Shown here piece by piece: positions 1 through 64,000 of a stretch of DNA of 64,000 bases. The notes beneath the pieces were generated by a model. The model made no database searches, was not told where the DNA came from, and saw nothing but the letters and a program-made list of their open reading frames with translations. The first letter of the stretch is position 1, and each line of letters begins with the position of its first letter. Origin of the DNA: Isoetes taiwanensis (Eukaryota > Streptophyta > Lycopodiopsida > Isoetales > Isoetaceae); NCBI GenBank assembly GCA_021234155.1, contig JAJEKV010000030.1:1498901-1562900 (forward strand), given 5' to 3'. The position numbers and the translations under genes are program-made.

Positions 1-748
1 TCGATTGGCCAGCATGGGGATGCTAACTTGGGGCATCAACATTGAACCCTTGTCCCATTTGGCCCCAGAATCGAACCAGGAGGAGCAGCCTGAGCGCCCA
101 AGTGTTGCTGAACACCCAAGTTGCTGAAGTTGTTGCTGAACACCCAAGTTATTGAAAGATGGAAGTGCCCCATGATAACGGATCTAGCAGAAACTCGGGT
201 TAGTGGGTGAGAAACTCTGGAGCAGGCTCGAAGGGTGATACCTTGAGTCTGCGTCTCCGGAAGGCTATAGTGATGCCATAACATGATTCGACTCATCTGC
301 AAAGTGTGCACAGGAGGGGCGGATGGAGTGGACAACCCTAGCTGATGTTCTATGCCAGCCAACGCCATGCCAAGATTCGGTCTGCTGATCTCTTGAGACC
401 TAGCCATCAGTCGACCCTCACTGGAGTCTGAGCCGGTGTAGAACCATGGGTTTGGGGTGTTTTCTCTAGTATTAAATGTATCTTCTCTGTTATTATCAGT
501 TGGATGGATGTGCCACCCTTCGTGGTGGTGTTTATGATATGATTATGCTGTATGCTGACCTTGTATTCACGCTTAAGCGACATAGGAGCCCCATCGAAGG
601 CGTGGGCCGAATGACCCCTCTGTATCCTTCACCCGAGCATGGCCCGAGTTAGACGGAGGGCCCTACTCATGGCGAGATGGTTGCCATGGGAGGGGAAAGT
701 CCCCGTATGTATACGCCCATGTGTCTTATATGTTCTGGGAGCGTCACA
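1..748 (+). repeat. 5' LTR (left end outside window)
   Basis: Position 1 aligns with 5055 in the 3' LTR, so about 218 bases lie off the left edge. Bases 1-207 match 5055-5261 with only about three mismatches by eye. Bases 210-333 match 5887-6018, and 558-748 match 6023-6227. The LTR ends with CGTCACA at 742-748. It lacks a segment of about 620 bases that the 3' LTR has (5262-5885), but keeps about 225 bases (334-558) that the 3' LTR lacks. The sequence after 748 starts with GTGGTCTTGG; it does not match the usual initiator tRNA-Met primer site. Confidence 0.85.
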
Positions 749-1127
749 GTGGTCTTGGAACGAAGAACTATATAGTTTCATTTTCGAGAATATTCCACCT
801 AGTTTCACCCAGGACCGCATGGACCTCGTGCAAGCTAACATGCGAGCTCACCCGGCCCGGTACCATACCGAGATTGCAAGGCGAATACAAGTGCGCCAGG
901 ATAAAGAGGCCTGGGATGCTGAGAGAGAGAGTCTCCGTAAAGCAGAGGAGGATGCCCAAAACCAGCAGGGCGTGGATCAAACTGTTGTCCAGCAAGAAGA
1001 TCAACATGTGGCACACGAGGAGGTAGCACAGAATGATGTTCCGGAGAAGGAGCAGCGCTGGGGTAACCGAAAAAGGAAGCTGACGAAGCCAACGAGGGGC
1101 GGCGTCAACTACAAGACCCGGCTGTAG
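639..1127 (+). CDS. N-terminal extension in frame with the H3 fold (unrecognised)
   Basis: This open frame begins in the LTR; the first ATG after the LTR end is at 819. From there it encodes a charged, Gln/Glu/Arg-rich, probably helical stretch, then a basic patch (RKRKLTKPTR), and stops at a TAG at 1125-1127. The next codon continues in the same frame through a histone H3 domain, so both parts look like one former protein of roughly 240 residues broken by one stop. I do not recognise the extension. It could be a captured host segment, a remodelled histone tail or a remnant of an element protein. The basic patch just before the H3 tail could serve as a nuclear localisation signal (inference). 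Confidence 0.55.
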   Translation: MARVRRRALLMARWLPWEGKVPVCIRPCVLYVLGASQWSWNEELYSFIFENIPPSFTQDRMDLVQANMRAHPARYHTEIARRIQVRQDKEAWDAERESLRKAEEDAQNQQGVDQTVVQQEDQHVAHEEVAQNDVPEKEQRWGNRKRKLTKPTRGGVNYKTRL

Positions 1128-1550
1128 AAGGACGCCCAAATCGGAAAGAACACGCCGGCTCAGCGTCGGAAGCAGATCGTGCAACGGGCGAAACATCCCT
1201 CGACCGGCGGGAAGTCCGTGCCCTTGCTCAGGGCAACTGTCAAGCCAAGGAAGCCCCATCAGTTCCGACCGGGCACAGTAGCTCTTCGCGAGATACGTAA
1301 GTATCAGAAGACTATTGAGCCATTGATACGCCAGCTACCTTTTCAGCGGCTTGTCCGTGAAATCGCCCAAGAATTCAAAACCGACCTGAGGTTTCAGGCC
1401 TTTGCCATACTCGCACTCCAGGAAGCTGCCGAGGCCTACCTCATAGAGATCTTGAGCGATGCCAACCTCTGCGCCATCCATGCAAAGAGGGTTACCATAA
1501 TGCCCAAGGATATCCAGCTCGCAAGGAGGATCCGAGGGGAGTTTCGGTGA
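1128..1550 (+). CDS. Histone H3-like domain inside an LTR element
   Basis: The translation has the H3 core in order: a tail piece with STGGK, then [20 protein letters not shown], a complete alpha-N/alpha-1 region ([20 protein letters not shown]), alpha-2 ([10 protein letters not shown]) and alpha-3 ([20 protein letters not shown]), ending RRIRGEFR at a TGA. Loop 1 has the canonical H3 length, not the longer loop of plant CENH3, and the CAIHA context is kept. The N-terminal tail is diverged and about nine residues shorter between STGGK and KPHQF. No ATG lies between the upstream TAG and the core; the first near-cognate start is GTG at 1179, so expression would need readthrough, a non-ATG start or splicing. 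The core is better preserved than the other ORFs of this element. An AATAAA lies about 75 bases downstream. Family assignment is firm; function is inference. Confidence 0.9.
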
Positions 1551-1625
1551 CTATGGGACTCTCTTTGCTTTGTTGTAACATTTTGGGGATCTATCTATGT
1601 AAAATATTCTTTTTGTGAAGCTGTA

Positions 1626-1631
1626 AATAAA
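1626..1631 (+). terminator. Poly(A) signal after the H3 ORF
   Basis: A canonical AATAAA sits 76 bases after the H3 stop in an A-rich stretch, followed by T-rich DNA. It would allow a short H3 transcript to end before the next unit. Confidence 0.4.
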
Positions 1632-1726
1632 AAAAGTGTCTCTTTCCGCCACTTGGTGTGTATTTAAATATAAATTATTAACTAAATAATAATTTTTAAT
1701 AATAACCTCGGAAAACGTGCCGAAAA

Positions 1727-1813
1727 GTATAAAGCCACTTTTTGGCCCATTAGGGTTTCATTTTCGTTTTTGCTTTTAGCATTTTTCTCCTCCTCCCTTG
1801 CGCCTTCTTCCTC
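1727..1813 (+). promoter_or_regulatory. Internal core promoter and leader
   Basis: A TATAAA (1729-1734) lies about 80 bases before the ATG at 1814. Between them are TTAGGGTTTC and a strongly pyrimidine-rich leader, a layout common in plant genes. It follows the poly(A) signal of the H3 unit, so the element seems to hold separate transcription units and not one LTR-driven polyprotein. Confidence 0.45.
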
Positions 1814-3107
1814 ATGGCTCACCCAACGCTACAGCAGTGGTACCTGGATGGCGAACACTGGGACCCCCCGGTTCCCTTTGATCTTCTTCATCCTCATCTG
1901 CTCCAGCAAGTGGACCTCGTCCAGAACATCAGGCGCACCCCGACTACGCTGCTTTCCTTCAGTTCTACTGTGAGGAGATCGTGCCTGCATGTGTCTTCAA
2001 TGAAGACGACTCACAGCTCTACCTCGACTTCCACACCTTGCTCGAGATGTTAGGAGGCGATTAACATGCCCGGAATGTCATTAAGGGCATAAGGAGGAGA
2101 GGGACCGACCTCCTTATCGTTACCATAGATCGGGAAGTCTGTTTTGAGGCTCGATTCGCGCTGGCCATCATCATGGACCAGTACATTAAGGATGAGCCGA
2201 TAGCGGCCGAGCAGTCTTCTACACCAGTACCCCCTGACCCAGAAGACGATGAAGTCGTCGACGAGCAGGACTTTGTAAGGTGGAAGGAACTAGCCACCGA
2301 AGCACCGGCCGGTCGAGATAAAAGCCCTCGAGCTCGAAGGGCTAAACCTCCTCCCTACTCTACGACCTTGCCGAGTACTGCCAGGATGACTTCCTCGACT
2401 TTACAACACCCATTGTGCATCCGCCACAAGTCGAGAACTTGTTAGTATATCGGCCAGAAGAGCTAGAGCCCGTTGAGACCCTCTTGTCTCTTCGGCAGTT
2501 CCTATTGACTGATGCACCCCAGCCTCCTGAGGAGCAGCTTGCGGCTCACCTGCGCCCTCCTCCTGCAGTTCAGCCTTTACAGATCACTATGGGAGGGGAG
2601 GATCAAGAGGAGGAAGACCTTTGGGACACCAAGATAAGCCTTAGGGATGACAAAGAAGAAGCAGAGCAGGAGAAGATCCCTGTTAATTTGGAAAAGAAAG
2701 CAGAGACCTCCAGGGATCCCCAAATTCGGGCAATGGGCAACCATTTGACCCGATTCTTCCTTTCAGCCTTCTGGCAAGGTGAGGTCTTGTTCTTCTCCAA
2801 GAACTTGGGGCCATCTTCTGAAGCTTCTTGGTGGGCGCTCCGTGCGTTATCCACCTTGGCGGGCCATAAGAAGATTGATTATCATGCCACCACTATCACT
2901 CTGGTCCGACGGGATCTGGCTATAGTGGCATTGGGGGACGTGGCAGGCTGCGCTAGTATGTGACTCCTTGTGGCGGCACCCTTGGCCACTTGCTTGCCAC
3001 CGGAGGCAACAGCTCGAGCCGCCCTCTCTGCTAGCCCCAGCACCACCTTGATGCGCTACCGACCACCTCCTCAGCCTATGGACGAAGAGGAGGAACCTAG
3101 TTCTTAG
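1814..3107 (+). pseudogene. Acidic, proline-rich protein gene, broken (unrecognised)
   Basis: One protein can be followed through three frames: 1814 to about 1935, then the +2 frame from about 1936 to about 2330 with one TAA near 2066, then the frame that runs from about 2380 to 3107 with one in-frame TGA at 2961-2963. The start (MAHPTLQQWYLDGEHW) follows a TATA box and leader. The middle is rich in Asp/Glu and Pro; the C-terminal third has a Trp/Phe-rich block around NHLTRFFLSAFWQGEV and ends PMDEEEEPSS. I recognise no domain. Two frameshifts and two stops make it non-functional as read, while the flanking LTRs are young; this suggests the element has been copied in an already broken state. 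It could be an element-specific accessory ORF or a captured host gene. Confidence 0.45.
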
Positions 3108-3276
3108 ATATCTTTTTATCATTATAAATCTTTATATTCCGTATGGATGTAATCTTTGATTGGCATTTTTCTTAAGCCATCATATAATATATGTGCTATT
3201 TTCTTATGCTTTATAATTATTGTATCGTTGGCTCCGATTAAATTGTGTCCCTATGATACTTGTTTGTCTCTTTTAG

Positions 3277-3785
3277 AGTATAAGAAATTGTTCAATACTG
3301 TATATTCATTCTTGCCGTCTTACAGACGATGAGCTCGAAGAAATCGAGGACAGATTAATCAACGAATTACGGAGGGACGATCAGGGACCTCTCGACCAAG
3401 ACTACGGTCAACGGTATGCGGAGTATCCGGATCGGAATGATGATTGCGAAGCAGGGGGCCCATAGAAGAAGGAGAGCCCTATGATTCAACTAAGGGCTTG
3501 GAGATTGTCAATATCCTCCGGGAGCGTGCTTTCGAGCATCTACAACAAACTCTTCATCGTACCTGGGATTACTGGGATATGACGAAGCACGAGGCTTACG
3601 CCGACGCAAATGATCACTTATGGCAGATCTTTTATGCGTTAAGGGACCTCTTCAATCTCCTTATCATTAGTCCCACGTTAGACTACCAGTACGTTATCAT
3701 CCAGGCATGGGCTCGCTACAAGGTAGTCAGGGCAATACAGGAGAGCGTCCGTTACTCTATCATATACCCTTTCGCGCAGCCCTAG
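3277..3785 (+). pseudogene. Unrecognised helical protein, frameshifted
   Basis: From about 3325 a frame encodes an acidic stretch (DDELEEIEDRLINELRRDDQ) and runs to a TAG near 3463. A second frame overlapping it from about 3444 continues with an aromatic, helical segment (HRTWDYWDMTKHEAYADAND, then WQIFYALRDLF) to a stop at 3783-3785. The two look like one protein with a frameshift near 3450-3465. A possible 3' splice site (pyrimidines then TTACAG) precedes the acidic stretch at 3324, so it may be a later exon of the preceding unit. AATAAA follows at 3904. No domain is recognised. Confidence 0.4.
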
Positions 3786-3903
3786 GCCTGATCTCCTCAG
3801 TTTCTCTTTGTGGCTAAGTATGTGTTGATAAAGAACTGTCCAATGTGTAATCACTGTTTTTGTATTGTACACCATCTTCAATGTAACTTCACTGTAACTT
3901 TAT

Positions 3904-3909
3904 AATAAA
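3904..3909 (+). terminator. Poly(A) signal
   Basis: A canonical AATAAA lies about 120 bases after the stop of the preceding ORF and is followed by T-rich DNA, a second internal 3' end signal in this element. Confidence 0.35.
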
Positions 3910-4019
3910 GTTCTTTTCCTTAATTCTCTTGTACTGTCTTTATTATTGTTTCCTAATACTACTTAAAATGATCTTCTTTGTGACACTGGGTATCACAATA
4001 GTTCTGCTGATACCTTCTT

Positions 4020-4538
4020 ATGGTCAATATAGATGGTGCACGTAACGCCTCATGGCAGACACCTTCGAATGCTAGCAGATTAACACCTGAGCAGGAACTC
4101 ATGTTGATGAAGCGACAGTCAGTAGAGCTGCAGGCTTATGTGTTAAATGCCAACCCACCACAGCATATGCAGGAGGACGGACCGGAGTTACCTCCGTTAC
4201 CCCCAAGTCCACCACCACTGCAGCCACTTGCACCGGAACCAGGCCCTGTACCCGCACCAAGGAGGCACCGTTCCAAACGTCGTCGAAGCTCGTCGACGGA
4301 TAGTGCCACATCCTCACGGTCAGCCACTTCTGTGTCTTCAGAGTCATCCATATCGTCTGGTGACCATGCAAAGGCCCGGGACAAGGAGTACCGTAAGACG
4401 GTTGATACGGCCATTACCAGTATATGGAAAAACAGGAAATTGGCTCAGTTTGATGGAAAATCCAGAGGCGGCCTGAACGCAGAGTCTTGGTTGGACGAGA
4501 TGAAGGAGTTTGGGAAATCCTATGGGATGATGGAGTAG
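4020..4538 (+). CDS. Truncated gag-like protein
   Basis: An intact ATG-started ORF of 172 codons. Residues about 45-85 are a proline-rich linker, residues about 80-115 a basic then Ser-rich stretch, and the end carries an FDGKSRGG...ESWLDEMKEF block that resembles the start of the capsid domain in Ty3/gypsy Gag (FDG followed by a W-L-E/D helix). The rest of the capsid and the zinc knuckle are missing; the ORF ends in a TAG soon after this block. Only the fold start is recognisable, so the gag call is moderate. It is the last ORF before the polypurine tract, and pol is absent. Confidence 0.5.
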   Translation: MVNIDGARNASWQTPSNASRLTPEQELMLMKRQSVELQAYVLNANPPQHMQEDGPELPPLPPSPPPLQPLAPEPGPVPAPRRHRSKRRRSSSTDSATSSRSATSVSSESSISSGDHAKARDKEYRKTVDTAITSIWKNRKLAQFDGKSRGGLNAESWLDEMKEFGKSYGMME

Positions 4539-4822
4539 AGGGTTGCTGATGGCCCGACTTCTTCAGTTTTATCTTATCTACATGTGTTACCTTTTTGTCA
4601 CTGTGATGTTTGATATTGGACTTCGGTCCTTAAACTTTTTATGATAAGTATCTGAAATGCACCTTGGTGCTTAAACTCTTATATGTTTTAAACTTCAATG
4701 TTATTACCTTCGGAAATAAGGAATTACCTTCCTTTCTTATTATGTTTACTTTCTTCTATTTCAGTTCTTTGATTAACCGTCACTGGTTTAACTAATACTA
4801 ATGCTGAGGACAGCATTATTTC

Positions 4823-4836
4823 TAAGGAGGGGAGAA
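4823..4836 (+). other. Polypurine tract
   Basis: The run AAGGAGGGGAGAA abuts the first base of the 3' LTR (TGTGACG at 4837). This is the expected plus-strand primer site of an LTR retrotransposon. Confidence 0.8.
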
Positions 4837-6227
4837 TGTGACGTTCCAAGTATTTATACGGTATACGTATAAATATACTGACACGTTACGCAGTAAGGAT
4901 ACGCCACCATGGGGTACTTTAACCTAGGGGGTTGACCTAAAAGGGATTAATTTAGCTATGCTAAATTAATTATTAAAAGATAATTAAGGAAATAATACCT
5001 AAATTGGTTTAATTAGGATAATGGATTAATTAGGAAGGCACCATTTGGCCAAACTTGATTGGCCAGCATGGGGATGCTAACTTGGGGCATCAACATTGAA
5101 CCCTTGTCCCATTTGGCCCCAGAATCGAACCAGGAGGAGCAGCCTGAGTGCCCAAGTGTTGCTGAACACCCAAGTTGCTGAAGTTGTTGCTGAACACCCA
5201 AGTTACTGAAAGATGGAAGTGCCCCATGATAACGGATCTAGCAGAAACTCGGGTTAGTGGGTAGTCTAGTTTGAGCTTCTAGGATAGCTCCTCAGTTAGT
5301 CTTCTCTGGTTATCTCTGTTAAGATTAACCCTTCTTTGATACTTAGGATTATATTTCAATTATGGATTATGCTTTGTTATGGATGGATAGATGAATCTAT
5401 GAAAGTATCTCTGTTAGATTCCGTAAAGCGGGGATTAAGGGGAGGGGGGGAGGGGAGGTAGAGACCTCTGAGCCCATGTATTGTAGTATGCTCCTAGATA
5501 GAGCCTTGTATTATTTCCATTAGATGCGGCCTGTGCACAAGAGACCACCGAGTCGTGGATGTTATGGAATTACTTAGCACCAGAGAAGGGACGCAGTGGT
5601 GAAGTGGGGGTGGGGTCTTGCATGAACATAAAAGGCTCCTGAGACTCCTACAGTGGGCTAGGCCTGATAGCCGGTCACGTAGAGGGCCGGGTATGGGTCT
5701 GACACTCCCTGGGTGTAGAGGTGTGACCCGTATGGGGCATCTTGCACTTTGAAGATAAAGTTAGGGGAGTAGGTCGGGTACGGATGCGGGGGTCACTGAT
5801 GCGGCACGTATTCTCTAGCTCACCCATGGAACCGCTGTGATCCTGGAAGGGGACACTTCCCTGATCTGCCTCATCAGACCAGGTCTTCATGAAACCTGGA
5901 GCAGGCTCGAAGGGTGATACCTTGAGTCTGCATCTCCGGAAGGCTATAGTGATGCCATAACATGATTCGACTCATCTGCAAAGTGTGCACAGGAGGGGCG
6001 GATGGAATGGACAACCCTAGCTTGACCTTGTATTCACGCTTCTGCGACATAGGAGCCCCATCGAAGGCGTGGGCCGAATGACCCCTCTGTGTCCTTCACC
6101 CGAGCATCTTTCCATAGATGGCCCGAGTTAGACGGAGGGCCCTGCTCATGGCGAGATGGTTGCCATGGGAAGGGAAAGTCCCCGTATGTATACGCCCGTC
6201 TGTCGTATATGTTCTGAGAGCGTCACA
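4837..6227 (+). repeat. 3' LTR
   Basis: 1391 bases with TGTGACG at the start and CGTCACA at 6221-6227. The first 220 bases (TATA-like ATAAATATA and AT-rich blocks) have their counterpart off the window for the 5' LTR. It contains a roughly 620-base segment (5262-5885) missing from the 5' LTR and lacks the 334-558 segment of that LTR. Both segments have counterparts in the solo LTR at 17.8-19.3 kb, so each LTR lost a different piece. The first five flanking bases are GATCA. Confidence 0.85.
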
Positions 6228-6239
6228 GATCACTGCTTA

Positions 6240-6916
6240 ATGCAGTGAGATCTATGCTCAAACATGTTGGCCTGCCAAATTTCTCAATGGGAGGAAGCTC
6301 TCAAATCTGCAGCAAACATGCAGAATAAACTACCCACAAGGAGTACAAATGGAGAAGCACCGGATAAATTATGGTATGGGACTGATCCTTCTTTAAAGAC
6401 TATAGAGTGTATGTATGTGCAGCATATGCTCATATACCAGAAGAAGTTAGGAAGAAATTAGAAGATAGGGCCTGCTTGTGCTATCTCATAGGTTATGATG
6501 AACATTCAAAAGGTTACCAATTACATGAGCCTACAAAGAAGAGAATTATATTAAGTAGAGATGTAACTTTTGATGAGAGTACTCTAGATAAGCATAGAGA
6601 AAAGGAAAAACAGAAGGAAATTGAAAAAACAAACAAAGAAACTAAACTTGCAGATTTGGATAATGATCATGCAAGGTCATTAATTTTTGATAGTGAAGAC
6701 ATTAATGGAGACAATTTTGAATATATGACAGACATTCAGCAGGCTGAAAATGAAAGGAATGGGATGGATGAGAAAATTCAGTCTACTATGAATCATGAGA
6801 GCAATATGCTGAAAAATAGGAAAAGGAAAACAGAAGCAGAAAAACTCAAGGATGACTTGAAAATTGATACAAACAAATATGGGCACAGTGATGAAGGAAC
6901 AGCAAAGCTATGCTAA
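6240..6916 (+). pseudogene. Copia integrase C-terminal part and linker
   Basis: The first part (frame of 6264) encodes the stretch leading to LPTRSTNGEAPDKLWYGTDPS, typical of the copia integrase end. A frameshift near 6410 leads to the frame of 6407-6916 with the block VRKKLEDRACLCYLIGYDEH and GYQLHEPTKKRIILSRDVTF, the conserved copia segment after integrase. The rest is a charged Lys/Glu-rich linker ending in a stop. The same protein region occurs in the minus-strand fragment at 62.6-63.3 kb but is clearly diverged from it. Confidence 0.75.
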
Positions 6917-6924
6917 AGGAGAAA

Positions 6925-7808
6925 TTTAAAATGACTGACCTAGGTAAGCTAAAGAAGTTTTTGGGAATCGAAGTACATAGGGGCAGAAAAAATAGGAAGC
7001 TTATTCTCACACAAACATCAAACATTCAAAGCATATAGAGAGATTTGGAATGAATGATTGTAAGACAGTTGACACTCCTTTAGTACCTAGTCATGCAATA
7101 TCAGAGGACATGTGTCCTAAAACTGCTACAGAATTAAGAGAAATGGAAGAGACACCATACAGGGAATTATTAGGCTGCCTACTATATGTTAGCAATTGTA
7201 CATGTCCTGATAAGGGAAATGGAAGAGACACCATACAGGCAGGAAGCAACACTGGATAGCAGCAAAAAGGATTTTGAGATTTATTAAGGGAACTCAAGAG
7301 CAAGGTCTGTGCTATTCAAATGATGATCTAATCCTCAAGGGATACTGTGATGCAGACTGGGGCTCAGACTTGGACAACTGGAAATCCACATCAGGGTTCT
7401 CATTAATGCTTGGAGGAGCAGCTATAATATGGAAATAAAAAAAAACAAGCAAGCACTGCCATGTCCTCAGCCGAGGCTGAATATGTAGCCATCACACTTG
7501 CTGCTAAGGAGATTGTTTGGGCTAGACGATTACTCAATGAGTTAGGCATAATTCAAGTAAGTGCTACTGTTTTATTATGTGATAGTCAAAGTTGCATTGC
7601 TATTACAAAAAATCCTGTATTGTATCAAAGGACCAAACACATTGAACATATGCACTTTATTAGGGAAATGGTTGCAAAGAAATATGTATCAGTGGAATTT
7701 AGAAGCACTCAAGACCAAGCTGCAGACATCTTGACAAAAGCCCTGACACAAGTTAATTTCAGGAATTTCAAAGCTTTGCTTGGAATTGCAGGATATAATG
7801 TTCCCTAG
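6925..7808 (+). pseudogene. Copia reverse transcriptase end and RNase H
   Basis: Fragments in several frames: MTDLGKLKKFLGIEV (RT end) near 6932, then DTPLVPSHAI and PYRELLGCLLYVSNCT at 7070-7200, then a frame change, GYCDADWGSD near 7340, and an open segment 7461-7808 starting SSAEAEYVAITLAAKEIVWA, the RNase H hallmark of copia elements. A 23-base word around GAAATGGAAGAGACACC occurs twice (about 7140 and 7219), and the second copy replaces the expected RPD-containing segment, which suggests a local template-switch error. A stop in GGAAATAAAAAAAAC precedes the RNase H part. Non-functional. Confidence 0.8.
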
Positions 7809-7877
7809 TCAACATTCAGCCAATGTCAGCAACTCTCTGGAAGCTTATACAATTATCTGTTAATGGAGAATATTATC

Positions 7878-8420
7878 TAATGGGGGAATGTTGTATGATA
7901 GTCAGACAGTATTCACAGAATAAGTTGGTGATTCTGCAAAGCTATGGTTCAGTGCAAGGTTATTGTTTTGCAAATCATAGTAGCATTTTATTGGCTACAT
8001 ATGATCAATAGTTACATGGGGCGACTTATTGATCTAGAAATACCATTAGGTTAAAGCCTAATACTGAAGATTTTCAAATGCTTAAGAAAACTTGTTTCCT
8101 ATTAAAGCTAGCAAATAGTATCGAGGCATGTCTCGATTTGAATGCTCGGTGGAGGTAAAACCGTCGGAGCTGAGAAACTCGGTTCCCTAACCGCCGGATG
8201 CATTGAGCTATGAATCACAGACCTGCAGATCGAACTCTGAGTGAGCCAGATCTACCAGATAAGTGTTCAACAAGTATGGTCAATGAGCTACAGTAATCAG
8301 GTCAATACCAAAGCTATAGTAAATTTGAAAATGTGTCGTTCAATGGTTTAATGGTATTTGATTATCTAAGCTATTATAAGATTGAAGTATTAACTTGTTA
8401 GTGGATAATTTGCTTCATTG
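7878..8420 (+). repeat. Polypurine tract and start of copia 3' LTR
   Basis: TAATGGGGGAA (7878-7888) is followed by TGTTGTATGATAG, a typical copia LTR start, about 80 bases after the RNase H stop. The LTR end cannot be set because no second copy exists in the window; the 8420 limit is only where LINE homology begins. Confidence 0.5.
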
Positions 8421-8424
8421 AACA

Positions 8425-11160
8425 TTGAATTGTTATAGACAAGTTGAACTAACTACAAAATGTTGTTCGAAGCCTCGGGGTCCTTCAGCCGAAGCCCCTG
8501 TCGCTCGTGGTCATGTTTCCACTTTGCCTGCTCCTGCTACATGTCCAGCTCCGGCTGCCGTACTTGCCACTGCCCGTCCGCTGTATGCTACTTCCACTCC
8601 TGTTCCCTCACATTCTGCTGCCACAACTTAATTTGCATTCTGCATCTATCGCCATCGAATAGAAATTGTGCCTTTGTGTGGTCTCCTAAAATTGTCAGGG
8701 CTTCCCATAGAAGGGAGATAGTCTCAACTCCATTGTTGCATGTATGGACCTCATCTTCCTTAGGAAGATATGGGAGCATGCAGGGCACATGCTACTCGAC
8801 CTGCTAGGCTACTAGCATTACTCGAACTTCAATAACAGCACAGGAAAGTAGGGGCCCAAGGGAGGGGGAGGGGGAAGGGGAGGGAGGGGAGGTGCTTGCT
8901 CTTACGAACAATCTTAGCACATTCAATCTCCATATACAAGATAGACAGAACTGGTACATGTGGGTACGGGTGCAAAATTCAAATGGCATCCCTCTCTTTT
9001 GGCTGTCTGCATGTAAAAAGTAGCTTCTGTTACACCCATTCGAATGTAGATATGCTGGATCCATATGTAAATCTATATGATGACATAGAACAGCACAAGC
9101 AAGTGTCATAATCCTTGAAAACTTTGATGTACAGACAGGGGTGGAACAACTCATGAAATTTGATCCCTTGGCCGAAGATTTGTTGCAGTTGTACCCTGCA
9201 GAAGTGGCTTAGCCGCGGGCATTAGATGACATCCAAATCATACACTATGATATGCAGGAGAACTAGGGGGTCGATCCAATGTGATGGACTATGTGTTAGT
9301 GACTGAACAGGATATACATGTGGTCAATCACTTCCACATGGGCACGGACAGTAGAGATGGGAAAGTCGACTCGAACCACCTATGTTTGTACCTGCAGCTG
9401 GCTTAGTAGGCTATTTGAACCCCCCGAGTGCGACATCTCCTTGCATTTCTCATCTTCTTTGGATTATGAACATGTAGAGGCTTATGCCTGGATTCTCACA
9501 GATGACCTAGCAGGAATTTTGTAGTTCCTCATGCTAGAGCAACATATGGGCTAATTGATTGATGTACTTGGGACTGCTGTAGAGAGGTTCTTTGAGAGAA
9601 GTGATCCTTGATGAATCTCGAAGACCACAACCTTCCCACACAAACAGTGGTTTGATGTTGGGTGCAAGGAACTCAGATGTTGCCTCTGCCATATTACAAA
9701 TCCTGTTCTATGCCCACACTCGGCCAGACAGCACCACGCTTTTCTCAACACTAAGAAAGCCAGGTACATCGTGGAGCATCAAAGGGAAATGTTTTCCTCT
9801 TGGACCATCACCCCAGGACCTTCTAATGAAGGATGCATCAAAAGCCAATACAGCCTGCAGGGGACATCACTTTCAAGCAGTGAATGCAATATTTGCATAG
9901 CTCTATGGTCCTCAGAGTGCTCGAGCAGCAATACCCCTACAAGAAGGCCCGATACTGAGAGGTGGATGTAGTCCAAGGTTTACAGCATCTTGTGACTTGG
10001 ACTGTATGCAGGCGAAGTTACTCAAGTATGGGCAGGGCTGTCAATAGTACTGGCCCTAACTGCCTTGTTCAACATGACGTTCTAGGAAGGCTTCCTGTCG
10101 TAGTGGACAACTAGCAGGGTTATTTCCATCTACAATGCAGGTGATCAGCACTACCCAACCAGTTACCAAACAATCATCGCCAGTTTGGTGCTTGCAAAAC
10201 TTCTAGCTAGCATTCTCGAGCAATAGTTGACAGGACGGGTAGAGGCAGCAAAAAAGTGGGCCCTCACACAGGCAGGACTCAGGCCCTAAAATTAACAATT
10301 GATCATATCTTTACACTGTGAACTTTGGTTAAAGACAGTAGGAACTGACGACAAGACCTGTATTGTTGTTTTCTTGACTTCGCCAAGGCTTTCAACACTG
10401 TGTCTTGGAAAAAGCTATGGGCGAGATTGCGATAACTGGGGCTCCCTGTGGTCTGCAGAATGTGGTGTACAAACTATATGAGACATGCTCAGGTCTGGTT
10501 GAAACCGACAGATCAACCATTTGTCAATAGTATTTCGGTTCGCCAGGAATGCCCTTTCTTTCCAACACCATTTGGCTCTACGTTGATTAGTTGAAAAGCT
10601 GGCTTGCTGACAATAGGGATGGTGGAGCTCAACTTTTGCACCTCCTGGCTTATGATATGGACCTCCTAGCTTATACCTTGGAGGACATGTAGGATTATCT
10701 AGATGCCTTGAACAAATTCTGCCAGTCCACTGATATGCATGTCAATCTGGAAAGACTAAGGTGGTCCTCATATCATCCTCACGTCAGCCAACATCTTCCT
10801 CATTCAGTTACCAAGGGTAAAACGTGGAGGTGACGCACACCTACAAGTATTTGGAAGTGGAGTTCCCTTCTACAATGCGTGGGGATACTTCCATCTAGTT
10901 ATGAGTGACAGCGGGCTGTAAAGCAAAGTATGCAATGCAGAACAATAATCACAAAGTGGAACTTGTGATTGGGCCCATTAGTCGCACTTGTTTAGGTTTT
11001 TAGTGAAGCCTGTTCTTCTACATGTGGTCGAAATCTGGGGTCTGGTGATGTCCTTGCTATCTTGAATGACTTGGAGTAGGTGCAGAAAGCCTTCTTATCA
11101 TGGGCTCTAGAAGTGAAATCCACAAGCCCATATCAAATTCTACTCAAGATCATGAAACAA
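8425..11160 (+). mobile_element. Decayed LINE (same family as LINE A), + strand
   Basis: The sequence can be aligned by eye with LINE A at 38.7-42.9 kb read on the minus strand. 8460-8640 matches its Pro/Ser/Ala-rich stretch between ORF1 and ORF2. 8660-8815 matches the start of the endonuclease ORF (AGAAATTGTGCCT). 9010-9140 matches its endonuclease segment, with readable TYTHSNVDMLDPYVNLYDDI-type residues. 10.1-10.5 kb matches RT with a diverged TQAG motif, and 11.1 kb matches the segment after RT. Many stops and indels are present, so it is far older than LINE A. The 3' end with zinc knuckle, structured hairpin and tail is missing. Confidence 0.7.
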
Positions 11161-12440
11161 GAACAAAGGACAGAAGTATGTATACAAAATATGGGAAATG
11201 TGTGTAAATGAAGCTCTCAAAAAATGAAATCAAACATAAGTACATCTGAAGAAAAATCGGAACATGCATTTCGTCCTAAAGCTATTTCATAACGCATTAT
11301 TCGACATGCTAAAGCTCGAGTGATATACGCAAGGTCGAAACATATTCTTCAAGAAGGGTGAGGTAATTTCCCATGGGTTTTCTAATTTTCTCAGCTAGAG
11401 ACTGTCCAAAGATCCGATATACCCCTGGTTAGGCTAGGTTAAATTACCAGTTTTAACTGTTATTACCTTCACACTACAAGTTAAGTTAGTTAAATGATTT
11501 TTTAACGACAAACTCTAACAAACATACCTTTTTAGACAAGACATCATTGTTGACATCCAGTCAAAGCGAAAAAGAATTAAATGTTAACAAGAAATAAATC
11601 ATTTGAACAAGGCCATTTATGACCAGTTAATGATATGGTGGTGCTTGGAGGAATCGCTATGGGAGCAAAAGAAAGAGAGTCTAGAAAGAAAGAAAGAATG
11701 TCTATGCCAAATCTCGTACCCAAATATCCTCTTCAATATTCTGCCATCAAGCAACATCTCCACTATATCCGCAAGGTGCATCACATGGATGATGATAGGT
11801 ACCCTCTTCTCGTGCTTAAATGATATAGAAAAGGAGTCTTTGAATTCATTTTGTACCATTCCAATCCCGATAATAGAATTCATGGACCGAGAATTTGAAT
11901 AGGGAATGGCTCGAAAACTATTGGACCATATATCCCTATAATCAAACTTTAATTTGGATGATGACTATAAATAAGTCGTGATATTTATCATCCCTAATAT
12001 ATTAGTGTCTTTCAGACCACTAATAATAAAAGAACCACCATGGTCTTTCAGCATCAGCTTTTGGTTATAATAGGACCTGTAGAAATATCACTTGTTTTCA
12101 TGTGCATCTGTATTCTATATCATACTCTAAGATTATAATATTAACTTCAAACTCCTACAGACTTATCTTACTTCTTTTCATTCAGTTGGATTATTCCTTG
12201 GAGGTACTAGCTTTATATATGGTCAACAAGTATCCTAGTAATGATTCCTTCTTAGCAAGGTTATCAATCTCACCAAGTGGTTTCAATATGTTGGATGTCT
12301 ATTAACAATCGTGTATAATTTTAGTTACTTCAATGCATTTCCTCCCCAATTGTTGACGCTTAGTTCAACTTGGGGCAATCCTTTCACGAGAAAATCTAGA
12401 AATGCCTTCGAACCCCATTATGGATGTTATCATCCATAAG
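11161..12440. other. No gene recognised
   Basis: AT-rich DNA with short random ORFs only. An ORF at 11603-11902 has no family resemblance. Nothing repeat-like was noticed within it. Confidence 0.4.
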
Positions 12441-12446
12441 CCTATC

Positions 12447-12834
12447 CTACTCGACTATATGATCGTAGCTCCTCCATCTTGCTAGCAGTTCATCCACTTG
12501 TTGCCTTCTTGAACCAGCAATGTAACATTCTTCCGAGTTGCTCGAGACTCTGGGCTCCTCCTCGATGTAGAGGTCAACTTTCTTCATTAGAGGCCTCCCA
12601 TTGTTGGTGGTTTTGATGGCATAGTTGACCACTTGGAATCTTCTTTGTCTTCTCGAAATCCTGAAGGTGGTGGTGTTGCAAAACATCCTCCACGTTGAAT
12701 TCTTCATCTTGACGGCTAAATGATAGCTCTAGATATGATATTATTGTGCCAACTCCATCAATATCTCCCACTTCGAGTCCTTCTCTTGTAGCAGCATGTT
12801 GCCAGATGAGTGTTGAGGCTGTTGATTTCTTCAC
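12447..12834 (-). pseudogene. Possible decayed coding fragment (unrecognised)
   Basis: Two overlapping minus-strand frames can be joined by one frameshift near 12650 to give a charged segment with EEFNVEDVLQHHHLQDF followed by FQVVNYAIKTTNNGRPLMKK. The composition is protein-like, but I recognise no family. It may be a piece of an old retroelement polyprotein. Confidence 0.2.
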
Positions 12835-15800
12835 CCCTTTGAATTGCTCAACATCTCTTTCTTTTGATATGTTACACTATGGGAGGGAGGGAATAATAAG
12901 GGGATATCCATGCAAGGCATATAGCTTATACAATTATAAATACTACTTAAGCTATTAGGTCTCCTTGGTATCTCGCTGCGAGGTGCACACGTACTCTACG
13001 GCAGTGTTGTCGATGTTCCTCCTTGTGCGAAGGTGTTAAAGATCTATATACTTCTATTTGTATGTCATGTTCGTGCCCTGAATAGACTCATTGATATGCT
13101 CTCCAATGTCTCCTGGCTACGGCACAACATGCTTTTGCTTCACCTCTAACTAGGGGTGCGACGGATGTTGATGCTTCGGTGTTCCGGTCTGCTTCCTAAT
13201 CTTGTTCTTGGGCAATTATTCCCCCCCCCCTCCACAATGTCTGAAGATCTTTGAAGTCGTCTCTTGAAGTTGTGCGCAATTCCTTTGGCTAGACTTCTAA
13301 AGAGTTGTTCTCTTCACTCATTGTCCTTCGAATTTTTAATCCTTGGGTTCGCCAAGTTGCATGCAAGTTGCCGTACTCTGATGAGGTTTCTAGTTTAATC
13401 GTCGAGTCCAGTTTGGTTTGCCTAGTTGCTTCTCCATCGAGGTTGCAATCTTGCATGTGGGTCCCCTTGATTTGGATGTTGTTGCGTTCTAATGTGCTAT
13501 GCTGCCTTCTAGTCTTGTGGTACCTTCTAGTTGCACTTGATCACGCTCTATAGTTTTGAACCTCATATTGCATCTAAGGAGGTCGTGGAAGTGCTAACAA
13601 TTCTCCAGCTTCCAGTTTATGGCCTTTGTCCCTCAATACATGTGTGTTTCCCTGGCGAGTAAAGCTTCATGGCTCTCCTCCTTGATTGCTTTGCTGGCAT
13701 GGATGATGGATCCTTATCTACTTAGCTTGACCCTTGAGTTGACGAAGTTTCTGCCTTAGATCTACTCTTGTCCTTGAATAGCTTGGCTATTGTTTTGAAC
13801 TCTCTTTTTGCCGAAGGTGATTTGGTTGCTATCCTTGTCATTAAGGTGTCAAATGCTTCTATCTTGCACGTTGAGGTCTGTCATATCAGAGATACGTTCT
13901 TCTAATTGTTGGTAGGAGTACCTGACGAAGCCCTCACCTAGTTATTGATGTCATATCTCACTGCCGTGGTACCTTTGTAAGCGTATCTCCGTCTAACACG
14001 TATGTCACAAGCATCTCCATCTAACACACATGTCACATGTTGGCTTGAGGTCATGGCCACGATTTCTGAAGATGTCTAGTCGTTCCTCCTCCTATTGTTG
14101 AGGATACTCATGTCATAAGGTTGTTAGGAGGTAGAGTTGTGTCCCGAAGATTTCGTCGTGCAAAATCTAGATGGTGCAGCGCTAATTATCTTGACATGAC
14201 TGGCATTGTCTCTCATCCTGACATTGTGTTGGACGAGTGATCTTCTACTTGGGCCCACTTCCCGAAGTGTTTGGAGTCAAAGCCTTGCTTGGGCTCTGGT
14301 CATTTCTCCCTCGTACTTGCTCTTCCATTCGAAAACTTGACCTTGGCCTATAGCTGTGCTTCTTTATTTTATCCTTTGGCCGTTGAAATGATGGAGACTC
14401 TCGATCCAAATGCTAAACCCCTAAAACATGACTCTAAACTCATGTTTCTACACTATATGTGTGAGCACTCGAGATCTACAATAGGCATACACACACTTAC
14501 ATTGGGATTTTAATTCATCCACTTTTCTAATTTATATAAGAAGATATGCTTAAATGTTTATACTCCTTTAAAATTTTCCCTCCTTCTATCGCGTTTGATT
14601 CTTCGGTTTTGCTGCATATTCCTCGTTCTGATTGACTCCGGGGTTCGTTGAGGTGCTGCTACTATAGTTGACCATATCTGATCTGAGGTTGTCATCCCAT
14701 GTTGAAAAGAACGTTCCTCGATGTGAACCCTTGAGGGAAAAATGCTCCTTCTTAATGTGTTTATCTGTCATGTGGAGTGCAGTGATAGCTTGGCGTCACT
14801 ACATGCAGTTGTCATTTCAAGGTTGAAGATGTGCAGTGCCATTGATCGCTTGAGTAGGATCATTTGGTTGTTGCAGTCAGGCATTCTGGCATGCCTTCGA
14901 AGCTATGAGATGGCGATCGGTATAAATAGTGTCATTTCTCCACTAGTTGAATTTGTGAGCACGACTTCTGTTGCTTAAACTTTAGCGTTGCGAGATGCCT
15001 CCCCAGTGCCTGAAAGTGTGGTCATCTCCATTGCACATACCATTGCTCCTCTGGGTTGCCTTTGAGAAGTCTGTGAATGTTGGCTAGGTCGGCTCCTCTA
15101 TCCTTTGGGTCCGATCCACTCGAGTCTCCAACTACTTGACTGAAGCACTGAAGTCATCCATCCCTGGGTTTGCAGGCATTTTTGGATCTGGAATTCTTGT
15201 TCGAACTGACTATGCTTCTCCTTGAACTGGCCCCTGATGTTGATATAGGCCTTCAAGTCAGATATGTCCCTCCCCTGATATATGTCTCTTTTCCTTTCTC
15301 CATCATGATCCCCTATTTTTGAAATCGATGAAGTCATTACCGTCTTCCTACTGGTGCAAGGGAGCTAGGAGCTCGTCATGGCTGGACTTGGGTGTTTTGT
15401 AGTTGTCTAGCTTCGTTGCACCTTTTGTTGATGTCCGGTTGAGCTGCTAGGCTGCGAGATCGTGGTGGCCTTCCGCCAATTTCTATATGCTCCTGTGTTG
15501 CTATGAATTGTTGTTTCGACGACAGACTATGCTCTTTAACCCTAATTTGTGATGGTAGGAATATATTTATGCTTTCAAAATTCAGCTTTTAGTCATTTCA
15601 ATAATAGTTTTAATTTGCTTAAATGAGATGCAACGAGTGCTTGACATATTACAGAACAAAGTTTGATTCTTCACTGTTTCTGGTAGGTGTTCATTAGGAC
15701 TAAAGGCTCTGCACATGAAGTAAAGCACATTTCATATGTTGCAAACAACTGACAACTGATGCTTGGAAGAAAAGCATTATCTGGGTTTTATAATGCCCCG

Positions 15801-17060
15801 ATACAATTTGATGGAAGGCCAAGCAGCTGTAGATAGCTCTAGATGCAGGTGGTTTTGGCCTTACCAATGTATTGACAAGTGCATTGATGTTTATGGTGTC
15901 ATGCAGGTAACCTATCCTTGACCAGTGACAATGTTATCGACAATTAGTGGCATCAGAAAAATGGGGTCTATTTTGCATGCTCATTTGAATGCTTACATCC
16001 GTTCGACATATTCCTACCTGTATGTTTCTTCCTTGTGTTCTTCCCTTTGAACTCGTGTGCACTGAGTCGGTGAAGGGGTCGAGATCTTCTTTTTGTGAGC
16101 TCATGGATGCGACAGCCGGGTGTTTGACAGTCCCGAAAATTGTTGATGTGGATGATTAACATATGTTTTCCATTCAATGAAGATTACTGATAGGCCGGTG
16201 GTGCCCCGTACTACTCGTTCCGTTGGTAGAGGTGTTTGTGATTGTGCTTCGCTCTCTTGGGTTTGCCTTTTCACTCTCTTCCCTTCATTTGTCAGTACAT
16301 CGCCTGGGTCTTCAATGTCTTCAAGAAGTTGTGCATCTTGCTCTTCTGTAGCTCTAGCCTCGTAATCCAAAGCTCATATATCCTAGAGTCTAAAGGTTCA
16401 AAGGTTCTCCTACAATATTCTGGGCTTTATAAGCAAGCAAGATGGTTCAGGTAGTATTAATAGAGACATACATATAGCCTTCAAGTCTATGGATATTAGG
16501 ATATGTGGTCTTGGCATGAATTGAGCTTTGTTTTACAAAGGCTTCATGATGTTTGGGACATACTCTAAGATCCTAAAAAGGGGTTTTTTTTTTTTTTTTT
16601 TTTTTTTGGGGGCTCCAATACTCTACACATGGAGTGACTTGGGCATCTTTAGACTCTAGCTTCTTTCTAGATATCCTAGCAATAGGGAGTGTCAACGTGG
16701 TAGCTAAGTCAAATTCTATTGGAAAGACAACAGAGTTAGGTCAAGGTTTATGCCTTTGGCGTGAGAAGAGGTGATGTACCAACACTTGAACTTGTGTTGC
16801 TATGCTGAGGGTCTAGATGACTATAACAAAGGAATGTTCTTGAGCACTTCTATCCAGGAGTAAGGCATCAACTTTGATCTGAGAGAAGGATTTGCGAGGT
16901 CCCAATGGGGTATTACTTCTATTTCTAAACAAACCCTATTTTGGAAAAAATTATATTTTGAACAATTTTGATCATTTTAAGGTGGTTTTTAGCCTAATTT
17001 GAGGTCATAAATGGATTCTAGACTGTCTAACGGTCCTATTGCAACAAATTTCAGGCAATT
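12835..17060. other. No gene recognised; decayed repeat-like DNA
   Basis: Only short ORFs without family resemblance. There is a short C run at about 13220. A short near-duplicate (about 13980-14010 and 14008-14036, around CTCCATCTAACACACATGTC) is visible. A run of about 24 T at 16585-16608 is flanked by GGGG on both sides. Nothing else can be supported. Confidence 0.35.
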
Positions 17061-17069
17061 TGGAGTGGT

Positions 17070-17565
17070 CTAGCTCACATAGTGCGCCAAAGGAAGGGAG
17101 CAATTTTAGATAGAGCTCCAGGCGCACTCTGTAAGTGGTGGCCACCTGTTTAGGTCCTAGATAACTCCAAAATCTTGATATGAGGGCATTTTCCTGCTTT
17201 ATTCGATGAGGAGAGTCGGAATTCATCTTTACTTTCCAGTTTTGGGTTCATTTTGATACAATTTGGAGGTCAAGTACTTACACAGTGCGCCAGAGGAAGG
17301 GAGCTAAATTTTAGGTAGGGCCCCAGGCACATTCTATGAGTAGTCACCTATTCTTGACTCTATTTTATGTTTTCTAGACACTTTCTTAGGGGTATGATAG
17401 ATTTTTCTAGCTTAATGTTTTATTTTAAGCCTCCTTATACTATCAAATTACTCTAATGATCTATATTTCTTGGTGATCTATGGTCAAATACTCACACAGT
17501 GCGCGAGAGCCCCGAGCTAAATTCTAGCTAAGGCCCCAGACGCACTCTGTGAGTAGTCACCCTCT
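17070..17565. repeat. Three diverged tandem units of about 210 bases
   Basis: A block around CAGTGCGCCAGAGGAAGGG, followed by CCCCAGGCGCACTCTGTGAG and GTCACC, occurs near 17077, 17283 and 17497. The three copies are diverged by point changes and short indels; the spacer between blocks is AT-rich and less conserved. The spacing of 206-214 bases is regular. Confidence 0.65.
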
Positions 17566-17795
17566 AGTGGCCAATTTTTTTTAAGTTTTACTAGAATTTC
17601 ATACTTACTTTTGCTAACTAATTCTTTTGCTTAGTTCTTTTACACTACTGATGGAAAAAAAATTCCTCCTTCCCGTTTCCCGAGGTTCATGCTTGGGGAT
17701 TTCAACTCCAAGACTGAAGATCTAGACTGTTAGTACTACTAAGAAAATGGCCAGTGCTCGATCGTAGTCCTCTAATATCATTGCTGTGATACCAT

Positions 17796-19323
17796 TGTGA
17801 CGTCCCCTTCTCGTATATGATGCTCCCATCGTACAAAACCAGAGTTCATTTCTCCTGTCATTGCCCTTGCTGACATGAGGCCATCCACCTAACATCAGAT
17901 CCCTGCTAACAGACAAGAATCAAATGGGGAAGAATGGACGTGTCATTCATCCTGTCTCCCTCGGGACCTACCTAGCTATGGAAGCACATCAAACATGAGC
18001 ACATTGCATTAAATTAACATACATATCCACCTCGAAGGGTGGCTCATCATAACATAATATCTGTAACAACAACATCAATAACGTCAACATAAGGGGAATT
18101 CTACCCAAGACTCAGATTCATGGGGATCGACTGACGGCTTTGGTCTCCAGAAGTCAATGCAGACAGAATTCATGGCAAATAGATTGGGCTGGCATAGGAA
18201 TATGGCCGTTGGGTATTCCACTCCATCTGCCCCTCTTATGCATACTGTTGATAAGTTTTGGAGCCTGACCATAGCCTGCCGGGTGCATAGCCAAAAGGCC
18301 TACTACTGGGTTATATCTCCCCAGTTCCTGATGAGGCAGGAAGAGATCACTCCGTGCATGCCAGTTACAGGCAGGCTAGAGAGCCACTGCTCGTCTATGA
18401 CTTCAATCCTATTGAAGGTGACGCATCACCCAAGAGGTGTCGAGCCCATACCTTGCCCACACTCAGTGGCAAGCTATTAAGCCTAGCCCACAGTGTTCCC
18501 TGGTAAGCTTTACACACCAGAGGGATCAACTGTAGCCAGACAAGTCTTCCTTGTCAGCCGGTCTAGCTCCGCCACCCAGAGCCAGACGTGCTCTTATGCA
18601 CAGGCCACATTAATTGGGAATTAATGAGGCTATCTAGGTACGTCATCTACTAAGGCTGTCAGGGTCTCTACCCCCCCTTCCCAATACACAGGAGAGCGCA
18701 CAGAGATAGAACATCATCATCCATAGAATTGAAATATACAATAACATCTAATCTATCTATCTAAATATATGTGGTTAGCTTCCTTCATTAGAGGCTGAGA
18801 TCTAAGGATATAGAGGTCCTCTAAGGCTAAGAAAAGATGCAAACTCGGCCTAATGCTGGTCGAAAAGTCGGCATTGATCTACGTACCAGATCCTTGGCCC
18901 TTCCCAACTCCTCGGAAGGTGTCCATGCTCTCAAACTGGTCTGAGACGGTTGAATTTGGGCAATCTGTTGGGCAATGCGAGCTTCACGGTGGCTGGTAAG
19001 GCAGACTAGATCTGGAGCTTGGGCAATATACGCTTCTGAGGCTGGAATCCGAAAAGGAAACACCTTTAGGTTCCTGCCTCTTTATGCCCACATTTTAGAG
19101 TTAGGGTCTAATGGGCCATATGGCTCATATGAAGTATTGCCATGTGGCAATATAGGATATATTCACATGTTGCATAACATGTGCAATATAATGGGTTCCA
19201 ATGGTTGTGCCCATGGTACAACCCTTTACGGTTGCCGTGTACATGTCGTCGTAGTCGACATGTATTAGTGACATGGTAGTATAATATATGTATTTATACC
19301 ATATATTATGCTGGAACGTCACA
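17796..19323 (-). mobile_element. Solo LTR of the H3-carrying element family
   Basis: The segment begins TGTGACGTCC and ends GGAACGTCACA on the + strand, which is the minus-strand orientation of the LTR at 4837-6227. It contains recognisable counterparts of both LTR segments that the two LTRs of the first element lack, for example the block at about 18120-18250. At 1528 bases it approximates the complete ancestral LTR. The five bases on the left (ACCAT) and right (GGCTA) do not match, so it is not a simple solo LTR with an intact target duplication. Confidence 0.7.
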
Positions 19324-19326
19324 GGC

Positions 19327-19418
19327 TAGGGACGAAGGCGCTAGAGAGAAAATGTGGACGTAGGCACTAGGGAGAGAATGTGGATGCAGACGCTAGGGAG
19401 GCAGGTGCTAGGGACAAA
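19327..19418. repeat. Short minisatellite next to the solo LTR
   Basis: Three to four imperfect units around GGCGCTAGAGAGAAAATGTG with a spacing of roughly 30 bases directly follow the LTR end. Confidence 0.5.
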
Positions 19419-20906
19419 GAACAACATACGAGCATATTGTAGAAGAAAGAGTATTTATGGCATTTTCTATTGCTACATTTTGAATAGACCCAATCCCAAC
19501 CATCAGTTCAAGAACTGTTTGTGATGGCCTCTAAACCATCTCTCTTTCCTAAATGTAGGGGCATCAATATAGAGAAATGTTCACAGAGGTCACCTTCGCC
19601 ATGATAAATATTTTGAAAAAGTAAATCCAATGCATTATTGGTATGTTAATGTCATATCGTTGATGTGTATTAGGTGAATTTATAATATTCATCCATATAT
19701 CCACATCATTAAACATAATAATTGCAAAAGGTGTGGGTACTTGATCCTCGATATGGACATTTTTGTATGAGTATATGTGTCAATAGTATAGTCATTTTAG
19801 GCTTCTTGTTGATTGCATCCCTAGTTCCTAAGCTCCACCTTGAGAAGGCCCTCACATTGCTTGCATTTCCCTGGCTATGGTTAAACTTCTTAGTTTAAGT
19901 CTAGAATGGTCAGGAATGTGCCTCCCTTGGCTATGGTAAAATTTATTAGTTTAAGTTTGGATGTTTCATATTCTACATGTAAAAGTCGAGTTTTGTGTTT
20001 GTTCAAATGTGGTGTGATTCTCTCTTGTTATTTGATGCATGCAAAGTTGTTGTGTTGATTCATCATGCATGCAGAGAAGGATTGCTACTCTAGGACAGTT
20101 AGATCCCCGGCTTGAGATTACAAGATGAATTTAAGTAGTGTGCTCTTAGTCTAGAGGCCTTGAACCCATTTAGGTCCCAAGTCAAACCCACCTGCCAATG
20201 TGATCTGAATATCTTCCCTGGAGGATTTGATCATATGTGATAGCATTATATGAGGTAAGTCTTAGCATGGTAGAAGATTCTGACAATAATCAATAGATCC
20301 TAGGCCTAACTCTACATGAAAGCATTTATGGATCGGATGGAGGTTCTACCAGAGGGATTAGTCTGTCGTGATCATGCATGCAAGATTACCAATGTGGCTA
20401 TTGAATTGTACATTGATTGATACCTCTGATGCCATGCTCAGATTGGGTCATCTGGCTCCTTTAAGGGCTCTCAAACTAGATGATACCCAGACGTATTGAG
20501 GCAGTACTATGGGCTCTGTGTGAGCGCTATGGTCTCCTAGCCTAATGTCTTATCTTATATGAGATATAATGGACCTTGCACAGGGCTTAGTAGAGGGGCA
20601 GACAAATGTGGAACCGTAGCCATTATGCATTTAAACGATCATCCTTGTCACAGTAACACTTCTTGTCTTTTTAGGAAAGGACGCGAGCCTCAGTAACCAA
20701 CATCTTCCTTAATTGGGGTCTAACATGTAAGGTAGAGTATTTTATCATCATAAGTGTATATGAAGATAAGGCTATATCCCTTGTATATCAGCTTATATCT
20801 TTCCATTGGCTGGAAAAGTGAGTGAGTGCAACTCTCATCAGATGTAGTATGTGCTAAGAATGAAAGTCGATGAATCTGTGTCTAAGAATGAAGTGTCATA
20901 TGTCCT
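19419..20906. other. No gene recognised
   Basis: AT-rich DNA. A near-repeated phrase around CCTTGGCTATGGTTAAA occurs at about 19870 and 19925. No coding signal. Confidence 0.35.
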
Positions 20907-20942
20907 ATAAGTAACTAATTAACTAACTAGTTAGCTAGCTAG

Positions 20943-20989
<47 letters not shown>
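20907..20989. repeat. (TAAC)n microsatellite with a palindromic left end
   Basis: About a dozen perfect CTAA units follow a short inverted section with AACTAGTT and GCTAGCTAGC, so the left part can fold back. Confidence 0.85.
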
Positions 20990-22690
20990 CTGCGGGGTTC
21001 AGGCACACCCACATATTTTCCGTCTGTGTAATTGCTCCATGGCAGTTGTTTACGTATAAGGTTAGGAATGTTTCAGGCCTAAACATGAGTTTTATAAGTA
21101 CAGATAGCCGTTGTGTTCCGTGCATGGATAACTTAGTTGTATTCCACCAAATAAAGTGCTTCTATAACCTTTTATAACATCATTCCAAGCTTCTAAGGCA
21201 GAAGCAGGAATCCCAATTGGGATGGCAAGTAGCCTTGTGGTCCTGCCATATGGAAGCACCTTCCAGATGTCCAAGACATAAGAATGGATAGGATTGTCTA
21301 GTGCCCACAAAATGGTGCACCTTTGTTAGCCCACAAGCATCCCTAATGCTAAGGAAACTATATCCAATGATAGTTTAACATTGTGAATATTCGCAGCCTC
21401 ACTCATATGGACTTGAGAACCATTAGTCATTGGATAACTTTAAATGATGCCATCTTGGAGAAAAGTTGGGATATCTTAGCCACAATTATGATGTCTATAA
21501 AGGGGTTTACAGCTATTTCTAACAAGATTTCACTACCAATAACTTGGAGCTATTGCCATGAGAGAGATTCTGTAAGTGTTGTCAGCTACAAATTAAAACT
21601 AGTTACTGAATATTTTGAAGCTGCATTTATTATTGAACCTGCTTGAGATTAAAGTTGCAAAAAACTTTACCCTTCAAAGTAGATACGTACAATACCTTAA
21701 AGTTTCTTCAATCCAACTTTGTTAAGCTGCAAGTCAGACACTCCTATGCACCTCATGATGAAGACGAACATCAGCTTAACAGGCAAAATGTAGATTGGCA
21801 GTGAAGTTTGGCCATCCTTCTCTTACCATAACCAAAAATTTAAAGATTCATAGAATGAGGCGAGTACATCCACATGAATCATATCAAACCTCGGCGTACA
21901 CTAACACTATGCAATGTTCACAATTCAAAAGCATGCTCACCCATCGCTCGCATCACCATCCATTGACTTAATTTTGCTCTGCAATAATAAAGAACAAGGA
22001 TAAAATGACCTTCCGAAGGCAGATCTAGGGTCATACTCCCACCATGCAAATCAATAAAGCTGTATATACTGGACATTCATAGCCGCGTTAACCGATACAA
22101 AATTGAAGGCATATGAGAGATGTATATAGGATGATAGCCGTAAGATGAGAAAACCTGCTATGGACATTGGATAAAAAGAAGGAAATGGAACAAGGAACAG
22201 AGATCTTGACCTCCATAAGAATATTGACTTGCAACAGCAGGTTTAGGTTTAGGTCGGTTAGTGGGAGCATCGGGGCATATACCCAGTATATTCCCACATA
22301 TCAACACGAGCATAGGTCGGTTAGTGGGAACATCCGGGGTTGACTACCGACAACCCAAACTGCTAAATATAATAATAGGCCAAAATGCCATGGTTCATGT
22401 CCATGGACAAAATTCATGTCCATGGAAAGAAAATAGAAAGGCTATGTTGCGAAATTCCGCGGAAGTGCTGTAAGCCCGGAGATTTAGCTGTTTACTGTAG
22501 AAAGGCAAGGAGATTTTTCTGCTAGCTTGTTGGATCGTATTTATTTTTAAAGGCATTTGGGTTTCGCTTCGGTTTCTGATCGCCTTTTTTTTTGTTTCTG
22601 ATCGCCTTTTCATAAATCGTTACCTTAATAGCTAATTGCCTTTATAGCAAATGGGAGATTGGGAAAAAAGGTTAAGGAAGCCTTTTTTTT
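20990..22690. other. No gene recognised; upstream region of the E4 gene
   Basis: A 20-base phrase AGGTCGGTTAGTGGGAGCAT is present at 22252 and again, with one change, at 22315. Two copies of TCATGTCCATGGA lie at about 22395 and 22411. The last 150 bases are T-rich and contain the presumed promoter of the E4 gene. No ORF here resembles a known protein. Confidence 0.35.
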
Positions 22691-22738
22691 CCCTTATATA
22701 CACACCTCAGATGCCGATTCTACACATCGGTGAAGAAG
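22691..22738 (+). promoter_or_regulatory. Core promoter and leader of the E4 gene
   Basis: CTTATATACAC at about 22693 is a good plant TATA box, 45 bases before the first in-frame ATG. An upstream ATG at 22711 lies in another frame and could act as a short upstream ORF, or the true start of transcription lies after it. Confidence 0.45.
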
Positions 22739-25651
22739 ATGCAGATGACAATAGAGGAGACGGTGGACTTGGTATCACGTAGAATTTTTCAAGTGACACT
22801 TATGCCTCCATCTTTATATGAGCAGAATTTAGTCTATCTAGAAGTCCTAGCATATGAGTTGAATGCAGAAGGTCGCCCTCTTCTTATCACTACAGATTTG
22901 CTAGGTAGATTGTTGATAGAAAGGTTTAAATTTTGTTCCAAGTTTGATAAACCTTTGGAGTATCTAGTTGCATGTTATAAACGTGCAGTAGAAGAGCACT
23001 ACAGGTGTGCATTGGAGTCACAAAATGTGAAGAAAATGAGGATTGAAATATTGGAGCTCTTTAGCGAGGCTAAGAAATTGGCATTGATATGTGCAGAACA
23101 GATTTTTCGCGATCCTGGATTGTTTTCCCAGTATGAACATCCATCTCTACTGCATGTAGTTCTAAACACAGCAGATCCAGGTTTTCAAGACGCAGTTATT
23201 CCTCCAGAATTTCTGGATCACATGTTCAATCATCTTGATAGGAGAACGTTAGACACATTCTTTCAAGATTTTAGGGCGCTTGTGTGCATTATTCCCTTCT
23301 TTCACCAATTCCAAAAGCCACTTAATGCTTTGGGAATGTTGGTTTCATCATGTCCATTGGCTGCAAAGATTCTTGTACATCACTCAACATGGCATCCAAA
23401 GGGAAACCATGTCAATGGAAGGGACTTAGAAAATTTAACATTTTTAGGTGCATTTTTTCGCATCAATGTCATTCCAAATTCAGATGCTTCAACTTATGGT
23501 CAGGATATGCCATCTAAGAGTACTATACAGGCCACCATGCAGCAGTTATACGATGGTTTGCATAAAGTCTTGCTAGCTTTGCTGGATAGTCCAGAGACTC
23601 AAGAGCATGTTTTGGAATTACTAGCTGACATTGTTGAGAAGAATGCATCTCGGGCGCGCACAAGGGTAGATTTTTCAATAAATGCAAGCACAGGAATGTT
23701 TGTTACTTTGAGTGTTGTCATGCTCAAGTTATGCAAAACGTTTTCGAGGCGACCAGGTTTCAAAATGGTTATAGGTGACCTCAATTATGTGTTAAGGAAT
23801 GGACGTGTTAATTTTACTAACTTAACTGCCATTCATGCAACCTCTGAGGAGCAAGCTGAATGGGTTGACAAGCAGTGCGCTCAAATGTATAGCAAAGAAG
23901 GGTTCGCGCAAGATCAGCTACGGTATGAGCAAGATAAAATCTATGGACTCCAATCAAAAGATTCATCACCTCTTCATTTTTCAGAATATGATGCCTTATT
24001 TGGTTCCTATGAAGCTTTACCTACATCTTCTGCTTATTCACTTGATTGTGAATGTTTTTTTCTTGCTGCACGGGTGCTTCATTTAGGCCTTCTTCAAGCA
24101 TTGTATGAGCTCAAGGAACTTGAACGAAAAATTGTACGCTCGAAGGCTTCTTTAAATAAGCTTAAAGCATTAAGGGAGTTTGGACAATTCCATGAATTGA
24201 ATGAAGCAATTTTGAAATCAGAGGCCACTATAGAGAAAATGATGCTAGATAAGTATTGCTATGAAGCGCAGCTAAAGGATACAGGTATATTGAGGCTAGG
24301 AATGACCTATTATGAGTTGATGTTTGAGTGGTTTGTGTCTCCCTTTGGTGGATTCCGAGACACCCTTCCAGCAAGTTGCCCAATGCAGTTCGCTTCTATT
24401 CCAGAACATTTTGTTGAAGATGCAATGGATTTTCTTACATTTACTGCAAGTGTTCCGAATGCCATGCATGGAATCATGCCCAATAATTCCATGAGTTTTA
24501 TTGTGATGTTTATTTGGAGTCCTCACTATGTGAAAAATCCGTACCTAAGGGCAAAAATGGTTAAAGTTCTTAATGCTTGGATGCTATTAGAAATCAATAA
24601 TCCAAGATTAGCAAGTCCAATGTTTGGAGAACATCATCTAGCAAGGCGCCTTCTTGTTCCCAATCTTCTAAGGTTGTATGTCGACATCGAATGTGCAGGA
24701 AATGGAAATGACAAATATGTCATTAAGATTAAACATGAAATTTGTGAGTTACTAAAGTATTTGTGGACAATGCCTAGCCATCAAGAGACATGGAAGAGCT
24801 TTGCGCTTAGGGAGAAAAATAGATTTTATTTGAAATTTTTGAATCTGCTCATCAATGACATTACTTTTTTGTTGGATACAAGCTTCCAACATATACGAAT
24901 GTTAAAAGAAGTGGAAGTCCTTCAAATAGAGGGAACGATGCAGATAGTTAAGCAAGCTAAGCAAGTTAAACAGGTTGCAAGGACTTACATGACATCGGCT
25001 AATCAATGTGTTAAGATGCTATGCTATACCACATTGGAAATAACTTCTTCCTTGCTCGTGCCAGAAATGGTAGGAAAGGTTGCTTCTATGCTCAATTATT
25101 TTCTGTTGCAACTTGTTTGCAAGAGTGAAGAATTGAACATAAAACAACCAAATGAATGCGGATTCAACCCACAACTATTACTGGTTCAGGTTGCACAAAT
25201 CTATGTAAACATTGCAAGTGGGGATAGACATGGAATTTTTGCAAAGGCCATTTGTACTGACAATATGTCGTATAGGGATGAATTGATTTCAAAGGCAATT
25301 GTGTTGCTAAGGAGCAAAGGACATGAAAACTCATCCATAAACAAGTTTGAAGATCTTGGAAGAAAGGTTGCCATCGCTGCAGATAAAGCTCTTGTTGAAG
25401 AGGCCATGTTAGGAGAAATACCAGATGAGTTCCTTGATCCAATACAATGCACTTTGATGATAGATCCTGTTATCTTGCCATCTTCGAAGGCAACTATTGA
25501 CAGAACAACCATCCAAAGGCACCTTTTAAGTGACCAAACAGATCCATTCAATCGTTCTCTTCTTACTCCAGATATGCTTATTCCTAATGTACAATTGAAA
25601 GCTATGATTGACGAGTTTCTTCAAAGTAGCACGAAAAAGAGGAAGAGGTAA
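22739..25651 (+). CDS. Ubiquitin conjugation factor E4 (UFD2 type), intronless
   Basis: An uninterrupted ORF of 970 codons from ATG 22739; an in-frame GTG lies three codons upstream, and a second ATG is at 22745. E4 enzymes extend ubiquitin chains on substrates already bearing ubiquitin, acting with the Cdc48/p97 pathway before proteasomal degradation. The long alpha-helical UFD2 core covers roughly residues 100-850, with the typical block SFIVMFIWSPHYVKNPYLRA. The U-box is at about 894-963: DEFLDPIQCTLMIDPVILPS, then IDRTTIQRHLLSDQTDPFNR and LLTPDMLIPN, the E2-binding fold without zinc ligands. It ends in a basic KKRKR, a possible nuclear signal. Plant homologues are about 1040 residues, so this one is slightly short at the N-terminus. 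It has no introns, whereas plant E4 genes normally have several; a retrocopy kept intact is the simplest explanation, although no clear poly(A) tail or flanking duplication is seen. Its intactness amid decayed DNA argues for function. Confidence 0.92.
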   Translation: MQMTIEETVDLVSRRIFQVTLMPPSLYEQNLVYLEVLAYELNAEGRPLLITTDLLGRLLIERFKFCSKFDKPLEYLVACYKRAVEEHYRCALESQNVKKMRIEILELFSEAKKLALICAEQIFRDPGLFSQYEHPSLLHVVLNTADPGFQDAVIPPEFLDHMFNHLDRRTLDTFFQDFRALVCIIPFFHQFQKPLNALGMLVSSCPLAAKILVHHSTWHPKGNHVNGRDLENLTFLGAFFRINVIPNSDASTYGQDMPSKSTIQATMQQLYDGLHKVLLALLDSPETQEHVLELLADIVEKNASRARTRVDFSINASTGMFVTLSVVMLKLCKTFSRRPGFKMVIGDLNYVLRNGRVNFTNLTAIHATSEEQAEWVDKQCAQMYSKEGFAQDQLRYEQDKIYGLQSKDSSPLHFSEYDALFGSYEALPTSSAYSLDCECFFLAARVLHLGLLQALYELKELERKIVRSKASLNKLKALREFGQFHELNEAILKSEATIEKMMLDKYCYEAQLKDTGILRLGMTYYELMFEWFVSPFGGFRDTLPASCPMQFASIPEHFVEDAMDFLTFTASVPNAMHGIMPNNSMSFIVMFIWSPHYVKNPYLRAKMVKVLNAWMLLEINNPRLASPMFGEHHLARRLLVPNLLRLYVDIECAGNGNDKYVIKIKHEICELLKYLWTMPSHQETWKSFALREKNRFYLKFLNLLINDITFLLDTSFQHIRMLKEVEVLQIEGTMQIVKQAKQVKQVARTYMTSANQCVKMLCYTTLEITSSLLVPEMVGKVASMLNYFLLQLVCKSEELNIKQPNECGFNPQLLLVQVAQIYVNIASGDRHGIFAKAICTDNMSYRDELISKAIVLLRSKGHENSSINKFEDLGRKVAIAADKALVEEAMLGEIPDEFLDPIQCTLMIDPVILPSSKATIDRTTIQRHLLSDQTDPFNRSLLTPDMLIPNVQLKAMIDEFLQSSTKKRKR

Positions 25652-25870
25652 ATGTAAATGAGGAGGAAGAAGCAAGAAAAAGAAAAAACATGTAAATTTA
25701 TCTTGTACATTGTGTTGTAAAATTCAAATTTGATATTTGTGAATGCATGAAGCGTTTTCTTTTTCTTTCTTATGGTATCTAGGAGGTGGTCTTCCTATAA
25801 AGCATCATTGAAATATGTTTTATTTATTTAGGATTTTTGGGTTGACCTTAGAGGGCGAACCCTCGCTCAT

Positions 25871-25954
25871 GTGGGTTTCCGACATATTCTAAGTATATGC
25901 TGTGGGTTTCCGACATATTCTAAGTATATGCTGAAATATGCCTAGAATATGTCG
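25871..25954 (+). repeat. Direct and inverted repeat downstream of E4
   Basis: A 31-base unit starting GTGGGTTTCCGACATATTC is perfectly duplicated (25871-25901 and 25902-25932). The second copy then faces an inverted partner: CGACATATTCTA (25911-25922) pairs with TAGAATATGTCG (25943-25954), a 12-bp perfect stem with a 20-base loop. It may be a foldback element remnant or part of the E4 3' region. Confidence 0.7.
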
Positions 25955-25999
25955 AAACTGGCGGTCGCTGTGTAACCCGCACCGCCATAATTTGAGGAG

Positions 26000-26730
26000 A
26001 GCTAGATGTGCCATAGTTTGAGGAGAGCTAGATGCAATAGTCAAACCAGAATCGTAATTTCAAGAGCTTTGCAGAAGCGCCAACCTTTCCAGCCTTGAAA
26101 AGAGTTGGGAACATTTTGAAATGTGATTTCACATTAAAGAGGCCGCAGATTTTGAATCTAGGAAAGCCTTTGTGTATAGATGAAAAGACTGGTTTTTATG
26201 CAATGTTTTCTTTTCTCTTCCTATGCATATCCAAAATCTATATTGGGATTAGAGGAGGACATGGTCCTGGACGTGCCTCTATCTCAAACGGGCACTACGA
26301 GCAGTCGTTATTTCCAGTACAACCGGTTGGATAGCCACTGCTTTCACGCTGATGAGACACTTCAGTGACACCATCTTGGTCTTTTTAATTTAGTGGCCAA
26401 TCTTTGTAAATGTTAAAGAGTTTCGTCTGCCGTTAAGAAGATAGTAGAGGCTAGATGCATGAGGCTTCTTATTTTGCATTTGCATTTAAGGGTGCAAAAG
26501 GACGTTATAGAGAAAGCTGGGCATTCTGGAATGACCGAGATTGCCATATGCTAGAGCATCAAAGGCATCTAGGATGTCTGCAATCACTTGTTGAACAAAG
26601 GAACAATGTATTGCTTATATTTGCACTGGTGCTTCAGATGAAGCTCAATCTTCTCACAAGGACAGGCTCCCATTGGTTTCTTAATGTGTCATATAGTCAA
26701 TTTCTGTGAAGGAAAAACTAGCTCTATTTT
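26000..26730. other. No gene recognised
   Basis: Short ORFs at 26095-26334 and 26455-26709 have no recognised family. Because the GART exon starts at 27121, upstream exons might be expected here, but I cannot read any. Confidence 0.3.
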
Positions 26731-26733
26731 CAT

Positions 26734-27110
26734 AGTTTGCCTGATCCAAAATTATCTCTGAGCCAAAACATACCTGAGGAGTGCAAATTCCTTTGGTCAT
26801 TACTTCTATATTATTTGTTTGGATTGGAGAGCTATTGATGGGTAATGAAATTACGGGATTGGCCATGATGCTGTATTTTCACAGTTTGCCTGATTCATGT
26901 GAAGAAACATTTCTGAGCCAATGCACACCGGAGATGTGGGGACTTATTTAATTTTTGTTTGATGTTTCTATCTTATTTTCTTCTTGATTGGAGTTGATTT
27001 TAAATAACGAGTTATTGATATAATTCTTTGAGGGTTTGTCCAAGAAAAATCAGTTCTGAGCTAAGATATAGCTGAAAGATAATTGGTTTATTGCTTTTAT
27101 TAATTTGTTC
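26734..27110. repeat. Three diverged tandem units of about 150 bases
   Basis: A block of the type AGTTTGCCTGATC followed by CTGAGCCAA and then GATTGGAG...GAGYTATTGAT starts near 26734 and 26880, with a more diverged copy near 27031 (GGGTTTGTCC...CTGAGCTAAG). They lie in what would be the intron before the GART exon. Confidence 0.5.
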
Positions 27111-27120
27111 TTGATTCAAG

Positions 27121-27238
27121 GCCAACTATTCATTTTGTTGATGAAATATATGACCATGGTCGAATCCTGGCTCAACGTGTTGTTTCAGTTTCAGCAGATG
27201 ATACATTGAATGCACTTCCAACGAGAGTTCTTGAACAG
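27121..27238 (+). pseudogene. Exon of phosphoribosylglycinamide formyltransferase (GART)
   Basis: The exon is bounded by AG before and GT after and encodes PTIHFVDEIYDHGRILAQRV followed by LNALPTRVLEQ, the conserved C-terminal motif of the purine-synthesis enzyme GART/PurN, which transfers a formyl group to GAR. The expected motif is HFVDE-x-x-D-x-G-x-ILAQ, and here it is nearly intact. The next exon begins at 27327 with the expected EH but reads into a stop after a few codons and then joins beta-amylase sequence, so this is a gene fragment and not a working gene. The rest of the enzyme is not seen. Confidence 0.75.
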
Positions 27239-27326
27239 GTGGCATTTTTAATCCTTTTAGAAAATCTTGTTCTTTGATACTTATTGTCCTTGGGTCTTGA
27301 GTAGATATAGTACTTCATTTTTGTAG

Positions 27327-29250
<1,924 letters not shown>

Positions 29251-29252
29251 GA

Positions 29253-30060
29253 TTGCAATATTCTCCTCAAGTTATGCAGCACAAAATGCTAATAGATGCT
29301 ACCCTTGAGGAATTGTTTGATGAAGAATTGCCAACTCTTTGTGTGGCAAGACTAGAGGAACATGAAGGTATGCTTGACTTCATGTTTCTCAAGGGTTCCT
29401 CAAGAAGCAAAAAGACGGGGATATCAATGAAGTAAATACGTTGTTGGCAAATATTAGGTTGCCAAGCCTTCAAGAATTGTTTCATGAAGACCTGCCTACG
29501 CTTTGTGAGGTAAGTCTAGAGGAATATGGGGACATGCTTGAAGGGGACATTGCCGAAGTAGATGGCTTGTTGTCAAAGATAGACTTGCCAGTTGACGAAG
29601 ACTTGCCAACATTTTATGATGCAAAACTACAGCAATCAAGAGCCTCGTCACAAGAAAATGATCATGAAGATATGCCTGGCTTGATTAAGTCAGCAATAAG
29701 AAGCAAAAGGAAGCAAGCAGGGATGATGATGAGACATCTTGTTGGGATAAATTCGATGCCACGTTGATAGGAATAGAAGAACATAGGGATGATGAAGCAG
29801 CAATGCAAGAAGCATCATGTTGCTAAGATGAGTTTGATGGCGTGTTGGCACAAACAGAAGATAGGGATGACGAAGAAGCAACTCAAGAAGTAGCATGCTG
29901 CTGGGATGAGTTTGATGCCATCTTGGCACAGGCAATTGCCAGCTCCTGGCGTGGATTTGTTTTTTCCATGTTGCATGGCATGGCACAATGCTGGTATAGA
30001 GAGATCCAATATGGATTTGTTTTTTTCCATGTTGCATACCATGGAATGTATCCAAGAATT
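29253..30060 (+). pseudogene. Remnant of an acidic internal-repeat protein (unrecognised)
   Basis: Coding-like DNA in two or three frames. The first part has repeats of about 45-70 residues built on LQELFHEDLPTLCEVSLEEY (also LEELFDEELPTLCVARLEEH and DEDLPTFYDAKL). From about 29720 there are three shorter units of about 29 residues built on SCWDKFDATLIGIEEHRDDE, DEFDGVLAQTEDRDDEEATQ and CCWDEFDAILAQ, one with a stop. The end repeats a segment containing GGATTTGTTTTTTCCATG twice. Acidic and Leu-rich; no known domain. Frameshifts near 29410 and 29730 make it a pseudogene as read. Confidence 0.4.
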
Positions 30061-31127
30061 TAAGTTATCATCTTTGTTGAATTGCATGCAAGCTTGAAAA
30101 CGTGGACCATTATTATTTCTTATTTACTCTGATGCTTAGTTCCATGCTTGATGGTTCTTGGATCATCAATCATTTTCTCATCCATTTTTAACATTTGATA
30201 TATTTAACATCAATATTAAGAGCCATGCTTAGCTTGCTTTCGCAGTAGGTAATGCCTTGCTGATTTTGAACTCTGATGCTAAGTAATCTTTAGCAAGCTT
30301 GCTTCTTGACATACTTAATTACCTTAATTACCTTAATTACCAGTGATTTCATAGTAAGGTTGCCCTTTGAATACTTTTTTGCTTGTTTAAGTTCATTTCG
30401 CTCTTGTGTTGTTACTTATTTAGGTAGGAATTGGCAATGAAAATGTTCAAGTATGTGGTACCAGCTATAAGTAGTTTGCTCCATCCATTTGAATACATTT
30501 TCTGCATTACTAACAAATCCACTTTGGCTGCTTTACATCGTTGTGACCCAAATGCCTCAATCGCCCACTGTATCTCCAAACTAAGTGACTTTGAAGCAGT
30601 GTGCAATTACTAAGTTCTGTGTATTCATATCCCATGCCGTATAAAACTTACTCTGTAGACTAGTAGCCTCCAAAGTGGAACCAATTTGAGTTGTTTACAT
30701 TATAGAAGTACAAAGTAAATCCAGGTGTATAGTGTTTTTGCCCTTTTTATGGTGACTTCCAAGAAAATGATGACCTTCAAGAACTATACGAGTTTTGATG
30801 GGCTTTTCTCCATTTTCTTATTTAGCATCCTCATTTGCAACACAATTCTCAATCAGGCTGTATGTCCCTGGCTTATCTTTAGGAGCTCAAGGGTAAGTTG
30901 AAAAGGGAGTTTGATATGTTGGGGTTGTAGTTTACCCTTTCCTAGTAAGTGATTGGATGAGCTTCCTTATCTTTGGGATTCTCAGAATCCTTTATACCCT
31001 GCTATTATTGTCTGAGTATTATATGAGTCTAATTATAGTTAAATCCTTTTCCCTTTTTCCCCCCCATTTTCCAATCTTTTCTTTGTTCCTTTGTGGGAGG
31101 TAAGACTATTTGTCGACTCATTCCAAT
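30061..31127. other. No gene recognised
   Basis: AT-rich DNA with a triple CTTAATTAC near 30320. No ORF with family resemblance. Confidence 0.35.
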
Positions 31128-32640
31128 TGTGATGCTCCCTGAACCTATGCGGTGCTCCCATCATATAAACATGAGAAATTCCCCTCCCATGGCAACTCAA
31201 TCACCAGGAAAAGGCCCTGAGTTGTACTTGGACCACTTGTAATGGCCAAATTCCGGGTGAAGGGCACGGAGGTGTCATTCGTCCCATGCCTTCTATGGGA
31301 TATCCTATATGGCGAAAGCATACGCACATGTAGCACTAGTGACAATACACATAAATAATATGCCACCACGAAGGTAGCATATCCATCATCCATACGAACA
31401 ACAACATATAACACAACATATAAAATGCATCATAAATGAGGGTTCTACCCTGGGCTCAGACTCAAGGGGTCGACTGACATTCAGGGTCTCCGGATAACAA
31501 CAGACGGAATCATGACAATGGCATTGGCTGGCATAGAGACACTTTGCAGATAGACTAACACATGCTATGGCGTGATTGTAGCCTTTCGGAGACATAATCT
31601 CATGGAATCACCCTCTGAGACTACTCCAGTTTGCATCTCCCCGGTCCAATGAGGCAGGAAAGAGACGAATCCCCTCCCAGAGCACAATGATTCTATGGGT
31701 GGCTAGAGGATCATGGCACCACTGGCGCCCATGCATCCGTACCCGACTTACCCCCCAAAATCCATAGGTCAGCTTACCACACCTATCGAGCCCAGAACGT
31801 CCCACTGGGCAGTGCCTGCGACATAGGGAGTGTTAGACCCATACCCGACCCACACGTGGTGACCGACTATAAGCCTAGCACACTATAGGAGCCACAGTAG
31901 CCACGCTCAACAAGGCTCTACCTCCACTTCACCATTATGTCCGTTGTATGGTGCTCAATCTTGGCATAGCAACCACAGCCAGGTGGGTTCTTGTGCAAAG
32001 GCCGGGTTTATTAAGATTTATGGGTTTCTAGATAGAAGCATCTCTATTCCTACTAGCGGTCTCTACCACCCTTATCCCACAAGCACAAGAGGTGCAACAA
32101 AAGAACTACCGTAGATCCACTCATAACTTCAAATAGAGCATCAATAAGAGATTAATCACCCATCTAAACAAACAGGGGTTAATCTCTATATAGAATCTCA
32201 AGCTAACTAAGCCTACTAACCTATATCTTAGCTAGATCCCCATATCTCTTAGGTTCTCCATGCTCTGCTGGTTGAATAGGCTCCTTCTCCAATTGGCCCC
32301 AAATCAAATTGGGGCAAATTAGGGATGAAGCTCCAATTTGGCTGAAGGCAGTTCTTCCTTGCCCAACCGATTTGGACTAGGTGGCAATTTCCTAAACTAA
32401 ACTATTGAAAATTAAATTTTAATTGAATTATGGGTTAACATATGCCTCCTTAAAATTAGAGTTTTGCCCTAATTTCGAATTAGGGTTTGGGGCTAATGCA
32501 AATGGCAAGTTTAACTTGTCCAACCAGTTGGTGCCATGTAATGCCTAGGTCCCCATAATTAATTAACATAGCTAATGCTAATTATTATGCCTAAAATCAA
32601 TTTAATGTACTACTCCATTAAGTCAACACAAAAATGGTGC
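31128..32640 (-). mobile_element. Second solo/truncated LTR of the H3 element family
   Basis: On the + strand it begins TGTGATGCTCC, the reverse of the LTR 3' end with one change. Read on the minus strand it follows the 4837-6227 LTR through GTAGAGACC, AAGAACCCACC, GTCGGTCACCACG and GGGTATGGGTCTAACACTCC (compare 5452-5710), up to the AT-rich block that matches 4910-4990. The LTR start itself is not found; at about 32636-32674 a 19-base unit GGTGCATGGTAAGGATTTA is repeated, and family similarity stops there. Confidence 0.65.
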
Positions 32641-32674
32641 ATGGTAAGGATTTAGGTGCATGGTAAGGATTTAG

Positions 32675-34985
32675 AATATCCTGCAAGAGTATATGGGATT
32701 CACGTTGCATGATTCTCTTCTGACTGCATGTTGAAATGATTTAGATTATCCTGCAAGTTTTATGGGATTTATGTTGCATCACAAAGATGCCAAAAATTTG
32801 TAAAAACAATTATATTCCAACTCTTTTAGACATAAGTTCCAGAATTTGTAGACTAACAGACTGAACTACAAGATAGACTATTCTGTAATCACTTCCATGT
32901 AACTTTCATGCTTGAGAAAGTATAATCTATGTTGTGTTGAGAACGTAAAGCTTTATGACAAACTAGATACTTCATCCCTGATCATATATCTACATGTTTT
33001 CTGAAACTTCACATGTTTGTAACAACACATAATCATCTGCATGAGTAGCAAAATTGTAAGAAATACCTTGGCATTGTGGACTTCAGAGTTTTTTGAATAT
33101 GTTGAAGATGATCTAATAACTAGTGATGGATTCCTAAAATATTGTACAAACTACTTTGGTAGGCTTGTTTGGCACCAAAATGTTAACAACCTTGGCCTGA
33201 TCTAACTGTCAGTTGATTCCCTTCTATTCCAATCCTTATCTTCAACAATGTCAACATCTATTGAAATATGGTGAACAAACTCATTTTAAAACTACTTATT
33301 ATCAACTATGCTTAATTGCAATAAGAGCGCTAAATCATTTTCATTAAATATCAAGGCATTGAAAAGGTTTTCGCTCAAGAATATTAGTGTCTTAATATCT
33401 TAGATCATTATTATTAAATACCATCTATCAAGGCAGTGGTAGGTCTCAGTGTGAGGGCAAAGATATTAGTATCTTGATACCTTCATTGCAAGGAACCGAA
33501 TGAGTGCTATTTGTTAATAATCACAACTGCAGGAAAAGACCTTTCCTAAAGGATACTTTAAGCTAGAGCACAAAAAGTAGGCGCATAAAAGGTTGAGATT
33601 TAGAGGTTGGTACTAAACAAGGTTTATGATTGTGAATGAATAGGTTATTTAATGCTACATTGGAATTTAAAGTGGAGTCATAGCTTAGCATTCCACAATT
33701 GTTAAACTCATGTCTATCACGATTTATATATTGGATGCTTATGATTTTAGTTATTCTTTGCAGATATCCTTTTGGAGTTGATAATTAAATATGGAGAAGA
33801 ATCAAACATGTTGTAATGCTATGGGTATTATATTATGGCAGTTGTCCCTTAATGTGTTCCCTACAGGTAAAACTATCATAGGAGGAAACACAGCGTGGAC
33901 AACTAACAAACATCTACAACAACCATCTGACTCAATCAACACGAAACATCAATGCAAAAAACATCCAAACACACCCTCCGGGCACAGGAATGCAATCCTC
34001 TGTGCGCAGCACCTTGTTTTTGTTGACAAAGATAGACTACTGAGGAAAAGTTGAAAAATAAATAATCAATGTGATAAAGTGTGAAAGATACGTGCTAACC
34101 AAAAAATGACTTGGCTGATTTGTCAAAAATATGTGCTACTAACCCTTTTTATGTCACAATGTCACTTACATGACATGCGTGTTTACTAAATCAATGCATA
34201 GAATTCGTACTAAGATCATGACATATATATTTACTAGATTGATGCATAAACATTACGATGTCAACTGGAGGACCTGCCCTTACTTATTGAATGAGACACA
34301 CACTATACATGATAACTCTTGCACTTTAGTAGGACTAAAGATTCAAAATGTGAAAAGTATGGTGAGGCATTGATTCAATGCGTGGAAGGTTTTTTGCCAA
34401 TTCTCGAGCAAGCTTCAGACTAAAGTGAAAGCACTAAGAACTAAACTGAAAGGGACTGACTTGTTTAATTTTCACTTACATGACATATAAATATTTACTA
34501 GCGGTACAAACATTCATATGAGACAATCAGAGCTTGCTAGACCTTTATTTATTGAATTAGATGCACACTACCAACTTTTCCTATCCAATGGTAGCCAAGA
34601 GGTTTTGAACCTAGTCTAGAGGCCTACACCAATGGACCAATTTTCAGACTTGGATGAATTAGTGTGTGAAAGCATGGTATATTTTGATTGAGTACGTGGA
34701 TGATATTTCTATCATGACATATATAAAGCAGCTTCATTTTTTGTTTGAGAAAATAAGTTTGTAATATTTCCGTCGTGAGAAGTCCTCTCCAATTGACACG
34801 TTAGGTTTTTGAGCCATTTTTGTTTTTTCTTTTTGCCTTATTTTCTTTGACCTACACGTGGTATCCCTGTTCTTTACACCGCATCCCTGTTCCGCCATAA
34901 CCAGAAGCATTAGAATCAAATGTAATATAAGCCTTTGACCGAATCTCATAAGGCCTGTCATTTGAATGCGCACAGCATGTTAGAT
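32675..34985. other. No gene recognised
   Basis: AT-rich intergenic DNA. ORFs at 33791-34054 and 34170-34373 have no family resemblance. Confidence 0.35.
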
Positions 34986-34991
34986 AATCTG

Positions 34992-35363
34992 CTACATTCC
35001 CACTATTGCCCTGGGAGCTTGCTGAGTAATAGGATCCTTGTGAGAATTTGCCTCTCGATTTAGCATTATAGCAGCAGCAACGGCTTCCAGCCATTTCCAA
35101 GTATATTCTCTTCTCTCCTCAGAACCTTTGGCCTTTGCTCCATCTTCCTGAGCTTTCCGCTGGCACTCCTGGAAAAGCTCTTGATCCATTTCAAGAAACA
35201 TCTTTCTAACATTTAAAGTTAGCCCGTGCACCGTCTGATTCCAATGAGTTTTGGTGTTCTTCTCTGATGCACCAATTACAAGTGGCAAAATAACCTGTTT
35301 ATTTTGTGTAACCAGACTAACAATGTGATCATTATTCCACAGGAACAAAGCTCGCTCTGCAAC
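34992..35363 (-). pseudogene. Last exon of a PP2A regulatory subunit B' (B56) gene
   Basis: On the minus strand an exon preceded by TTTCTGCAG encodes VAERALFLWNNDHIVSLVTQ, then HWNQTVHGLTLNVRKMFLEM, LFQECQRKAQEDGAKAKG and a charged C-terminus ending at a stop. This is the conserved end of the 56-kDa B' subunit, which directs protein phosphatase 2A to its substrates. The exon frame is open, but no other B' exon is recognisable within several kilobases; an ORF at 36160-36381 on the same strand might be part of the gene but cannot be assigned. It is either the 3' end of a gene with very long introns or an isolated captured exon. Confidence 0.75.
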
Positions 35364-35399
35364 CTGCAGAAAGCACTTAGAGTCACTCATCAAAGTCAA

Positions 35400-38300
35400 T
35401 ATAATCCAGCAGAAACAAATATATCCTTTTTATGAATCCGATAAGCCCATATAATAAGTTTATCTGCCTAAAGCAATTGCATTATGCAGGAATAAGAAAG
35501 CCGTCTAGCGCATCGAATAAGAAAGCCCATTAAGTTAACATATGTCATGTTATTTGTCTGGTGGTTGACTCAAGCAGCTCCATTTTCTATTTTACGTGTC
35601 TTCTTTAATATTATGCAAACTTTATGCACCAGACGCAATACAGCCTATTCTTCTAAGTCTTTCAAAATATGGTGTTCCTTTTTTTTGCCACTAGATGATA
35701 TGGTAGTCCAAGTAAATGGTCTTCATGCATCTAACTTTTTTCATCTCATAAAATATCATTCACATGAATTGTGGTTATTTTTTTCAAGATCACCATAGAT
35801 GTCGACGGGCGCCGAGTGCTTTGTTGCTACCTAAATCTGGCACCAACAAAACTAACAAAACTGGAGATCTTCTCTTGGCCCTTAAAGACTGGTTGAGAGG
35901 CGGTTGCCTGTAGCCGCTTTATCATTGTTACACTAAAATAGTTAATAAAGAAATAAATAAAGGCCTTTTCCCTTAGTAGTGGTCTTTACTTATCTAAAGC
36001 ATTAGGGTAAAATCATTGCCTACAATGTGGCCATTACCAAGACAGATAGTGAACGAAACCACTGTCCTGGACCGTCCACCATCGTGGCTTTTCTTGCACC
36101 ACTATAAGCACACAACTATTAGGAAAAAGAAGAAGAAGAAACTTGAGTTATAATCGGATTCAAGGGAAAGCATTCAAGTGAAGATGGATGTTTACAACAT
36201 CAATGCTGCTACATATTAAAAGCTTCATTTGTTTTAACTTGCCTAAAGCATTCCATTTTAGTAGATTCTTTGATACTTTAATTAGGTACTCACATAAGCA
36301 TTTTGAAACCAAATCCAAAATAATTGTTGCCACATAAGCCACAACAAATTCTATAAAAGGATCCTTTATCATCTCACCCACCTGTGTATATACACGAGGT
36401 CAGGTAAGAGAAATGTTCGCGGCGGCCTTGGCCGCCGCGATAAATTTCTTGTAAATATAATGTTGTTGAGCAAACTTCAAACTAAAATGAATTGAAAAGG
36501 GGTTTCTCATTTAATGTTCACATGCCATTTCATTAATTCATATACCATTTCACAATTATAATCAATGAAATCCCCCTTGACTATTCGAAATGTTGTTGTT
36601 ATTACCAATAGTACTTTGATAGATATAACATTTGCAGTTGAAGGTTCAAGTATATTTATAACATATGATTTGCAATGGTTAGTGGGGTGTATTCATATGA
36701 AAATACATAGAAAAGGTGACGTGGCTAGGGTTTATTATTCCATAGTCTGTATGCCGGATTTAGAAAGAATGGCAGGCCGAAGTTAGAAGGTGACAAGCTG
36801 CCTTATCTGCTTCTGCTCCTCCATAACTTCTAGCAGAGGCGCCTAGGAGGCCGTTCGATGCATTAGATGTTGATGCTAAGCCTTGATGCAGGAACGCGGC
36901 AAGCTGAAGGGCCATTGAGTGATTTGTAAGTAGATAAGCTAAGAGAAATACTGGAAGGGGGGGTTGTTTTTTTTTTTTTTTTTTTTTTTGTCTTTTTCTC
37001 TCCAATAGTAGAATATTCAAAAATATTCTATGTCATAACATATGAAGAATAGTAGTGGTTGAACTAATTATAATGGATGGAGGGTGCACATTCTTCAAGG
37101 TTCATAGATGGATTATATATTTTTTAAGATGCTCCCAATTGCATGTCGACCAATAATGATTATCCTTTTAGCCAATTGTTTGTAATGGAACTATTATTGC
37201 AGGGTAAAGCTATAACTGTCCAATTGTTGAAAAGTGGTATGGACGTTATTCCATCATGCATATATTCCCATGTTTCAAAAATACGCCTATTATGCGTTAA
37301 GTCCATAACGCTAACCAACCGAACAATCAAAAGTGGAGGATGCCTAGTGACTCCTAGCCTCTTCAAGTTTTCTCACCGGCAACCTACACTTCCAATCATT
37401 GATCCTCTTTTTGGGATGCTCTCCCCTCAAAGGTGTAAACACCTCTATAGGGAATTGATTGTTGAGCTCTGATGCCAAATGTTACACATAAATTCATAGC
37501 GCTAACTAAACACCCAAAGGTGGAGGATCCTTAATGGGCTCTAAGATCCTCAAGTTTTACCACATACACTCATATGCATCCCTCAATTCGTATGAGCTTC
37601 ATCCATCATTGATGCTCTCCAAAATAAGAACAGACTCACAAAGTTACAAGAAAGGACGAAGGGGATGGCAGGTTTCCATTGCTACCATATGTATAGTTTT
37701 TGGTTGACAATGAAAAGGATGTCAAATTCTATTAAAAGTGGAAGTTTAAGTCACTAAAAGAACTCACAACACCATAACATAAAGCCTTCACATATTGCAA
37801 TAGAAGCTATAAGCAAGTCTCTATTAGTAACGGTTGATTGACATCTATATTTGCAAATAGACTTTGACCAAAAATTCCTTATAACTTATGTTTTTCAAGG
37901 TAGGAAACTTTCCTTCTCTTCGAACTTTGTGAAGCCTAGAGAATAGACTTTGATTTGGCATGCTCGTATGTTTTTCTCCTCGATTAATAACGCATTTGTC
38001 TTGGGTTCAATAAGCCTACTATTTTTGTTTCAATGTCCTTGCTCTGATATACTCCAGTCTCCACTTCTCTATATAATATTTTTGTTTGTTGAAGTGTTGG
38101 TCATGCCTCATAGTGGTCTTGGAAGAACTCACTTTCTAGGCTAAAGGTGGCCTTGTGCAGGATGGAGGAGGATGTCAAATGCTTTGAGAACACTTTTGAC
38201 TACTGTTGCTAATTTAACCTTTGGTGTTCATACCTTTAGCAACCTACCATATCCAACAGGTTTTATCAGTGGTTCAGTAAGTGAATGTCTGGGAATTGTA

Positions 38301-38683
38301 TGTCAAGAACATAAATATTGCTCTTGTTGCCCCCCCCTAAACCACTGAATCCCAAAATAACAGGGGGCAATTACCGATTTAAACCCTTATTTTCCAAGCC
38401 CTATTAGTCCTACTCATCATGCCTATGCATTTCACTTGCCTTTTTACTTCGGTTCTCCTCAATGCCCAACTTGTAAAGTGAATTTTACCATTGATCACAT
38501 GCAGTTACGTGTATTTTGGATACAACATGTTAGTTCTTGGAGTCAGGCAAAGATCCTTTATCTACCGCTAGTTATAACACAGAATCCCTTCATTGTTCCA
38601 CCACTGCCTCTGTGTATGATAAAGTAATTTTACATAATCATTTTATTTCAAACTATTTTGAAGGCAAGATATTTAGATTTGAT
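35400..38683. other. No gene recognised; one strong hairpin
   Basis: AT-rich DNA, with a T run at about 36967-36989 and a perfect GC-rich hairpin at 36417-36440. Short ORFs at 36160-36381, 36565-36786 and 37143-37472 have no recognised family. Confidence 0.35.
36417..36440. repeat. Perfect GC-rich hairpin
   Basis: TCGCGGCGGC then CTTG then GCCGCCGCGA: a 10-bp perfect stem with a 4-base loop, surrounded by very AT-rich DNA. Confidence 0.8.
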
Positions 38684-38783
38684 TAAGAATAGAATAGAAT
38701 AGAATAGAATAGAATAGAATAGAATAGAATAGAATAGAATAGAATAGAATAGAATAGAATAGAATAGAATAGAATAGAATAGA
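38684..38783 (-). repeat. (AGAAT)n tail of LINE A
   Basis: About 19 perfect AGAAT units on the + strand (ATTCT on the element's strand). A pentanucleotide tail in place of poly(A) implies template slippage by the LINE reverse transcriptase at the 3' end. Confidence 0.9.
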
Positions 38784-38847
38784 TTTTTTATCGTCCACGG
38801 AGACCAATTGGCCTATGGGGCCCAAACAAAAAGATAGCAACAAACGT

Positions 38848-38912
38848 ATTACTGTCAGGATTAAAAAACCCCCGCCCCGAAGGGTTTTCGAGGAAAAAAC
38901 CTTAACAGTAAT
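38848..38912 (-). ncRNA. Conserved 3' UTR hairpin of LINE A (UUCG loop)
   Basis: Outer stem: ATTACTGT (38848-38855) pairs with ACAGTAAT (38905-38912). The inner part on the minus strand reads AAAACCC-TTCG-GGGCGGGGG, a helix capped by a UUCG tetraloop. Two other copies (43341-43417 and 60410-60489) keep the inner framework but have different outer stem sequences that still pair, and a GAAA loop. It lies 65 bases before the tail, where LINE reverse transcriptases of the stringent type bind their RNA (known for some LINEs; here inference). Confidence 0.75.
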
Positions 38913-38952
38913 AAGTATGCTACACTGTACAATTCTATAGGACAGTTCAATA

Positions 38953-41900
38953 CTATCCCGGAGGACACAACTGAGTCCGTGCATCCATAACTTCCTGGAG
39001 GTATGACCCCAACAAGCCCACTGATGCCGTATTCAATAACTTATGCAACGGCTGACCAGGCACTAGTAATCGAACATACCACGCTCGGATATGGGCAAAC
39101 GCTGGGCAAATCTGGAGGGCATGACATTCATCTTCAATGGCGCCCTGGTGGCAACACTGGCAAAGCCTTTCCTCCCGTGCTTCCCGAGCCCAACCTCCTG
39201 TCTCAATGCGGAGACGATGTGCACCCGTGCGAATGGAAGCTATAAGTCTGTGCTTCTTCATGGGCATATGGGTGTACAAGTACTGGTGTGGGCCTCTCGT
39301 GAGCCTAGGATTGACTTGCTGCTGATAGTGTGCCAGCTTAACGTGCGTCAGAGCATCTTCATCCTAGAGCTTGCGAAGGAAAGTAACATCTAGGTACAGC
39401 TTAAGTGCATTGTGATCCTTCTTTGTCCTTACATGTACGCATCTGTTTGCCTGTACACCCCAACGTGAGAACCACCGAGCTTGCTTGTCCTTCCAGCAGG
39501 CTTTGAGGCGTTGGGGACCCATCGCTACGACCAAAGCAAGGCTGGGCAAACGTGTATCACCCATAGTGACTACCTTCTGGAAGTAAATAATATGGCGTTC
39601 CAATGCAGCCCATTGAAGGGGTAAAAAACCTGTCTCTTGGAGTAGAATCTGGTATGGAACTGTGGACTTTACCCCAAAGGCTCGTGCCAAGAAGACTTTC
39701 TGCACCTGCTCGAGGTCATTCCAGGTGTTGAGGGATATGATCGGACCCCACACTTGTGCCCCATACAAGAGGACCGGCTCGACTAAGGCCCTAAACAAGT
39801 GTGACTGGTGGCCCCGGGCATACAACTCTGCCTTGTGGCCGTTGTTTTGCATGGCATATAGTGCTTTCCAACCCGCTGTGACCCGCAACCTGATGGCAGC
39901 ATCCCATGGGTGGTAGTAGAGAACTCGATCCCCAAGTACTTGTAGGTCGGAGCCACCTCTACATCTTGTCCCTGGCAAAAGAATGAGGGAAGCCTTGGCT
40001 GACGGGATGACGAAACTAGCAGCACCCTAGTTTTGGCCAAGTTAACTCGCATGCCAGTGAATTGGCAAAAAGTGTCAAGAGCATCCATGTGATATTGTAT
40101 GTCCTCTGGAGTATAGGCCAGGAGGTTGACATCGTCAGCATATATGAGTTGCTGGATTGTGTAATGCATGAGATGACCTCCGTGCTCAGAAAGCCAATCT
40201 TTCAGCTAAAGAGTGTAGGCTAAAGAGTGTAGGGAAGAGGGGGCAACCCTGACGTACTCCAATACTAATGATTACCGGCATGATGTGATACGGCCTGAGC
40301 ATGCCTCGTATAGCCTGCATATTACGTTCTGCAAGTCAGGGGAGGTCCCCAGCTGCCATAATCTGTTCCATAACTTGTCCCGGGGCATTGTGTCAAAAGT
40401 TTTTGCGAAATCCACGAAACAACAGTACAGGTTTTGTCGGCGCCTGCTATCCTCAATCAGTGTGCGCAGAGTGAAGATACGATCAATGGTGGAATGCCTG
40501 GGTTGAAAGCCTGCTTGTGTGAGAGCTCGCACATCTGCCTTCTCTGCCCATATTGTCAGCCGCTGCTCAAGGATGCCAGCCAACAATTTTGCAAAGAGAG
40601 AGCTAACCATAATAGTACGATAGTTGGCTGGGCATTGAGGGTCCCCTGCCTTGTATATGGGCACAACTCTACTAGTGGTCCACTGTGGAGGGAAGCCTTC
40701 TTGCAATGCTTTATTGAACAATGCCATGAGGACAGGCACCAGTAGAGGCCCAGCCCATTTCAGAAGTTTCGCCTGCATGCCATCTAAATCTGCTGCCTTC
40801 TTATTAGCTAGGCGTTGCAGGCCCATGATGACATCCCGGCCCCTCTGTGATGACCAGAACCATGCCCATCTGTGGAGGCACTAGTGCCCGGCCCCTGAGT
40901 GGGTCGTAAAGCTGTTGCAAGTACTGTACCCATTGCTCCGAAGTGATGCTCCCTGTGGGCTGTACAACCTTGCTCAATACCTTTTTCTATAATATCTTGC
41001 CGATACAGGAGACCGAACATCTGTTGCTGGTGCTCTGTGAGATATCTGGCTTTCTTGTTCTTGAGGAAGGAGCAGTATTGACTGATGGCCTGTGAGCGGG
41101 ACGTGGGATCAGTGACTTGCGGGAGTTCACGTTTGAGCTCCTGACACTCATCATCGAACCATCTATTGCGGGGGAAGGTGGCAGCGCCCGAGGTTCTCCG
41201 CGAGTGGCCTCTCCCAAAGCATCTTTCGCCACCGCCGAAGCGGTGTGAGTCACCGGAACATTGTTCGCCGGGTGTGGGGAGCTGCAGTAGTCCCGCCAGA
41301 TCATGCTTAAGCATCTGGCCATAGCTCCCTTCACGGTCGTAGTCCAGGCGCAGCTGGGGCACCTGGCATGTTGAGGCAGTGGATGCACGGGGAGCCTGCC
41401 AATGTATATGCACGAACAGGGGCTGGTGGTCTGAGTCCACTTCCTCATCCCGAGTGTCTGTTCCAATGGAAAAATGGCTAACCAAGTGCAGATTATGTCC
41501 GTCGACAAACGAGTAATCCATCACACTGGAGCCGCCCCCTTAGTTCTCCTGTCTACAAGTGTAGCGGCTGGAAGACGGCCATTTTGCCAACTCATTACAA
41601 AGAACCAGGTCAAAGATACTACCTAGCAGCAACAACTGCCTGCCATAGCGTGAAATATGGTTGTCATTTGATATCCTTGACCAAGCTACCTCTGCGGGGT
41701 TCAATTGCAAGACGTCCTCTGCTAGGGGCTCAGGACCTGCTCGGCTCCTGTGCGTGCATTAAAGTCTCCAAGCAGCATAACCTTGCCCAACTGTTTGTGC
41801 TGCTGTATGTCATCATATAGATCGCCATAGGGCTCCAATCTATCCACACCCGAATGAGTGTTATAAAAGTTGCTCTCGGCATGTGGAAAGTAGCATGCTG

Positions 41901-42215
41901 CTACGAAGAGGATGCTGCCATTGTCATGCTGCACGCGCACCCACAAGTAGCGATTGTATCTATGTCTGTTTTGTGCAGCGAGACTGACTGCCCCAAAGTT
42001 GCACAATAGTAGCAGGCAACCCCCCATGCCCTCGCTTGCCTGTGGACTCGTTGAACACCGAACAATGCAGATAGCCTGGTAGGTTCGGCAGCCTATGCTC
42101 TGCATGTTCCCATGTTTCCATGAGGAAAATGAGATTCATATCTGGTGCAATAGAGTTGAGACTCTCCCCTTTCTGCCAAGGGAAGCCCCGATAGTTCCAA
42201 GATATTATCCAGAGG
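38953..42215 (-). pseudogene. LINE A ORF2: endonuclease, reverse transcriptase, zinc knuckle
   Basis: Minus strand. Endonuclease: SWNYRGFP-like start near 42200, LIFLMETWEHA, then LLGDFNARTG (about 41745) and SDHQPLFVHIHW (about 41420). RT: TQAGFQPRHSTIDRIFTLRT, CCFVDFAKTFDTMPRDKLW (motif A with D) and YADDVNLLAY (about 40135, catalytic DD), then RVNLAKTRVLL. C-terminus: CQCCHQGAIEDECHALQICP, a CCHC knuckle, at about 39160. The reading frame changes between the open segments 41722-42105, 40808-41524, 40272-40826, 39783-40169, 39364-39978 and 38953-39279, so the protein cannot be made as is. The catalytic motifs are all present, so inactivation is recent. Confidence 0.85.
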
Positions 42216-42223
42216 CACAGTTT

Positions 42224-42940
42224 CTATTTATTGGCATTTGATGTAGACGCACGATGATCTGTTCCGGTTGCGGGGAGGCGGTGTGCCGCTACCGGCGATT
42301 CGCGGGAGCGGGAGCAAATGAGCGGCGGGGAGCAAGAGGTGCAGTAGGGGTACTGGTGGCAGTAGTAGGAGTTGCAGCCAGTGGGTGGCTCCTGTAGCGG
42401 TAGCAATGGGGCGTCTGGATGCTGTAGCAACTTGATGCATTGCATCAATGACCTCAACAGGCGCCCGCCTGAAAATGCGTAGCTTGCCTCGGACCAATCC
42501 TGCAGCATCCCTCGACGGCGGACGTCCCTGACTTGAGCCAGTTGTTGCCGGCAGGACTCCTGTTGCATCGGAGTAAGATCCTGGTCACCATACAGGGTAG
42601 TCCCCTTCAATTGCCTACTCTGACGCAAAATTGCCTCATGCACTCGCATGTCTGCAACCGTGAAGGTGACAACGCGTGGGCGATCTGTACGTTGAGCCCC
42701 AAGGCGGCTTGCTCGGACAATGTGGACTGTGGTCTAAAATGCCATGAAATGCCATGCACTTGGTGAGATCCTCTCCTACTTCCTCTGAGAGTCCACGTAC
42801 CACCACATTATGACATCGTCGGCCCTGCTCTTGCTGCTCACTGAGTCGCGGGGCAACATTGGCTATCCAAATAGGTGATGCCTGTTGTCTGGAGTGTGTG
42901 GGCTGTTCACAGCAAGGGCGGTGTGGTGTTCGAGATGTAG
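42224..42940 (-). pseudogene. LINE A ORF1 (RNA-binding protein) fragment
   Basis: On the minus strand the frame holds RPRVVTFTVADMRVHEAILR followed by SRQLKGTTLYGDQDLTPMQQ, matching the end of the RNA-recognition-like domain and the LTP motif of L1-type ORF1 proteins, which bind element RNA. It continues into a Pro/Ser/Ala-rich tail that ends just before ORF2. The upstream part to about 42940 is readable (PIWIANVAPRLSEQQ) but has a stop. The N-terminus is not identifiable. Confidence 0.6.
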
Positions 42941-43028
42941 CAGGTGTTGTCTATCTGAGAAAAAATGGTATACAAACCTTATCTATAAGCCTCTCAACAT
43001 GCTGGATAGGAAATATTTACACAGTCAG

Positions 43029-43060
43029 ATCAAACAACCATTATATAAGTAAAGCCTTAG
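43029..43060. repeat. Phrase shared with the far side of the structured element
   Basis: CAAACAACCATTATATAAG and the following TAAAGCC recur at 44332-44360 with one change and a short insertion. The two copies lie outside the structured element at 43175-44336, on either side. Confidence 0.5.
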
Positions 43061-43174
43061 ATAAACATAGAAGAGGATTACAAAAGAATAAATTACTATA
43101 AAAATAAAAGCTTGATTAACTTTTTCTTTGATAGTTGTTATGAGCATTCTATTTTGACTTATGTTTTGAACATT

Positions 43175-43179
43175 GGCCG

Positions 43180-43215
<36 letters not shown>
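43175..43215 (-). repeat. (GATA)n tail of element M
   Basis: About ten GATA units on the + strand, in the same position relative to the hairpins as the pentanucleotide tail of LINE A. Confidence 0.8.
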
Positions 43216-43216
<1 letters not shown>

Positions 43217-43265
43217 GCTTGTCATTCATCACAGCAGCAATATACAATGTTTTGAAGAATAGAGA

Positions 43266-43302
43266 GGGGTAGCCGACCATAGGAACAATATCGGACTACC
43301 CC
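43266..43302 (-). ncRNA. 3' stem-loop of element M
   Basis: GGGGTAG with CTACCCC, continued by CCGA with TCGG across one bulged base. The element at 60.3 kb has GTGGGTAG with CTACCCAC continued by CGC with GCG, so paired positions differ together. Confidence 0.65.
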
Positions 43303-43340
43303 GTAAAAAGAAATGTGCACAGGCAATATAGAAGGGTAAT

Positions 43341-43417
43341 GGCGACAACTTCTCACCGGGATAAAAAACCCCGCCCTTTCGGGTTTTCGAGGAAAACCCT
43401 AATGAGAAATGGTCGCC
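43341..43417 (-). ncRNA. Conserved long hairpin of element M (GAAA loop)
   Basis: Outer stem GGCGAC (43341-43346) with GTCGCC (43412-43417), middle stem TTCTCA (43350-43355) with TGAGAA (43403-43408), inner stem on the minus strand CCC-GAAA-GGG. The flanking inner sequence (ATAAAAAACCCCGCCC and GGGTTTTCGAGGAAAA) is nearly identical to LINE A and to 60.4 kb, while the outer stems differ and still pair. Confidence 0.8.
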
Positions 43418-43425
43418 AACAACCT

Positions 43426-43640
43426 TGAATGTGTTGCCTGGAAAACCGAAGGAGATGGATTGATGGCGAACACAAATATAGCAGGACCCCAGAAGACGGC
43501 AGAATCCCCGAATGTGTTGCCTGGAGAGCCGAAAAGGTGGGTTGATGGCGAACACAAATATAGCAGGACCCCAGAAGACGGCGGAAGCCGGAGATACGAA
43601 GGAGACATGTGGATGGCGAAGCCAAGAAAGCAGGACCCTA
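43426..43640 (-). repeat. Tandem units of about 83 bases
   Basis: GAATGTGTTGCCTGGA...ATGGCGAACACAAATATAGC...CCCAGAAGACGG occurs at about 43426 and 43509 with few changes. A more diverged third copy starts near 43590 (GTGGATGGCGAAGCCAAGAA). Open frames through it are repeats of the same phrase and look incidental. Confidence 0.75.
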
Positions 43641-43785
43641 GAAGACCGCGGAAAACCTGCAGCAACTCAAAAGAACCCTAAAAATACCCGTGAATGGTTA
43701 GAAAAACTACCATGAATGGCAGGGACAAGGCAAGCCGCACAATAAAAAACCTGCAAAGAAGAGCAAATTAGAAACATAAAAAGCA

Positions 43786-44060
43786 GCACCCAAAAGGTGG
43801 AGAAGCATCACCCAGCGGGTGGAAAACAATTATGCGTCACCCTCAAGGTGGAAATAAATAGCATCACCCTCAAGGTGGAAATAAATAGCATCACCCTCAA
43901 GGTGGAAATAAACAGCATCACCCTCAAGGTGGAAATAAATAGCGTCACCCTCAAGGTGGAAATAAATAGCATCACCCTCAAGGTGGAAATAAATAGCATC
44001 ACCCACAGGTGGAGATAGCATCACCTGAAAGGTGGAGAAAGCATCACCCAACGGGTGGAA
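43786..44060 (-). repeat. Array of about ten short hairpins
   Basis: Each unit of 23-28 bases carries a stem of the type CACCC...GGGTG with a loop of 3-5 bases, flanked by ATC before and GAAA after (+ strand). Six central units are CACC-CTCAA-GGTG; others are CACCC-AGC-GGGTG, CACCC-AAC-GGGTG and CACCT-GAA-AGGTG. Paired bases change together between units. The 60.6 kb element has two more (CACCC-AAT-GGGTG and CACCC-AAAT-GGGTG). Confidence 0.85.
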
Positions 44061-44281
44061 AATAACATATGAAAAAATGACATGATAGTGAAGCAAAAAC
44101 ATTATTATAGTAAATGCAAAGTGAACAACAACAAAAGTGCAAGGCCCAAAAACACAAATGAAACAGACGCGTCCCCACTGAGCAGGGCGGGAAGGGAGGG
44201 AAGCTACGAGAAGGAAGGAAGCTGCTGTGAGAAGACGCCGATAACCGGTCCTGAAGGGGAAAGAGCCTTATATAATGGCTC

Positions 44282-44330
44282 GTCCCTCCCCAGAATGGCG
44301 ATCCGAGGGATCGATGCGATTATATAGGAC
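44282..44330 (-). ncRNA. 5' internal-loop hairpin of element M
   Basis: On the + strand AAT-GGC-GATCC-GAG-GGATC-GATGCG-ATT, closed by GTCC and GGAC. The asymmetric internal loop GGC/GATGCG is conserved in copies at 60853-60909 and, with one changed base, at 61171-61203, while the outer stem and the apical loop vary. Confidence 0.65.
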
Positions 44331-44421
44331 AACAAACAACTATTATATAAGTAAAGTCAAGCCTTTAGCTATTATGTAAAGAACCCCTAGTGTATCTCTT
44401 ACGCAACCACGAGAGTAGTTG

Positions 44422-44447
44422 TTTTTTTTTTTTTTTTTTTTTTTTTT
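44422..44447. repeat. T run at the left edge of the duplicated unit
   Basis: 26 consecutive T directly before the first base of the duplication at 44448. It could be the A tail of an insertion on the minus strand. Confidence 0.8.
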
Positions 44448-44943
44448 ATAAATATACTGATATATGCATACATACAACATGTTGTGAATTGGAGCCAATA
44501 GGTTTGGACCTTTGTCCCTATGTAAACGTTGGGAGCGTATCCCTAGTGGTATGGCCAATATACTATAATCCTAAATATTACGAATATTCTATAGTCAAAG
44601 CAAAGGCAATGGCTAATGAACATGGAAACTTGGTAAGTTGAAAAGACATCTCAGATGAGGTAAAGACATCTCATGTCAATGTTAAAGCAGTAACCAGTTA
44701 TTTGAGGCTATTTAGGAAAAGACCATGGTAATGTCACATTCGTCGAATGAGTTTGAATAGGTAAACGTTGAAAGGCTACCACATGGTGCAATTCTGCATA
44801 TGAATTTATAAGCAAAGCCATTGGACGTTTAAAGGCAAATGTAAAATCAAGGTATATTTATGTGGACGGGAATGTTACCTTCGGGAAAATGGGTGACATA
44901 AGAAGATAAGAAAAAATATAATGTTTTGTTGTATAATTAACAA

Positions 44944-45025
44944 ACGTTAGGGTTCCGTCCATGCCTTGGACGAAACTGAAGATAGGTTAGGGTTCCGTCC
45001 ATGCCTTGGACGAAACCGAAGATAG
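44944..45025. repeat. 40-base direct repeat inside the duplication
   Basis: GTTAGGGTTCCGTCCATGCC and the following GACGAAACTGAAGATAG occur twice back to back; the same pair is in copy 2 at about 48114-48193. GTCC and GGAC within it can form a short stem. Confidence 0.75.
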
Positions 45026-45214
45026 CTTCTGATGGCTGATGACCTACACTGGCTTTCGAAATTAGAAGATAAGATTTACAGGCTGGATTTTTGCAGAATA
45101 GATTTTTTCCTAAGGGCCGTTGCAGACCATAAGCCCGAAAGTAAGTACACTTTTCTCAGTTGAGCATAAATAGCAGATGCTCGGCCAGTTGTGGTCTCAA
45201 TTTCGCTATCTCTA

Positions 45215-45377
45215 TCAAAGATATTTGTGATTTTGGGCATGGCAAATTTGTGAGAGACAAGCAAACTGGAGTTGATGGTGTAATTGATCCTGAAGTTGCA
45301 AATAATTTGCAAGCAAACTGCATGCAAATATGGAAAACAACGCAGGAGCTATCCATGGAGGACTCGTCAATCAGGTT
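45215..45377 (+). pseudogene. Exon-like segment in duplication copy 1 (unrecognised)
   Basis: An open stretch containing DFGHGKFVRDKQTGVDGVID followed by NLQANCMQIWKTTQELSMED ends at a GT splice-donor-like site (CAATCAG then GTTTTT). Composition and the boundary look like a real exon. No family is recognised. The second copy lies at about 48384-48544 with a small upstream deletion. Confidence 0.4.
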
Positions 45378-46534
45378 TTTATTTTTGTTTAGTCAGCTTA
45401 TTTTGGCTCATATCTGATCAATAGTTATTGGCTAACTTTAAGAGAAGTAGATCCGATATGCCTATTTCCAAGCTTGCTAGCTATTATGATCTTGAGTAGA
45501 TCCGGACTTGGTCTTGCCGCCTATTATGAAATTTCTGCAGTTGTAACATGATAAACAAGTCTGTGCATTGGCAATTCATGTAAAATTATTTAATGTAGAT
45601 CTGCGTATTGTGCTTGTTGTAGATGAGAATATGCATAAACGTCCTTAGGCTGCTCATTGCTAGAAGTCCTACTGACTTATATAACTGAAAGATGCATTTC
45701 TTTTCTGAGGCAAATAATAATGGTCATAGGGATGTGATCTAAATGTTACTCTAAATGTTAAGGCTATGGAGCCCATCATGTGTATTAATAAGGGGCTGTC
45801 CAGGGAAAAGGGGACTGCCAGACACACCAGTATAATGGCATAAAGAAGAATGGATAGGCCACTAAAATTTTGTGTTATACTAACCCTTTTTGGTCTGGTT
45901 GCCTTAGAATTCCAGTAGGAAAATGGAACTGATATACTCCTGATTAAGAACAGGGATATTAATGGAGCTGCCATTGTAATGTAGCTGTTTCTAACCTTTA
46001 TTGTGCTTTGACATGCTTTATGGTATGGTACATCTTTTTAAACATGGTGAAGGGGATAACCCAAGAAACCTAATGCTTACCTGTCAGTGCTGTCATTATT
46101 ACCCTTCTTAGGCTAATTTTTGGCTGGTTTACTGCAGGTAACAAGGTTTCTTGCTCCATGCTTTGATGTATCTATTTGTCTAAGCTGATGGTTCAAGCAA
46201 TACAAGACTTCAAGTAAGATTATTCCTATGGGACAACAAGATCTATATCTGGAACTCATTTATGTGTTATATTACTGTCCTAAGATGTTCTTATAGATGT
46301 TTATTTCTGAAAACAGTGTGCTACTGTCTACTCTTATGTAACTATATGAATTTTAATGAATGATTTTCAAAGTAAAGTGTATAATGGTTAAAATTATTTA
46401 ATGTCCTTTTCTTGGCCTAGTAAAATGTTCCTGTCATTTTGTCTAGGACTGCTAAAGGCAGACTTAGTATTTTCAAAGGGAAATATTAAGTTTGGAAGTC
46501 TGGTTTCAGATTTGAGGTTTTTTTTGTTAAACTC

Positions 46535-47610
46535 AGTTTTCTAGTTATACTAGAAACCAAGATTAGGACTAATACTACAGGAACAAAACATTTTCTAATG
46601 CATTTGCTTATGACTATAGGCTGAGGTCAGAGTTGATGATAATAACTATTGGATCAAAGAGCTCATTCTACTAAGTATCATGAATGTGGGATTGAAAGCA
46701 CTAGGCACTAGAAACCAGGTTTGGGCAAATATTACAGGAGAACCTTATTCTAATGCATTTGCCTATGTTTATAGGGAAAAAAATAGATGGAGGAACGGGT
46801 ATATTTCAAATAACATGGACATGTTAGTGGCAGCCCAAATCCGGCAGTATAAGTCATCTTACCATGTGGCTGCACATAAATATGAAAGGCATTCGCCAAT
46901 GAGATAAATCATGTTCCAGATTTTGGCACTTGCCATGTGGTTAAATCATATCCCTGATTTTGACTTTTGCCACGCAAAGATGAACATAATTATGTCCACA
47001 AGGCCCTGATGATATTTACTTAAGGCATATGCAGAAATCCAAACTGGAGCAATATGTGAAGCCAACAATTGGGCAAAATACAGTAACGGATCTGGGAATT
47101 TCCACAACACATAACTAAAAAGGCATTTGCCAAGGGTTTAATCATATCCCATTTTGTGGTTGTAGCATTCAGGGTATCATTGTGGATCTAGAAAGCAAGG
47201 TTTCTGGAGACATTTGCCAAGAGTTAAATCGTGCTCCGGATTCGAGCTTATGCATGAAAAAGATGGGAGACGTTGAAAGTCTTGAACAGACTAATAGGAA
47301 AGAAAAAGAGCATATACATGTTTTGGCAAAAAAGAAATATACAAAATTGTCCTGAGATACGTGAACAAGGAACAATCCTCTTGGTTACTATAGAATCATG
47401 GAGATAGGGTACATGCGACATATGGAGTTCATAAGAAGACATGTAACAATAAAGTGCAGAATTGCAAAAAGCAGTTAAAAGCATTGTGAGGGCAGGGCCT
47501 ATGCATACAGCAAGGCCCTGCACTCCTTGCTGTATATATTGCTGTTAAAAGTTTTGTAAGTAAAACTAGCAATAGCCCCACCTGAACAACGGTTGGAGGA
47601 AGGATTTATT
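46535..47610. other. Unduplicated part of the 3.17-kb unit
   Basis: Contains two diverged copies of a block of about 70 bases starting CTAGAAACCA and ending TATAGG (about 46550-46620 and 46705-46780), and several loose repeats of CATTTGCCAAGAGTTAAATC at 46890-47235. The ORF at 46680-46907 is unrecognised. Confidence 0.4.
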
Positions 47611-47615
47611 TTATT

Positions 47616-49694
47616 ATAAATATACTGATATATGCATACATACAACATGTTGTGAATTGGAGCCAATAGGTTTGGACCTTTGTCCCTATGTAAACGTTGG
47701 GAGCGTATCCCTAGTGGTATGGCCAATATACTATAATCCTAAATATTACGAATATTCTATAGTCAAAGCAAAGGCAATGGCTAATGAACATGGAAACTTG
47801 GTAAGTTGAAAAGACATCTCAGATGAGGTAAAGACATCTCATGTCAATGTTAAAGCAGTAACCAGTTATTTGAGGCTATTTAGGAAAAGACCATGGTAAT
47901 GTCACATTCGTCGAATGAGTTTGAATAGGTAAACGTTGAAAGGCTACCACATGGTGCAATTCTGCATATGAATTTATAAGCAAAGCCATTGGACGTTTAA
48001 AGGCAAATGTAAAATCAAGGTATATTTATGTGGACGGGAATGTTACCTTCGGGAAAATGGGTGACATAAGAAGATAAGAAAAAATATAATGTTTTGTTGT
48101 ATAATTAACAAACGTTAGGGTTCCGTCCATGCCTTGGACGAAACTGAAGATAGGTTAGGGTTCCGTCCATGCCTTGGACGAAACTGAAGATAGCTTCTGA
48201 TGGCTGATGACCTACACTGGCTTTCGAAATTAGAAGATAAGATTTACAGGCTGGATTTTTGCAGAATAGATTTTTTCCTAAGGGCCGTTGCAGACCATAA
48301 GCCCGAAAGTAAGTACACTTTTCTCAGTTGAGCATAAATAGCAGATGCTCGGCCAGTTGTGGTCTCAATTTCGCTATCTCTATCAGCATATTTGTGATTT
48401 TGGGCATGGCAAATTTGTGAGAGACAAGCAAACTGGAGTTGATGGTGTAATTGATCCTGAAGTTGCAAATAATTTGCAAGCAAACTGCATGCAAATATGG
48501 AAAACAACGCAGGAGCTATCCATGGAGGACTCGTCAATCAGGTTTTTATTTTTGTTTAGTCAGCTTATTTTGGCTCATATCTGATCAATAGTTATTGGCT
48601 AACTTTAAGAGAAGTAGATCTGGATATGCCTATTTCCAGCTTGCTAGCTATTATGATCTTGAGTAGATCTGGACTTGGTCTTGCCGTCTATTATGAAATT
48701 TCTGCAGTTGTAACATGATAAACAAGTCTGTGCATTGGCAATTCATGTAAAATTATTTAATGTAGATCTGCGTATTGTGCTTGTTGTAGATGAGAATATG
48801 CATAAACGTCCTTAGGCTGCTCATTGCTAGAAGTCCTACTGACTTATATAACTGAAAGATGCATTTCTTTTCTGAGGCAAATAATAATGGTCATAGGGAT
48901 GTGATCTAAATGTTACTCTAAATGTTAAGGCTATGGAGCCCATCATGTGTATTAATAAGGGGCTGTCCAGGGAAAAGGGGACTGCCAGACACACCAGTAT
49001 AATGGCATAAAGAAGAATGGATAGGCCACTAAAATTTTGTGTTATACTAACCCTTTTTGGTCTGGTTGCCTTAGAATTCCAGTAGGAAAATGGAACTGAT
49101 ATACTCCTGATTAAGAACAGGGATATTAATGGAGCTGCCATTGTAATGTAGCTGTTTCTAACCTTTATTGTGCTTTGACATGCTTTATGTTATGGTACAT
49201 CTTTTTAAACATTGTGAAGGGGATAACACAAGAAACCTAATGCTTACCTGTCAGTGCTGTCATTATTGCCCTTCTTAGGCTAATTTTTGGCTGGTTTACT
49301 GCAGGTAACAAGGTTTCTTGCTCCATGCTTTGATGTATCTATTTGTCTAAGCTGATGGTTCAAGCAATACAAGACTTCAAGTAAGATTATTCCTATGGGA
49401 CAACAAGATCTATATCTGGAACTCATTTATGTGTTATATTACTGTCCTAAGATGTTCTTATAGATGTTTATTTCTGAAAACAGTGTGCTACTGTCTACTC
49501 TTATGTAACTATATGAATTTTAATGAATGATTTTCAAAGTAAAGTGTATAATGGTTAAAATTATTTAATGTCCTTTTCTTGGCCTAGTAAAATGTTCCTG
49601 TCATTTTGTCTAGGACTGCTAAAGGCAGACTTAGTATTTTCAAAGGGAAATATTAAGTTTGGAAGTCTGGTTTCAGATTTGAGGTTTTTTTTTT
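47616..49694. repeat. Duplication copy 2 (ends at LINE B)
   Basis: Same sequence as copy 1. It ends at the T run at 49685-49697, which is the A tail of LINE B on the minus strand. After the LINE (from about 53760) the sequence does not resume the copy 1 order. Confidence 0.9.
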
Positions 49695-49840
49695 TTTGAG
49701 GAAAAGGAAGGGTTTGATATTAATCATAACTTAAAAACATACAAAAAATAGAAGGGCTCAGAGCCCGAATAGAAAGTAACTGAATACAATGACAACTAGA
49801 ATCCAAGATCATTTCTGACACTCTGATATATTCTTCAGCT

Positions 49841-50335
49841 TCATAGCCAAATACCACTTGCCGGAGCCGAATTCTGAGAGGGGGAGGTTTGAATCGGAAG
49901 AGAAGACAGATTAAAAAGGGAGGCTGGAATAGCAGGTAAATCAGGGAAAGAGTGGGTGGCATTGAGAGGCATGGCAAAGGATGGTGGGGCAATCCAATTA
50001 ATCTCAGACCAGGAAGGGGTAAGCAGCAACAATTCATCCAGGGGAACTTGGATTATGTCGAGAAGAACACCAGCAGCTGCTTCACATCTGCCTTTATGAT
50101 AATAGTACATCGACCTCAGACATGAGAATTGCCTTTCTGTGAGCAGGCGGTTGTTGTTACCAATGAATTTGTGTAGGATATGCGCATTATAAGCTTTCTT
50201 GAGGAGGAATTTGAGCCTAAAGGTTTCTCTCACTGCTTGTCTTGGAGTTCCCGAGTGGTGCACAGGGACATCATCCGGTAGTATCGTCCCCCTGAAGACT
50301 TGGACCACACTGTTCAAAAAGGCTGCAATCCACAA
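49841..50335 (-). pseudogene. End of LINE B ORF2 region in a shifted frame
   Basis: An open stretch that overlaps the end of the main ORF in another frame (WIAAFLNSVVQVFRGTILPD, then HHSGTPRQAVRETFRLKFLL). It looks like the former C-terminal continuation of the LINE protein after a frameshift near 50300. No catalytic motif is visible. Confidence 0.35.
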
Positions 50336-52517
50336 ATGAGTTCAAGTCAATCAAGGAGTCAAACCGAACAATGAAAAAATCAGACTTGAAGGCCCCCCAA
50401 GGCAACCAATCCGTATCATATTTTTCCAGCTTAGAGGCCTTATGGGCCATAGCACATCTAATAAGCTCAAATTGGAAATTAAGCTTCATCCAAATAAGAT
50501 CACACTTCCTATTTGCCATAGCCACATTATTCCTGTGTTTCCAGACAATCCACAAGGCTAAATGCAAGATAGAGGAGTCAACTCTGGATTTCTGAAGATT
50601 GAAGAATTGAGCCATACTAGAGATGGAGTCCATGTCAGGGATACTCAATTTAGAGCCAATCTGAGACAACCACCTCCAGAAATCTTGGATCATAGGACAA
50701 GTAAAAATGTGAAGAACTGTCTCATCCTGACTGTTACACAGGGGGCATAAGGGGCTGTGAACATTATTAAACTGTCTCTTGATCATATTTGTATTACTTA
50801 GCAGGGCATTGTGCAGGATCAGCCAGGCAAACACTTTGATTTTAGGACAGGAATAGGACTGCCAAATTGAAGAAAGAGTCTTCTTGAAGTTCTTGGAAGA
50901 TAGGCCATGGAAAGCAGCATACTTTCTTCTCTTCTGAGGAAGACAGGCATGATAAATTTTGGAGACCTTATAGCTCCTTTTTACTTTGAAGAACCAGTTC
51001 AGAGGGGAGTGGCTCTCCCCCTTACCATCCTTTCCCAGGACAGAAGAGTAGGCTTGGACAACCTGTTTATAGATCAATCTGTTGGTTACCCCTCCCCCAA
51101 CTTTTCTTTTGATAGACTCCCAAGGAATCCAATTATCATTCTCATCAATCAAATCCCTCACATATAAAATATTGGCTCTATGCCACTTCATGTAACAGGT
51201 AGGGTGGCAAATAGCCATGGCCGAGTAGGATGGGGGGGCTAGGATAGGAGACCAAAAAATTGAGGTATCCCTAACAGAATTGGTGATTTTATCATGGGTG
51301 AACTTACTAGCCACCATCTCCCAGGCCCTGAAAATGCTCCTAAGAAGGGAGGAAGTGTTAGAAGCACACTTGAAATCATAGAAGGCTGAATCTAGAAGTT
51401 GATGTCTTAAGGTGGCACTCCCTAGGGGTTTACTCTTGTTGAACCAAAATCTAATGAAGTCCATTGCAGGGGACTGAAAACCAGAAATGGCCTTCCATAC
51501 ATTCTTGGCCCCTAAGATCTGAGCCTGTAGGAAAAGAGATTTACATCCCAGACCACCAGCCTTCCTGCTATGGGTGAGCTCCTCCCAAGCAGACAAGTGA
51601 GTCCCCTGCCAAATATATTCTTTAATGCATTGTTCAATCTTGTTGTAAGAAGCTTTGTCAGCAATCAGAGCAGAGGAGAAGTAAACATGGCTGCTGGCCA
51701 AGACAGAGTTGGCAATTAGGATTCTACCAGCCAGAGAAAGTGATCCTTTAAGGATTAACAGTTTTTTCCGAATCCTGTTAATCAAGGGTTGCCAGGCCAC
51801 TTTGTGGGACATCTGAATAGCAAGGGGGAGTCCCAGGAGGATCAGGTATTGTCCCTCAGGAACAAATTTGATACCATGGGTATGGAGATGAGGGTATGAA
51901 CTGTCAGAGAGAATGGAACACTTAGCAAAGTTGAGGTGAATCCCAGAGGCAGCTCCAAACCTGGTTATACACTCCATCAAATTATCCAGGCAAGCATTAT
52001 CAGCTTTGGTCATGATGAAAGTATCATCAGCATACTGGAGGATGGACAACTGATTATCAGATTGAGGCATCTGGAGGCCATGGATCAGGCCCTTATCCTG
52101 ATATGAAGAAACCATTTTGGTGAGAATTTCAGCAGCAATAATGAAGAGGTAAGGGGCCAAAGGGCACCCTTGTCTCACTCCTCTCTGGATAGGGAAAAAA
52201 TCAGTGGGAGCTCCATTAATAATGACACATGAGGAAGCATTCTGATTTATGCCCATGATAAGGTTGATGAGGTAGGGATGAATGCCTATGTGGCTGAGGG
52301 ACTTCTCCAGAAACTTCCAGGAAATACAATCATAAGCTCTCTTAAAGTCTAATTTAAGAAGAATGCAGCCTTGCTTGGATAGCTTATTCCAGTGAAGAGC
52401 TTCATTAGCTGCTATGTAGTTGTCCAGTATAGATCTGTTGGGCAGGAAGGCAGATTGGCAAGCATTAATCTTATTTTGGAGATGCACCACCATCCTACCA
52501 GCAATGATTTTAGCCAC
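50271..52517 (-). CDS. LINE B reverse transcriptase and C-terminal domain
   Basis: 748 codons open. RT motifs in order: SAFLPNRSILDNYIAANEAL, LLKLDFKRAYDCISWKFLEK (motif A with catalytic D), GAPTDFFPIQRGVRQGCPLA, LQYADDTFIM (catalytic DD), HLNFAKCSIL. Then the plant L1 C-terminal region with a zinc knuckle-like CPLCNSQDETVLHIFTC at about residue 590-610. The true ORF2 is longer: the first RT motifs and the endonuclease lie upstream in other frames. The long open frame suggests a fairly recent insertion. Confidence 0.9.
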   Translation of the reverse strand: MAKIIAGRMVVHLQNKINACQSAFLPNRSILDNYIAANEALHWNKLSKQGCILLKLDFKRAYDCISWKFLEKSLSHIGIHPYLINLIMGINQNASSCVIINGAPTDFFPIQRGVRQGCPLAPYLFIIAAEILTKMVSSYQDKGLIHGLQMPQSDNQLSILQYADDTFIMTKADNACLDNLMECITRFGAASGIHLNFAKCSILSDSSYPHLHTHGIKFVPEGQYLILLGLPLAIQMSHKVAWQPLINRIRKKLLILKGSLSLAGRILIANSVLASSHVYFSSALIADKASYNKIEQCIKEYIWQGTHLSAWEELTHSRKAGGLGCKSLFLQAQILGAKNVWKAISGFQSPAMDFIRFWFNKSKPLGSATLRHQLLDSAFYDFKCASNTSSLLRSIFRAWEMVASKFTHDKITNSVRDTSIFWSPILAPPSYSAMAICHPTCYMKWHRANILYVRDLIDENDNWIPWESIKRKVGGGVTNRLIYKQVVQAYSSVLGKDGKGESHSPLNWFFKVKRSYKVSKIYHACLPQKRRKYAAFHGLSSKNFKKTLSSIWQSYSCPKIKVFAWLILHNALLSNTNMIKRQFNNVHSPLCPLCNSQDETVLHIFTCPMIQDFWRWLSQIGSKLSIPDMDSISSMAQFFNLQKSRVDSSILHLALWIVWKHRNNVAMANRKCDLIWMKLNFQFELIRCAMAHKASKLEKYDTDWLPWGAFKSDFFIVRFDSLIDLNSFVDCSLFEQCGPSLQGDDTTG

Positions 52518-53745
52518 CAGTTTGTATAGGGTGGTAGTTAAAGAGATAGGGCGCCACTCATTTGTCTTGGACGGGGGAATCGAGTCTTAGGAATGAGGGA
52601 GATGACCCCAACATTATAAGTAGGATAGATGGATTTTGCTCTCCAAATCCCCGGATGAAGTGGACAATGTCATCCTTCATAATGGGCCGAATTCCACAAA
52701 GAATTCTGGCTGAAAACCATCAATACCCGGCTTTTCCCCTTTTTCATACTTTTAAGGGTTTCAAAGATTTCGTGCGCCGGTTCAGGTCTGGATCCAATCC
52801 TCCTCCATCACATCATTAGGGGGCCCTATATCATCAAAAACCTCCTCAGATTTTACTTTCCTCTATGTTTTCATCTTTGAAAAGGTCTGAATAGAATTTA
52901 TAGAATGCGAGAGGCAATCTCCTTTTCATCTTTGTGTGTAAGACCACGATCGGGTCTCCAACCGAGTAATGGAATTGTTTATAAGCCTATTCCTAGCTAC
53001 TCTAAAAACATTTGGAACTCTCATGGTCTAACCGATTGTGCAATTTGATCTTGCTTCTTAAAGCCATCCCCTAACCTCGATGCTCCTCCAAGGTCTTAAT
53101 CTGAATTTCCAACTGCTCTTCCTTCAAATGTAAAGCATTATCATTGGGATTTTTTTCAATGAGGGATCTAACATCCTTGATCTGTTCCATGAAGTTATCC
53201 CTAATAGCCTTTCTTTTCTGGGCTAAGTCCTTACCCCATTTCTTCACCCAATCCTTAACTTTCTTCATCTTATCATTAAAGTTTTTCATGGATTGATGCT
53301 GCCCAATTTTGGGAAGGGAAAGGTAGAAAGAAGTGAAGTCTTGGCAGAAAGATTTCATCTGGAGCAGGGAAGTATTAAATTTAAATGGGGTATTCCTCCC
53401 TTTAGTTCCCAGAGGAAGACTTTTAGTATCCAGAAAGTGAGGCTGATGGTCAGAAATAGTGCTGGCAATATCCCCTGTAACAATGCAGTTATCCAGCCAG
53501 CTAGCAGAGTTATGAATATAGAACCTGTCCAACATGCAAAAGGTTCTCTGGTCCCCTTTTCTCTTGTTATTCCAAGAGAATTTGGTATTGGAGGAAGGGA
53601 TATAAATCAGGTCTTGATCAGTGTGCCATTGCTCCCAGGAGTATCTCTCATTCCTAGACATGTTAATTTTATTGCCAAGTTTCATGTCACAGTTGGGGGT
53701 ATTATTGAAGTCGCCTGTGATTATCCAATTCTCAATATCCTGCAT
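52518..53745 (-). pseudogene. LINE B endonuclease half and linker
   Basis: The open part 53071-53745 begins inside the endonuclease with WIITGDFNNTP (GDFN motif) and has SDHQPHFL (SDH motif), followed by a Lys/Glu-rich helical linker. Between 53070 and 52518 the linker to RT is broken by frameshifts; parts can be read in more than one frame. The N-terminal half of the endonuclease is missing. Confidence 0.75.
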
Positions 53746-53760
53746 TAGTTAAAAAATTGT

Positions 53761-55100
53761 TTTGACATATTTTTGTCATATCCGACCATCCAGCTGTGAT
53801 TATTTATTGATTTTCCAACTTTTCTTTTTTTTCTTTTTGGAGAAAAATGTTTGAAACTTTTCCAATTGATGTTTGTAAGGTTTTTTGTTTTTTCTCGAAG
53901 TAAATAAGCTTTGGAAGTAAATAAATGAAATTCTCCTTTTATACTTCTTCTAAGGAGGTCAAACCAGATGAAAAGTGCCAGAGGCTGCCCGTCCTTGCTA
54001 GATATGAGCTTAGAACACTCTAAATAAAAATTATTATCAAAATTTTAATTTGATGGGATGCTTGCTTAACAATGCCATCGTTGAAGTAATAAAATTGGAC
54101 AACCTTCAAAACTTTTGTCCATAATCCACCTCTGCATCACAATAGTTCTAGTAATGGACTCCAAAAAAACACAATCTTCAAAACTAGATATGCATTGTTG
54201 TTCCAATTTCTAGAATGAATGTATAGGATCTTGAACCTCAATGGAGATGCATGGATCTTGAGCATTTTTGCAACAAAAATTCTTTCATGACATTTCCATT
54301 CTTTATGCAGGCTCTATGGTGCAAATGCAAACTGCCATATTGGAGTATTTCTTGATTATTCCAAGGCAATGATCACATATTTGTCTTGAATTCTTTGCTA
54401 GAGCAAATATTAGCTCTTCACATTCTTTTTAGGATGAGACATTGTAGATTAAATCTGAACTTTGGATGTTTGCATCAAATCATTGGTAAGTTTTTTTACA
54501 ATGGGTAAAACTGAAATATTAAAGTTGCCTTCATTTGCTTGAAAGCTCAAAGAGGTTATATGCAAGTGTTACATTATTTAGGGTACTGCAAAATGCAATT
54601 TGTTTTTTCCAGATTTCAAATATGTCTAGCTTTTAGGTAGCCATGTCCATAGAGGAGCTTATTAGATTTTGTAAGGCCCTTCAAAGCCGTTTTTTGCAGC
54701 CTTTCCCTAGAGAAATAAGGTGATTGTGCACATTCTTTTATGCAACAATATAGCGCAATTGATATGCAAGATAAAGGGGTGTGCTAAATGATCAATGCGA
54801 AGAAGATTGAAGACTATTCGTGCTTTATTCTGTGTAGCACCAATGATGTCGATATTAAAAATAGTCATTCAGATCGAAAAGCAAATATTGTATCTGCGAG
54901 CTTCAATTGATTTCTTGATTTAGTTATTTTCTTATTTTAAAGCATTGCCTCCTAGAGATAGCAACACACGGTATAATTTTAAAGCCATGATTGCCCTTAA
55001 GACCAATTCTTTGCAAGCATAATATAGAAGGTTGAGCAAATAGTAAAAGTTTTGCAAACTTTTTCTAAAAATCAATGTTTTACATAGAAATCTAGGGCAA
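53761..55100. other. No gene recognised
   Basis: AT-rich DNA without coding signal. Confidence 0.35.
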
Positions 55101-55107
55101 GACTTAA

Positions 55108-55200
55108 GTAGTTTTTCTTTCTCTTTTCTTTTCTTTTTTCCTTTTCCTTTTCCTTTTTTTTTCTTTTCCCCCTTTTTTTTTCTTTTTCTTTTTCTTTTCA
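55108..55200. repeat. Polypyrimidine tract
   Basis: About 90 bases of TTTTC and TTTCC type units, almost without purines. The minus-strand ORF across it (Lys/Glu/Gly only) is an artefact of composition. Confidence 0.8.
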
Positions 55201-55468
55201 AGTATTTGGTAAGAAAGCTACTTTCACCTATAGTTAGTCAAGTGCACAAACACATTATGACTATAGTTGCATGATGCACACCACAATTCAACCATCGAAA
55301 ATGTGAAAGTGGCAATGTTCTTGTATAATTATTAAAAAAGCTCTAGCAAATCATCAATCCTGCAATGTCTTACTAGCCAGTCAAGTAATGCCCCTTTTTT
55401 GGTTGTTTATTAGAGCCACATAATAGCCACACAAATAGTAATGCATTTGAATTGCATTATAATAGCCA

Positions 55469-55578
55469 CACAAATAGTTCTTAAAATTCTCATATGTACC
55501 TTGGATAGATATTTTTTGTTTTTCACAAATAGTTCTTAAAATTCTCATATGTACCTTGGATAGATATTTTTTGTTTTT
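55469..55578. repeat. Perfect tandem duplication of 55 bases
   Basis: CACAAATAGTTCTTAAAATT and the following bases to TTTTTGTTTTTC are repeated exactly (55469-55523 and 55524-55578). The perfect match implies a recent event. Confidence 0.85.
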
Positions 55579-55579
55579 C

Positions 55580-56150
55580 GAAGGTAAGAACTTTTTGTAT
55601 TGATTAGATTGGAGGAATTACAATACAAAGACCCCTCATGGATCAGATTGATTTAAATATAGAGGAACCTCTGCGGATCTGAGTTATACCTGCAGTTATA
55701 GTACTCATAAGTTTCTCTCAACTTCTTCTTCTATAAACCTCTTGCAAAGTTAGAGATGAAGAGAAACAAGACGAATAATAACCTCAACAATCTCCCGCAC
55801 TACTCAAAGAAGCTAATATGTTTCAAACTATGATCAAGTCCTGCAACCCTACTACTAAATGTGGGACTAAAAGGAGATTTGCATTGTTGGGATGCGCCAG
55901 TCAGCCAACCTGCAATAAGCTAGACACACAACCGAACCACCAAAATTCTCCTCTAAAATTCGATTCATGATATTCGGTTGACATAGAAGCATCTTCCTGG
56001 ACACAATCAGATTCCCTTGATAATTTCAAATATCTAGCACAATAACAGGGGTTTTTTTTTGTGTTTTTGTATGCTTTTCACTAAGGTTTTCCTATGATTT
56101 CGTGATGTATTCAAATTGATGTACTAATGCGTACATCTAGAGTGCACCAT
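55580..56150. other. No gene recognised
   Basis: Sequence with CAACAATCTCCCGCACTACTC-like composition that resembles retroelement leader DNA, but no family can be named. Confidence 0.25.
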
Positions 56151-56157
56151 TTTTGAG

Positions 56158-56355
56158 CCATTGATTTTAGCCTTTTTTTTTCAATGGTCAACAACCACAA
56201 TGGCTCACAACAAAAGCCCTTTTTTTGTGCGTGTGGTGCATAATGGGCACATGAAGGCCATTGATTTTAGCCTTTTTTTTTCAATAGTCAACAATCAATT
56301 TCTCACAACAAAAGCCCTCTTTTTGTGTGTGTGTGGTGCATAATAGGCACATGAA
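56158..56355. repeat. Direct repeat of about 100 bases
   Basis: CCATTGATTTTAGCCTTTTT and the following CACAACAAAAGCCCT...GTGGTGCATAAT.GGCACATGAAGG occur at 56158 and 56257 with few differences. Confidence 0.75.
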
Positions 56356-56359
56356 GGGC

Positions 56360-57480
56360 TTGAAGGGCGCATCTAGTGCAGTTTCCCCGCCGGCAACACA
56401 TTTCTTATCATAACTTTTGATCCAGGGCCCTGTTTGAGATGATTTTCATTGCTTGGAAAGCTCTCTCCGAGATCTTTTTGATAGTGTATGATATGGATAT
56501 GTTTGGTTAAGTTATCTATGCTAAAACAGCAATTTTTCGGCCGGGTTTGGTAGGCTTTCACATCCTACCAGCTGATTAATACAGGATTGCGTTATTGGAT
56601 ATTGTTTTATGGCTCATTCCGAATGAAGCTTGCAAAAAATTACCATGCATTTTTAGATTTTGAGGCAGTTATTAAGCAAATTCCAAGGCTTCTAGATTCT
56701 TGTGCTAACAAGCAGAAAAGTTTCCCACTTTGGTTTCTCACCACAAGAATCCATGGAGGCCAAAGGCTGCTGTTAAATTCCAGTTGAAAAATGTTTGTGT
56801 ATGGGTGTTGCAAACTTTATGACTTTCAGAATAATGGGATCAATCTGCTCTATCTTTATGGTAACTTTTACTTATGTTCTATTTGTTTTATTGTGATCAA
56901 ATTCAAAAGCTACAGGTGATGAAAGCCTCAAATGAATTCTAGTTTTTTTCTGGTTTGAATTCTAAATTTTTTGTTTGTGCCTCTTTATTTTCTGTCCTTT
57001 CACTAATGCATCTCGCATTTGGATCTTAGTCATGACTTATCTGTTGGCCGCCTAATGTTTAGGGACTAGAATTGGCAAGAAAGCTTGAAACATATATAAT
57101 TTGGCGTGTTGCAATGAGCAGATTCACACTTTGCTTAAAGCTGTTTCAAATTAAATTCTTATTATCAAGCAAATGCTTAGTTTTATGTAGCTTCACATTC
57201 ATTGAGTTTAAATTGTTGGACTCAAAGGCCTTAGTGCTAAAGCAAAACACATTTGCACTATTGAAACTTCATGTTAAATTGTTTGATTCAAAGTTGTTAG
57301 TGTTAAAATAAAGCACAAAGGATATGCGGGGTTCAATCCCCATGACATGACCTAACGGTCATCTTCTTAACAAATGTTTTTTATTCCATTGAGTAATAAC
57401 TCTTCTAAATTACTTTAATAACCTGTTGACCTTTTTTGAGGCTCCACAATTGCTATATATAATTTTTTGTTGTTATGTTG
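56360..57480. other. No gene recognised
   Basis: One open stretch at 56587-56787 has exon-like composition (LRYWILFYGSFRMKLA type) but no recognised family. GCGGGGTTCAATCCCC near 57327 resembles a tRNA T-arm, but no tRNA can be folded around it. Confidence 0.25.
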
Positions 57481-57489
57481 TCCATCTCC

Positions 57490-57735
57490 AAGGCCCCGAA
57501 GGGGCCAAAAAAAATTCTAGACAACACAAACCATTACATACAACACTTTTAAATTAAAATCCCCCTAAAACCCCCTATGGTTTGGGTGCATATTCACACG
57601 GGGGGGTGGTGGCGTCCCTAAGGCCCCGGCGGGCCAAATTTTTTTACAACACAAACCATTAACATCCAACATATAAAAATTAAATCCCCCCTAAAACCCC
57701 TGGTGGTTTGGGTGCATATTCACACGGGGGGTGAC
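57490..57735. repeat. Two units of about 125 bases with a GC hairpin
   Basis: Each unit runs from AAGGCCCCG through ACAACACAAACCATTA and AAATCCCCCCTAAAACCCC to TGGTTTGGGTGCATATTCAC and a G run. In the first, GGCCCC-GAA-GGGGCC is a perfect hairpin; in the second it is degraded. Confidence 0.75.
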
Positions 57736-58767
57736 GTAGGGTAGCGAGAGCCCTTTTTATACTGCCTAAAATGGTATAATACATGTTTGAAATCAACACC
57801 ATTAAGTATATTGCACCAAACCTTATAGTATTTCACAAGTCTTGCTATTCAGTATAAAAAAACTTGTACGAGCATACCCCACAAACGAGGATCGCTATCA
57901 TTTTCTTACTATGCCTTGGGTCATGTATGTATCTTAAAGATGTATTTGCATGGTATTTTCGCGAGCCTAGGCATGCACACGTCAAGCAACCAATTTTTAG
58001 GGTTGTCTTGCCCATGGCTGCGGTGCTGCCTAGCATGAGATATTTGGTTTGGTTCTCCTCAGTCTTTCTCTTCTCCAGTTTTTCATTCTAGAATTTTCTT
58101 GCCTTCTTATTGAGTTCCTCAAAATCTTGCTTCCGAATTCTCTGGCAGTAGACCTCAGTTCTTACACTCAATGGAGGTAATTATCTTGAACTTGAGTATA
58201 TTTTTTACTTGGTCTCTTTGAGCAAAAGAACAATAGTCATAACCATGAGTTATATTTTACTGCAATTGCATACGTGAGGCTAGTATCTTATAAAGTGTTG
58301 GATCCTTATATTTCATGTTTGTAGATTAGAATGCATCAGTATTATCCTGTGAATATTATACAAGGCATACTTTCTCCGGATTATGTATATTCAGTCTGTT
58401 TCTGGGAATCATTGAATGTTCCTAGAGCTGCTTCTTTTCTACAAATTCGTGTTCCCTGTGATGGAGATTGAAATTCTACCTATGCCAGTAAGCTATTTGA
58501 TCTTTTTTCAAATCTTATTGTTAAAGTGCGCTGCTCTCATTCTTGTTCACATATTGCATCTCACCTAAACAATTATGGATAGAGGCGTTATGCAAGCTAG
58601 CATAGTATTTCTCCTACTTGTTTTTCAGTCAAGTAACGCCTTTTTTTAGTGGTGACAAATTGATCGACACATCACATAGACATCTTGTATACGAATCCTT
58701 AATATGGGAATCCTTACTATGGGTTAACACTCGCTATGGTTTAACTCCTTTTGTCTTCCAGCTCTTT

Positions 58768-58990
58768 TGAAGAGCTCAAGCCAAGGACAACAAGGGGCTG
58801 ACTGAAATGTTGCAGCGGAATGGGGCCATAAAATCAAGAAAATTGGTTGAAATCATGGAGCTCATTGATCGAGGTTTGTTTGTTCCAGAAGTTGAAATGG
58901 CCTATGTCGATAGCCCAATGCCAATTGGGTATAATGCAACGATATCTCCCTGCACATGCATGGTGCCTGCCTTGAGCTATTATAGAATTG
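58768..58990 (+). pseudogene. Exon of protein-L-isoaspartate O-methyltransferase
   Basis: After a CTTCCAG acceptor the frame encodes LQRNGAIKSRKLVEIMELID, then RGLFVPEVEMAYVDSPMPIG and YNATISP, the conserved start of PIMT, which repairs isomerised Asp/Asn residues in proteins using S-adenosylmethionine. Right after the ATIS motif a short indel shifts frame; the other frame gives HMHGACLEL, the expected continuation. The exon is therefore broken, and no methyl donor site (VGSGTGY) follows. The last part of the exon is repeated in inverted orientation at 59.9 kb. Confidence 0.8.
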
Positions 58991-59981
58991 AGAAAATGGG
59001 AAATGTTAATGTCATGTAGTAGTAAAGGACTACTATAAATGTTGTCTGTTATATGGTATTTAAATGCTTCACAATTATAAATGTCTGTATCAAACAAATG
59101 TAATAACAAAAGACTTGACTATAGGTCGTGAATGCCTCTTTGTTTGGCGTTTGTCCATCAATTAACAAACCCTTAACTCTTCGCCCCGAAGGGCATGTAT
59201 AGTATGTTTCGTACATATTTCGTGCATATTCCGTACAACTATTATGCATATTCTATACAACTAAACCATTGAAAGGGGCATATGACACAGTAGGAAATTA
59301 AACCATTGAATTACCCCCCCCCACGGAGTAAAAAGTTGTTTTTACTGATATTTGTGCACGGGCATCCAACCATCGGCGAGGAGTTCCAAATATATATGCC
59401 CGTACATATATACAATGCGCTTCACAACCTCTGGTTTAATTCTGTATTTGAAACTAACAGTTAACTAAAACTTGCTAAATAAGTCGCACGCTTAACAATG
59501 GCCAAGATCCCAAAACCGACGTCCAACAGTTTGAGCTTACTGATGCACGCCCTACACTAGTATCAACAAAGACAATTGGGGTGACTTGGGTTTAATTCAA
59601 TGGTTTAATTTCCTAGTGTGTCAAATGACCCTTTTACGGAATACATATATAATAGTTGCACGGAATATGTACAAAATATACTATGCATGTGTACAATTAT
59701 TATTTTTTGGGCCCCTTTGAAAAAAGAGTTTAGGATTTGTTAACTGATCGATAAATGCTAAACAAAAAAGCATTCAAGACTTGTAATCAAGTCATTTGTT
59801 ATTACATTTGCTTGATAGAGACATTTATAATTGTGAAGCATTTAGATACCATATAATAGACAACATTTATAGTAGTCCTTTACTACTACATGACATTAAC
59901 ATTTCCCATTTTCTCAAATTTTTTAGCAGCTCAAGGCAGGCATCATGCATGTGCGGGGCAGATATTGTTGCATTTATAAAT
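58928..59981. repeat. Long inverted repeat containing the PIMT fragment
   Basis: Left arm 58928-59318 and right arm 59588-59981 are reverse complements over about 390 bases with scattered differences; the spacer is about 270 bases. The arms include the end of the PIMT exon (TATAATGCAACGATATCT at left), GACATTTATAATTGTGAAGC-type sequence, ACTACATGACATTAACATTT and the outer AATTCAATGGTTTAATTTCC. In the right arm, read on the minus strand, the PIMT frame is intact (ATISAPHMHDACLELL). Confidence 0.85.
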
Positions 59982-60298
59982 GCACTTGATCTATTTGCAA
60001 TCACAAAACCTCTTGAATGTATGCATTAATTGACCCTGAATGCAACTTAGTCTAGATATGGTGTAGAATTTAGACCTACAGAGTGAGATATGATGTAATT
60101 TAGCCCACAATATGCTTTTGATAAACAATTTGCCTTGAAATTTCGTTTTCACCTTATTGTTTTACCTTACTTTGAAAGTTGAGTGCAAATTAAACTCAGA
60201 TATATCACCAAGGGTCGGATTCTGGGAAAGGACTCGCAAGAGACACAAAACCGGCGGGCTTCTCATTCATCTCAGCAGATTTTCTACAATGGTGGACA

Positions 60299-60329
60299 GT
60301 GGGTAGCCGCACACATGCGAACTACCCAC
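60299..60329 (-). ncRNA. 3' stem-loop of element N
   Basis: GTGGGTAG (60299-60306) pairs with CTACCCAC (60322-60329), with CGC-ACACAT-GCG inside. Compare 43266-43302. Confidence 0.65.
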
Positions 60330-60409
60330 GAAACATAAAGGGAAAATCCAATTATATCATTTGGACCCCAAAAAAATACAATGCTAATAGATGAGTGGCT
60401 GATGTACCT

Positions 60410-60489
60410 GCCGAAAGCTTATCACCGGGATTAAAAAACCCCGCCCTTTCGGGTTTTCGAGGAAAAACCCTAGTGATAAGCCTTCCGGC
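60410..60489 (-). ncRNA. Conserved long hairpin of element N (GAAA loop)
   Basis: GCCG (60410-60413) with CGGC (60486-60489), CTTATCAC (60418-60425) with GTGATAAG (60473-60480), inner minus-strand CCC-GAAA-GGG. Inner sequence equals element M almost base for base; outer stems are different but complementary. Confidence 0.8.
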
Positions 60490-60852
60490 AAGGGCTAGAC
60501 AAACGTAAGGCATAGAATCGCCCCCAAAACCCCGTATGGAGAAGTCGAAACAGATGCCGCCGCCAACCCAGACCGCACATCACCAACACAACAAACGAGA
60601 AAACATACCGGAGAATAGCATCACCCAATGGGTGAAAAAAAATCACCCAAATGGGTGGAAAACATGATAAACGAACTTGTACAAAATACAATAAACAAAG
60701 AAGGGGGGAGGGTGGGTTCAAAGAGAAAAGGTAAATCTTGAGAGAGAAGAGGAAGCGCCGATGAGACGAGGATGCAGAAACGCGCCTGAAATAGCGAACT
60801 CCCAACCAAAACGGGCATGCGCCGCCCGCATGCATGCATCACATGCATGCTC

Positions 60853-60909
60853 GTCCCATTCTAGAATGGCGATCCGATGTCTCGGATCGATGCGATTCTA
60901 GAATGGGAC
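60853..60909 (-). ncRNA. 5' internal-loop hairpin of element N
   Basis: GTCCCATTCTAGAAT (60853-60867) pairs perfectly with ATTCTAGAATGGGAC (60895-60909); inside, GATCCGA pairs with TCGGATC around TGTC. The two helices are separated by the internal loop GGC/GATGCG. Confidence 0.75.
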
Positions 60910-61210
60910 TCGCAAGAAACCAACAAACCGCCCGACTACCAGAGAACTTCCTTACAAACTAGGATCGAGGACGAAGGTCACAGGACGAGGCCAACGGCCG
61001 GTAAAGGATAGCATGAAAGATATGCCAAATTGACTAAACCAGGCAGGAAGAAGCCCCTCCCCTGCCTGGAAACAATTCAAAGAGAAAAGGTACTGCTGAG
61101 AGAAGAGGAAGCAACGAGAATAGAAGAAGAGCTGCTGTGAGAAGACGCCGAGCAGCTCGTCCTTTCCCAGAATGGCGATCCGATGGCTCGGATCGATGCT
61201 ATTTTCATTC
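60905..61210 (-). mobile_element. Partial third copy of the structured family
   Basis: Begins (+ strand) GGGACTCGCAAGAAAC, like the left edge of element N, and ends with the GATCCGA-TGGC-TCGGATC hairpin at 61177-61194 flanked by GGC and GATGCT. It shares AGAGAAAAGGTA, GAGAGAAGAGGAAGC and GAGAAGACGCCGA with N or M. The long hairpin is missing, so it is a truncated copy next to element N. Confidence 0.5.
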
Positions 61211-62640
61211 ATCTCAATGTCACACAATCTTAAAACAGATTCTCAAGCTCTGTAGTCTTGGGCACAGGATCAAAACAATCTTCAATAAGCAAATAAGGTG
61301 GTATCATCATGTAATCCATAGATTCTAAAGCTCGGAAGGTAGATTCAAGCAAGAGTCCTTCAAAAACCGATCTCAAAACGAGTAATATTGATCTATTCTC
61401 GCGCCCAAAGCCTTCAAAATTTCTCTGTGAACAATTCCCCTTTTCAAAATGCTATGTTTCGGTCTGTTCTTGGCAATTCCGAATCATAATCTTGTCTTTT
61501 AGTTTAGTTTTGTAGTTCTTGGCCTGGAATGAGTAGATCCGAGGATGGTCCGCCATGATTAGGTGGTTAATTCAGAAGAAAAGGTCGGATCTTGGCATGA
61601 ATCGGATTTTGGGTTCTTGAGAGTTTTGTGCACAGTATCCCACATGCATTTTTCATGACTATTAATATTACGTGCTATGCCCACGTGGGATTCGGTCCTT
61701 TACCGCCCCACACGCCCGGGTGTACAACGTGGCAGGGGGAGATTAGATGGGGAGAGCCTTTTTTTAAGGGGTGGTAGATAGGTTTTTTTTTTTTTTTTTT
61801 TTTTTTTTTACGCTTCTCAATAACTCAAAAATGAAGGTCTAAACAAGGTTTTTGGAAATTATTTTTTGCACATGGAATCTTTTTTGATGCTCTATGACAT
61901 GGAAAAATCTTTTTTGCAAAAAGAACATTTGGCTTTTTTAACTCAAAATGGGGAAAAATATAATGAAGTGGCAAGTTGGTATGGTGAGTTGGCAAATGGA
62001 GGAGGCAGTATGGGATGATGATGTGTCAAACAAGTTGGCAAAATGTCTTTTTTCTAGTCAAAACTTTTTTGTGAGGTGGAAATGACACGTGTAGGGTGAT
62101 GTGGAGGCATTGGTGATGATGTGGCACAATGTGATGATGACATGTCCCCTTAAGTGTCAAAATGACTTTACTTAGGCCAAATTTTGAAAGAATGAATTTT
62201 TATGAAGGGTGACATGTATGTGATGACATGGCAAGTCTTGGTGGTAATGTGGATGATGATTTGGCAATTTTGGATGGTGACATGGATCAATTTGGCACTA
62301 ATGCACATGAGCTTGCAACTTTTGTGTAACAACTTGTTTGTTTGCCTTTTTCATGCTTTTCTTGGAAATTTTGTGCACTTTCTCTTTCTAATTTGACTTT
62401 TAGAAAGAGAATATGATCTTAGATCATGGGAGAGGCTAAATTGAGTGGAATTTTTTGCTTGTGGTGGTGGCATAATGAGTGTGTGATGTGTGAATGGTGC
62501 ATGAATGATATGTTTTGACTAGAGAAAAGGCTATTTGCCAAATTTACAAAGAGATATGAAGGTGAGACATGGAATATGAGGCAAGTGGGGTGTTTTTGGT
62601 GATGAACTCTAGAGGTGAATCATGTGAAATGGTACTCATG
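61211..62640. other. No gene recognised; T run and GATG-rich DNA
   Basis: A run of 27 T at 61783-61809 follows GGTGGTAGATAGG. From about 61975 to 62290 the sequence is full of loosely repeated GATGATGTGGCA and TGACATG words, a low-complexity region without clear period. Confidence 0.45.
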
Positions 62641-62648
62641 CCAAGAAC

Positions 62649-63266
62649 TCAAAAATTAGCTACATACCAAGTCAATTTGAGGGGTCTTCCAATGTTCAAA
62701 TAGACTGTGATATTTTCTAGCAGCGCTAGAATATGCTCTAGATCATCAAATGCTTTATCTAATCTCATGCTTTCACCACTTTCATGTCTTCCATATTGCC
62801 CTTCAACAATTCTAATACTTTCTTTGAGTCTTTCAACTTGTGTTTTTCTCTTTTTAGCGAGCATTTGCTTCTCTGCATTTGCTGGATTTTTAAGTTCTGA
62901 TGTATTAAGGTTTTAAGCATTCAGATCACCAAATACCTTATCCTGGTTATGAGAATCAATAAACATCTCCTCTTTCTCTTCATCACTATCATTAACAATA
63001 TCATATTTCCTTTTCCCAGTGGCTTCTATAACTGTTTTCCTTGTTTGTGCATTCCCATGTGCATTTCTATCCTTATACAATGTATCCTCATCAAAAACAA
63101 TGTCTCTACTGATAATTGATTTGATTTGAGAACATACATTCTATATCCCTTTGACTCTTCGTCATAACCAACAAGGTATCCTACATCAGCCTTATCATCC
63201 AATTTCTTTCTAGTTTCCTTGGGTACATGAACGTAACCCAAACATCCATAAGTTTTCAAGAAATCA
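62649..63266 (-). pseudogene. Copia polyprotein fragment
   Basis: The minus strand reads FLKTYGCLGYVHVPKETRKK followed by LDDKADVGYLVGYDEESKGY, the same conserved block as at 6.4-6.5 kb, then a charged linker through frameshifts to about 62649. It is a different copia lineage from the one at 6.2 kb. At 63266/63267 the coding sequence is cut abruptly by unrelated DNA that begins TCTTTTTATATAATAAAA. Confidence 0.7.
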
Positions 63267-63409
63267 TCTTTTTATATAATAAAAATATAGCGTGTGTCTT
63301 CCATGGAGACCTAAATCGAACGGTTGAGGATTTGATCGACCAACGGTGAAGATGACATGTGCGCGACTTCAACCAAGATTAACTCAATCCGACAGTCAAG
63401 GGGTGAAAT

Positions 63410-63790
63410 GGGAAAGGGAAAAGGGAAAAGAAAGGGAAAATGGAGAAAAAAGGAAAAGGGAGGGGAAAAGGACAAAAGGAAAGGGAGAACGGAAAAAGGG
63501 GAAATAGAAAAATAAAAATAAAAAAGGAAAAGGACGAAAATAGAGAAAGGAAAAGGGAAAAGGAGAAAAGAACAAAGAAATAGAGTAGAAAGGGAAAGGG
63601 GAGGAGAAAATGATAAAGGGAAGGCAAAAGGTCCGAAGGAAAAGGGAAGACAAAAGGGCCGAAGGAAAAGGGAAGGAAAAAAGGAGAAATGAGAAAAAGT
63701 GGAGAAAAGGGAAGAAAAAAGGGAAGGCAAAATGGCCGAAGGAAAAGGGAAGACAAAAGGGCCGAAGGAAAAGGGAAGGGGACAAGGGAA
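63410..63790. repeat. Purine-rich satellite-like tract
   Basis: About 380 bases almost only of A and G on the + strand, with partial units of 23-27 bases such as AAAAGGGCCGAAGGAAAAGG repeated at 63624-63690 and 63730-63780. The long Pro/Phe/Leu/Ser ORFs on the minus strand come from composition and are not genes. Confidence 0.8.
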
Positions 63791-64000
63791 GGAAAACAAG
63801 GTGCTGCGCACGGAGGGTTGCCCTCAAGTGCCCCGAGGGTGGGCTTTCTTATTTTTTTTGTCATAGTTTCGTGTTGGAATTCAAGGAAGCAGCTTGTATT
63901 AAGCCAGAACGATGTATGCTCTGAGAGGATGCTTGATTGAAGTATTTTAGCATATAAACTAGGTCGGGAGATGGAATTGCACTTGTTTATGGATCAAGTT

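Follow-up and report, generated by a model that had tools for sequence, protein, structure and literature searches.

Within a 64-kb window of the Isoetes taiwanensis genome, by which we mean the whole stretch of DNA analyzed, a LINE and two non-coding elements carry hairpins of the same kind, which raises the question of what this structure is and why different classes of transposon should share it.

Three hairpins with opposed U tracts

All three copies are read from the minus strand, which is their sense strand and also that of the LINE open reading frames. In LINE A (38847..38913), the hairpin comprises an outer stem (ATTACTG/CAGTAAT), a G-C clamp, a U6/U6 internal loop, an upper stem (UCCUCG/CGGGGG), an AAAA bulge and a CCC-UUCG-GGG tip, as judged from sequence and folding. 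The same two sources define the copies in non-coding element B (43341..43417), with stems GGCGAC/GTCGCC and TTCTCA/TGAGAA, and in non-coding element C (60410..60489), with stems GCCG/CGGC and CTTATCAC/GTGATAAG, both of which end in a GAAA tip. On inspection of the sequence, the stems, coordinates and loops of the three copies all agreed with the sequence-only reading that had described them. Furthermore, minus-strand RNA of the three hairpins folded with z scores of -3.99, -6.17 and -5.52 (equally stable shuffles, 0/200 each); the plus strands folded too, less well (z of -2.57, -4.72 and -3.68). The tetraloops described earlier, UUCG in LINE A and GAAA in B and C, were present, but strict selection on them was not supported because the apical loop is more variable in the genome lists, where AAAA, UUUG, UUCA, GCCG, UAAG and others occur.

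Between the outer and upper stems of the three minus-strand RNAs, two tracts of four to six U's oppose each other in an internal loop, with G-C pairs below and above. When the U tracts were forced open, 8/8 tested sequences remained at most 3 kcal/mol from the minimum in RNA folding. This U/U loop, absent from the sequence-only reading, points to an ENE (element for nuclear expression), a type of RNA fold that closes on a stretch of A's and thereby protects the 3' end of a transcript. We consider it probable that the hairpin belongs to this type of stability element and protects transposon RNA via a putative U.A-U triple helix whose partner is either poly(A) or an encoded A-run; the triplex and its stabilizing effect we infer.

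A covariance model trained on 46 other copies of the LINE, and on LINE copies alone, was used to search the 64 kb. It recovered all three hairpins, those of the non-coding elements included: LINE A with 92.2 bits (E 5.7e-20), element C with 64.2 bits (E 5e-13, model match at 60417-60481) and element B with 45.3 bits (E 2.4e-8, model match at 43348-43410). The sole further match up to E 1 had an E of 0.5. Across the genome, the exact core pattern matched 3269 times versus 0 for its reversed control, and a looser ENE pattern 147 times versus 0 for its own control. A ribozyme or other known RNA was rejected since Rfam returned no match up to E 1 within window positions 30000-64000, hammerhead and twister cores having been searched by eye only.

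Covariation, conservation and a competing fold

The covariation set (alignment A4) held 46 LINE copies, namely, 16 rows chosen by their tails and 30 found by pattern, the U tracts and G-C clamps of the latter being fixed by the looser ENE search pattern. Paired cells of the ENE fold amounted to 84.2% in the 46 copies and to 254/292 in the 16 tail-chosen rows alone. Double changes were found in 13/20 pairs (9.2 when shuffled, 14/500), double-change cells numbered 56 versus 29.3 when shuffled (0/500), and the covariation score was 0.234 versus 0.185 when shuffled (0/500) and 0.06-0.10 when slid, under shuffle controls that ignore the relatedness of the copies. Thus, the statistical check backed the ENE fold, with the double-change cells and the score exceeded in 0/500 shuffles. 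The upper stem itself covaries (UA/CG at columns 26-50, CG/UA at 35-40), and the G-C pairs flanking the U tracts were frequent in the 16 tail-chosen rows (15-65 GC in 13/16, 16-64 GC in 12/15 and 23-53 CG in 14/15). In a separate comparison of 32 core strings, six free pairs were paired at 0.818 versus 0.770 when shuffled (0/2000), and taken singly only 2/6 pairs stood out (0 and 38 of 2000).

Outer stems differ among the LINE subfamilies with pairing kept. Among seven tail-chosen copies, identity was 0.76 in the core, 0.70 and 0.76 in the outer arms and 0.80 in the terminal part, versus 0.58 in the neighboring LINE sequence upstream and 0.55 in the spacer. The earlier claim of selection on RNA structure therefore gained support from stem replacement with pairing kept, from covariation and from conservation above that of neighboring sequence.

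The same alignments bear on an alternative in which the AAAA bulge and the U tracts of one and the same hairpin pair with each other, making it either a switch between conformations or a triplex complete in itself (U tract, AAAA, U tract) that needs no outside A-run. Its four A positions, conserved in 28, 31, 32 and 30 of the 32 core strings (length 44), are among the best-conserved unconstrained stretches, AAAA occurs within 49/54 tail-picked hairpins, and AAAACCC is complementary both to GGUUUU and to GGGGUUUU. RNAalifold on alignment A2 preferred this rival fold (AAAACCC/GGGGUUUU, one double-change pair in seven), and the bulge pairs with a U tract in the predicted minimum fold of element B and of one LINE subfamily (subfamily 2). 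However, this pairing would break the covarying upper stem, double changes occur in 2/7 pairs of the rival helix, and two copies of one LINE subfamily (L108 and L109) lack the bulge and keep U6/U6, all of which makes the alternative unlikely in our view.

The LINE 3' end and the non-coding carriers

LINE A is preserved in pieces on the minus strand. An ORF fragment upstream of the reverse transcriptase, with broken frames (40808..41539), is followed by the reverse transcriptase fragment (40272..40880; RVT_1, E 1.6e-8) and by an ORF fragment on its 3' side (39364..40026), the first and last having no Pfam match. Beyond the hairpin lie the 3'-terminal domain GGGCCCCATAGGCCAATTGGTCTCCGTGGACGAT (38790..38823), which is conserved and common to the subfamilies, an encoded A6 run directly before the tail (38784..38789), proposed as the A strand of the triple helix, and the (TTCTA)n tail (38687..38783).

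To survey such ends, 80 LINE 3' ends were chosen by tail alone, with a search pattern that demanded at least three A's. All of those long enough carried the hairpin (54/54), with scores of 71-136 versus a best of 54 among 80 shuffles, so its link to the LINE 3' end held. Both U runs were at least four nucleotides long in 50/54 copies, and the gap from hairpin to encoded A-run was 53-61 nt. Under the pattern's own demand for at least three A's, an A-run of at least five (5-8 A) was present in 52/54 hairpin-bearing ends and in 75/80 overall. In the other 26/80 ends, all or part of the hairpin was missing via 5' truncation, or the matches were due to chance. No LINE sequence resumed upstream of the break in these short ends (best scores 22-41, versus 35 for the best shuffle and 134-204 for 10 intact copies), and therefore no hairpin deletions are hidden among them. 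After removal of 3/26 truncated rows as flank-sharing duplicates (L171, L172 and L196), 5/23 independent truncations fell in the 11-nt apical window of the hairpin (P = 0.083, not significant), a weak sign of truncations clustering in the hairpin loop, as they would if reverse transcription stopped there.

The sequence-only reading had placed the hairpin next to the tail as a stem by which the LINE reverse transcriptase recognizes the RNA 3' end, the non-coding elements being passengers that copied it. The proximity to the LINE 3' end stood, and the hairpin is conserved and present in every copy long enough to hold it, but the tail is adjoined by something else: a separate conserved domain (GGGTCCCATAG..GGTCTCCGTGGACG) with small hairpins abuts the A-run and the tail, and the 53-61 nt gap separates the hairpin from them. 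Recognition would also leave the conserved U/U loop without a role. Hairpin loss in the 26 short ends is uninformative here because truncation follows priming. The passenger part failed, as B and C have the hairpin and lack both the LINE 3'-terminal domain and the (TTCTA)n tail, having a 3' module of their own. Consequently, we regard a recognition stem as quite improbable. It is least probable of all, to the point of being nearly negligible, that the hairpin is merely a stable DNA or RNA repeat structure, unselected and copied along because it happened to be associated with transposons: families of high copy number can carry any sequence with them, and the element B hairpin has at least 40 identical copies (among the best 40 of 1060 candidates), but the replaced outer stems that still pair, the covariation, the conservation above neighboring sequence and its presence in all the long-enough LINE ends argue against it.

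The ENE-type hairpin is thus a module of carriers with their own architecture. Element B (approximately 43170..44319, minus strand) has a 5' hairpin (CGATCC..GGATCG), a subterminal repeat (ATTCTGGGGAGGGACGAGC), a TATA-like box, a 27-nt minisatellite, the ENE, a (TATC)n stretch and a truncated 3' module. Element C (approximately 60220..61201, minus strand) is a head-to-tail dimer of an ENE-bearing unit (60220-60895) and a 5' partial unit (60896-61201). Both families have their own terminal module (GAGTCCC..GAA), occur in head-to-tail tandems and, in copies with complete ends, hold the hairpin about 150-200 nt before the element end. They also have subterminal inverted repeats (ATTCT..GAATGGGACGAGC / GCGAGTCCC..GAAT) and, near one end, a palindrome (CGATCCGA..TCGGATCG). 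GAA precedes the start site, as at a tandem junction, in 15/19 copies of B and 18/37 of C; the base preceding the start is A in 19/19 and 34/37, and the base following the 3' GAA is T in 18/19 and 19/19, respectively. An empty-site test gave no spanning match among the loci examined for B and C. A SINE identity was rejected, there being neither poly(A) nor the LINE tail and a distinct terminal module.

Judging by their sequence features, B and C are probably Helitron/Helentron-like elements that carry the hairpin as a module. According to PMC4067079, the HINE and DINE-1 Helentron elements are likewise non-coding, with subterminal inverted repeats, a palindrome close to one of their ends, and microsatellites or tandem repeats. 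B and C may also share with them the lack of an obvious target-site duplication. HINE and DINE-1 differ in their T-rich flanks, those of B and C being A on one side and T on the other, and in the distance from inner repeat to end (38-60 nt in HINE / DINE-1 versus about 28 nt in B and C). The module was also found in a further carrier, family D. In one 9.9-kb stretch with such a hairpin, no element could be clearly made out; several kb upstream of the hairpin, the stretch contains two unassigned open frames of RT-like or LINE-like character.

A putative triple helix and known ENEs

As an ENE, the hairpin would take up A's in its U tracts. These would come from poly(A) or, in the case of the LINE, from the encoded A-run before (UUCUA)n. 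The resulting U.A-U triple helix would shield the RNA 3' end against deadenylases or exonucleases and leave more transposon RNA for retrotransposition. The non-coding elements may have gained the hairpin from a LINE, and the partner required by B and C would be a poly(A) tail. The A partner is put forward as a proposal because the inserted LINE copies have no poly(A) and, in the window copies of B and C, A-runs near the 3' ends do not exceed four. Moreover, the encoded A-run may be part of the generic LINE 3' end. We know of no AAAA bulge in ENEs, that of the KSHV PAN RNA included.

A bolder proposal, which we offer tentatively as a possible but not the expected outcome, is that a built-in cap replaced poly(A) in this LINE. 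The ENE would close on the encoded A5-8 before (UUCUA)n as a MALAT1-like triple helix, protecting non-polyadenylated LINE RNA, and target-primed reverse transcription could still use the free pentanucleotide tail. Capture of the module by Helitron-like elements and by other non-coding ones would make it a cassette that moves between transposon classes in a lycophyte.

If the ENE reading is true, the RNA-protecting triple helix of a herpesvirus, MALAT1 and plant transposons also serves a LINE whose DNA copies have no poly(A). With its thousands of variants of a single ENE, this genome would then offer a natural system for measuring which triplex-forming bases matter, and an RNA stability module common to a LINE and to non-coding elements of another class would be relevant to the ways in which transposons evade RNA decay and to the spread of such modules. 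ENEs of plant transposons are already known, and the LINE form looks like a new variety of them. Full-text searching that joined ENEs with non-LTR retrotransposons brought up no paper, and broader searches listed none recognizable as describing a LINE ENE, within a coverage that excluded the ENE list of Tycowski 2016.

Some 200 ENEs are reported, most of them from plant and fungal genomes (Tycowski 2016, via PMC12501189 and PMC12846552); as here, they include ENEs in plant transposon RNA (PMC12501189, PMC12846552), and that set is described as strongly associated with LTR retrotransposons (PMC12501189). In Arabidopsis, the 3' UTR ENE of Evade (Copia93) forms a triplex and enhances mobility (PMC12501189). 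Its U-rich tracts are internal loops of a fold-back structure in a retrotransposon 3' UTR, as in our LINE; it needs the G-C pairs beside its U tracts, which our hairpin also has, and it acts with the poly(A) tail, a partner proposed for the present hairpin too (PMC12501189). However, the carrier Evade belongs to the LTR retrotransposons, and its U-rich tracts number four (PMC12501189). In the present case there are two U tracts, and the carriers are a LINE that has an encoded A-run and ends in (TTCTA)n, together with non-coding elements. The triple helix proposed here also has a likeness in the KSHV PAN RNA ENE, a 79-nt element with unpaired U stretches and a major-groove triple helix with poly(A), although its carrier is a viral non-coding RNA (PMC4246217). 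Finally, the MALAT1 3'-end triple helix shares with the LINE a U-rich internal loop and a downstream, genomically encoded A-rich tract; MALAT1 has nine U.A-U triples along with a C.G-C triple, and its basal linker is 15 nt long (PMC11411715), whereas in the LINE there is a single U4-6 loop, the A-run comes 53-61 nt after the hairpin, and this run is followed by a pentanucleotide tail.

A conserved, covarying hairpin with a U/U internal loop

The sequence-only reading had described three hairpins, one in LINE A, a minus-strand LINE retrotransposon with a (TTCTA)n tail (38848..38912), and one in each of two non-coding elements, B (43341..43417) and C (60410..60489), and its account of their stems, coordinates and loops was correct. 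RNA folding favored the minus strand in all three, the same strand as the ORFs of LINE A, whose reverse transcriptase fragment (40272-40880) matched RVT_1 with an E value of 1.6e-8. Absent from that reading was an internal loop found in the three hairpins, which consists of two opposed U tracts of 4 to 6 U each, bordered by a G-C clamp (GG/CC) below and by the upper stem above, as in the element for nuclear expression (ENE), an RNA hairpin that clamps an A-run. A covariance model made from LINE copies only (R1) detected the LINE hairpin in the window (E 5.7e-20) and also those of C (5e-13) and B (2.4e-8), the next-best match having an E of 0.5; therefore, the B and C hairpins are related to the LINE hairpin in sequence and structure.

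Covariation was measured on 46 LINE-lineage copies, obtained from 67 candidates after removing near-duplicates (16 chosen by tail and 30 by U-tract pattern). Paired cells reached 84.2% versus 81.0 in shuffled alignments, double changes occurred in 13 of 20 pairs (9.2 shuffled; reached in 14 of 500 shuffles) and in 56 cells (29.3 shuffled; 0 of 500), and the covariation score was 0.234 (0.185 shuffled, 0 of 500; 0.06-0.10 for slid partners), although these shuffles ignore relatedness and part of the signal is due to two large subfamilies. The strongest pairs were located at the tip (CG 18, UA 11), the upper stem (UA 16, CG 10), and the outer stem (UA 19, CG 10). The 16 tail-chosen rows by themselves had 254 of 292 cells paired. 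Pairing is also kept despite the exchange of the outer stem between carriers, which reads AGCAGAC/GUUUGCU in copy L159, CUAGUA/UACUAG in L140, and UGCAUCAGUGA/UCACUAAUGUA, with one mismatch, in a further carrier, D (L071). Among seven tail-chosen copies of different subfamilies, identity was concentrated in the core (0.76), the outer arms (0.70 and 0.76), and the terminal part (0.80), versus 0.58 in the upstream part and 0.55 in the spacer, near the shuffled value of ~0.5.

Either U tract is also complementary to a conserved A4 bulge, and A4:U pairing is the predicted minimum-energy structure in B by 2.2 kcal/mol and in LINE subfamily 2 by 1.6 kcal/mol. Covariation agrees better with the ENE fold than with A4:U pairing, and the U6/U6 loop persists in L108 and L109, members of a single subfamily that are without the bulge.

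Position relative to the LINE 3' end

The ENE-like hairpin lies at a constant position close to the LINE 3' end, upstream of an encoded A-run. LINE ends were sampled blind to the hairpin, using the terminal domain plus tail, a pattern with 4303 genome matches and none in the control; we fetched 80 of the 100 matches listed, which came from the lowest-numbered contigs, so the sample is not random. Fifty-four extended far enough upstream to hold the hairpin (≥115 nt along reference copies), and all 54 had it, with local scores of 71-136 versus 54 for the best of 80 shuffled sequences. Both U runs were ≥4 in 50 of them and AAAA was found in 49, while an A-run of ≥5 was present in 52 (75 of 80 overall; the search pattern required 3). 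The gap from hairpin to A-run was 53 nt in 29 copies, 54 in 1, 55 in 4, 57 in 13, 58 in 5, and 61 in 2.

The remaining 26 ends break 3' of the hairpin or inside it, or are chance hits. Because extension was judged against reference copies that carry the hairpin, loss of the hairpin might be mistaken for truncation; we therefore checked whether LINE sequence starts again upstream of each break. It resumed in none of the 26 rows (best scores 22-41; shuffled best, 35; 134-204 for 10 intact copies), in a check that could miss a distant subfamily having only the terminal domain in common. Thus, the link to the LINE 3' end on which the sequence-only reading depended was upheld. Four LINE relatives (L108, L109, L127, and L128) have the same terminal domain followed by (CCTT)n instead of (TTCTA)n; hence, the tail repeat differs between subfamilies.

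Carriers of the hairpin and their surroundings

Across the genome (1,658,258,908 bases in 1110 contigs), the core pattern had 3269 exact matches and its reversed control 0, and a looser pattern fixing only U tracts and clamps had 147 versus 0. Twenty core-pattern sites, drawn from 100 listed matches and selected partly for their differing loops, hence not indicative of proportions, comprised LINE A relatives (8), C (7), D (3), B (1), and a B/C relative (L073). Forty looser-pattern sites, picked for diversity from 100 listed, aligned over >100 nt to the LINE A reference (26) or C (4), or gave shorter alignments (10). D carries the ENE around position 200 of L071, L081, and L085, and its flanking sequence shows no relationship to LINE A, B, or C.

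The proposal that B and C are LINE passengers was not borne out by the features tested, as both lack the LINE terminal domain and tail; a putative capture of the hairpin from a LINE is a plausible direction. Their copies start with (host A)TC[CG]CATCGATCCGAG-loop-CGGATCG and have a subterminal repeat near this end, ATTCT..GAATGGGACGAGC, which recurs in inverted form as GCGAGTCCC..GAA(T) at the opposite end, as well as a short (TATC)n stretch and frequent head-to-tail GAA|TC junctions. In these sequence features, B and C resemble HINE/DINE-1 Helentrons, as described in PMC4067079, but insertion bases are T-rich in the latter and A|T in B/C. No empty insertion sites were found among the fetched loci. 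At least 40 identical B hairpin copies exist (best 40 of 1060 candidates), indicating recent spread.

Downstream of the ENE, a second minus-strand hairpin, GGGGTAG..CTACCCC, occurs in B (43266-43302) and C (60301-60328), differing in its inner part and visible in several B/C copies. B also contains a 27-nt minisatellite (TCACCCTCAAGGTGGAAATAAATAGCA; 43837-44017), single units of which can form a small hairpin, and C has related units. Elsewhere in the window, a second LINE (49690-53748, minus strand; RVT_1 1.9e-35, zf-RVT 1.7e-13) ends in a run of A's and had no match to R1. Two near-identical sets of direct repeats (99-100%; 44437-45765 and 47605-48932, ~3.17 kb apart) may represent the two LTRs of a recently inserted LTR element, nested inverted repeats at 58948-59958 (arms of 194, 47, and 42 nt) suggest a foldback or MITE-like element of ~1 kb, and a 991-codon intronless open frame (22676-25651, plus strand) encodes Ufd2P_core and U-box domains.

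Proposed role and known ENEs

The U tracts would bind A's in a triple helix, which may protect the transposon RNA. The partner in the LINE may be the encoded A5-8 run, acting like the encoded A's of MALAT1, or a poly(A) tail; in B and C, only poly(A) would serve. In PMC12501189, a comparable U-tract element is described in the 3' UTR of the Arabidopsis Copia element Evade, where it forms a triplex, requires flanking G-C pairs, and, when deleted, lowers RNA stability and mobility. The same paper mentions ~200 reported ENE motifs, most of them from plant and fungal genomes, with a strong link to LTR retrotransposons; the original survey of these motifs may list LINE ENEs. Among the papers covered by our full-text search, none mentioned both the element for nuclear expression and non-LTR retrotransposons.
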